49,493 nt of DNA from Leucosporidium creatinivorum (Eukaryota; Basidiomycota; Microbotryomycetes; Leucosporidiales; Leucosporidiaceae). Numbering within the stretch: the stretch's first letter is position 1; each line of letters begins with the position of its first letter. Shown here one piece after another: positions 1 through 49,493 of the stretch. The stretch lies in contig BCKL01000002.1 in assembly GCA_001600635.1 (NCBI GenBank), positions 323,232 to 372,724 of the forward strand, given 5' to 3'. The position numbers and the translations under genes were made by a program. The notes below the pieces were generated by a model. The model saw only the letters and a list, made by a program, of their open reading frames with translations, searched no databases and was not told the origin of the DNA.

Positions 1-95
1 TGTAGGACGCTATCTGAGCTCGATACGGATCTCTGACCCACTGCATAGCTTTCTGCAGCTCTCTAGCCTGTCGCTCGGCGCTGCTCCCCCTTTCG
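1..95 (-). repeat. Upstream block of a ninth F-box-like family copy, cut by window edge
   Basis: Bases 1-95 are an exact reverse complement of 11688-11782, the block upstream of member B. Related, less similar blocks stand before members A, C and E on their coding strands. The orientation here implies a leader and F-box-like gene running leftwards off the window. Only the upstream block is visible; the leader and coding part are outside. The match stops being exact at base 96. Confidence 0.8.
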
Positions 96-247
96 ACCGC
101 CGATGCCCTCAAACACTTCTCGCCCCTTCTGATGCAACAAGACAATGCATATGTACGATACAAGTAATCTGTCACTCCTCCTCTTCGTCCTCACCCTCCT
201 CCATCTCCCTCCTCGGCCCATCGCTGCTCGTATCTCCTCTCCCTCCT
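96..247. other. Short spacer downstream of PTEN
   Basis: This 152-bp stretch lies between the truncated repeat block and the stop of the leftward PTEN gene, so it should hold the PTEN 3' UTR. I see no coding signal and no canonical AATAAA. Confidence 0.5.
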
Positions 248-2271
248 TCAATCAACCCACCTCCACGCAGTCTCCACAGCCTCGATGTTCGCTTGAGGCT
301 TGAGGAAGTCAATCTCCGACGCGTCGAGCTTGAGGATGGAGATTTGGGTGCCGTCTTCGGCGGAAGAAGCGGAGGGAGGGGAGGACTCGAACGAGGGGAT
401 GAACCAGAGGACGCCGAGAGAGGCCTGTGTAATCGTGGAAGAGGGAGGATGAGGATACAAGCATCAGTACCTCTGAACAAGCAACACGAAGCGGTCAAAC
501 GGCTAGAACGGCCGAACGATTGACGAAACCTCATCGCCGAACGACGAAGCGAAACCCAAGACTCACCATAGCCGGCAACTTGCCATGCTTCCTCCCACTC
601 TTGCCCAATAGGAACTTCAACTGCACCTCCCTATCCGCATCCACGACGATCCCTCTCTCCCTCCGCGCCGCTTGCTTCGCCTGCTCCTTCTCGAGCGGTC
701 GCTCATCGGTGAACGAGGGAGGGAGGTAGGCGGTATGAGGCAGGAGGGTACGGGGTGAGTCGGCGGCGTGCTCATTGGAGGGCGGAGGGGTAATGGGACG
801 AGAGGTGGTGGGAGTGTTGCCGCTGGGAGTAGTAAAGGGGGAGGAGGCTTCGTCGGCCGAGCTGGTGGGCGATGGGCTCCGCTCGCTCCTCTCGTCCGAT
901 TCGGTGAAACCTCCTACTCGGACGATCATGTCATCGGACTTGTCGTCCCAGTCGTTGTCGTTCCATTCGTACGAGCCAGTAGAGGCGAGCGCGACCTCGC
1001 GGGAGCGGAGGGAAGTCGCGATGGAATCGCGGTAGCGGAAGACCTGTTCGCACTCCACGAGTCAGCGAGAGAAAGGAGGGGAGACAGAATAGAAAGGACT
1101 CACCTGAACAGCAATCCTATCCCCACCCAACTTCCTCGTGACCCCCTGCGGTCCCTTCCCCCAAATCCTCACACTCTCCAACCTCACCCTTCTCATCCTC
1201 TTCTCCCCTCCCTCCTGCACGCCCATCAAACTCCCATCGATCCTCGGATCCTCCCCTTCCAACAACCTCCCCCAATACCCGATCCACCTTCTCTGACTCG
1301 AGATGCTCACGCCCCTGCTCGTGGTCCCAGGGGCCATTCGGCGTTTGGTGTGGAAATCGAGGATGGTGGTCACTTTCTCTTGCATGGTCGGTGGGTCGGT
1401 AGGAGTACCGGGCTCGGAGGAGGGGTCGATGGCGGGGACAGAGGGTTCTGAAGAGGACTCGGTGGGGGAGGTGAGAGAGGGAGCGGAGGGGAGACCGGGT
1501 TGGGCGAGGAGGTAGCAGATGCCGAAGGTGCCGCTTCTGTATCGATGTAGGTAGAGATATGGATCAGCGACTGAGGCTCAAGGCAGAGGCTTAAAAGCGA
1601 GAGCGTACCGTCCTTTTCCAGCCTTTTGACGAGCGCCGAGCCCGAAAGGTCAGCCTTCATCCCGTTTACGCACCGTCCTCCTGTTCACAGCACTCACCTT
1701 GCAATGGATAATCAACATGTTCTCCTCATCCTCCTTCATCCACTCTGTAGCCCTCTTGACATACAGCGGGATCAACGACAAGGGCGGCGGGAAGTGGTCG
1801 GGGAAAGGATAGCGAAAGACTCGGCCCCCAAACTCGTCGGCGTCGTATTGGTTCTCGTACCGTGGACAGAGGTTCACGATTCGGTACTTGTTCTCCGGGG
1901 CGTATTGTTCGAGGAAGCGGTGGACGTCTTTCCTGTTGTGGAGTGACGTCGGCGGAGGGAGAGCGTCAGTCGGCGAAGTGTGAGGATGGGAGGGAGTGAC
2001 GGACCGTTGATTGCGGTACAGACTGGCTAGCCCGGAAGCTGGGTATCCCATGAGCAAAACCCTGTTCCGAAATGTACTGCATCAGCCAGCGCTCAGCTTC
2101 CTTCGCGCGAGCAGCGACGCACCGGTCGGTGAGCCAAACGAGGTCCAAATCGAGTTCTCCGTCGGTGAAGCGAGCCTGTGTTGTAGTTTGTTAGTATGTG
2201 GAGATGAAGCTGCAGCTCCCGACGCTGTAGCTCACCTTGCGGCCGCTGACGAGGCGCCGAACTGAGTCCAT
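248..2271 (-). CDS. PTEN: PTEN-type phosphoinositide 3-phosphatase (8 exons, 493 aa)
   Basis: Exons on the minus strand are 2271-2236, 2175-2123, 2061-2005, 1932-1698, 1622-1609, 1536-1104, 1043-567 and 424-248; together they give 494 codons including TGA. The N-terminus runs MDSVRRLVSGRK, then a PTEN-like LDLDLVWLTDR and MGYPASGLASLYRN. The P-loop HCKAGKGRSG (about residues 125-134) carries the catalytic Cys and Arg of the CX5R motif, and a VSISSQRRWIGYW segment follows, as in PTEN proteins. The C-terminal half should be the membrane-binding C2 domain and contains Ser/Pro-rich inserts. PTEN removes the 3-phosphate of PIP3 and opposes PI3-kinase signalling. A 14-nt micro-exon encodes most of the P-loop. 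The gene shares a 208-bp divergent promoter with the bL12m gene. Family assignment is very secure; exact junctions in the low-complexity part are inferred from frame and consensus. Confidence 0.93.
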
Positions 2272-2479
2272 GATGATGCGCTCGAGTTGATGGGGTGCAG
2301 CAGGTTAGGGAGCTGCTGTGAGATAGGCTGTAGGTCGATAGTCCGAGTGCGAAAGCTGAGAGACGAGAAACGAGTGAGATGTAGGAGATCAAGCCTCAAT
2401 TCGCGCTCTCCGCGCCCAAGTCGTCCGAGCTGAGCCCAGCGCCGGCAGCTCTCCTTCTTTCCCTCACCTCCTCATCGCC
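2272..2479. promoter_or_regulatory. Divergent promoter of PTEN and MRPL12
   Basis: These 208 bp separate the two start codons. A pyrimidine-rich stretch (about 2445-2475) sits immediately upstream of the MRPL12 ATG, as is common before fungal ribosomal protein genes. I see no clear TATA box. Confidence 0.5.
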
Positions 2480-3426
2480 ATGGCCGTGAGTCTAGCTATC
2501 TTGGTACAGAATTAACCAGAGCTGCCTGCTAACCAGTTCTGTACCATCCTACAGGCCCGTCTCAGCTCCTTCACCCAAAACTTCGTTCGCGTCGCCGCTC
2601 CCTCCCGGTCAGCTCTCAGCTCTCTCCTCCTCATCGCCGAGCGCCGAACGCCGAGCTTGTAGCTGACCCCGAGTTTCTGTACCAATGCAGGTCGCTGGCT
2701 GTTCGCAGCTTTGCCTCTACCTCCTGCTCACGAGCTGAGCCTACCACTTCCGCCGCTTCCTCGACCCCTCCTCCTCCACCAACCAACTTGTCGCCCAAGC
2801 TCGCTGGCATCGTCGACCAAATCTCGACGTTGACCCTCCTCGAAGCAGCAGACTTGGTCGAGGCGCTCAAGGTCAGTTCGGGGCCATCGCAAGCTGGGGC
2901 GCGCTTTCTACGCGCGCTCAGCTGGCTTCTGTAGCTCACCGCTAACCTCTCTGCTACACCAACAGTCCAAGCTCAACATCGTCGACATTGCCATGCCCGC
3001 CGCTTCTGCCGCCCCCGCCGCCGGAGCAGGAGCAGCCGCCGCGCCAGTGGAGGAGGTCGCTGCCCCTAAGGAGAAGACCGTCTTCAACGTCAACCTGACA
3101 AAGATTGACGCTGCCCAGAAGGCCAAGGCGATCAGGGAGGTCAAGGCTTTGATGCCTAGCATGAACTTGGTCGAGGTGAGTCGCAGCGATTCGGTCGGCG
3201 GAGAGGTGGAAAGCGCGCCGAGAAGATGCAGGAGGATGTTGGAGGAGAGTCGTCGAGGTGCAGAGCTATGGAAGCTGACTATCGAGAACTTCGTACGACA
3301 ATATTACAGGCCAAGAAGTTTGTCGAGTCGCTGCCCAAGGTCCTCAAGGAGAACGCGACCAAGGAGGAATCGGAGAAGCTGCAGGCTCTGTTCAAGGCTA
3401 TTGGAGCCGAGATCACCCTCGATTAG
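2480..3426 (+). CDS. MRPL12: Mitochondrial large-subunit ribosomal protein bL12m (5 exons, 188 aa)
   Basis: Exons are 2480-2485, 2555-2607, 2691-2871, 2966-3175 and 3310-3426, summing to 189 codons with TAG. The first exon is only ATGGCC. The protein starts with an Arg/Ser-rich mitochondrial presequence (about residues 1-40). It then has the L7/L12 dimerisation region (LVDQ-type ISTLTLLEAADLVEALK), an Ala/Pro hinge (MPAASAAPAAGAGAAAAP) and the C-terminal domain with EKTVFNVNL, KAKAIREVKALMP and the terminal AKKFVESLPKVLKEN. This is the mitoribosomal stalk protein that recruits translation factors. Length and domain order match the family. The start is fixed by the spliced frame and the presequence. 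Confidence 0.95.
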
Positions 3427-3996
3427 ATTATGGAACCGAGGAGAAGGGAGATTGTGGAATGGATGTAGCATTAAGAGCGACTTCGGGTCGGCGTGGGCTC
3501 GGCGACGGTAGGAAGAGGCGAGGTACAGGCAACGCGAAGGCTGCAGGTTGGCGCGGGGCGAGGGGGAGACTGGAGCGAGGGAGCGGTGTGCTCTGAAGGG
3601 TCATGGCGCCGTCTCTCAGCCACTCGTGCGCCGCACCAGCTCTGTACTTGCCGAACCCAGACCGCTGAGCTTGCTTCACCGAGTCTGTGGCTTTCTGCGC
3701 GATTCTTGAGGTACAGAGATTTGCGCGCTGCTGTTCACTCTCGAGTCCTGGCGACCCGCCTCTCACGGCGCCCCCGTATCGCTGACTTTCGCGAGAGGGA
3801 GGTCGGCTGGGGCTCGGCGCTCTTGTAGAGAGCTTTGAAGGTGTCCGAAGTCGATGAGGACTGTGCTAGCTAGATGACCTGTCATTGACTCACTCTCGTG
3901 TGCTAGAAAGCAGCAGAAGCAAGCTCGATTAGAGCCTCTCCTGTCGCTCTCTCGCCTCTCTCCCTCCTTCCACATCCCTCTCCCCTACTCGGCTAC
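3427..3996. other. Intergenic region MRPL12-MSH4, no gene seen
   Basis: 570 bp between two same-strand genes. It should hold the MRPL12 3' UTR and the MSH4 promoter. A pyrimidine-rich stretch (about 3940-3985) precedes the MSH4 ATG. Open frames here lack splice structure or recognisable motifs. Confidence 0.5.
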
Positions 3997-6900
3997 ATGC
4001 CCCGCCCGCCCAGCTCTCTCGCCTCCCGCCCGCCCACTCGACCGTCCAGCAGCACCTCGCGCCGAGCTCTCTCTCGTACACGATCAGCTTCTGCAGCTCC
4101 CTCCACTTCAGCGGGCGAGGAGGGCGAAGGAGAGTGGGTGTTGGCCATTTTGGAGGGGAGAGGAGCAGGAAGGGAGGTTGGAGTGGTGGGGATTGAGAGG
4201 GAGTTGGGAAGGGTGGTCGTTACGCAGGTGAGTTTGAGGTACAGAAGCAGCTGGGCGAGCGGGAGGGCGGGAGAGCCGAGAATAGAGAGCTGGCTGGAGC
4301 GACTGGGAGGGCTGATAAGCTACAGAAGCCGAGGAGCTGACTCTCTTGCACCTACAACAGTACGGAGACTCGTCAACCTACATCAAAACCCTGCACCTCT
4401 GCACCACCCGGCCTCCCTCTTTGATCCTCGTCCCTCAAACCGCTCTCACCGGCTCGGCCTCCAGCTCGAGACGACGAGGCGCTATCAATCCTCTGAATGA
4501 GCTCGAGGGAGATGCTGGAGGAGATGCGGCCAGTGGGAGTAAGGGCGAACCGACGATGCTTGTCAAGTGCTTGAGGCAGGCGTTTGAGGGAGTGGCTGTG
4601 ACGGGTGTTTTGAGGAAGTATTGGGAAGAGCAGGTGTGTTCGCTCCCTTTTTGATGGAGTAGAGTAGCTCGCTAACCTCTTCGGATCACCCATAGGCCGG
4701 CGAGTCCTCGCTGAGCGCTTCTCGGCGTTGGCTCTGCCTCTAGGCTGACCTCCCCCTCCCCCCTCCTTTTTCTCCCCAGGCTTCGAGTTTATCGCTCAAC
4801 TCGCGCTCCAAGACGACAAACGTACCGGCACCATCCTCTCCATCAAACCCAAGTACTACGCCCTCGCCGCCGCCTCGGCGCTGTTCAAATACCTCGAAAC
4901 CACCTACTCGCTCATCTTCCCGCCTAGGTCATTGAGGATCGAGTATGCGCCGGTGGATGGGACTTGCCTGATTGATGCGGAGACGGTGAAGAACTTGGAG
5001 GTCGTGGCTAATGTGAGTGAGGGAGGCAGTGGGATTGAGAGAGCATGGGGGAGAAGCTGACTCGCTCGATGCCAACGACCACGCTCTCGCAGCTCCTCAA
5101 CCCAAAGTCGAAACAGAGTCTTCTCGGATTGATGAACAAGTGCTACACGCCCATGGCAACTCGTCTCGTGAGCCTCTCTACCTTACTTTCTCCTTCTCGG
5201 CGCTACTTCTTCCCCTCCGCTGAACTCCCTCTCCACCCCACACAGCTCCGCACCAACCTCCTCTCCCCCCTCACCGACGTCCAAACCATCGACACCCGCC
5301 TCGACGCCGTCGAAGAGCTCATCTCGTCCGAAGAGCGCCGCTCCACCATCCGCAAGGCCCTCGAACCTCTCAAACCCCTCGACGCCGACAAGCTGATCGG
5401 GCAACTCATCAGTCCCCTCTCCATCAAGCTCGGCACTTCCCTCAAGGCTTCTACCTCCTCCGACCCAGCCAAAGCGATAGAGCAGAAGATCGCTCGTCTG
5501 CTCTCCCTCCGAACTCTCCTCCTCAGTCTCCCGGCCCTCCGGTCGGCGCTGCATCATCCCGATTCGAGCTTCCTGCAGATTATTGGCAAGATGCTGAGTG
5601 ATGAGAGGGCGGAGGAGATGCTGAAGAGGATTGGGGAGACGGTTAATGAGGAGGCGCTTGCTGGGGGAGGAGGGGCAGGGAATCGAGGGAAGGGAGCGTT
5701 GGCGGGGAGGAATGGGAGAATCTATGCCGTCAAGGCGCAGAAGAAGTTGCTGTGGGTCTCCTCTCTCTGTCTCTCTCTTTCTGCTTCCTCTGCTGTCGAT
5801 GCGCCGATCCGAAGCCGAGCGCCGAGCTGACCTCCCCCGCTCTCTACCGCTCGCCCTCACCCAGCCTCGACGTCGCCCGCGAGACCTACAAGGAAAATCT
5901 GAACGACGCCTTCGAGCTATGTGAGGAAGTGCGACTGCAGCATGGAGGCTTGGAGGGCATGAGCTTGCAGTATGTTTCGGGAGGAGGGACTTTCGTCTTC
6001 AGCGTGTCGGCGGCTGAGTGGGATCAGAAGAATGAAGAGAGCGGTGGGGAGGTGGGAAGGAGGTTTTTGAACGTGGTGAGTGGGGCTCGGAGGACGTTGG
6101 AAGAGAGGAATTGTAGGGAGGGATGGATCACAGAGCTGACCTCCGCCGGCGAGACCGAACAGCACAAGAAGGGCAAGAAGGTCGAGTTCAGCTCGATGGA
6201 CCTCAAGAAGAAGAACTCGCGCATTGCTGAGTCGGTGCAGGAGATCTTCCTTATGAGGTGAGCGACTTCTTGCCTCAGTCTCCGGCGCCTCGCTCACCAG
6301 CTCGTCTCAATCTACAGCGACGAGATCATCAACGAGCTCTTCGACGAGATCAGAGGATCTATCGCTTGTCTTTACCGCGCATCCGAGGCCATCGCTATGC
6401 TGGACATGCTTGCTTCGTGAGTTGTCTTGGTCTGGCTTTGAGTCCGTCGCCGCCGAGCTGACTTGCCGCCCTCCTTGCGCGCGCAGGTTCGCCGACATCT
6501 CTTCCAAGAACAACTACGGTACGCTAGATCTGATTTGCACCTCGGGATAGCCGAGCTAAGTCCGCTATCGCTACAGTCCGCCCCGAGTGGACCGACACCC
6601 TCGCCATTAAGGCCGGCCGACATCCCCTCATCGAGCAGTTCCGCGCCAACGACGGCTCCTTCGTTCCCAAGTGAGCTCTTACTCCCCTCGCGTCTCGCAC
6701 GAGCCACAGCTGACCCGCCGAATTGTCCTCGGCGCACCCACCTCGCAGCGACACCTACGCCTCCTCCTCTTCCTCCTTCCAAATCATCACTGGCGCCAAC
6801 ATGTCGGGCAAATCCACTCTCCTCCGCCAAATCGCCCTGATGTACATCATGGCCCAAACCGGCTGTTTCGTCCCGGCCACCTACGCCTCCTTCCGAGTGA

Positions 6901-8064
6901 TCGAAGCCCTCCTCTCGAGGCTCGGCAACGACGATTCGATAGAGGCGAGCTTGAGCACGTTTGCGAGTGAGATGAGCACGATGAGTATGATCCTCGGGGC
7001 TTTGGAGGTCGAGGAGGGGAAGGGAGGAGTGCTGGTGTTGGTGGATGAGTTGGGGAGGGGCACGAGTCCGGAGGAGGGAGTGGGGATTGCGCATGCGTTG
7101 GCGGAAAGGATTATTGAGAGCAAGGTGGGTGACGAGCTGGTGAGAGTTAGAGAACGAGCTGACCCTCTCCCGACGCGCAGGCCCTCTGCTTCTTCGCTAC
7201 TCACTTCAAGGTCTGATCTCGCTGCTCGGCGGCGAGCGTCTGCGGCTCGCTGACCTTGACTTCGACCCTACAGGAGCTCACCCTCACCCTCTCTCGCTAC
7301 CCGAACGTCGTCGCCCTCCATTTGGCCACCGATGTCAGTCCCATGTTTCCCCTCCCCTTCCTCTCGCTGACTCTCCCCTACCCTCTCACTCAGATCGACC
7401 GCTCCGCCCCCAACTACTCGCTCACCTTCCACCACCGCCTCACCGACGGCACCACCCCTCTCATTCATTACGGTCTCGAGCTCGCCAAGCTCGCGAAATT
7501 GCCTTCGGACGTCTTGGCGAGAGCGGGAGAGGTTTCGACGAGGTTGGCCGAGATGGCGGTGGAGGGGAGGAGGGAGAGTAGGGGGAGTAAGGTTGCTACG
7601 AGGAGGAAGCTGCTGCTGAGGTTGAGCTCGGAGCTCCTGTTGCCGATGGCACCCATGGCCTGGGCTGGAACGACAAGCCGAACTGGTCTGACCCCTCCTC
7701 GCCTTTCCCTTCACTCGCCGCCGAGCAGCTCCGCACCGCGCTCCAGGACCTCTACAACTCACCTTCCTCCGTCAGCGACTTTGATATCATGGTCCAGCTC
7801 AAGGAGCTACAGAGGGAGCAGGTCAGAGTGCTCAGCGCGACGCTGGTCGAGCCAGAGGTTCAGCGTGCGCCCGTCGCCAAGTCGACCGAGCAGGAGGAGG
7901 CCGAAGGGGACGGAAAGCTCGAGGGTGAGATGAAGGCTAGGGATGCGATGGCCAGAGTGGACGGCGAAGGAGCGGCCTCGGCGGAGGTGGGAAAGGAGGA
8001 TCAGAGCGAGGGGACTGCGCCGAGGGCTGCTACCGAGGACGAGGAGATGCTTGCGCTTGACTGA
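3997..8064 (+). CDS. MSH4: MutS homolog 4, meiotic crossover factor (about 16 exons, 980 aa)
   Basis: Exons used: 3997-4227, 4361-4633, 4696-4699, 4780-5012, 5093-5167, 5246-5751, 5865-6075, 6163-6257, 6318-6416, 6487-6518, 6577-6670, 6749-7124, 7181-7210, 7274-7333, 7394-7586 and 7634-8064. There is no N-terminal mismatch-recognition domain; the protein starts at the connector domain, as MSH4 does. The core has SLLGLMNKCYTPMATRLLRT, and VRPEWTDTLAIKAGRHPL precedes the ATPase. Walker A GANMSGKST is near residue 633, STFASEMSTM near 686, Walker B VLVLVDELGRGTSPEEG near 715, and FFATHFK near 747. MSH4 pairs with MSH5 on Holliday-junction-like intermediates and promotes crossovers. Two joins are unusual: a 4-nt micro-exon with a GC donor, and a 47-nt intron with a GAG acceptor at 7587-7633, which could instead be a frame error. 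The C-terminal roughly 140 aa are acidic and variable. Confidence 0.93.
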
Positions 8065-8164
8065 GCAAGATTCAGGTGTGTGCTGCAGTGCTTCTGTCTG
8101 CTGTGCAGCACTTTGCTTTGTGGGCGCCGCGCCGGCGAGCTGCGAGTGAGAGCGGCGAGCCAGC

Positions 8165-8684
8165 GCCGAACAAGAGGCTGAAGAGCTGCAGAGAGTTTGC
8201 AGAGTGTCCGAGGTCTATATCGACATCTCACAGCACCCAACACGCCCTCTCAACCCCTCGCCAACTGCACCCTCTTCAGCTCTCGACGCGCTCCCACCTC
8301 TTGCTTTCCTACGCTCACCTCGTCTCGTCTCGCTTTCGACCTCGCTGCTGGCCTAGAACGCCACAGGCGATCGTATACGAAGCTGCTGGTGAGTCGGTGG
8401 TGCTTTATATCGCCCTACAGCTAGAAGCTGACGAGCCTTGAGTGTTTTCAGAGCCCCACGCTCGACCTCTGCTGCAACAGCCGTTCGTTAGCTCTGTCAG
8501 CGCTCTCGGCCCTACTGCAGGTCAGTAGGAACAATCTACGAAGCACAGAGTGTAGCTGACCGTGCTCTCTCTTCGCTAGCTCGCTGTCCAGCTCGCCGCC
8601 GAGTCGCTCAGCGCTCTCCCGCTTTCGCCTGCTGCATAGCACCCTCGCCCTGCCTCCAACGAGACAACCTCCCCTCTTACCGTC
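8165..8684 (+). promoter_or_regulatory. Conserved upstream block and spliced 5' leader of member A
   Basis: The block (about 8165-8225) has the GCCGA...AGAGCTGCAGAGAG signature. The leader core begins near 8281 and includes CTCCCACCTCTTGCTTTCC. Predicted leader introns are 8399-8451 (donor after GAAGCTGCTG) and 8521-8579. The spliced leader from 8281 contains no ATG before the start at 8685. This module recurs before members B to H. Confidence 0.75.
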
Positions 8685-10203
8685 ATGTCGCATACCGACT
8701 CTTCCTCGTCCAACCCTCCAAAAGCCTTCGCTCGTGTGCCGACGGAGATTAAGGCGCTCATCGCGGCTCTCGCCGCTCGACAGGACCAGGCGTACCAGAG
8801 AAGGGTCCAGAAGGCACTGCAAGTCAAGCAAGAAGACTTCGTGAAAAGCGGAGCTCGCGCCTGGGACGGCAGGAGCATCAACGCTCTCTTCTGCCTCAGC
8901 CGCGAGTGGAGCGCTGTGGCTGCTCCTCACGTGTTCAAGGTGAGTCCGCGTCTCGTCGCTGCAAGAAGGGCAACGTTGAACCTTATCTTAACAGACCGTC
9001 GGCTCGAACAGATGTGGCGAGAGCCTCTTCACCTTCAGCATCGCCATTCGATACGCCGAGGTGACCGAGGAAGCGATCTTCGACTCCAGCGACTCAGAGG
9101 GAGGCCTGGCGCCCCTCCTCAGCAAGCTACCTACCTTCATCAACCTCCGACGTATCTCACTTGACGTCGGCGCCTTGTTCAACCTTCTCGAATTGGAGGA
9201 GTTCGACGACACCGAAATCAGCATGCCCAGTGTGGAGCAGATCCTGCACCGCGTCGCGATGAACGATGCTCTCAAACGCGTTACAGAAGTAACACTGGAC
9301 ACCGCCTATTTATTCCAGCTCGCGCGCCTCTTACCTGCGCTCGAGCGCGTCGAAAGGCTCGAGGTCCGCTGCTACGCCGAGAACGAGGGCCGCGAGATGA
9401 CGCCGTCGCTCCAACACTTCTCACAGCTCAACAGCCTCCAGCACCTATCCTTGACCGACATTCGCCAGCGTTCTCTGCAAGTGGTCGCTGGTCCCTCCGA
9501 CACCCCGGCTCGGAGCTTCTGCGCCGACTTGAAGAGCCTCGAGGTGTCCATTACGGGTAGCGGCCCGCTCTCAGAGCGCAGCTGGAGGTTCTTCGACTCG
9601 GCTTCGACGAGCTTGGAAAGGCTGGTGCTGAAGACGGGCACGAGCACGCTGGCGGATTGGTTAATTCGCCGCGCCGAAGGAGGGGGCTCAACCGGCTTCC
9701 CCGCCCTCAAGCTCCCCCAACTCGAGGCGACCAAAGAGGCTATCCCGCAACTTATATCTCTCCTCTCTCCCTCTCCCCTCCGCACTCTCGTCCTCACCCT
9801 TTCGGACCACCACCACAATGACTCGCCCGACGCCCTTCTCTCTCTCATCCAGCAAGCGGTCGAAAGGTTTGTTAGTACACTGCAAGAGCTGGAGCTCAAC
9901 ATCACAACGCCATCCCACCCTATTTCCTTCATCTCATCCGCCATTGTCGACCAACTGTCTTCCCTCGCCTCGAAGCACGGCATCGCGCTCAAGGTCGGGC
10001 CCCGCTACGACGCCTTCCAGCACCCACTGCCAGACACCGATATCGAAGCCCTTTCCAGCGCATGCGATACGGCGGACGACACGCTCAGGTTCGGACTCGC
10101 TCGCTCGGCGCGCCTGCGAGCGATGGGGGACTTTGATGGAGCAAGGGCGCTACTCGACCTGCTGAGGCCGCTCAAGGGTGAGATGATGCGGGAGGGCGAT
10201 TGA
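8685..10203 (+). CDS. F-box-like/LRR family protein, member A (2 coding exons, 487 aa)
   Basis: Exons 8685-8939 and 8995-10203 give 487 aa. The N-terminal 85 residues have an F-box-like pattern (VPTEIKALIAALAARQDQAY, then WDGRSINALFCLSREWSAVA), and the intron lies just after VFK. The second exon has repeated short LRR-like units (for example LQHFSQLNSLQHLSLTD). It ends with the family signature GDFDGARALLDLLRPLKGEM. F-box proteins usually present substrates to SCF ubiquitin ligases; Skp1 binding here is inference. Members A and B share little beyond the N-terminal pattern, intron position and C-terminal signature. The frame is fully open, so this copy could be functional. Confidence 0.85.
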
Positions 10204-11010
10204 GTGGCGGGAGCTCTTGCTTTTGCGAGGTGCGGGATAAGGCTAGCTGGCGCCGGGCTCGTGAAGAGCGCCGAGGGTGGCGGAGCTGCTGAGAAGGACT
10301 GTCGAAATGGAAGCTTTCGATTCTGTGTGCGCAAAGGTTTGGAGAGCTGCGAGACTCTGTATGTCTACGTTTTTCGAGAGCTGCAGCGAGCACGACTACG
10401 CGAGGCGGACTTCGGCGCTGGGTCTCCCGCCCTTCGGGCCTCGCTCGTCTTTCGAACTCTTCAGCGTTCAGACTCGGCTTTCTCATCAGCGCGAGCGGCG
10501 GAACACCATAGGATGCTATCGTTGACGCAGGCGACACGAGCTAGCACCTTGTCGAGCTGCAGCACGATGGTCAAGTCGGAGCTCGGCGATGGACTGACTC
10601 GACCCAGGCGCGAGGATCGCGAGGTGTTCAGAGGTAGCTCATACCCTGAGCGGGTTGCCCGAAGTCACAACAGACTATCAAGACTCGAGCTGGCGGGAAG
10701 GAGTCGTCAGCTTCCCAAGATCACCGCGATTTGGCTTGGGAGCGAGGTCTCCGATGAGAGGCAGCCTCGGGCAGCGAGTTACGTAGGAGGCGTCTTGAGT
10801 ATCTTGCGAAGCGTGAAGTGGTGAAATCGCTGCATTTTCAACCGATTCTTGAAGGCTACTACATCACTGCCACCGAGATGGCGGAATATAAGAGGAAGCG
10901 AGAGCGCCGAATCACTCCTCTTTCCTTCACCTCACTCGCTACCAGCGCACTCCAAGCAACCCCTCACTCGCCTTTTCACACACACGCTTCACTTTTTCTA
11001 ACACACCACT
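10204..11010. other. Intergenic region, no gene recognised
   Basis: 807 bp between member A and the KGG-protein gene. A long open frame runs through it on the plus strand but has no recognisable motif and no intron signals. A TATA-like GAATATAAG at about 10884 lies some 125 bp before the next ATG and may belong to its promoter; pyrimidine-rich sequence follows. Confidence 0.45.
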
Positions 11011-11418
11011 ATGTCGACCTACAAGCCCTCCGAGCAGTAAGCAGCTCTTCACCGGGCCATTCACCCAAGCTCGGCGATCGCTTCCTCCTTCGTTCGACGC
11101 TAACCCCTCCCTCACTGCACAGCGATGGACTCAAGCAGGACGGAACTCCAGACAAGCGCGTCAACCCCGAGCACGGCTTTGGAGCCGACCACGAGCGCGC
11201 AAGCGAGCTCGGCAAGCAGGGAGGCAAGACTGGCGGCTCGGCGAGTACCGACTCTGAGTCGACAGGCGAGAGCGGATCAGACGGCGCCGATTACAAGTGA
11301 GCAGTTCAGTCAGACTCTGCGATCACCCTTGTGCTGACCACACCTGCTCGACAGGCCCACCGAGAACGACGGACTTCGCAAGGATGGCGAGCCCGACGGC
11401 CGAGTGAAGGGAAACTAA
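11011..11418 (+). CDS. Small KGG-motif, Con-10-like stress protein (3 exons, 87 aa)
   Basis: Exons 11011-11036, 11123-11296 and 11355-11418 give 87 aa. The protein is hydrophilic and glycine-rich, with no membrane segment. It carries one KGG-type motif (ELGKQGGKTGG, about residues 38-48) like fungal Con-10 and bacterial general-stress YciG-type proteins. A 19-residue unit occurs twice, near the N- and C-termini (YKPSEHDGLKQDGTPDKRV and YKPTENDGLRKDGEPDGRV). Such proteins are typically induced by stress or at stationary phase and are probably disordered. Introns 1 and 2 both have standard donors, and the second repeat unit straddles intron 2. The start is set by the first repeat unit, which follows it immediately. 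The molecular function is not known. Confidence 0.82.
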
Positions 11419-11687
11419 GTCGAGGAGCAGGGGCACCAGGCTCTCACTGTACAGGCATGAACTAAAAAGCAGTAACACATCATCTTCGGCGTTTCAGTGA
11501 GTGCGAAAGTGAGCCGAATGACCAGCAGGGCGCCCGGCTCTGCTCGGCGAAGGTGAACCCGTCGCCGAGAATGAGCTGTAGCGCAGAATGAGAGCGCGCA
11601 CATTGCGGCACAGCCAAAGGAATCCCCTCTATCTATCGCTCCCTATGATGCCCACAATTTCCAACGACTTTAGCAGCGGCGAGAGAG
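11419..11687. other. Spacer between KGG gene and member B upstream block
   Basis: About 270 bp holding the 3' UTR of the KGG-protein gene. I see no gene here. Confidence 0.4.
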
Positions 11688-12292
11688 CGAAAGGGGGAGC
11701 AGCGCCGAGCGACAGGCTAGAGAGCTGCAGAAAGCTATGCAGTGGGTCAGAGATCCGTATCGAGCTCAGATAGCGTCCTACAGCCCCTCGCAACCCCCAC
11801 CACCTACACCCTCTTCAGCTCTCGANGCGCTCCCACCTCTTGCTTTCCTACGCTCACCTCGTTCTGATCTCGCTTTCGACTTCGCTGCTGGACTAGGACG
11901 ACACAGGCGATCATATACGGAGCTGCTGGTGAGTCTGTGCTGCTTTGTATAGTCCTACTTCCTCCAGCTGACGCCCCTCAACCGTTCAAACAGCAAGCTC
12001 GCATCCGCTCTTCTCGCTTGCTGGACGTCGGAAGCTCGCCATTCGCGACTGCTGTGCTCGCTACTGGTGCGTTGGAAGATCACACGACTGCACGCTAGCC
12101 GTTCGCTGACCCTCGTTCCCGATGCAGCTCTCGCCAGCTTGTCGCCCGCGGTGCTCTCTCCGTGAAGCTCGTTCGCTGCTCAGCTACAGGTCAGTGAGTT
12201 GCGCTGTCGTTGTCGAGCGGACTTGAGCTGGTTGCTTACATCTATGTCTGCTAGAACAGCAAGACGAAGCTCTCCAGCCCTCCTCCCTCGCC
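11688..12292 (+). promoter_or_regulatory. Conserved upstream block and spliced 5' leader of member B
   Basis: 11688-11782 is identical, inverted, to bases 1-95. The leader core starts at about 11819 with CTCCCACCTCTTGCTTTCC and holds the single N of the window at 11826. Predicted leader introns are 11929-11993, 12067-12127 and 12190-12259. The spliced leader shows no ATG before 12293. Confidence 0.75.
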
Positions 12293-13829
12293 ATGTCATC
12301 CCCTCCTACCCCTTCGCCCGCCTCGCTCGCCTCAATCCCTCCCGAGATCATGCGCTATATCGCCGAAGCGGCTGCACACCAGGACGAGCGGTACAGGCTA
12401 TTGCGCACCGAGGCGCAGTCGCTGCTACCCGAGGATACGACCGCCTTCGGCCGGAGCTTGTCGGCGTTGTCGATGGCGAGCAAGGCGTGGCGGGCGCAGA
12501 CAGAGTCCTTCCTGTTTGAGGTGAGTACAGCACGTTTGTGTAATGAACAACTTGCTGATCGATGTGACTACAGACCTTGTCGACAGAGCAGCTCGCGGCG
12601 CCGGTCTTCGTCACCGACATCCAGCATCGCTATCGTCAGCACTTCCGCCAGATCAACCTCCACAATGGCTACCTACTCTCGGCCCTGGACACTCTCACCG
12701 CCGCTCTGCCCTTCCTCACCGGCCTGCGCTCCCTGCACATCGACGCCGGCGCCTTCCGCACCCTTTTCGACGACGTAGAGACGGCGGACGGCAACATGCG
12801 ATGGCGAGTCTTCCAAGACCTCGCACCGATGATCTCGGAGCTGTCGATCAGTCTCAGACTAGGATCGAATTTTGCCCGCTTCCTCTCCCTCTTCCCACAG
12901 CTCCATATCCTTTCGTTCGACGCCCTGACTTTTACGACCCCGGCGCCTTGGAGGTTATGGAGGCCATGGCGTCCATGTCACAGCTGAAGGAGCTCACCAT
13001 CAAGACCCTCGACCACCACATCCCTTCGCTGCCCGCCGGGTGGGAAGAGCTCAACTGGTCGTTCCGGCGCTCGCTCATCTCCCTCACCATCGACATCTCG
13101 GAGACTCGTAGTGACGTGGTTTTACCGGACGAGATTTGGTCCTTCGTCCACCTCTTCGCCGGCACTCTCCAATCTCTCGACCTCTCTTTCGACGCTCTCG
13201 ACGCGCGACTCGCGCGGCGCGCCAAAAGCCACTCGACAGCATTCCCCTCTCTTCGACACCTCGCCCTCGCCTGCTCACCACACGCATGCCTCCATATTTT
13301 CTCCCTCATCGAGTATCCTCCCCTCGCCCACCTCACCCTCCACCCTCGGTATCCCATGCCCTTCGGCTCGGCCGAATTCCCGGAAGTCCTTGACACGGCA
13401 CTCGAACGCTTCGCGCCGACCCTGCGCCATTTCGACTGGACATTCCCCACCCACCTCCCCTCCGATTGGTCGCGCGCCGACCAAGCCGACCGAATTGGGC
13501 GCCTCGAGGATCTGTGCCACTCGTCCGGCATCACTTTGAACACCCATCATGGCTTGCGCGACCCTTTCCCTCGACTCAACCCGATTGACCAGCGCCAGCG
13601 CGAGGAAGAACCGGAAATCGTGTTTGCTTTCGAGGACGGCGGGCCTAAAGCTCGCAGCGGCGAGTGGGAGCGTGACTTGCTGGAGCAGGGAGCGGCGACG
13701 AGGGAGGTGTTGAGCTTTGCCGAGGATATGGTTGCGAGGATGGAGAGGACGAAGGATTGTGAGGGGATGGACGAGCTGATGAAGCTCGTGAGGCCGCTGC
13801 GGGCGAGGATGTTGGTCGACAGGGATTGA
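12293..13829 (+). pseudogene. F-box-like/LRR family member B, frame interrupted once
   Basis: Exon 1 (12293-12520) encodes IPPEIMRYIAEAAAHQDERY and RSLSALSMASKAWRAQTESF, and its intron is at the family position. Exon 2 starts at 12574. The coding frame changes once near 12920-12945, between LHILSFDAL and ALEVMEAMASMSQLKELTIK; no GT-AG intron with a valid phase bridges it. The remainder is open to 13829 and ends with KDCEGMDELMKLVRPLRARM plus VDRD. The total size matches the roughly 490-aa family. The break is either a true frameshift or an assembly error (an N lies 1.1 kb upstream), so the copy may be functional. The C-terminal part has a long acidic insert not seen in C, E or F. Confidence 0.7.
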
Positions 13830-14191
13830 GGGTCGGCCGTCCAGCGCGAGCAGGAGGGAAGGGGGAAGCGATCCAAAGACTTGAAGTAGACTAGTAGAGA
13901 TAGACGGCGTGCTTATATGCAGATGTAGATAGTTTTCAAGCTCAGTCGTTCTTCCAAGAGGGAGAGAGCGAAACTAGAGAGCAGAACGCCGAGACTCGAG
14001 CTCGAGAGCGACCAGGGCTCAAGCAAGCTCCTGCACTAGACCAGTCGATGGCGAAGGACCGCTTTCGCAACTCGCTTTCATAGAACGAGGGACTCCCCTT
14101 CTTCGGCAAAGCGATATTTGCGAACGCCGAAGCGCGAAAGAAGCTACTCGACTCGGCCGAAAGACCTACTACACGACCCCATTCCCCAAAA
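13830..14191. other. Convergent 3' region of member B and BRE2
   Basis: 362 bp between two gene 3' ends. I see nothing beyond probable 3' UTRs; there is no repeat block. Confidence 0.5.
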
Positions 14192-16103
14192 TCAGTACTG
14201 CACACTCTCCTCCCTCTCCCTCACCCCCTCCGCAAACGTCACCACCCCACTGCCCCTCCTGCCCTCCCCTCCTGCGCCCGCCGAAAGCGGCGCGGGCGAG
14301 CCCGATGCCACACTATGCACATCCTCCTTCTTGACCACTCCCAGCTCCTCCAACCTACTACCCGGTACTCTACTCTTCTTCATCGGCCCTCCCCCTCCTC
14401 CTCCTCCCTCCTCAAGCTTCATCCTCATCTCCTCCTCCTTCCTCATCTGCTCCCCAAATACCCTAACCGCCTCCTGCTCATCCAGGTCGTCCAACCGACT
14501 CTGCTCAGCGAGGAACTCGGGATACCTCTCACACAAAGGCCTCCACGTCGCCTCCCTATCCTTGGTCAACGGATCCAGCAGCGGCGCGGACTTGGGCGGA
14601 TGAGGCGATTCCCGAAGGGCGGCTTCCAGGTCGGCAGGAGGGGGGAAGGCAAAGTCGGGGCCAGCGTTGATCGTGGCGATTCCACCGCCAAAAACGGAGA
14701 CATGAGGGTAGTAGGCGCATGTCCCATCGTCGTGCCAATTCGTCCGAGGGTCGGTTTTAGTGCGCGAGCCAGCGCCGAAGCGCTCGTCGTTGAGGTGTTG
14801 GCGAAGGGGGAGGAAGTCGTAGATATCCTCGAAGGCGACTCCTTGGCACACTCCATCGAGGAAGAAGGCGACTTTGGCCTTCTCGAGCTTGGGGAGAGGG
14901 CGGAGGGGAGGGCCCTGGTCGGCGAGGGCGGGGGGTGCTTTCGTTCCCGGTGCGGCGACCTTCTTCTTATCCTCGACGACGACCTTGGCTTTCATCGCCG
15001 GGTCGATAGTCAACTCGCTCATCTCCTTCGTTGGGGCATACTCGAGCAACTCGAAGTAGAGTTGACCCTTGTAGCGGATGGGGAGGCGTTTCCGAACGAT
15101 TCGAGCGGGGTCGCGGCGGTCTGTTGGAGGTTGACGGGGAGGAAGGGAGAGGTAGATGCCGATGGTGGAGCCGGAGGTGTAGGGTGAGCCGTAGGATTGG
15201 GGGCAGGCGAGAGTGACGGATTCGCCGCCTCGGTCGCGGTAGCCGTAAGAGTAGCTGTGGTGATGCAGGTAGGTCAGCCATGGGTCTCGGAGGAGGTCAA
15301 AGATATAGAGAAGTGGTTCAACTCACCCATCAAACCCACAAGGCGCGTTCAGCGGGCTCTCCCTCCTCCCGACTCCAACCCTCACCCAACTCCCCTCTCC
15401 CAGTCCCGCCCCACTACTCGCTCCTTCCCCTCCACACCTCTCCGCCTTGACCTCCCAATACCAATTCCCCTCCCTCACCCCAACATTCGCCCTCGCAGCC
15501 CTCCACCCCTTCTCGGCGGTAATCGTCCTCGCATCCTCGGTCAAGAGTACGAACGTACTGCGATCCTCCCAGCTGAACCGAGCACCTAATGGGGGGTTCT
15601 CGATTAATCGTTGGATGGGGATTGGGAGGGAGGAAGAAGCCGAGGGCCCGCAGGTCGTGTATCGGTAGCCGTTGCGCGAGATGGGATGGCCTCGGGTTTG
15701 GTAGAATTCGAAGGGGGAGGGAGGGAGGTTGGACGTGTGTGGGATTAGTGTTGGTGGGTTGGCGACAGTGGAGGAATCTTCCTCGGCTGCTGGGGCTTTG
15801 GTAGTAGCTTCGTCTGTAGGCTGTTGAGCGGCAGGGGAAGCGGCGGAGGGAGTGTGCAGTTCTGGTGGTGGGAAGGAGGGCGAGTGCTTGCGTTTTTGTG
15901 AGGGGCGAGAGGTGTCCTGTAGCAGAGTAGAGCGGCTGAGCTTGAATCTGTAGCGGATTAGTTTGGAGAGAGAGAGAGCTCACCTCTGCTGGAATGTCTC
16001 CTAGCGGTCCTTCGAGTGCGGGAGACAGGCTGTTCTGAGCAAGAGTAGCATCTTCTGTAGGTGATCCAGTCGCTGCTGCTCCCTCTGCTGTGAGAGACGA
16101 CAT
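14192..16103 (-). CDS. BRE2: Ash2/Bre2-type COMPASS (Set1C) subunit, SPRY domain (3 exons, 590 aa)
   Basis: Exons 16103-15984, 15916-15327 and 15254-14192 give 591 codons. After a Pro/Ser-rich N-terminus comes GHPISRNGYRYTTCGPS. The SPRY domain then begins with FSWEDRSTFVLLTEDARTIT and KGWRAARANVGVREGNWYWE, and continues with GYRDRGGESVTLACPQSYGS and SGSTIGIYLSLPP. This order matches the Ash2L/Bre2 SPRY domain that, with its partner (Sdc1/Dpy30), stimulates Set1-mediated histone H3K4 methylation in the nucleus. No N-terminal PHD finger is visible, which fits Bre2 better than animal Ash2L. A roughly 200-aa insert and an acidic/Gly-rich tail follow the SPRY domain. It is divergent with YTP1 across 273 bp. 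Confidence 0.88.
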
Positions 16104-16376
16104 GATGAGGTGCAGAAGCCGAGACGAGATGAGCGCAGGAAAGCAGGAGAGACGCGTCGAGCTGAGCGGTACAAGTCGGCTCAAGGGGTCTCGGTCGAGT
16201 GCATCGTCCTACAGAATCGTCTGCAGAGCTATAGCCTCTGCAGAAGCTGTACCGCTTTCCCGCTTGCTCGTAGCCCGAGCTGACCACCGAGCCATTTCGA
16301 GCTCACGAGGCGCCGCACGGGTTGGCTCTGCGCGCTTCAAGCTAGTCTCTTCGGCCTCGACCTATCGTGCTACAGC
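16104..16376. promoter_or_regulatory. Divergent promoter BRE2/YTP1
   Basis: 273 bp between the two start codons. No TATA box or recognisable operator is evident. Confidence 0.4.
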
Positions 16377-18741
16377 ATGACCACACAGGCAGCACCAACA
16401 CGGCGCTCCTCGTTACTCGCCCCGCTCTTCTCGCTCTTACTTTGCTGCTGCTTGATCGGTCTCGCCTCGGCATCCAGCGCTCTCGAGGTCAGTTCATCTC
16501 TCCGCTCTCGGCGCTTGGAGGGGTGGGCTGATCAGCTACACAAGAGCAGATTCGACACGAGCACCACGACGAGGACGTAGGACCCTATGAGCAGAACTTC
16601 ACTAATGATGAGGTCAGTTCGTCTGTCGAGCGCGCTTGGAGACGGAAGCGGGGAGCTGACAGCTCGGTCTGGGATGAGCAGGAGATGGATTCTGTACTCA
16701 AGTGGCACATTGGGATCCAGATGTTCTGCTGGGGCCTACTCTTCCCTCTCGGTCCTTCCTCTCGGTCCTTGTCCGGCTCCCGCGCTCGCTGACCCTCTTA
16801 CTCACCAACAGGCATGATCCTCGGCCTCACCCGCTCGCGCTTCCACGCTCCCCTCCAAGCCCTCGGCTGCATTCTCTCCCTTCTCCCCGGCAATTTTCTC
16901 GGCCATCACCACTCCGGCCGATCCTTCCACTCGACTGCTCATTCCGGCTTTGCGAGCTACATGTGGTGGTATTTGGTGTTGCAGACGGGGTTTGGAGTGT
17001 TCTTGAAGCTGCATTTGATGGAGGGGACGAAGGTTAGGAGGGCGGTGGTTGCGGCGCATGGGGTCGTGGGGAAGAGGTGAGTGGGAGGGAGCGCCGAGGT
17101 CGAGGAGTTGGGGCGCTGATCGGACGCTTCCCAGCTTCCCTATTGTCGGGTGGGTACAGATGATCTTTGGGTATGTTTGCCGAGCTCCGACGTCAAGACT
17201 GCGACCGACGACTGACAGCTTTCGCTTCGCAGAGGAATCGCCGCCCTCGGCTTCTGCTTCGGCGAGCACTTTGGCCAATGCCTCGCACACTTCATCATGG
17301 GTAGCGCTTTCATCGGCTGTGAGCTGGCTCGCCTCACTTGTCCTACTCTGCGATCGGTCGAGCTGACCCTTCCCTTGACGCTCCCTCGCTTCGCAGACGC
17401 CATCATCCTGCTCATCATGCTCCGCCTCGGCGCCGGCTGGCTCGCGAGGAAGAAGTGTAGTCAGGAGTACATTGATTCCTGGGTCATCATGGTCTGGTTC
17501 GTGTCTCTCGCTCTCGTCGGTTAGCTCGAGCTGACTTTCCTTCTCCGCTCCTCCGCTCCGCTCCATCCCCCTCGACCTCCTACTTCGCCTATACTCCCCC
17601 ATTCATCACATCATCTCTTTCTCCCCTCCCGTTCATTTTGGCGCTCTAAGGGGCATCGTCAACACGTTCACCGAGCACGACTTCTTCCGCAAGTCAAACC
17701 ACTGGTCTCACAAGGACATGGTGAGTTCATCTCTACCACATTTACGCCATCGTCATTCGCGGTGCAGAACGGCTTCCGTGCTCTCCCATCTCTCCCCATT
17801 TTCCGGTCGCTAACCCTCCCGTCTTCGCACCGAACAGCAACACGTCTCGCTCGGCGTTCTCTGGTGGGCCGGCGGAGCACTCGGCATCTTCCTCGGTCGA
17901 CACGGCAAGCGTAACGTCGTTCCAGGCGTCATCATCGTTTGTCTCCCTTCCCTTCTCCGTTCTCTCGCTCGGCTTGGCGCTAACCCTCTCGCCACCCCAC
18001 CCGCTGCTTGAATAGGCCATGACCGGCTACGCCATGTCGGCGCACGCCCAATCCCTCGAGTTCAGCACCACCATCCACAAGCTCTTCGGCTTCTCCCTAA
18101 TGGCAGCAGGCACCACGCGGGTCATTGAAATCTGTTTCGTTCTCTCCGACTCTCCTTCCCCTTCCCCCTCCTCTTCCACACCAACCCGCGCCTTCCAACA
18201 TCTCCCACCCTACCTCCTCGTCCTCTCCGGCTTGACGTTCCTCAGCGCGACGGAGGAGCAGATGCAGTGGGTCGCGGGGTCGGGAATGGACGCTACGACG
18301 TATGCCAACATTCTGTTCAGCGGAGCGTTCGTCATCTACCTTGTTGCTGTTGCACTGGTGGAGGGGTATGAATGGGGAGCGAGGCCGAAAGAGGAGGGGG
18401 AGGTGGATGTCGAGCGCGAGGGAGGAGCGGGGCGGACGATCTTCGGCGTGAGGCTGCCGAGCGGCTTAGGAGGGGAGTTGGGCTTCCCTGGGATGGGGAG
18501 GTCCCTGAACGGTCGGACTAGTGAGGTGGAGGAGATGAGGCAGTATGAGAGTGTGGTTATGGAGCCGAGGTCGCAGAGTAGGAGTGGGGCGAGTCCGCCG
18601 GATTCGGGCTTTGGGGAAGGGAGGGTGAGGTTGGATAGTCTGCAGGAGGATAGGAGGGTGTTTGATCTGGGTGAGGAGGAGGAGGAGGATGAGGGGAATG
18701 ATAAGTACTGGGAGGAGAGGGAGCAGGGGAGGAGGACTTGA
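16377..18741 (+). CDS. YTP1: YTP1-like multi-spanning membrane protein (10 exons, 541 aa)
   Basis: Exons: 16377-16487, 16550-16612, 16682-16751, 16812-17076, 17135-17170, 17233-17318, 17397-17496, 17651-17720, 17838-17936 and 18016-18741. The first 35 residues form a signal-like hydrophobic segment. Several membrane segments follow, with histidine-rich loops: GNFLGHHHSGRSFHSTAHSG, the GFCFGEHFGQCLAHFIMG region, FTEHDFF and SNHWSHKDMQHVSLGVLWW. This His-rich pattern is typical of fungal Ytp1, whose biochemical role is not established although metal handling is often suspected. The C-terminal roughly 150 residues after the last membrane segment are hydrophilic and acidic. Intron 7 (17497-17650) is longer than usual. 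A further intron lies 4 nt after the stop codon. Confidence 0.88.
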
Positions 18742-18745
18742 GCAG

Positions 18746-18810
18746 GTGAGTTCGAGCGCCCGGTCGCGGCGATGAGAGGATAAGCTGACCGAGCTGTCGG
18801 ACTTTCGCAG
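18746..18810 (+). other. Probable 3' UTR intron of YTP1
   Basis: A GTGAGT donor begins 4 nt after the TGA. A CTGAC branch site and TTTCGCAG acceptor follow, making a standard 65-nt intron for this genome. Introns in 3' UTRs can trigger nonsense-mediated decay, but one so close to the stop usually does not. Confidence 0.65.
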
Positions 18811-18940
18811 ACGACGAGTCGACTAGTACACTTGCACATACACATATTTGCCTAACGATTCGTCCGCTGCCTAGCAACTTGAGAGAAGCGCGAGCTCGGC
18901 AACGATCGCCGAATTGGCCTCTCCCTCTCGCTGGACGAAC

Positions 18941-19095
18941 GCTTCGCAAGTCGAACCACTGGTCTCACACGGATACGGTGAGATGAAATTCTACGGCATC
19001 CACGCTATCACGAGACGTGGATCAGACCGGTCTTCTTGCTCTCCCATCTCGCCTCACTCGCCGCTCCCTCAGCGCTGACCTCCTTCATCCTCAAA
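18941..19095 (+). pseudogene. Fragment duplicated from YTP1 exon 8 and intron 8
   Basis: The stretch reading CGCAAGTCGAACCACTGGTC (about 18945-18964) and the following roughly 130 bp parallel 17690-17820, the end of YTP1 exon 8 and its intron, including the donor after CACGGATACG and a CTGAC-type branch region. Similarity by eye is high over the exon part and patchy in the intron part. It cannot encode a protein alone, and it lies 1.25 kb downstream of its source in the same orientation. Confidence 0.7.
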
Positions 19096-19288
19096 GAATG
19101 ACACTCGCAGTCTCTTACGCGCTCGCCTCTTGTACTCGTATCTCGAATAGCCTCTCGCGAACACCTGGTCCCATGTACAGCGATCGATTCCAAACCTCTC
19201 CTCATCCTCTCAGCGCCTCAAGTCCTAATCCTCGTCGATACGTCTACCGCAACCTCCTTCAACGCTGGACATCCTTCTTGTACTTCTT

Positions 19289-20812
19289 TCAGTCCTGCTC
19301 CCTCAGCATCTTCCCCCTCAACGGCAACAGCAGCTTCAGCAACGCCTTCGCTCCCTCGTGATCCTCCGTCGACTCCAAACGCCTCACAAAATCGAGACCA
19401 AACTTGAGTGTCTCTGTGGCGGCCTTGCACGACTCCGGGAGCACAATGGCGGGGAGGATGAGGTCTGTTGATTGCTGGTGGAAGGGTTCGTAGGCGGGTC
19501 CGACAGTGAAGTTGAGTAGGTGGGGAACTACCGCCTTGATCTGCTTGCGCATCTTGGCACGTTGCGCGCGTCTGAGGGGGTGCGCAGAGCCATATCTGGA
19601 GAGGATGGAGACGTTGAGGTGCCGGAGGGAGCTGGTCCAGGGTTTGATGGCCTGAAGAATCGGCGGGATGGGATCGTCGTCTTCGGCTGGCTGGGGGCTG
19701 TAGGTGTACTCTACAAGACGAAGGTCGAGTGTGACGAGATTGGGAGGGGAGAGGAGCTGACTGAGCGAGGTAACGTCGATGGCAGTCCCCTGGATGTGGA
19801 GATGTCGAAGCGCATTGAACCGAGCCTGCGGCCGCTCGGGGTCTTCCGCCCACCTGTCGAGCTCCTCCGAGGTCTCGGTGTGGAGGAGCCTAATCGTCAG
19901 GGACTCGAGACAGTCGGCGAACCCTCGAATGAATCCCCATGTATCGAGGCCCAATTCTGTGTCCTCGAAGGCAAGCTCCAAGATGCTGAGCCGGAAAGCG
20001 ACCGAGGAGATGTTGCCTAGGAGCACGCTCAGAGGTTTACTGATATCCTCAATCGAGAGATGCTTGAGGTTCTTGAGTTGGGCGAGGCCAGTAAGCTCGT
20101 TCCCTTTGGCGGGCAGCATCGCGGGGCCGTCGAGATGGAGGCGTCGCAGGGGGGAGTCGGCTAGAGGTGGCAAAACCCAAGCCAGCTCGTTGGTATCGAG
20201 GCCAACGAGCCATAGCTCTGTAATAGCTTGTAAAGAGCGGCCGAGTGCCATCCTGCGCAGTTGTTGCTCCGGCGAGGGACCTTTGTCGCGGAAGCCGAGG
20301 AGGTCGGCGAAGGCGGAAACTGTGATGGTGAGGCGGCGTAGACCGGGAAGGAAGGGGAGGGTACGCAGCAGTGAAGCCTGCTCCTTCGCGTCGTCGTCAT
20401 CGTTATCGAGACTGGCATGCCGAATGAGCGAGCTGAACCGAGGGAGGATGGCTAAGGTGAAGATGTCGTCGCTGCAATGTTCTGAGGTGACGGTCTATCG
20501 AGGAGGGGAGTCAGCGCTCAGAAGTGCACCGACGAGAGGCTCAGATCTAACTTCAAATAAATATGCGCCGGCTGACATCCTCCAGTCCTGGCTGACGAGG
20601 AATAGAGCGTTCAAGCTTCGGCCGTCCCATTCGGTGGCGCCTGCCTTGGCTAGCTCCAGCTCATGCTCTGCGGTATACGGTGCCGTTCGTGCTTTGTACC
20701 GGCGATCCTGATCTCGGCACATTCTCGCGATGAGCCGGTGCAGCTCGGCGGGCAGGCTGGCGAGGGTGACCGAGCTCGAGGTAGCGTCGGCGAAGGTGTT
20801 GGGGGATGCCAT
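19289..20812 (-). CDS. F-box-like/LRR family protein, member C (2 coding exons, 488 aa)
   Basis: Exons 20812-20552 and 20494-19289 give 488 aa. The protein begins MASPNTFADATSSSVTLASL and continues with LPAELHRLIARMCRDQDRRY, WDGRSLNALFLVSQDWRMSA and AYLFE at the intron. The leucine-rich body follows, then the end EDHEGAKALLKLLLPLRGKM plus LREQD. I chose the MASPN start because member F starts at the homologous ATG. An ATG six codons upstream exists only because ATC in F is ATG here. C, E and F form a close subgroup with the same exon phase and near-equal lengths. It is intact, and transcribed toward YTP1. Confidence 0.88.
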
Positions 20813-21525
20813 AGAACAAGCAAGGGACATGTAGAGTGATGGGGTGGCGCTTGGGTGTGACGAGGGCTGTGGATGGTCTTCGGAGCTGGCGAGCGAGCGA
20901 TGAAGAAACGAGTCGAGCGAGGGGGAGGCTGTAGGCGAAGAGACGTCAGCGGGGCTCTTGTGCGGTCCGCCGAGATCTTACTCACATCGCTGAAGCTGGA
21001 TGAACTCGTTGAGCAGCTGTCGAGCTTGGAGCAAACGAGCGACGAGGTAGAGCAGCACGCGGCGAGACGGGAGCAGCGACGGGCGAGGGTGGGAGCTGTA
21101 GGTAAGAGAGCGGGTCAGCGATAGCTTCGGAAGTACATCAAACATCCTGCGCACCTGTAGCGATTACGAGGAGCGCGAAGAGCGAGCTTCACTAGCGAGA
21201 AGAGCGGGTTCGAGCGTCCTAATTGAGGGAGCGAATGGTGAGCTGAGAGCTGTAAGACGGTACAGAGCAGCAGATATTCACCAGCAGCTTCGAGATCAAT
21301 CGCTAGTGTCGTCCTAGTCCAGCAGCGAAGTCGAAAGCGAGAGCGATAAATGAGGTGAGCGTAGGAAAGCAAGAGGTGGCAGCGCGTCGAAAGCTGGAGA
21401 GGGTGCAGATGGTGAGGGGTTGGGAGGGGCTGTAGGGCATATTCAGAGCTCAAGCTAGACCTCTGACTCCCTGCAAAGCTCTCTGCAGCTCTCTAGCCTG
21501 TCGCTCGGCGCTGCCGCTTACGCCG
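20813..21525 (-). promoter_or_regulatory. Conserved upstream block and spliced 5' leader of member C
   Basis: On the minus strand the upstream block is at about 21525-21465 and the leader core at about 21400-21281. Predicted leader introns are 21280-21219, 21154-21096 and 20985-20929. Intron 3 starts directly after CGAT, so only unspliced RNA contains ATGTGA at this point. The layout matches members E and F closely. Confidence 0.78.
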
Positions 21526-21888
21526 CTCTCTCTGCAGCTCTTGCAGAAGAGTGCAGCCATCACGCTACATCTGAGAGCAGGTGGGTTGGAATTTAAGTCC
21601 TCGATAGCCGCATCCACAGCTCGATAGGCTCGGAACGCAACGGAACTTTGTACAAGCCAGCTCTCGGCGATACTCTTCGGAAGCAAGAGACTGCAAAGGT
21701 CCAGCTTCGGTGGTCCAAGGTCTAGAAAGACTTTCGTGATAGGTGCTACGGTCTAATCTGCCATTCGCACAGCTGCCACCTGGAGCGCATCATTTCGCTT
21801 CCAAGTCTCCCACCTCGTACCGAAGCCAGCGCACAAAGCCAGCTGTACATCACAGAGCATCGATCCAAGCAAACAAAGTACGGCTCCA
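21526..21888. other. Spacer between member C upstream block and zinc-finger gene 1
   Basis: About 360 bp that should hold the 3' UTR of the leftward zinc-finger gene and the distal promoter of member C. No further gene is visible. Confidence 0.4.
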
Positions 21889-23504
21889 CTATCCCCTCCT
21901 CTTCTTAGGCGCCTGGCCGTCGTCCTCGTCGCCGTCCGAGCCATCTTCGTCGGCCCTTCCCCTTTTTTGCCTCGACCCTTCCTCGACATTCCCCTCCTCG
22001 TCGGCGACAAAGATCCTCTCCTGATAGATCATAGCTTTTCCCCTCTTTGCGACTCCCCCCTCGTTGACGACGAACACCTCTTCGAAGGTGGGCTGACGAG
22101 CTGATCTGCCAAGTCCTTCGGCGGCTCCTGCTCGTGGAGGCGCAGGCGGCGGCGATCCTCCTCCGCCCTCGTTTGGCTCAGGGTCGCGGACGATGACGAT
22201 GATCACGATCACAATGATGATGATGAGGTTGTTGTCGTCGCCCGTCTCCTCGTCAGTCGATGTGGGCGGTCCAGCACCTCCATCGTCGTCCTCGGTCTTG
22301 ATCTCGGGCTTGACATCCTCATCCTTGTCGGCGTCGCTTCCCTCGTTGTCCTCCTCCATCTCATCTTGATCCGCTTCGGGGATCCTCCACGCCTCTCCCG
22401 TCTCCTCGTCCACCTCAACCGAAGGGTCGAGTCCGAGCTGCTCCTCCAACTGCCTCAACCTTCTCGCTACGGCGAAGAAGTCGGCGTCCTGGACATCTCG
22501 ACCAGTCTGGTAGTCCTCGAGTTGAATTTCAAGATCGTCGACTTCGTCCTGCAGCTCCTCTTTGGTCTCGAGCAGCTCCTGGTGTTCTTCCTCGAGGGCG
22601 CTGAGGTCGTCGTTGGCGATGGTGAGAGCTTCGTGGGTCTGGCCGCAGTGAGGGGAATGGATGGCGATTTGACGGCGGTCTCCACGAGTAGGACAACCGA
22701 GAGTGGGGCAGCTGTAGCGGAGGAGGGTGCAGGGAGCGATGATCAGCTCTTTGCTCCGCCGAGTCTGCTCTCCTCCTCGGGTCGATGTTCAACTCACGAC
22801 CAGTACTTGCACACCTCATCATGTGCAGCAGCATTGTGGCGGAAGTAGATGCACCTCTGCTCTCCATCAATGAGGCCGCGACGACAAGCGAGCTTCTGGT
22901 TCGGGCAGGTCGTTCGGCGATGAGTGCTGACGTCCTTGGCGGGATGGTGGAGCGGGCAGCCGTTCGGGCAGGGAATGGGCTTAAGCTTGCACTGTGTCAG
23001 GATAGGTGAGCTCAATGTTCGGGATGCTGAGACGAGTTTTAAGGCTCACTGTCGAGTCGTGCAGCTCCTTCTCGCGCAGCTTGCCCTTCCAGTCGCAGCC
23101 GTCGAGCTTGTTGGTGCAGCAGATCCTATAGCAGCATGGTCAGCTCTGCTCAAATTCAGTCGAAGGAGAGAACTCACTCGAACTCGTCCACAAGACGCCT
23201 CAAGAAGGAAGCCGGACGAGAAGCGAGTTGCTGCTGCTGCTGAGGTACTCCAGAGGCCTCGCACGTCTTACACCCCACCTGATCCGTCGCACACTGCTCT
23301 CACAAAGCGGTGGATCAGCTCGCGTTCCCGCAACTCATTCGCCCGCTCGGCCCTCGCCCCGCACGACCAGCTGCAGCTCACCTCCTTGCACTGCGCATGC
23401 TCTTCACTACAGACCCAAACAGCTTCCTCGAGCGCAAGCTTGCACACTTGGCAGCAGAGAGAAGCATGCGGCGACGAGGTGAAGAGGACGAGCGGGTGAC
23501 CCAT
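21889..23504 (-). CDS. RING-like/TRAF-type zinc-finger coiled-coil protein, copy 1 (443 aa)
   Basis: Exons 23504-23382, 23293-23178, 23125-23050, 22991-22798 and 22711-21889 give 443 aa. An N-terminal degenerate RING pattern (CCQVCKLALEEAVWVCSEEH, then C..C pairs to CKTC) is followed by TRAF-type zinc fingers. These include CTNKLDGCDWKGKLREKELH, CPNGCPLHHPAKDVSTHRRT and CPNQKLACRR, with the last Cys/His set ending near residue 185. A coiled coil follows (about 200-250), then a very acidic region and a basic end PKKRRG resembling a nuclear signal. Such proteins often act as ubiquitin ligases or adaptors; activity here is inference. A run of Ile/Val (LIIIIVIVIIVIV) interrupts the acidic region and arises from a trinucleotide repeat. 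Its paralogue is at 44749-46473 with the same intron positions. Confidence 0.82.
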
Positions 23505-24129
23505 CGTTCGAGTCGTGAGATGCTGCAGGCGAGCGGAGGAGGGCGAAGGCTGAGGAGGGCTGTAGGAGGAGTCTGTAGGTCGACAGAGAAGCTGTAGCCG
23601 AGTTGATCTGAGCTTCGAAGCGGCGAGATTGAGTCGAGAAGCGAGGATCGAGCGAGAGGCAAGAGAGCAAGAGACGACTCGAGTTGTCGAGGTCAAGTTG
23701 AACGAGGAGCGAAGGGGAGGGCCGGCCGAGCGTGACTTGATGTGCTGAATGAGCTCGACGAAGCGGTACAGCCTCTAGACTAGACTAGCCTCGCATACCC
23801 CAGGACAGCTATACCTCTACTCAGCTACAGCCGGCTCCGCACTTGCACCGAGCTCGCAGCTTCGCGCGCCTTTCTCTGCTTCTGAGCTCACTCAAAGTGT
23901 GCGGGTAGTCTGCTCAGAAGACGGGACACTATGCAGGGCGTGTACGTCACTCTCAAGGAGCCGACGCCTCTTGTTTGCACAAAACAGGCCTCGTTTCCCT
24001 CTTCGCCGAACTTGCAGTCTCGGGCACCTGCTGACGGTCGGTGCGGACTGTAGCCGCTCGGGTGAGCACAGGGATACACGCGTAGCTGCTTAGGCTCTTT
24101 CCCGCCGCGCACCGTCTCGAAAGACCTTC
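23505..24129. promoter_or_regulatory. Divergent promoter of zinc-finger copy 1 and member D
   Basis: Non-coding by all signals seen. Many short blocks match 44105-44748 in reverse complement, including a tract near 23780-23835 (CTAGACTAGCCTCG, then GAGGTATAG-like and CCGGCTCCGC) and a tract near 24030-24065 (GCTGACGGTCGGTG, then AGCCGCTCGGGTGAG). Conservation suggests a shared bidirectional control region. Confidence 0.65.
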
Positions 24130-24717
24130 GAACAAGTTACAGCGACCTGCGAACCTCGGTCAGGGGGAGAAGGAGCGCCGAGCAGCAGCTTTGAAGGGCT
24201 GAGAACAGCTCAGCAGCGCTGTATATTAACACAGAGTGTCGAATGCCTCTACTCTGCACCACTTCCACCCCTAAACTTCGAACTCTTGCCAGCGACGAAC
24301 ACGCTCCCACCTCTTGCTTTCCTACGCTCACCTCGTCTCTCGCTCGCTTTCGACTCGCTGCTGGATCAGGACGACACAGGCGGTTGATTACGAAGCTACT
24401 GGTGAGTTGCCGCTGCTCTTCATCGCCCTGCAGCACCTTGCTGACCCGTCTGGTGCTCTGAACAGGACGTTCGAACCCGCTCTCAGCTCTCACTCTTGCA
24501 AGCTCGCTCTTCGCGCTTTTCCTGCTCGCTACAGTGCGTCGAGCGCAGCTAGTAGCTGTGATTGCATCGCTGACCCTCCTTTGCACGTACAGCCTCCCGC
24601 CCGCCCGCCGCTGATCCGACCTCCCTCAGCCCGCTCATCGACCCCTAAACTCACTCGCTGACTCTCGAATACATCACTCCAAGCTCCTACCGAACACCGA
24701 GTCGCTCACTTTCCACC
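24130..24717 (+). promoter_or_regulatory. Conserved upstream block and 5' leader of member D
   Basis: The block at 24130-24260 contains TATATTAACACAGAGTGTCG and is almost identical, inverted, to the member G block near 43970-44100. The leader core begins at about 24297. Predicted leader introns are 24402-24465 and 24534-24592. No ATG follows in the spliced leader before 24718. Confidence 0.75.
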
Positions 24718-26227
24718 ATGGCCACCTCCTCGACCAACGCGCCGCCCGCTCGGCGCCGTACCTCGCTCGACGACCTGCCGAAGGAGCTCAAGGCGCTCAT
24801 CGTTGAGATGGTTGACGATCAGGACCGTGCCCTTCCGAATCGATTAAGCTCGTACAATGAGGCTGAGTGGACTGCGTTAGCCGACGTGGAAAGGGATCTG
24901 GACGGCGGGGGCAACGGAGCCATGCGCTTAGTGAGCCGAGAGTGGGGAGCCCTTGCAGACGCGAGGTTGTTCAGGGTGAGCTCCGACAGCCTACTTGCAT
25001 CCTGTCCCGCGCTAATCAGGCTCCCGTTACTTGGGAACTCTATTGTGCTCGCTGCCTGCAGCTCGACATCTTCGCCTTCGACATTCTTCGTCGCCACGCC
25101 TCTCTCGTACAAGAGGTGGCTTTCGTGAAAGGATGTGCCAAGGAAGATTATATCGTGCTCCTACGATCGCTGCAGCAGCTCAAGAACGTCGTAACCCTGA
25201 TGCTCGGTAAGGAGCCCTTCGAATCGCTCTTCGGCGATAGCGAGGCGCCGCCTACCGAGGAGCAGGCCAGGTATCGAAATGCCTTCATTGTATTAGGCTC
25301 GCAGATCGAAGAGCTCAACCTGCCAAAGGTCTCGTCGAGGGTGCTCGCCTGGGCATTGCCGCCTTTCGTCAACCTTCGCGCGCTGTACTTCGACCTGAGC
25401 GAGACTGGGGACGCTCGAGGCGCAGTGGACCTCATCGCGGAACTACCGCATCTTCATACCCTCGGGATCTTCTTCCTGGATACGGAAGCGGGCCACGCTT
25501 TGAGGGACGCCACCACGACGGGACGCTGGCGCTCGGCCTCCCTCCGGAACCTCGTCCTGTCCAGCCCGATTGGCGCCTTCCTGGACGGCATCAAGATCTT
25601 CATCGAGCACTTTTCCTCATCGAGCACGTTTCCTCCACTTTAGACACTCTGAACCTTCGAATCAACGATCTGGAGGTCGACCACCCGTCCGCTGTCGAAC
25701 GCCTTTCGGGACAAGCATCGCTCTCCCTCGTCTTCGACACCTCTTCCTTCACGGACAGGTGGACGACATTGCCTTTCAACTCGCACTCTTCAAGAGCTCC
25801 CCCTTTATCATTCTCTACATCTTCATTGGACCGCCAGTTCGCCCCCTCTCTCCTCTCGACATCACGACAGCGGCCACGAACATCTTCAAGATCCTTGTCC
25901 AGGCCCATCACCCTCACCTCTATGTTCGTCCTAATGGTGCCGCGGCACTGGACTACGCGATCACCCACCTTTTCAACTGCCTCGCCTCGCAACACGGCAT
26001 AGCCCTCCTCCCCTCCTACGATGTCTTCCTCCATCGCCGCCAACTCATCAGCGACCCAGACTCGTCAGGAGCAAACGAGAAGACGCTGCGACGGAGCGGG
26101 CAAGGTGCTGAGGCATACGCTGGCCGAGTCGGGCAGGATGAGGGCGATGGGTGATTTGGAGGGCGCCGAGTCGTTGGTCGAGGCGTTGACGCCGTTGAGG
26201 GCAAGGATGCTGAGGGACAAGGATTGA
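24718..26227 (+). pseudogene. F-box-like/LRR family member D, several frame breaks
   Basis: Exon 1 (24718-24975) encodes DLPKELKALIVEMVDDQDRA and GAMRLVSREWGALADARLFR, with the family intron ending at 25061. Exon 2 reads cleanly to about 25610. Coding similarity then continues through three different frames: a piece with LDTLNLRINDLEVD, a piece with LPRLRHLFLHGQVDD and DYAITHLFNCLASQHGIALL, and the family end GDLEGAESLVEALTPLRARM plus LRDKD. So there are about three frame changes. One coincides with a 17-bp near-perfect tandem duplication at about 25608-25641. The copy is probably a pseudogene, although assembly errors cannot be excluded. Its partner copy G in the inverted duplication is broken as well. 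Confidence 0.72.
25608..25641 (+). repeat. 17-bp tandem duplication inside member D
   Basis: Two adjacent 17-bp units beginning CATCGAGCAC differ at one base. The unit length is not a multiple of three, so the second unit shifts the reading frame of member D. Confidence 0.75.
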
Positions 26228-26614
26228 AGCGAGTGAGGTGGGGACTTGAGGTAGAGCATGGGAGTAGAAGGTGATAATGAGGAGAGGCGCAGGCGACTGT
26301 AGCTCGGCGTTGAGGGGGTTGGGAATTCAAGTCGTTGGAACTCATAAGGTCGGCTCGAGGCAGCTGCGAGCGAGTATCGGAACGTCTCGCTGCTCAGCAA
26401 AGTATCGAGAGAAGCTATCAAGCTTGGAGCTGGGCCTGCCCCCGCCTCACGTCTCAGCCTTCGAGAGACCGTCGCCGAGCTCTACTGTCCCCGACACATA
26501 AGGGGCGGCAGAGCTTAGCTAGCGGAATCAGCGATATAAGAGAGCTGATCTGCTCTGCAACGCTATCATGTAGCGGATTGCTCTTCGCTCGCGCTGGCAG
26601 GTCGACGGAGGAGC
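26228..26614. other. Spacer downstream of member D
   Basis: 387 bp with no recognised gene. The member E upstream block begins after it. Confidence 0.4.
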
Positions 26615-27326
26615 GCCGAAAGCGGAAGGAGCGCCGAGCAAGAGGCGGAGCAGCTGCAGAGAGCTTTGCAGAGGCTCAGAGATATCTGTTCGCCTCTCAT
26701 GGTGCCGTACAGTCCCTTTCGACTTTCTGCCAGCTGCACCCTCTTTGCCTCTCGACACACTCCCACCTCTTGCGTTCCTACGCTCACCTCGTTTTCCGCT
26801 CGCTTCCAACTTCGCTGCTGGACTAAGACGACACTAGCGATTGGATACGAAGCTGCTGGTGAGTTTGTGCTGCTCTGTACTGTCTTACAGCTTTCAGCTC
26901 ACCATTCGCTCCCTCAAGCAGGACGCTCAAACCCGCCCTCTTCTCGCTCTTAGAGCTCGCTGCGCGTGACTCTCGTGCTCGCTACAGGTGCGCAGGATGC
27001 TTGATGTGCTTACGAGACTATCGCTGACCCGTCTCTTACCTACAGATCCCGTCCTCGCCCGTCGCTGCTTCCATTTCGTCGCGTGCTGCTCCTCCTCGTC
27101 GTCGCTTCTTCCAAGTTCGAAAGCTGCTCAACGATTTCGCCCAGTTTCCACAATGTGAGCTTGACTTGCCTGCCCCGCTTGAGAGCCCTGCTGACCCTTC
27201 TCGTCAGCAGCCCTCTCCGCTCGACCCGTTTCTTCATCGCTCGCCAGCTCCGAAGCTTCTCCCACGACACTCGTCTTGCCCGGGCTCCGCCCTCCTCGAT
27301 CCTGCTACGCTTCTCACGCTCTATCG
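26615..27326 (+). promoter_or_regulatory. Conserved upstream block and spliced 5' leader of member E
   Basis: The upstream block is at about 26615-26690 (GGAGCGCCGAGCAAGAGGC and AGCTGCAGAGAGCTTTGCAG). The leader core is at about 26755-26858. Predicted leader introns are 26859-26921, 26988-27045 and 27155-27210. The spliced leader has no ATG. Retained intron 3 would present ATGTGA at 27153-27158. Confidence 0.8.
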
Positions 27327-28851
27327 ATGCCGCGCTTTTCCTCCACTGGCGCTCCTTCGAGCTCGGTCACCCTCGCCAGCCTGCCCGCCGAGCTCCACTC
27401 GGTCATCGCGAGAATGTGTCGCGATCAGGATCAGCAGCTCAGATTACGGACGTCCGGCAGGCCCGATGCTCGCCACATGGAGGTAGCGTTATCCGGCTTA
27501 ACGGACTGGGACGGCCACAGCCTAAACGCTCTCTCCCTCGTCAGCCGAGGTTGGAGGATGTCAGCCACCGCCTACCTTTTCGAAGTGAGCCTCGCAGCCA
27601 CATCCGCTTTCAGTGATGACTCCTGACATCTCGCGCAACCAGACCATCACATCTGACCGCTGCGACGATGAACTCTTCAGCTTCGGAATCATGGGTCACT
27701 ACGCCCACCTCATCCGCCACGCACACCTCAGCACCACCAGCGACTGGACGGAACAAAGCTCCCTGCTTCGCGTCCTTCCCACCCTCCCCTCCCTCCGCCG
27801 TCTCACCCTCGCAGCATCCGTCTTCGGCGACCTCCTCGGCCTAGCGCCTACCGTCCCAGCTCCCTCCTTCGAGCAACAGATGCGCAGGTCGACCCTCTCA
27901 CGAATCATGCAGTCTGTTGTGGAGCTGTTTCTCGAGGAGATCGAGTCCGAGCACCTGGCGTGGATTCTAGCACCTCTGGCCGACTCGGCGCTCTTACGGC
28001 TCGACCTCAACGCCATCGAGCTCCTCGGTTCACCCGCCGAGCGTAGTAGCCTTTCACACCTCAAAAACCTCCAGCACCTTTCGGTCTGCAGCATCAACGA
28101 CCATTTGAGCGAGCATCTGGGCGATACCTCCGCCGTCGCCTTCCGGCTCCGAACCCTGGAGCTCGCCTTCCAGGACTTCGACCTCGGCCTGGACACCTGG
28201 AGATTTATCCAAGGCTTCTCCGACTGTCTTGGAGCTCTATCGATCAAGCTCGACAATAGCGTGCTCTCGCAAGAGCTGATTAGCTACCTGGAGGATGTCC
28301 AGCACCAGCACCGAGTAGCCTTTCCCGCCCTTCGTCGTCTCCGAATGGAGGGGTGCGTTACCTCCGTCACCACACTCCTTCCACTCCTCTCCTCCTCTAC
28401 CGTTGATTCGCTCGACCTCACCCTGCTCAACTATAGCTACTCGCCCAACCTCGGCGATCTCTCGAGGGCCGGCGATCCCCTCCTTCCCCTCTTCGCCTCG
28501 CTGAAGCCGTGGTCCACCTCGCTCAAGCGGCTCAACATCACCTTCACCAAAACCCGCGCCACGTTGTGCTATGTCACGAACGAGGTCGGCATGCGCAGGC
28601 AAGTGGAGGCGCTGGCACCTTACGCTCAATTCACCGTCGGCCCCAACTACGACGCCTTCCAGCAACGCCCCACGGACCTCATCGTCCCTTCGGTGGGACT
28701 CTCCGACGCGTGCAAAGCGGCGACCGGCGCGCTCAAGTTTGGCCTCGACCTGGTTGGGCGCTTGGAGGCTACGAGGGATCACGAGGGAGCAAAGGCTTTG
28801 CTCAAGCTGCTGATGCCCTTGAGGGGGAAGATGCTGAGAGAGAAGGATTGA
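27327..28851 (+). CDS. F-box-like/LRR family protein, member E (2 coding exons, 488 aa)
   Basis: Exons 27327-27584 and 27643-28851 give 488 aa. The N-terminus has SSSVTLASLPAELHSVIARM, CRDQDQQL, then WDGHSLNALSLVSRGWRMSA and AYLFE at the intron. Exon 2 begins TITSDRCDDELF. LRR-like units include SHLKNLQHLSVCSINDHLSE and LRRLRMEGC-type repeats, and the end is RDHEGAKALLKLLMPLRGKM plus LREKD. It is closest to members C and F. The start aligns with the MASPN start of F, although the first eight residues differ. It is intact, with the family-typical phase-0 coding intron. It probably acts as an adaptor if Skp1 binds; that is inference. Confidence 0.88.
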
Positions 28852-29120
28852 TAGAGCGGGCGTAGAGGGTGTAGGGTGCTGTAGAGATCGAGGGAGCGAG
28901 CTGTAGAGTGGGAGGGCAGTTCGGCGGGGCTAGCTCGGCGCGAGCGAAATTGAGCTCGTGTTTATTGTACATCGCCGTGAAGCGAGAAAGCGAGCCCTCC
29001 AGTCTCAGAGAGTCCGCGAGTCAACCCGCGAGAGCCTCCCGTCTCTTTTACTGCGCTCGCAAATTCTCGGCGCTCGGCGAAGCTTACAACAAGGCTCTGC
29101 GATTCTCAGCTAGCGATCTA
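28852..29120. other. Convergent 3' spacer, member E and Oca6-like gene
   Basis: 269 bp between two 3' ends. No gene or repeat block is seen. Confidence 0.4.
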
Positions 29121-30709
29121 TCACAGCCCCAAATCCAACGCATCAATAGTCTGACTCAACGGATGCACCTCATCATCATCATACCCCTCATCCTCATCCT
29201 CCTCGTCCTCCTCCTCATCCTCGTACCCCTCGCCCTCGCCATCCTCCTCCTCGAGCCCTTCTCCCTCGCCCGATCCGGCAGCAGATAGATCCGACAGCTC
29301 TCCTTCGTTCGTTCCCGCCGAGGTGGAGAGCGCCGAGTCACCAGCGATGAAGGCCGAGTCGTTATGAGGCGATCCGGCGAGTGATTGAGAGCGGGAGACG
29401 GCGGTAGAGGTGCTGGCGGAGGAAGGGGGGAGCCCGATCCCCATGCGAGAGCCGTTGTTGGGCGTAACGCTCCGTTGTCGGGAGACGCTGAGCGCCTCGC
29501 TGCGCTCCTTCTGGTGTCCCCCTTCTTCCGGCCTCATCGCTCCCTCCCAGAAGCCTCCCTCTCCGCTCTCTCCGTCTCCCTCCAGCGCCGAAGAGGGCGG
29601 CGGAGCCGGCAGCGGATCCTCCTCCACTCTACACCTCATCAACGCATGCTGACTACTCGCTTCCTTGCTCGAGGAGCTCTTCTTCCCAACGCCGATGCCA
29701 AGAAGAGCGGCGGTCGGCATTCCTCCTTTCCAGAGCCATTCGACGCGGCGGGAAGGTGGGGGGATGGTGATAAAGAGGGGTGAAGCGGGGGGTGGGGAAG
29801 TCGGACACGGGAGGGAGGGGGAGAAGAGCCGGCGGAGGAAGGTGAGGTGTTCGGGCTCGGGTGGAGGCTGGCGGAGGAATCTGTGGTAAGGGCGGAGAGC
29901 ACGAATCAGGCATGGAGGTGGATGGAAATTGTTTGAGGATGGTCAGCGACGCGTATTGACAGCGAAGGGACAGCTCGGCGCACCTCGACATCTCTTCGAG
30001 CCAGGCTCGTTCGCTCCATCCTTGAAGCTTGCGAAGCGCGGCGGTCATGATGGAAAGAACGTCGGAGCCGTCCAAATCGTGCATGTAGATGGGGTAGTTC
30101 TCCTTGGCGAGGAGCAGCTGTTCGGAGGTGAGATCAGCGAGCGAAAGGCGACAAAGTACAGCGAGCGGCACTCACCTCGAGTACCTCCTTCACCGTTAAA
30201 GGCGAGAACGGGATCGCTCCATCTTTAGCCTTTCCCACCTTGACATGTACCACTTCCACTCCCTCCCTGGCCCTCCAAGCTTCCCACCCCTCCTCATCCT
30301 CGTGCTCCTCGCCTACACCTCCGATCCTCCTCCTTTTGCGAGCGGGCAGCAGCCCTTCTGCACTGTAATGGTCCAACGATTTCGGCGTCAACGAGATGAC
30401 CGTCCTGAGGTGCAGCGACGAGAGAAAGGCGTAGTTGCGGGGTTTGGGCAGGGAGCCACGGTAGAGCGAGTGTAGGGGATCAGTGTCGGTGTAGGAAGAG
30501 CATAGCAGGGAGAACCGCAGAGGCGGGTCTAATGGGTGGTAAGCCACAGCGGGCAGCGTAGAAACGACTCGAACGAGCGATTCGGCGGAGGCAGACCCGT
30601 GAGCTCGTCGCTCGGCGCCTCTTGAACCTGGACCGCTTCTTGCTCGCTTTTCGATTCGACTACAGAGAGAGATGGCTTCGATCTCAAAGTACGCGGGACT
30701 ACCAGACAT
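29121..30709 (-). CDS. OCA6: Oca6-like atypical protein tyrosine phosphatase, catalytic Cys absent (up to 475 aa)
   Basis: Exons 30709-30176, 30117-29984 and 29880-29121. Homology starts at LPAVAYHPLDPPLRFSLLCS, then LYRGSLPKPRNYAFLSSLHL and RTVISLTPKSLDHYSAEGLL, typical of the fungal Oca/Siw14 phosphatase-like family. The P-loop position reads YPIYMHDLDGSDVLSIMTAA: the usual His-Cys is His-Asp and the Arg is missing, so it should be catalytically dead. Yeast Oca proteins form a complex linked to stress and inositol pyrophosphate biology. The tail is Pro/Ser-rich and ends in a long Glu/Asp run. The only in-frame ATG upstream (30709) lies inside exon 1 of the divergent dynactin gene, so the true start is uncertain; an unseen first exon or a non-AUG start is possible. 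Confidence 0.75.
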
Positions 30710-32462
30710 TGTAAGTCAGCTGCAGCTACTCGCCTGCTCGCCAACAGCTGAACACACGCTCCTTCTCACCAAACAGGACTCTGCGCCCGACGTCTACGAA
30801 ACAGCCGACGTGCCTCTAGAGCATAGCAATGCTGTACGTATATAGCTACCTGCTCAGCCGCTCTAGCTAATCCTGGTCACCTACAGTACGACTCAGACTC
30901 GGATTCAGACCTCCCACGCGCCAGTTCGCCTTCCTCTGCACGACGAACAGCTCCACATGGCCATACTCCAGGACACGAGAACATCGATGCAGCAAGATTA
31001 GATACCTCGGAAGCTCGGAAGAAGTTCGGCGGCGCTTCCTTCTCGAGAAACGACGGAGGTGCGTGCCCGACGCGTCGCTCTGCAGTTGTGCAGCGATCTG
31101 GAGAGATAGCTGACTCACGCTGCGACACCATACAGATTTGTCTCGCCGTTCCAACTCCCGCCGTCTACCATCCACCAGCGTCTACTCCACCGCCGACCCC
31201 TCGAACTCCTCCGCGAAGGAGACCAACGTCGAGCGCCTCCGTCGGCTGCGGTCAGAAGTCGCAGAGCTGGAGGAGGACGTCAAGCGGGAGCAGATCGAGA
31301 CCGCTGCCTCCGAACCGTCCACCTCGGCGCCAATAGGCGAAGCCGACGCGGGAACGAAGGGAAAGGGGAAGAAGCGAGAGGTGTCCCCCGCTGTTCTGCT
31401 GCAGCAATTGCAATTGCTGAGGGGCGACCTTGGGGGATTGAAGCTCGATGGAGAAGGAATGAGCGAAGAGGGAGTGTTGGAGGGCGAGGGAGGCAAGGAG
31501 CAGGGCGGGCTCGCCGAGAAAGCCAAGTCGAGCAAGGGGTTGTTGGAGAAGCTGGGATTGGTCGGCGCGGTGGAGGCGGGAGCTGGGCCTAGTGGAGGAC
31601 AGGGACCGAGCTGGGGCAAGCCGAGGGAAGCAGGGACGGATGGGGAGCTGGAGAGAAGGGTCGCCGAGCTGGAGAAGCTGCTCGGGGCGACCGAGGCGGA
31701 CATTGACGAGGTGCGCTGGCGTCCCTTCTCGTTCGCCGAAAACTTCGCTGATGTTTCTCTCCTCTCATTACTTACATTCAATCTCAAATCGCGCCCATCT
31801 CGCCCATCCATCTCTCGGCCCTCTGCTCCACTACCACACCACAGACGCACCCCCTCCCACCACCCCTCCTCCCCACCATCAACCGTCTCGACCATCTCCT
31901 CACCCTTCTAACCCAACCTCGGCAAATCGACTCCATCTCCCGTCGCGTCAAAGTCCTCGTCTCGGACCTCGAACGCATGCACGACTCGCGCCGCAAGATC
32001 GGAGACACTCGGCCTATCAACGTTGCTCTGCAAGGAGGGCTGATGACTGTGGTCGTCCCCGGAGCGGGAGGAGAGAAACCGACGGGCGCTCCGACTACGG
32101 CGATCGGCGGAAAGGGAGGGGAGGCGACCGACTCGCTCCCGCCAGACGCTATTCAGCGAGTGGACGCTCTCTTCGCCCTTCTCCCACGCTTGGATCCTCT
32201 CCTCCCTCTCACACCCCGTCTTCTGACCCGCCTCCGATCTCTCTCAACTCTTCACTCTTCCGCCTCCTCCTTCGCCGAGACCCTTTCGGAAGTAAAGCAA
32301 GAAGTCAGTCGACTTGGCGAGGGCGAGAAAGGGTTGGGAGAGGTATTGGAAGGGTTGGAGAAGAGTGTTGGGGAGAACGAGGGGAGGATGAGGGGGAACT
32401 TGGAGGGGTTGGAGGGGAGGTTGGAGGGGGTTGTGAGGAAGTTGGATGCGTTGGGGGTTTAG
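30672..32462 (+). CDS. DCTN2: Dynactin subunit 2 (dynamitin/p50) (5 exons, 486 aa)
   Basis: Exons 30672-30710, 30777-30833, 30887-31058, 31136-31710 and 31845-32462 give 487 codons. The N-terminal KYAGLPDIDSAPDVYETADV, followed by an acidic YDSDSDSDLP, is the dynamitin signature. ETNVERLRRLRSEVAELEED starts the first coiled coil. The C-terminal helices include INRLDHLLTLLTQPRQIDSI and SRRVKVLVSDLERMHDSRRK, and a coiled coil runs to the end. Dynamitin organises the dynactin shoulder and links it to dynein for nuclear migration and spindle positioning. Intron 4 (31711-31844) is 134 nt, long for this genome. The first two exons are very short. The start is secure because the family signature begins within five residues. 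Confidence 0.92.
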
Positions 32463-32699
32463 TAGGGCGATGTAAAGGAGCGACTGGTGCGCTGTCGACT
32501 GGAAGAAGCTCTGTGCTGCCGGCTTCCTCGCAGCTTGCCTTGAGCTGGCGCTGCTCGGCGCCGAAGCTGGAAGCCTGCCAGCCATACGTTCAATCGCGAG
32601 CTGAAGCTCTGGTAGCTATCGCTCACATTGGAAGCGAACTCGGATCTTTACTGGCTGGTCTTCTTGGCCCCGAAGCCAACAGAAAGCTTCTAACGTCCT
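32463..32699. other. Spacer after DCTN2
   Basis: 237 bp holding the DCTN2 3' UTR. No gene is seen. Sequence similar to the D/G upstream blocks begins near 32700. Confidence 0.4.
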
Positions 32700-33428
32700 G
32701 CGAAGCTCGGTCAAGGGGGGGGCATCGCCGAGCAGCCGCCCGGGAGCGTTGAGCAAGGCTGATCAGTGCTACAATCGATTACCGAGCTGCTGCCGCCTCA
32801 TAGGCTGCACCACGCTCGCCCCATAAGATCCAAGTCAACCCAGCCACGGACGCGCTCCCACCTCTTGCTTTCCTACGCTCACCTCGTCTCGTCTCGCTCG
32901 CTTTCGACTTCGCTGCTGGACTAGGACGGCACTAGCGATTCAATACGAAGCTTCTGGTGAGTTTGTGCTGCTCTGTGCTGCACTACAGCGCCCGGCTGAC
33001 CACTCGTGCTCTCGACCAGGACGCTCGAACCCGCTCCTTCGCTCTAGAAGCTCGCTGCTCGCGACTCTCGTGCTTGCTACAGGTGCGTTGGATGTAAGTC
33101 GTACCTCTGAGACTCTCGCTGACCACCCCTAACACCTACAGCCTATCGTCGCTCGCTCGCTGCTCCCTTCTCGTCGCGCGCTGCACTACCTCGTCGCTCG
33201 TTTGCTCCAAGCTCGAAAGCTGTTCGACGAGTCCATCCAGCTTCAGCGATGTGAGTAGGACGACGGCGGACCTCACCAGAGCCCTGCTGACCTCGCCTCG
33301 CCTACAGCCCTCCCCCTCGCTCGACTCGTTTCTTCATCGCTCGCTCGCTCGCCAGCTCGGAAGACCTTCCACAGCCCTCGTCACGCCCAAGCGCCACCCC
33401 ATCACTCTACATCTCCCTTGCTCGTTCC
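32700..33428 (+). promoter_or_regulatory. Conserved upstream block and spliced 5' leader of member F
   Basis: The upstream block (about 32700-32790) has AAGCTCGGTCAAGGGGG and CGCCGAGCAGC, more like D and G than like B. The leader core is at about 32846-32956. Predicted leader introns are 32957-33019, 33083-33141 and 33251-33307. The spliced leader contains no ATG. Intron 3 begins after GCGAT, so unspliced RNA carries ATGTGA at 33249-33254. Confidence 0.82.
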
Positions 33429-34950
33429 ATGGCGTCCCCCAACACCTCCGCCGACGCTACCTCGAGCTCGGTCACCCTCGCCAGCCTGCCCCCCGAGCTG
33501 CACCGGCTCATCGCAAGAATGTGTCGGGACCAGGATCGCCGGTACAAAGCACGGACGACTTCGCGCGACTCAGAACGTCATCTGAAAGTGGCGAAGGCGG
33601 GCGCCACAGATTGGGATGGCCGAAGCTTGAACGCCCTCCTCCTCGTCAGCAAAGGCTGGAGTAAGGTCGCAGCCACCTACATCTTTGAGGTCAGCATGCA
33701 GATCGCTTTGTATCTACAGCTTAAGAGCTGATCGACTAGCTCCGCAGACCGTCTCCTCTGGGAGTTGTATCAATCCTCTTTTCGACTTCGAGGTAGTCCC
33801 ACAGTATGCCTCGCTCATTCGGCACGCCTCTTTCGACGACGACGACGTGGAGGCGACCAGTCAGGCTCCTCTCCTGCGCCCTCTCCCCTTCTTCCCTCAT
33901 CTGCGCCATCTCACCCTTACATCATCAACATTCGTCGACCTCCTCGGCTTTGGTCTCGGTACAACGCCTTCGCCTCAGCACCTTCAACACAGAAAGGCCC
34001 TGATTCGCTCCACTCGGTCAATCGAGGAGCTCTCACTCGACAGCGTTGATGCGGACGACCTCGCCTGGGTGCTGGAGCCTCTCGCCGACTCGGCGCTGTG
34101 CCGCCTCGACATCGTCTTGTACTTCGAAGCCGGCACATCGACCGCAGAAGCACGCAATTCGCTCGCAAGACTCAAAGGACTTCGTAGTCTATCCCTTCGG
34201 GACCTCCACACGACTTCGGACGGCCTCCTCAGCAATCCCTCGTCGTTCAACTCCGAGCTCGAGAGCTTGGAGCTCGGCTTCTTCGAACATCACCTAGACC
34301 TGGAGACCTGGACCTTCGTCGAAACCTTCTCGCACACCTTAACCTCCCTCTCAGTCAAGCTGGATCTCACCGGCGTCGACGGTGCGCTAGACGTCTCGGC
34401 GGAGGGAGGGGAAAGAGCACCGAGCACACCGTTCCCGGGTCTGCGCCATCTCCGCGTGGAAGGAACCGGCGCCGCCATCATCACCGTCCTCAAGCTCTGT
34501 TCTGCTTCATCCGTCCTCAATCTCGACCTCCGTATCTTCGAGTACGGCACCACAGCAGAGCGAAACCCACTCGCCGACATCACCTCCCTCGCTCTCAAGC
34601 TGTGGCCCGCCTCGCTCAAGCGACTCGAGGTTTCCATGGTCCCTGACGAACGTGGACCCCAGTGGTTTAGGTCGGAAGCACTACGCACAGCTAGCAAGAG
34701 GATCTCGCGGGCTGCTCCAGGAATCGACTTTGTCGCTCAACCTCGTTCCGACGCCTTCTACCACTACCATCGTTTTGCGAGGAAGAACAACAATCCGCTC
34801 CACAGAGCGCATCAAGCTGTCACCGAGACGCTCAACTTCGGTCTCGGCTTCTCCGATCGCCTGCTCGCAACGGGGGACGCGGACGGTGCCAAGGCGTTGT
34901 TGGACATGTTGGTCCCGTTAAGGGGGAAGATGTTGAGGGACAGGGATTGA
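33429..34950 (+). CDS. F-box-like/LRR family protein, member F (2 coding exons, 487 aa)
   Basis: Exons 33429-33689 and 33748-34950 give 487 aa. It starts MASPNTSADATSSSVTLASL, then LPPELHRLIARMCRDQDRRY, WDGRSLNALLLVSKGWSKVA and YIFE at the intron. The LRR-like body follows (for example LARLKGLRSLSLRDLHTTSD), and the end is GDADGAKALLDMLVPLRGKM plus LRDRD. The first 45 residues are almost identical to C, while the body is much more diverged, suggesting faster change of the presumed recognition region. After the TGA the same frame stays open for about 70 more codons with a helical-looking composition. It is intact. Confidence 0.88.
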
Positions 34951-35363
34951 GAGAGTCTGGTGGACGCCTTGGAGGAGCTGAGGACGAGGGGGGAGAGGCT
35001 GTTAGCGAGGTTGGGGGAGGCCGCCGAGGGGAGTGAGGGAAGCTTGAAAATCAATCGCTGTGCGGTGGTAACTAGACCGAGGATAGAGAGAGGGAGTGTG
35101 AGAACTGAGAAGAGTATCACTGCTGCTCGACTGGGATCTTACGGCGCGAGAGCACTGTCGAGTTGAAAGCCACGCTCGGCGCTGGCGCTCAGCGCTCAGA
35201 TCTCGCTCGCTCCGCTCCTCACATGCTTCGCTTCGCCGAAGACCAGCTCTAGGTGGAGTCCGAGTACACGATACTACTTGCACCAAGGTAACAGCTAAAC
35301 TAAAGACAACCAACGTACTACAAGAAACCCGCTCAACGCATTACGCCTTCCCCTCCTTGCGAC
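34951..35363. other. Convergent spacer, member F and CDT1
   Basis: 413 bp between two 3' ends. The in-frame continuation after the member F stop (about 34951-35165) is open; otherwise there is nothing recognisable. Confidence 0.4.
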
Positions 35364-37870
35364 CTAAGCATAAGCATCGCTCCTACTCCTGACCATCTCC
35401 AACTCCTCTGCGACCCTCTGCTTGACCTCCACCGCCCTCGCATCCCGACCGAGGCTCAACCATTCTTGGCGATCCACCGACTTGATCGAAGCGAAGGAGG
35501 GGAAGAGCTCGCAGAGGAGGACGAGGGACTCTTGGGCTTCGTCTGTGGGAGGGGGGAGAAGGTCAGCATGAGATGAGAGGAGAGAACGAAGGAGGATGAG
35601 ACGGACCGTGGCCGACCTTGACGAGGGGCGAGTTGGAAACGGCCGAGGAGACGTCGTGGAGTAAGATGGAGCGGCCGCCATGTTTCCTGTATCGAGCGAG
35701 TCGAAGGGTCAGCTCTGAGACTTCCAGTCGTATCACATAGCCGAACTCACAGCGAAAGCATGACGACCACATCGGCGACGTTGCCGAGCCGGCTGACCAT
35801 GGCGTTACGCTTGTACAACTCCTTCTCGATCGTCTGATGGTCCGTCGCCGCCGTCTTCTCGGGCTTGAGCGACTTCTTGGAAGTGGGGAACGTTCCGCCA
35901 GACAGAGTCGAAAGGAAGGCGTGGTTCGCCGAGGGGGCGGTGACGGCTGCTGCCTGCTTTGCGAGCATCTGAAGAGGTGCAGCAAGGTCAGCTCACGAAG
36001 GAGAAAGTGAGAAGAGGAAGAGAAGCGCACCCTTTCCCTCATCTGCCGATTCCTTTCGGCCGCCTTGAGGCCACTCTTCGAAGTGTTCTGCTTGCCCTCC
36101 AACAGCATCAAAACCGAGTTGCTGCCCTTCGCTCCGGCGACGGGGACTGCTGGGCCGAAGACGTCGTGGGAAGGGACCTTCTTCTTGGGACTGGGAGAGA
36201 GGGAGCCGGCGATGGCGGTAGGGAGGGAAGGCGAGAGGGTCGGGAGGGCCGCTCGAGGGATGGCAGGGAGGATGTGGGGAAAGGAGGGAAGGGTGGAAGG
36301 AGAGTAGATGGGGTTGCCTTGTGCCTGTGAGAGTGAGCGAGACCGTCAGCATGAAGTTCGGCGGAAGAGGAAGAGAGAAGAGAACGGACCTGCTCCTCCC
36401 TCGCGCATCTCCTTCCCCAAGCCCTCAACCTCCTCGTCAGCTCCTCCCTCCTGGCATCCTTGCCCTGCGTCCACAGCGCTACGACGTTCATCCCCTCCCT
36501 GCCCCTTCCCACGCTACTCGGACTCGGCGGCGTGACCTTCTCCTTCGGCGATGGCGAGTGAGGGAGGAGTTCGAACTTGGGGAGCTGGGGGTTGGACTTG
36601 ATGTTGACCGAGATGCCGATACCGTGGGTCGTCTGGATGTTGTTGGCCTTGCCGACCCTCTTCCTCGAGACGAGGAATCCAAGCCCACCGACCTCCTCGC
36701 CAACTCCTTCGCCGTCCCCACCCCTCACGACTCGTAGATCATCCTCCTCATCCTCGAGCGCCTCGCCGCATCCCTCCCAAGCCCAGACCAACCGTTCCAA
36801 CTCCTCGGCTCCTAGCTGCTGTCCCCCACTCCTCGCCATTCTGCTCAACTCGGCCAACTCGATCAGGTTGGGGATCCTGACGGTTGCTCGGCCGTCCTGG
36901 TCGAAGTCGGTGGAAGTGGATGCGACTGAGGAGCCGGAGGTGGAAAGATGGATGATGAGAGCGCCTTCGATGGCAGCTTGGAGGTCGAGGAGTTCGGTGA
37001 GAGGTTTGGGCAGGGCAACGAGAGTATCTGAAGAGGCGGTGGAGGTCGGTGCTCGGAGGGCGAAGGGTGCGGCGAGGCGTGGAGGTGCGGGTGGTGGTGA
37101 GGGGGAGCGTCGGCCGTTGATGGTGGAGGAGAGTGGCTGCTTGGTGGGCGTAGAGAGCTGGTCGGCGCCGAGCATCCTACCCCTCTTGCCCTCCATCTCG
37201 AATTCATCCTCGGTTAATTCTGCCCTCCTCTTGCCCTTGCCCTTCGAATCTGGTGAGCTCTGCTCGACCATCATCCTCCTCTGCAGTTCCCTCCTCCTCT
37301 CATCCGCTCGTTCCCTCTCGATATCGCCGACCTCCTCATCGGGCTCGCCGAAGAAGTCGCCCGAAGGCGAGTAGGCAACGCCGTTCATCTGAGTATCGAG
37401 CGTGCGGTACACTTTGCCGGCGAACTTGATGGCGATTGAAGGTGAAGCCGGAGCGACGGCGGCAGAAGTGGATGCGCGAGCCGAGGGGGGAGGGGTTGAA
37501 GAGCGTCTGTGGAGTGGGAGAGCACATTAGAACATTTCTTCGAGTACCTGGAGTACTCCGCTGCTTCCTGCTGCCCTACAGCGCCTTCGTCGGCTCGCAC
37601 TGCGCTCCCATCACACCTGGCCGCGCATCACACGCTCGTTCCTCCTGCTGAGCTCTCCTCGTCGCTCTGTAGCTCATCTGAGACCAGCAAAACTCACTGT
37701 GTAGCCTTCCGCTTGCCCTGCTTTGCCGTGCTAGTAGAAGCCGTCGCTCCTTTGCGTCCCCTCGTCGTGGTCGGCGCCAGACGAGCAGGGGTCAAATCCT
37801 CATCCATCATGGCCGCCTTGCGCTGCCGGAGCTCGTCCGCGGGCACTCGAGTTGTAGTAGAGCGAGCCAT
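35364..37870 (-). CDS. CDT1: DNA replication licensing factor CDT1-like protein (6 exons, 686 aa)
   Basis: Exons 37870-37698, 37506-36390, 36324-36031, 35968-35751, 35686-35607 and 35542-35364 give 686 aa. The N-terminal 200 residues are disordered and basic. LPKPLTELLDLQAAIEGALI (near residue 222) and VRIPNLIELAELSRMARSGG fit the first winged-helix (geminin-binding-like) domain. The C-terminal part, with ELYKRNAMVSRLGNVADVVV and GRSILLHDVSSAVSNS, fits the second winged helix of Cdt1 that loads MCM2-7 at origins, and the last exon reads WLSLGRDARAVEVKQRVAEE. Cdt1 acts in G1 together with ORC and Cdc6. The fit rests on domain pattern rather than a single diagnostic motif, so confidence is lower than for the other housekeeping genes. 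Confidence 0.78.
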
Positions 37871-38032
37871 GTCGAGAGTCGAGAAGAGACGAGGTGAAGG
37901 TGAAGGAGAAAGGGAGAGAAATGAGACTCGCGTTTCGCACGCGTTGAAGCTGAAGGCAGGGGGAGGCGGGTCGCTGTCTCGGTGCATCACAATCACAAGC
38001 AAAGCGAGTTTCCAAGCACGATATCACACAAA

Positions 38033-41000
38033 TCAGAGCTCTTCCTCCTCCTCAGTACCCCTCTCCGACTTTCCTCCTCCAACGCTGCTGCTACTCTTGA
38101 TCCAACCTCCGGTCGCCGAGCCTCCTCGCGCCGAGTGATGACCGCTAGTCCTGCTGCCCGTCGAGGAAGCGGATCCTATCCATGGAACGAGTCCGGCATC
38201 AGTTATACGTCTCTGGAAGATCATCGCGGCTCGACGAGACCCACCAAAACGCGGCGAGGTGGGAGAAGTCATGCTCGGCGCAGAGGTCGCCGAAGAGGTC
38301 GAGGGAGCGGGGTGAGGAGCGTCCCAGAGGGGCGCGGAAGTGGGAAGAGGAGGGAGGGAAGGAGTGTTCTCGTAACCCGTAGCAGCAGAGTGGAAGGAGT
38401 CGAGGAGGGTGGAGGAGCCTGTGCGATGAAGGAGGGTCAGCCATCGGCGCCGAGCATTTGGAGCTGACGACCCGAATAGCTCTGCGACTCACCTTCCTCC
38501 CTACGCATAATCTCGTCAATATCGCCCGGCTCAGAAAAGCCCTTCATACTATCCGCCGCCGAGCCTGCCGTCGTCGTCGACCACCCTCGGCCGTGCGCTC
38601 CTCCCCCTCCTCCACCTCCCTGGTAACCACCTTGGCCAGCAAATTCGCTCTCCACCTTCTCCAACTCCTTTTCGACGCCACTCCTCTCATCCTTCTCCCC
38701 CAACGCCCTCTCCAACTCCCTCAACTCATCTCCCCTCCCACTTCCCCCACGCTCGGCGCTCCCCTCTCCGTTCCCAACATCGCCCAGTTCTCCGACCTGC
38801 ACGACGGGTACGCTTCCCGGCCTGAGCGGATCGTGCATCGAGATCGGCGGCGTAGGCTCACGAGCGAGGACGGAGGAGACGAGAGGAGGAGGAGCTTCGG
38901 GATGGGTCGAGGAGGAGGAAGAGGGCCAGAGGTTGGGAGAGAGGGGAGCGCTGAAGGCTGGAGAGCCGGAGGGAGTGACAAATCCGGAGTGAGAGTCGTC
39001 GGATGTAGGGGCTTGAGGAGCAGGAGCGGGAGGAGCGGTCGACGCCGAGGGAGGGCCTTTTAAGAAGGGGTGTCAGAGGTCAGACCTGCTCCGATGAGGC
39101 TCAGCGCAGACGAATCGATAGCCAGGCTCACCTGTGCCTCCTCCACGTTCCAAGGTCTCCTGCAGAATCTCCTTCAAGCTGTTTTTCTCCGTCTCCAGGT
39201 CTTGCACCGCGATCAGCATCTCCTCCATCCATCCTTCCTGCCTAGCAACCGTCTGCTCCAGCTCCTCGCTATTCCTAGCAATAGCCTTCCTTTTCTCAAA
39301 CTCCTTCCTCGCATCAAACTCGGCCGCCTCCTTCTCGGTCTGCAGCTTGGAGAAGCTAAGCTTGAGGCCGTCGATCTCTCGGCGGAGCGAGTTGATGGTG
39401 CGGGTGTCGCGGTCGGGCTTGGTGGGAGAGGAAGGGATGGAGGGTCGACGAGAATGGGGGTGAGAGCGGGAAGTCGAGGAGGCGGAGGAAGAGGAGCGAG
39501 CGCCGTTCGAGTTGGATTGAGCGTAGGGGGTGAGCATCTCGGCGGGTGCGTTGCTGAGGTCGGGGGCGACGCTGGAAAGGGGGGAGCGCGCGAGGTCGAT
39601 GAGTTCTTGAACGGAGTAGTGACGAGCTTCATTGGAGATGGAGTTGGTGCGCGAGACGGCGGCCTCGAGTTGAACACCGAGGTCGTCCTTCTCCCTCTTG
39701 AGCTCCTGCAGCTGTCCGGCCCATTCCATCCTCTCCCTCGCCCTCTGCTCTTGCTCCTCATCGAGCCTCTTCCTCAAGTCTGCAAGGACCAACTCCTCGC
39801 CCTCCAACTCCTTCACCCTCGCCAACGCCAGATCTCTCTCCTCCTTGGCCTGAGCGACCAGCTTCCTGCTCTCCTCCTTGGCCTCCATCGACCTCGCCGG
39901 GACGACCTGCTGATGAGCCCTCGCGGCATCGAGCTCGTCCTGCAAGTGCGTACAGAGATCCATCGCGCGCTTCGTCTCATGCTCGGCGGTGCGGAGCTGG
40001 TTCTTGGTGTCGGCGAGACGGCGCTTGAGCTGGTCTTGCTCCTTGAGTAGCGTCTCCGGCGAGGTAGGAGCGTCCTCTCGCTCCACGATCTCTTTGACGG
40101 CTTCCTCGAGCCTTCCCTTGAGGTCGTCTCGCTCCTCCTCCAATGCCGTCTCGCTCGCTTCCAGCTCGGCGCACCTCTCGCGCAGGGTGATGACTAGCTC
40201 CTCCAGCCCCCTCCTCTCCGCATCGGCTTGATCGCCCTCCTTCATGGCGACCTCGGCCGCCTCCTTCAGCTGAGCGAGGAGGTCCTGCCTCTCCTTCTCG
40301 AGCTTGACGAGCTTCTTCTCGGCGTGCCCGAGCGCCTCCTTTGCCTTCCTCAGCTCCTCGCCGCCGATCGAGCTGTGCCCAACACCTTCGACCCTCTCCT
40401 TCTCGCTGACAGTCGGAGCGGTACTCGAGCTCCTCGTCGTAGCAGGGCTCGGGGGAGGCGGAGGAGTCGGCGCAGCCTCCCTCGGCGTGTCGGAGGCGAT
40501 CTTCGCGCGGAATCTGTCGGCCACGGAGAGTTGGGTGGCGGTCTGGGGAGGGCGAATGGGGATGGGAGCGGGCGCCGTGCGGAGGGGGGGAGCCGCGGGA
40601 GCAGCGTAGATGGGAGGAGCGAAAGATGGCGCCGCGGCGTCGAGGGAGGGGGAAGGCTTGCGCGCCGAGGGGGGAGGCGCCTTGTAAAGCTTCATCGGGT
40701 TGGTAGGAGGAGGGGGCACATATTCGGGATCGGCCCAGCGCGAGTAGAGGGCCTGCGGAGGTTTGGAAAGGAGTTCACCGAGAGGGGCGGCGCGGTGAGT
40801 AGGAGGGGAGGGCTCGGCCTTGCTGATGGGAGGACGTGGCGGGTGAGGAGGAGTGGCGTAGAGGATGGAGGGGTCTATTGTATCATTTGGAAGGAGAGAG
40901 CGTCAGCTAGTCTGTCTTAGCCGTAGGGGCGAAGCCGTCTGCGCCGAGATCGAGAGGAAGAGACGGCTCACCTTGGGCTACAGCCCTCTTCTCCACGCTC

Positions 41001-41317
41001 GCAGCAATCGGCAACATCAAACCGAGTCCCAAGCTACTCCTCTCCTCCCGCTGACTTCCTGCTGCACTCCCTCCGAGCCCTCCTTCGCCCGTATCACGCG
41101 CGACCGACTCGGTCCTCTTCTCGCTCGGACTCGGTGCAGACGGGATGTAGGTGAAGGAGTCACCACTCGTATCGGGGTCTAACTCGATGGAGGAAGATCC
41201 ACCGATCGTCGCGAAGTCGTAGGAGATCAGGTCGTCGTCGTCGTCGGCTTGGAGGGGAGTGGGAGAAGTGGTCGAAGCACCCGGAGGCTGTGAGGCGGTG
41301 CTCCAGCGCGAGGACAT
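38033..41317 (-). CDS. Large proline-rich coiled-coil protein, function unknown (4 exons, 1012 aa)
   Basis: Exons 41317-40972, 40874-39132, 39056-38493 and 38418-38033 give 1013 codons. I do not recognise the family. The N-terminus (1-115) is acidic (ADDDDDLISYDFATIGGSS). Residues about 116-280 are Pro/Ala-rich with TQLSVADRFRAKIASDTPRE. A long coiled coil spans about 285-530, full of Glu/Lys/Leu heptads. A Ser-rich spacer and a second coiled coil (about 607-697, RTINSLRREIDGLKLSFSKL) follow. The C-terminal third is low-complexity Gly/Ser with a final acidic EEEEEL. A cytoskeletal, spindle-pole or septation scaffold role would be a guess. It is tandem with CDT1, 162 bp apart. Confidence 0.75.
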
Positions 41318-41959
41318 GTTGGAGAGGTCGCGGCTGCTGCTGAGAGTGTGTAGAACACCGCTGGTCAGCCTTCTCTTGAGCTGCAGCGAAGAGCGAGAGA
41401 TGAAAGACTTACTCGAGCTACGGTGACGCGAAGACGAAGTGCGAGGCTGTAGGGAAGTAGAAGAGGGCGAGTAGAGTGGTGCTGTAGGTGTTGCAGCTGC
41501 TTGAGCTTGCTATAGGACTGAGTGGGCGAGAGCGAGGTCGTAGAGGCGGGCGTGGCGAGAATCCAACAGGCGAAAGAGCGAGAGGAGCGGAGAGCGCTGG
41601 TCGATTGAGGAGCGTTGAGGGCGACCAATCGACGACACTTGTTCGGCGGTCTTGAGCTGTTACAGAATACCCGAAGAGCTTCTGAGAGGGAGATGGCCAA
41701 GGGGATTTTGCTCGCCTCGAACGAGCGACCAGCAGCCTGCTCGGCGATCCTCTCGCCGGCCGCTGAGCTCGCTCGTCCCTCTCGCCGGCCGCTGAGCTCG
41801 CTCGTTCGAGGTCAGCTACTCCCTCGGTTCAGCCGAGAATAGCCACCATTTCGTTGTCTTAGCACATTCGAGCGCAACACAAGAATGACGAACAGCAAGC
41901 TCCATTGTTCAGCCCTCGCCAGCTCGGTCGCCCGTCCCCCTTTTCCAGCTCGTCCTCGC
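41318..41959. other. Spacer upstream of coiled-coil gene, with tandem repeat
   Basis: 642 bp holding the promoter of the leftward coiled-coil gene and the 3' flank of member G. No gene is seen. A tandem 27-bp repeat lies at 41750-41805. Confidence 0.4.
41750..41805. repeat. Tandem repeat, two 27-bp identical units, period 29
   Basis: Unit 1 is at 41750-41776 and unit 2 at 41779-41805. Both begin CTCTCGCCGGCCGCTGAGC and are identical, separated by CC. Confidence 0.85.
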
Positions 41960-43533
41960 TCAAAGCTGCCGCTGTATCATCAGCGACCTCATCGGCTCCA
42001 TCGCCAACATCATCGCCTCTACTCCATACGCATCTCCCGTCGCTCGAAGCCTTCCCGTGAGGCTGAGAGCGAACTGAGCCACCTCCTCGATGGCGCCGCA
42101 GCGCTTATCGGTGCAAGCTGGGTGGGTAGGGTCGAGATCGCGCCGGTCCAGTGGTCGTTCAGTCCACATGTTGGCCCTAAGTTTAGTGACTATGCGGAAC
42201 GTCGGTCCCTTCGAACCGGCGACCGTCACTCGTCGAGGGTCGAAAGCGGATGATGCAGGTGAGAGGTCGCCGCGCTGAAGTGTCACTTCTTGGAGGTAGC
42301 GCAATATCGTTCGAGTTGAGTAAAGAGTTGGAGGAGCTGGGTCGGGCTGATCTCAGCCGAGTCGAGGGGCACGCGGATTGTGAGATGCTGCAGGGGTGAG
42401 GGCGAGAGTCGGCGCAGGAGGAGGGTGGCGGTCGAGTGGTTCATGCTAGCAGTGAGGTTGCGTAGATGAGGGAATGGGTGTGTCTGGTCGGGGGTGGAAG
42501 AGGTGTCGAACATCGCATCCTCGGCCGAGGTGGGGAGGCGGCCAAGGTCGAGCGACTCGAGAGTGGCGGCGAAGTGTTGCACGAAGCGCCAGCGTGCTTT
42601 GCTGTGATCACCGTACCGGTATCTGAGCCTCAGCGAGCGCAGGGTTGACAGACACTTCCAATCGTGGAGGTGCCAGGTCTCACCGAACCCAACTCCATCG
42701 AGGCCGAGCGGCGAGTGGTCGTCATCCGAGACGTCCAACTCCTGCAGATGATGACAACCCGCCACCATCGACTCAAAAAGGCGGGCGTCCTCTGCGCCGT
42801 CCCTCGGGTTGAGTCCGTCCTCGTCGTAGTGGACGAAGCCGTTGATGGAGAGCTTGTCGAGGAGAGGAAGCGCGTCGATGATCCAGGCTAAGACGCCTGT
42901 CGTAGGGTCGTGCACCTTGAGCTCTTTCACAGCCCCTACAGCGCTGGAAAAGGCCTCGCGAAGGGTGACAGCGTCATAGAAAGGAGAGTCGCCGCCGAGA
43001 GGATAGTCGTTCGAGCCGAGGTAGAGGGGGATGTCGAAGAGCATGGAGGCTTGATCGCCTCAAATTTCCAACCGAAGAAGGGAAGGGAAGAGGTGGAGCG
43101 ACAGGATAAGGTTCTGGTGTATCTCCTCCTCTACATTGGCCGCGAAGACGACATCCTGAACGAAGCGAGCGTACTTTCGCAGCACTGGCCCTCGGAAGAG
43201 CATGCTCATGCAGTCTTGCCCTTCGAGACGCTGCGACCCAATTCTGAGTCAGCGGTCCGTCCGGTAATTCGGTAGGCTCGTACGCACGCGAAAGACGAAG
43301 GGGGCAGCCACGGCGCTCCATGCTCGGTCAAGGAGGAAGAGGGCGTTCAGGCTCTTGCCTGCCCGAACCAGCGTAGCCGCATTGTGTAGCGTCTTAGCTC
43401 GTCCCGTAGCGTCCGAGGCATGCTGCCTATACTCCTTGTCCTGCCTGTAAGCGAGCGAGGCGATCATCCGCTTGATTTCGGTCGGGAGGGTCGATAGGGA
43501 AGGCGGCGAGAGAGAGGTAGACGTGGCGCTCAT
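41960..43533 (-). pseudogene. F-box-like/LRR family member G, one stop and one frame change
   Basis: Exon 1 (43533-43288) encodes TLPTEIKRMIASLAYRQDKE and SLNALFLLDRAWSAVAAPFV, with the family intron ending at 43231. Exon 2 starts at 43230. An in-frame TGA lies at 43062-43060, after LFPSLLRLEI, and the same frame then continues with MLFDIPLYLGSNDYPLGG. A frame change near 42290 separates this from the C-terminal part, which ends with the family-like GDAYGVEAMMLAMEPMRSLM at 41960. LRR-like units are still clear (FPHLRNLTASMNHSTATLLL). The two lesions make this a likely recent pseudogene, unless they are assembly errors. It is the mirror partner of D. Confidence 0.72.
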
Positions 43534-44104
43534 GCTCAGTGATTGCTTGGTGAACCGGAACGGAACGGAGGCGAGTGCAGCAGAGGTGGAGGTCGGGGGA
43601 GGGCGAGAGACGCGGCGAGGGGAGAGCAGCGGTGGGCGAGCTTCGTCCTGCAGGCGTATAGTAGAGGGTCAGCGATACTATCAGAGATACTATCGATATC
43701 TCCGCACCTGTAGCGAGCACGAGAGCTGAGTGCAGCGAGCTTCCAGAGCGAGAAGAGCGGGTTCGAGCGTCCTGTTTGGGAGCACCAGTGGTCAGCTGAG
43801 CATTCAGAGCAGTACAGAGCAGGACAGACTCACCAGCAGCTTCGTAATCAACCGCCTGTGTCGTCCTGATCCAGCAGCGAAGGCGAAAGCGAGGCGAGAA
43901 ACGAGGTGAGCGTAGGAAAGCAAGAGGTGGGAGCGTGTTCGTCGTTGGCAAGAGTTCGAAGTTTAGAGGTGGAAGTGGTGCAGAGTAGTGGCATTCGACA
44001 CTCTGTGTTAATATACAGCGCTGCTGAGCTGTTCTCAGCCCTCCCAAGCTGCTGCTCGGCGCTCCTTCTCCCCCTGACCGAGGTTCGCAGGTCGCTGTAG
44101 CTTG
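43534..44104 (-). promoter_or_regulatory. Conserved upstream block and 5' leader of member G
   Basis: On the minus strand the block is at about 44104-43970, with TTAATATACAGCGCTGCTGA on the plus strand. The leader core is at about 43950-43834. Predicted leader introns are 43833-43772 and 43707-43648. It is nearly identical to the D block over at least 200 bp. Confidence 0.75.
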
Positions 44105-44748
44105 TTTGAAGCTCTTTCAAGAGCCAGTATGCGGCGAATGAGATCAATACGTCACGAGCAGTGCCCCAGGCTACTCACCCGAGCGGCTACAGGCATCACC
44201 GACCGTCAGCAGGCGCTCGAGACTGCTTCGGCGAAGAAGGAAACGAGGCCTATTGAGGTCAGATACGAGAGGTCGGCTCCTCGAGCATACTAGGGAGAGC
44301 ATACACAGTGGCTGCCCTTCTGAGGGCCCCGCCAGCTCGACTTAAGTGGGCTCAGAAGCAAAAACTGGTGTGCGGAGCCGCCGAGCTCGGCGCAGAGGCG
44401 GAGCCGGCTTTAGCTGAGTAGAGGTACAGCTCACCTGGGGCAGTCGAGGCTAGTCTAGTCTAGAGCTGGTACCTCTTCGTCGAGCTCCTACAGCACATCA
44501 AGTGCCGCTCGGCTCGCCCCTCCCTTCGCTCCTCGTTCAACTCGACCTCGCCAAGCTAGTCGAGCCCATCTCTCGCTCTCTTGCTCTCTTGCCTCTCGCT
44601 CGCTTCTCGCTTCTCGACTCAGCCTCACCGCTTCGCATCTCAGACGACCTCGTCTACAGCTCCTCTATCAACCTACAGACTCCGCCTACAGCCCTCCTCG
44701 GCCTGTGCCCCGCTCTCCTGCAGCTAGGCTCCCATCTCGTCTCGAGAG
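44105..44748. promoter_or_regulatory. Divergent promoter of member G and zinc-finger copy 2
   Basis: Reverse-complement counterpart of 23505-24129, sharing several blocks such as CTAGTCTAGTCTAGAGC near 44453-44470 and the CCGACCGTCAGCAGG tract near 44200. No separate gene is seen. Confidence 0.6.
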
Positions 44749-46473
44749 ATGGGCTACTAGTTCGATCGCTTTAAATCGCCACCGCCAACCTCGCTACACT
44801 GTCGGGTCTGCAAGCTCGTGCTCGAGGAACCGCTCTGGGTCTGTAGCAAAGATCACGCTGAGTGCAAGGAGGTGAGTCGAGCGTGACGCGCGCGCAGAAG
44901 GGCGCGAGCGCTGCATAGTGGAGCAGGCGAGCTGACGGGGAGCATCTAAAGTGTTACAACGAGCACGAGCTTGGGTGTTTCGCATGCGCTGAGCTCGGCC
45001 AAGAGCAGGAGAGAGCAGCTTTCGCCGCTCGCGAGGCTTCCTTCATTCAACGCGTCGTTGAAAACTTGGAGTGAGTTCAGACTCCACTGGGACGGTGAAT
45101 AAGATTAGCTGACCTCCTACCCCTCGCAGGGTCTTCTGCACCGACAAGCGAAGCGGCTGCAAGTGGAAGGGCAAGCTCGGCGAGGAGGCTCAGCACGCTG
45201 CGAAGGTGCGCATCGAGGTTCCTTCGACTTGCTGCATTCACAACGAGAGCTGACGCTGACTATATAATCCAGTGCGGATTCGCCACCGTCGCCTGCCCCA
45301 ACGGATGCCCCTTCGTCTTGCTCGTCAAAGATCGCTCGGCGCACCGTCGCTCGGTCTGCCCTCTTCAGAAGCTCGCCTGCCGTCGCAGGATCGTCGACGG
45401 AGAGCCTCAGTGCATTTACTTGAGGAACGATGCCGAGGCGCACGACCTCAACTGCCAGTACTGGACGTGAGTCGACTTGGGCCAGCGCGACAGCGAGCTC
45501 TAAGCTCACCTTCGGGCGAACAGGTGCTCGGTCGACGGCTGCTCGACAAGAGGACCTCGCGACATGATCGAGTCTCATGAGGAGCAGTGCTGCGACCTGC
45601 ACACGGAGCTTTCGGGCGCCGTCAAAGAGCTCGAGGCCAAGACGATTGAGTACGAAGAGGAAAAGGAGAAGCGCGACGAGGCATTTGCGGAACTCGAATA
45701 CGAGCGAGACTGCGCCATGGAGGAGTCGAGCGAGTACGAGACCTCGCTCGATACCTCGCGTGACGAGCTCTACACCGTCGCATCCAGGCTGAGGACGTTG
45801 GAGGAGCATCTCGGACTCGAACCCACTGTCGACGTCGACGACGACTGTGGATCCGCCGACCTCATCGAGCGCCCTAGCAGCTACAACTCCGCCGGTGGAC
45901 TACTCGCCCCGCCCGCCGCCGGCGCGCAGGCTTCGACCGATTGGACCGAGATCGACGACTTCGACCTTCGCCCCGTCGCCAGCCTCTCTCCTTCCCAGGT
46001 CACGCTCCACGACCGCCTCGTCGAGTCCTTTAAGACCAAGAAGGCGCTCGAGGAAGCGAAAGCGGCGCGCGAAGCGGCGGTGCAGGAGGCGCTCAAGAAC
46101 CTCGGCGATGCTCAACGACTCGCCGCGGTCAGTCTCTTGTTCTCAACGCAGCCTATCGGGTCGAGCGCTGACCTTTTGCTCTCACGCTTTCACTATACAG
46201 AACCAGACCGCCGTCCCCATCCCCGTGCCCGTCGCCGTCCCTCAGCCACCTCCCGCCCCTGCTGCTCCTCCCGCTCCGCCTGCGCCAGTGGATCTCGCCG
46301 AGGCCGTCATCGACCAGGTTCGAGTCAACTACTGCACCTTCACTTCCGTCGTTGATTGGGGAGGAGGACCTCACGTTCAGAGCTGGATTCGTGACGGCAA
46401 GAGGAGGACCGACGACGACCAGCGCAAGATGTCCGAGATCACCTCTTCGTTCAAAAAGCCCAAGATTGGCTGA
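44749..46473 (+). pseudogene. RING-like/TRAF-type zinc-finger protein, copy 2, stop at codon 4
   Basis: Exons 44749-44871, 44952-45070, 45130-45205, 45273-45466, 45524-46127 and 46201-46473. The ATG aligning with the copy 1 start is followed by GGC TAC TAG, yet the exon has exactly the same 123-nt length and frame and then reads CRVCKLVLEEPLWVCSKDHA. The Cys/His pattern is intact (CFACAEL, CTDKRSGCKWKGKLGEEAQH, CPNGCPFVLLVKDRSAHRRS, CPLQKLACRR), followed by a coiled coil, a Pro/Ala-rich linker and a new C-terminal exon absent from copy 1 (WGGGPHVQSWIRDGKRRTDD). Exons 3 and 4 are the same length as in copy 1 (76 and 194 nt). With such an intact body, an alternative upstream exon, a downstream start or a recent nonsense change are all possible. 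Confidence 0.68.
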
Positions 46474-46609
46474 GGAGGAGGGATGCATGAGTAGCCCAAT
46501 CGCTTTGTGTTAGCTTGATGTAACTGCTTTGCTTCGTCTCGTCGTCCTCGAAAAGCCTCGCGAGCCACAAGAGGTTCGCACCCCCGCATTTCGAAGCTCT
46601 CCCTCGTCC
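46474..46609. other. Short spacer before ATG22
   Basis: 136 bp holding the end of zinc-finger copy 2 and the ATG22 promoter or 5' UTR. No other signal is seen. Confidence 0.35.
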
Positions 46610-48931
46610 ATGTCGCCTCGCGATTCGCTACAATCAAGGTCGCCCTCTCCGGCTCGGCAAGCCATCTCTAACGGCTCACCTCGACACAGTGCAGACGTTG
46701 GAACGGCGCAGGAAGGGCAGAGTCTATTGGGAGAGAGGGAGGCGAGTTGGAGCTCGACCGCGACGGAGCGGACGCTGTGGGGCTTCTACACCTACTCAAT
46801 AGCTTCAGAGGTACGTACAGACATTACCACTGCTCTGTCGAGCTGCATGCAGTTCATCAGCTGCAGCACGTGCACCTCCGCCTGTCGCTGCTGAAGCGCC
46901 CATCGTTCCTGCTCTCGAGAACTGATCTGAGTACTTTCGAGCAGATCTACACGATAGTAGCGGCAACGCTGTTTCTACCTGTAGTGCTCGAAGGTTATGC
47001 TCGCGACAATGGACGACTTGCGCCCGAGTTCACTGTCCGCTGTCCTGCGTCTGAAGAGGCTGCACTCTTTCGATGCGCCGTGCAGCTATGCGGTCGCTTT
47101 GTGGATACTGGTGAGCTGGTGTATTTCCCGAGCTCTCTACAGCCCCGCTAAGCCCCCGAACAGCCTCCTTCTCCCTCTTCACCTACTCGGCGAGCGTGTT
47201 TGTGCAGGCTCTGACGGTGATCTCGATGGGTGGACTCGCAGACGATCGTGAGGAGATGTTCCGTCTCCCAAGCGAGCACGCCAGGCTGACTACCACCTCC
47301 CCCTCAGCCCATACTCGGCATCGACTCCTCACGACCTTCGCAGCCATCGGCTCGGTCCTCACCATGTCTTTCATTCTCCTCCCTTCCGACTCGCCAGTCT
47401 GGCTACTATGTGTTCCCATCGCTCTCTTCGCCAACGTGACCTTCGGCGCCTCCATCGTCTGCCTCAACGCTCATCGTGACCCGCTCGGCGTTCTTCTTCC
47501 CCTTCAGTCAAGCTGACTTTCGCCTTTGCAGTCCCCGATCTCGGCCGCTCTACACCTGAGGTGCTCCGTCTACACGATGCTCTCCACGCCGCCCGCTCCC
47601 ACCTCAAGATGACCCGTGCGTCGACCGCTGGCCGAGACGGCAGCGCAGGCGACTCTCTCCTCTCCGCCTCGCAAGCCCTCGTACGTGCTACCGACGACTA
47701 CAACCACGCCAAAGGGATGGCCACCAGTCGGATATCGTCGAGGGCTGTAGCGATGGGTTACGCGGCGGGCATCAGCGGGCTGGTACTGCTGCTCGTGCCG
47801 ATCAAGCTCATGGGGCCTTCGACCTGGAGCTTGAGATGCGCTATCGCTGGGAGTGGACTGTGCTGGGGGCTGGGGACGATACGTGAGCTTTGTACTGCCC
47901 CTTCGCTTGACTGCTATCACTAACGAGTTCGCTCCCCAGCTGCCTCGATCTGGCTCCGACCACCGCCTCATGCCGACGTCTTCGCCCAGAGCTCGCACAA
48001 ACCGAGACTCGAGGCAAGCTTGGCAGAAGGATGGCGAGGTCTCGCACGCATGCTTCGGGAGTGGCGACGGCTCCCGAACACCTTCACCTTCCTCGCCGCG
48101 TGGTTCTTGCTAAGCGATGGTAAGCCTCTGCACTTCTGTCGCGTCGTCATACGCCCCACTGAGCTCAGCTCCCTCTCACAGCCTTCTCCACTCTCACTTC
48201 CACCGCCATCCTCTTCGCCAAAACCACCCTGGCCCTCCCCACCTCATCCCTCATCCTTATCGCCGCCCTCACTCCCTCGGCCGGCATCGGCGGCGCCATC
48301 CTCTTCCCCAAGCTCCAGCACTCGACCCTCCCATGGTCAAACCTCCAGATGCTCATCCTACTCGTCGCGCTGGCTGCCCTCGTGCCGTTGTGGGGACTCG
48401 CCGCCCTTCGCGAGCCGTGGCAGATCTACTTTCTCGCTGTGGTCTTCGGAGGTGAGCGGCGGATTTGGCCTCCCTGGCGCCTTCGCTGACGGACTGTCTT
48501 CTGTCGACAGCCATCTACGGCTCGTTTCAAGCATACGCTCGGACTTGCTTCGCCGAGCTCGTACCAAGCTCTCAATCGGCTCGCTGGTTCGGCCTCTACT
48601 CCATCACCGACAAGAGCAGCTCTTTCCTTGGTCCTCTACTCGTCGCGGTCGTGACCAACTTCACGGGCCAGGTGCGTTTGCTCGGCCGCTTCGCCTCGAC
48701 GTTCGAGCTCGGCGCTGACCTCTTGCGCTTACCCGCGCTCCACAGATCCGACATGGCTTCTGGCTCATCCTCCTCATGCTTCTTCTCGCTCTGCCGATAT
48801 TGAGCCAAGTCGACATGCATCAAGGAAGGGCAGACGCCGAGGCATATGAGCGCGAGCTTCTGATAGAGTCGAGCCGGGCGACCGAGTGGGACGAGAGCAG
48901 TGAGGGAGGTAGCGAGAGGGAAGATCGATGA
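46610..48931 (+). CDS. ATG22: Atg22-type vacuolar amino-acid effluxer (9 exons, 588 aa)
   Basis: Exons 46610-46810, 46945-47110, 47164-47247, 47308-47475, 47532-47882, 47940-48119, 48182-48451, 48511-48671 and 48746-48931. After a Ser-rich cytosolic N-terminus comes the Atg22 hallmark ERTLWGFYTYSIASE, then IYTIVAATLFLPVVLEGYAR. Further major-facilitator-like membrane segments follow, including FSLFTYSASVFVQALTVISM, RAVAMGYAAGISGLVLLLVP, TFTFLAAWFLLSDAFSTLTS, the AIYGSFQAYARTCFAELVP stretch and GFWLILLMLLLALPILSQVD. The tail is acidic. Atg22 exports amino acids released by autophagic breakdown in the vacuole. All exon phases join cleanly. Loops carrying the Pro/Ala linker (about residues 220-280) are longer than in yeast. 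Confidence 0.9.
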
Positions 48932-49109
48932 TGTAATGAGCTGTATCGCAAATTTGCCGAGCAGCGTAAAGCTCAAGCTCGGCTTGGATGTCTCGGCGAA
49001 GGGCTGTACAACGACTTGCGCTACAGATGGTGAGATGAGCGATGCAGAGCAGCAACTTATGAATAGAGACAGACTGCCTTAGCGACCTGAATCTTACTCC
49101 GAGCCCCTA
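48932..49109. other. Spacer after ATG22
   Basis: 178 bp downstream of ATG22. Nothing distinct is seen before the member H leader. Confidence 0.35.
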
Positions 49110-49464
49110 TGCTTGCCCCTTCCCAGCTCTCGACGCCCGCTCACCTCTTGCTTTCCTGCGCTCACCTCGTCTCGCCACGCTCCGACTTCGCTGCTGGACT
49201 AGGACGACATAGGCGATCGAATACGAAGCTGCTGGTGAGTTTGTGCTGCTCCGTATCGCCCTACAGCCCCAAGTTGACGCTATTCGCGCTCCCAAGCAGA
49301 CGCCCGCTTGCTCCTTCTCTCGCTCAAGTCGCACTTTCTGATCTACGGAGAGGTCAGTGATGGCAGCACTCTCGTAGTACAGCGCTTAGCCAACTCTCCT
49401 CTCTCCGCGCCCCGCTCTACAGCCACCTCGCCCCGTCGCCCTCTTCTCGCAAGCCGCCTCAGAA
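49110..49464 (+). promoter_or_regulatory. Conserved 5' leader of member H
   Basis: The leader core at about 49126-49234 has CTCACCTCTTGCTTTCCTGC and ends GAAGCTGCTG before a GTGAGT donor at 49235. Predicted leader introns are 49235-49299 and 49353-49432. The first ATG in the spliced form is at 49465. The upstream block is weak or absent here. Confidence 0.75.
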
Positions 49465-49493
49465 ATGGACTCTGATTCCGAGCTTGGCTCTCC
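49465..49493 (+). CDS. Start of F-box-like family member H (cut by window end)
   Basis: Only MDSDSELGS can be read. The call rests entirely on its position after a family leader, not on its own protein sequence. Confidence 0.45.

Follow-up and report, generated by a model that had tools for sequence, protein, structure and literature searches.

The regulatory start of a gene family on contig C2 of Leucosporidium creatinivorum is far more constant than the proteins encoded behind it, and an exchange of modules is visible on both of its sides. This start is a non-coding leader of approximately 125 bp. It probably represents the core promoter or transcription start region, the first non-coding exon and the 5′ splice site of a family of F-box-like/leucine-rich-repeat (LRR) proteins, kept by purifying selection as the constant module of genes that ectopic recombination has made mosaic.

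The stretch under study (the window; 49,493 nucleotides, C2:323232-372724) has an assembly gap at either end and belongs to a genome of 27.7 Mb in 63 contigs. The first-pass annotation had described eight leaders in the window, and three motifs indeed mark all eight far above chance: CTCCCACCTCTTGCTTTCC (up to three mismatches) gave 8 matches in the window vs. 0.03 expected, CGCTGCTGGACTAGGACG gave 8 vs. 0.05, and GAAGCTGCTGGTGAGT gave 9 vs. 0.9, eight of which are the leaders. Their positions in the window are as follows.

8285-8406, plus strand: leader A (motif matches and profile), with a core promoter-like 5′ half, a 3′ half and GTGAGT
11824-11947, plus strand: leader B (motif matches and profile)
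21263-21389, minus strand: leader C (motif matches and profile)
24298-24420, plus strand: leader D (motif matches and profile)
26754-26877, plus strand: leader E (motif matches and profile)
32849-32975, plus strand: leader F (motif matches and profile)
43815-43939, minus strand: leader G (motif matches and profile)
49132-49253, plus strand: leader H (profile), with its gene expected inside the assembly gap past the window

A genome search using leader F as a DNA query returned 19 matches, 18 in C2:320677-578524 and one of 40 bp on contig C4. An nhmmer profile of the leader identified 20 copies in the examined part of C2 (the weakest at 1.6e-24), and one further copy in locus L064 brought the total to 21, all within a single 260-kb stretch; C2:542701-555899 and 560442-576908 were covered through the genome searches only. 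A family gene was found downstream on the same strand for all 19 leaders with readable 3′ sequence and for the L064 leader, the distance from leader start to the start of the N-terminal domain being 447-638 nt (19 copies). Leader H falls outside this test because the assembly gap C2:372725-375424 follows it directly. A search with protein E retrieved 21 stretches, all in C2:318870-580245, the others being 24-55% identical to E, and 20 of 21 family genes examined possess a leader of their own, the exception being the gene that starts in L063. No leader without a gene was encountered among the 20 testable copies, nor do the copies lie mostly away from the family: in the genome searches full-length leaders were confined to this one region, though the 5′ half was found elsewhere. 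A mobile element was provisionally set aside in view of this confinement.

Conserved genes are interspersed among the family members; a MutS domain V (Pfam MutS_V, E 1.1e-36), for instance, lies just upstream of leader A at window positions 6714-7250 (plus strand). Two window ORFs, 45099-46352 (plus) and 21892-22788 (minus), appear related by eye, and one of them has a sub-cut-off Pfam match to a TRAF zinc finger. Near the former, a 1.2-kb segment at C2:368151-369298 has 77% similarity to C2:408278-409445. A mating-type region was considered and rejected, the two STE3 matches being on contig C25 and not on C2; these matches, together with intron-like signals, agree with a basidiomycete genome.

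Gene models were derived from ORFs and GT/AG signals alone. Within the leader, a pyrimidine-rich 5′ half containing CTTGCTTTCCTACGCTCACCTCG is followed by a spacer of variable length, a 3′ half (GACTTCGCTGCTGGACTAGGACGACACAGG..GAAGCTGCTG), and GTGAGT. Further downstream, the alignment of CTGAC-like and CAG signals suggests that two 5′-UTR introns precede the ATG. The resulting features, with the untranslated parts given for E, are:

8685-10200, plus strand: gene A; coding exon 1 8685-8939, exon 2 8995-10200
12293-13826, plus strand: gene B; coding exon 1 12293-12520; body in two frames (disrupted, a further intron or an assembly error)
19292-20830, minus strand: gene C; coding exon 1 20830-20552, exon 2 20494-19292
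24718-26224, plus strand: gene D; coding exon 1 24718-24975; matches to the body in several frames
26859-26921, plus strand: proposed 5′-UTR intron 1 of E, GTGAGT..CTCAC..CAG, from aligned GT, branch-like and AG signals
26922-26987, plus strand: proposed non-coding exon 2 of E, from aligned signals
26988-27045, plus strand: proposed 5′-UTR intron 2 of E, GTGCGC..CTGAC..CAG, from aligned signals
27327-28848, plus strand: gene E; coding exon 1 27327-27584 (F-box-like), exon 2 27643-28848 (LRR)
33429-34947, plus strand: gene F; coding exon 1 33429-33689, exon 2 33748-34947
41972-43533, minus strand: gene G; coding exon 1 43533-43288; matches to the body fragmented and in two frames

Pfam searches with ten first exons yielded weak matches, to F-box-like_2 in seven (best E 0.006) and to F-box-like in three; in the family member displayed in full the F-box match was below the cut-off, and the AlphaFold model of the first exon was poor (pLDDT 66.9). 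Genome-wide, at least 128 PF12937 stretches were found with 150 of 330 candidates scored, none of these in the C2 cluster. No Pfam LRR match exceeded the cut-off in the body. Its AlphaFold model, built on an 11-row alignment (pLDDT 79.7), displayed an LRR-like alternation of helix and strand, and the best Foldseek matches were a ribonuclease inhibitor (E 1.6e-4) and the F-box/LRR protein D3 (E 5.8e-4), with modest TM-scores of 0.30-0.39. The body is accordingly modeled as a leucine-rich-repeat solenoid, and the family is best described as F-box-like, by weak profile matches, with LRR bodies, by predicted fold; its members are probably substrate adaptors of SCF ubiquitin ligases. Non-synonymous sites differed on average by 0.50 among 12 bodies (66 pairs), and synonymous sites by 0.62. 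Positive selection was considered and rejected, NG86 dN/dS being 0.36-0.67 in seven body pairs; in the short first exon of copies I and L, dN (0.034) exceeded dS (0.024) on few changes.

The leader was compared with its surroundings in 16 of the 20 copies (120 pairs), H (gap), N (no donor found), O (exon stop) and P2 (no exon model) being excluded. Mean identity was 0.815 in the leader and 0.538 in coding exon 1, with the leader higher in 111 pairs, so that the earlier claim of a leader better conserved than the proteins was borne out. This included A and B, the proteins of which had been singled out as hard to align: their leaders are 0.90 identical vs. 0.46 for the first coding exon. The nine exceptions were six pairs with L, which has a degraded 5′ half, and the pairs I/K, K/M and Q/R; much of the 5′ half has been lost from both L and P2, a point against the proposed role of the leader. 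At synonymous sites of coding exon 1 identity fell to 0.37 (p-distance 0.633; leader higher in 119 of 120). The leader also exceeded the 125 bp upstream of it (mean 0.553; 116 pairs), intron 1 (0.647; 109 pairs) and intron 2 (0.518; 117 pairs). The non-coding exon 2 is itself fairly conserved (0.714), which counts against our reading of the leader, the latter being higher in only 95 of 120 pairs. Along the alignment, column identity was 0.75-0.84 across the 125 bp of the leader vs. 0.45-0.57 in the 75 bp preceding it and 0.52-0.70 in most of the 5′-UTR past it; positions 425-500 were again high, but are present in only 34-42% of copies. Conservation is therefore sharply bounded, spanning some 125 bp and ending just past the 5′ splice-site sequence.

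The content of the leader bears on what is being conserved. A single ATG was found in 20 copies, at the extreme edge of the leader in I, vs. 19.2 in shuffled sequences. A coding role, for a peptide or a conserved N-terminus, is hardly credible: certain frames are open in single copies, but lengths fall into all classes modulo 3 (9, 6 and 5 of 20, the donor of I being misplaced in this count), stops occur in every frame fixed at the donor (in 6, 6 and 15 of 20 copies), and a third-base pattern is absent (0.125, 0.150, 0.104). A role as RNA, either as a structured element or as the target or source of small RNAs controlling the family, would agree with a leader that is probably transcribed and conserved on one strand. 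We nevertheless regard it as very unlikely, since RNAalifold revealed no covariation (of 15 predicted pairs one had changed on both sides; covariation term 0.03) and Rfam gave no match in the window.

Searches of the genome with parts of the leader separated its two halves. The 3′ half gave 12 matches, all inside the C2 cluster. A 23-bp core of the 5′ half (up to three mismatches) gave 43 matches vs. one for a reversed control pattern, 18 in the family and 25 outside it, the latter spread over 12 further contigs with one in the window; a 19-bp core gave 121 vs. 14. The examined part of C2:300-580 kb contained one strong non-family core site. The non-family site in the window (16149-16121, minus strand) is followed after 17 nt by the start codon of an unrelated ORF without a Pfam match at E 0.01. 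We evaluated 30 non-family sites, namely 23 of the 25 in the 23-bp set, the C4 site and six 19-bp sites (three chosen near an F-box and three as exact matches). At 15 of the 30, the first ATG within 130 nt after the core opened a frame of at least 80 aa, vs. 2876 of 16761 random positions (17%); among the 15 that failed, four are F-box genes with long leaders and the others are unexplained. The motif CGACTYG followed the core in 7 of 24 sites vs. a background of 2%. Recurrence on the sense strand at gene starts is the behavior anticipated of a core promoter element, and suggests that the 5′ half acts as one.

The products behind the non-family cores presumably differ, as by eye one appeared NAD-epimerase-like and another MYND-like. 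F-box-like products also occur, on C5 where the ATG follows after 31 nt and on C22 behind a long leader. Of the 121 19-mer sites 100 were listed, 12 of these being family sites; 7 of the remaining 88 had a PF12937 F-box 413-659 nt downstream in the same orientation (0.3 expected), a spacing similar to that in the C2 family, and two control layouts together produced two such pairings. In C15/C22 F-box pairs the leader was identical at 93/111, 96/110 and 88/109 positions, and the protein at 26/63, 73/182 and 48/78; leaders more alike than proteins thus also occur in the F-box genes of L065 and L066 (C15) and L043, L048, L049 and L059 (C22). The C15 leader, TCGACTCGCT..GAAGCT..GTGCGC, resembles that of C2. 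Near-identical duplicated genes with the core were observed in L060/L061 (C38) and in L041, L046 and L062 (C5, C52), the C52 copy being without the ATG that its relatives have at that place.

The first-pass annotation had offered selection on RNA or DNA function, or repeated gene conversion, as causes of the conservation. Selection on function agrees with the sharp edges, the paucity of ATGs, the 5′ splice-site sequence and the recurrence of the 5′ half at other gene starts; RNA structure was not supported, and the 5′ half also occurs outside the family.

Exchange between copies is real as well. The 125 bp upstream joined 10 of 16 testable copies into one group (pairwise 0.64-0.92), beside the pair D/G (0.96) and four singletons. 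An upstream signature noted earlier, AGAGCTGCAGAGAG, had 11 matches in the window (up to two mismatches; 2.3 expected), of which two precede leader C and one each leaders A, B and E. The grouping by coding exon 1 was quite unlike that by upstream block, and the two matrices were uncorrelated (rho -0.135, permutation p 0.77). Similarity along the 5′ region was scored in an alignment that tolerates gaps and has a background near 0.6; its values upstream of a0 and I mean little, as these copies have only approximately 200 bp of readable sequence there. In D/G the adjoining upstream DNA is 96% alike and the first coding exon 43%; in I/L the relation is reversed, the alignment beginning 35 nt inside the leader and continuing for 2.3 kb through a nearly identical body, vs. 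0.46 in the upstream 125 bp. Copies I (C2:375667-378002, L023) and L (C2:428731-431061, L028) have bodies 92% alike over 2.35 kb, with dS 0.024. Common upstream DNA extends over 0.9 kb in D/G and 1.3 kb in B/J, and falls to background within approximately 100-300 nt past the leader start. As far as its start codon copy a0 resembles J as well as N, but in the body N alone.

Could gene conversion alone keep the leaders alike, in a sequence of no special function? The exchange is plain in I/L, D/G, B/J and the a0/N blocks. Moreover, frame-disrupted copies have leaders just as alike as those of other copies. The matches to bodies B, D, G, M, N and P2 were broken into pieces, which lay in a single frame for P2 and in different frames for the rest, and the first exon of copy O contains a stop; this may reflect decay, further introns or assembly errors. 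With L excluded, pairs that include one of the disrupted copies (B, D, G, M) had a leader identity of 0.845 and pairs that include two of them 0.864, vs. 0.828 in pairs with none; selection on working genes does not predict this unless the breaks are recent or are assembly errors. We nonetheless consider conversion alone improbable. Local alignments crossed the leader in 166 of 171 pairs and 60 of these began within 15 nt of its first base, so that conversion tracts would have to end at identical edges despite unrelated flanks; the leader stays alike even where two copies, D and A for instance, have nothing else in common, which recombination alone does not easily explain. Conversion would likewise leave the avoidance of ATGs and the occurrence of the 5′ half before unrelated genes on 12 other contigs to be explained. 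Both selection and recombination are visible at the leader.

The closest analogue that we found is the conserved upstream DNA of the Pneumocystis msg genes, where an upstream conserved sequence (UCS) with a 33-bp CRJE characterizes family I and conserved upstream regions characterize families II and III (PMC10622565). Both systems are fungal multigene families of mosaic genes with a conserved sequence at the gene start. The msg genes encode subtelomeric surface antigens, in contrast to the interstitial F-box-like/LRR genes of C2, the CRJE lies inside coding sequence and the C2 leader is non-coding, and msg family I uses a single expression site where the C2 family has a leader per gene. Such a single site serving silent copies was rejected here, 20 of 21 family genes having their own leader. 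The leader might still be a recombination junction that exchanges coding bodies behind promoters, as proposed for the CRJE, and both the uncorrelated upstream and coding similarities and the shifts that D/G, B/J and I/L show at the leader or close to it are as this would predict. Other changes of partner, in J/I and a0/J, occur near the start codon, and therefore the leader is not the sole junction; most copies carry their own upstream block, and a functional promoter would yield the identical pattern as a by-product. We thus judge a junction function to be improbable too, by a shade more so than conversion alone.

Nematode F-box families are large and fast-evolving. Large expansion is also described for plant F-box families (PMC3719486). 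The C2 family resembles both in its F-box and LRR-type bodies, in birth and death, and in its many disrupted copies; for neither was a leader more conserved than the proteins reported among the literature matches listed. The core of the 5′ half is similar to Inr-like or pyrimidine-rich core promoter elements in being strand-specific, pyrimidine-rich, near start codons and common to unrelated genes, and differs from them in its length (approximately 23-29 bp) and in its restriction to a gene subset. A literature text search with CTCACCTCG, yeast and promoter brought up no evident element of this kind among the matches listed, nor was the C2 family or its motif reported among the literature matches listed.

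We propose that the family was amplified locally, with the leader beginning each transcript, and that purifying selection preserves the leader because it would be the working start of each transcript. The 5′ half (approximately CTTGCTYTCCTACGCTCAYCTCGTCTC, often followed by CGACTYG after some 10 nt) would be an element of the core-promoter class that other genes also use, and the 3′ half up to GTGAGT would be peculiar to the C2 family. Ectopic recombination within the 260 kb would join differing upstream blocks and coding parts around the leader and 5′-UTR, so that the leader would remain the unchanging part of otherwise mosaic genes. Selection on a start module, together with recombination on both sides of it, explains most of the observations. 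A more tentative extension is that the promoter-plus-first-exon cassette is older than the families now behind it (C2, C15, C22, perhaps C5 and C12), new fast-evolving adaptor bodies having been repeatedly attached by recombination; the promoter might then outlive the families and keep them under one control.

Co-regulation of the family, as envisaged in the first-pass annotation, is plausible from the shared leader. The leader provides a DNA tag with which very divergent F-box-like genes can be found in the L. creatinivorum genome, and its core points to a long element of the core-promoter class in this organism. It also offers a direct test of whether the members are expressed jointly as an arsenal, for example in defence, self/non-self recognition or stress.
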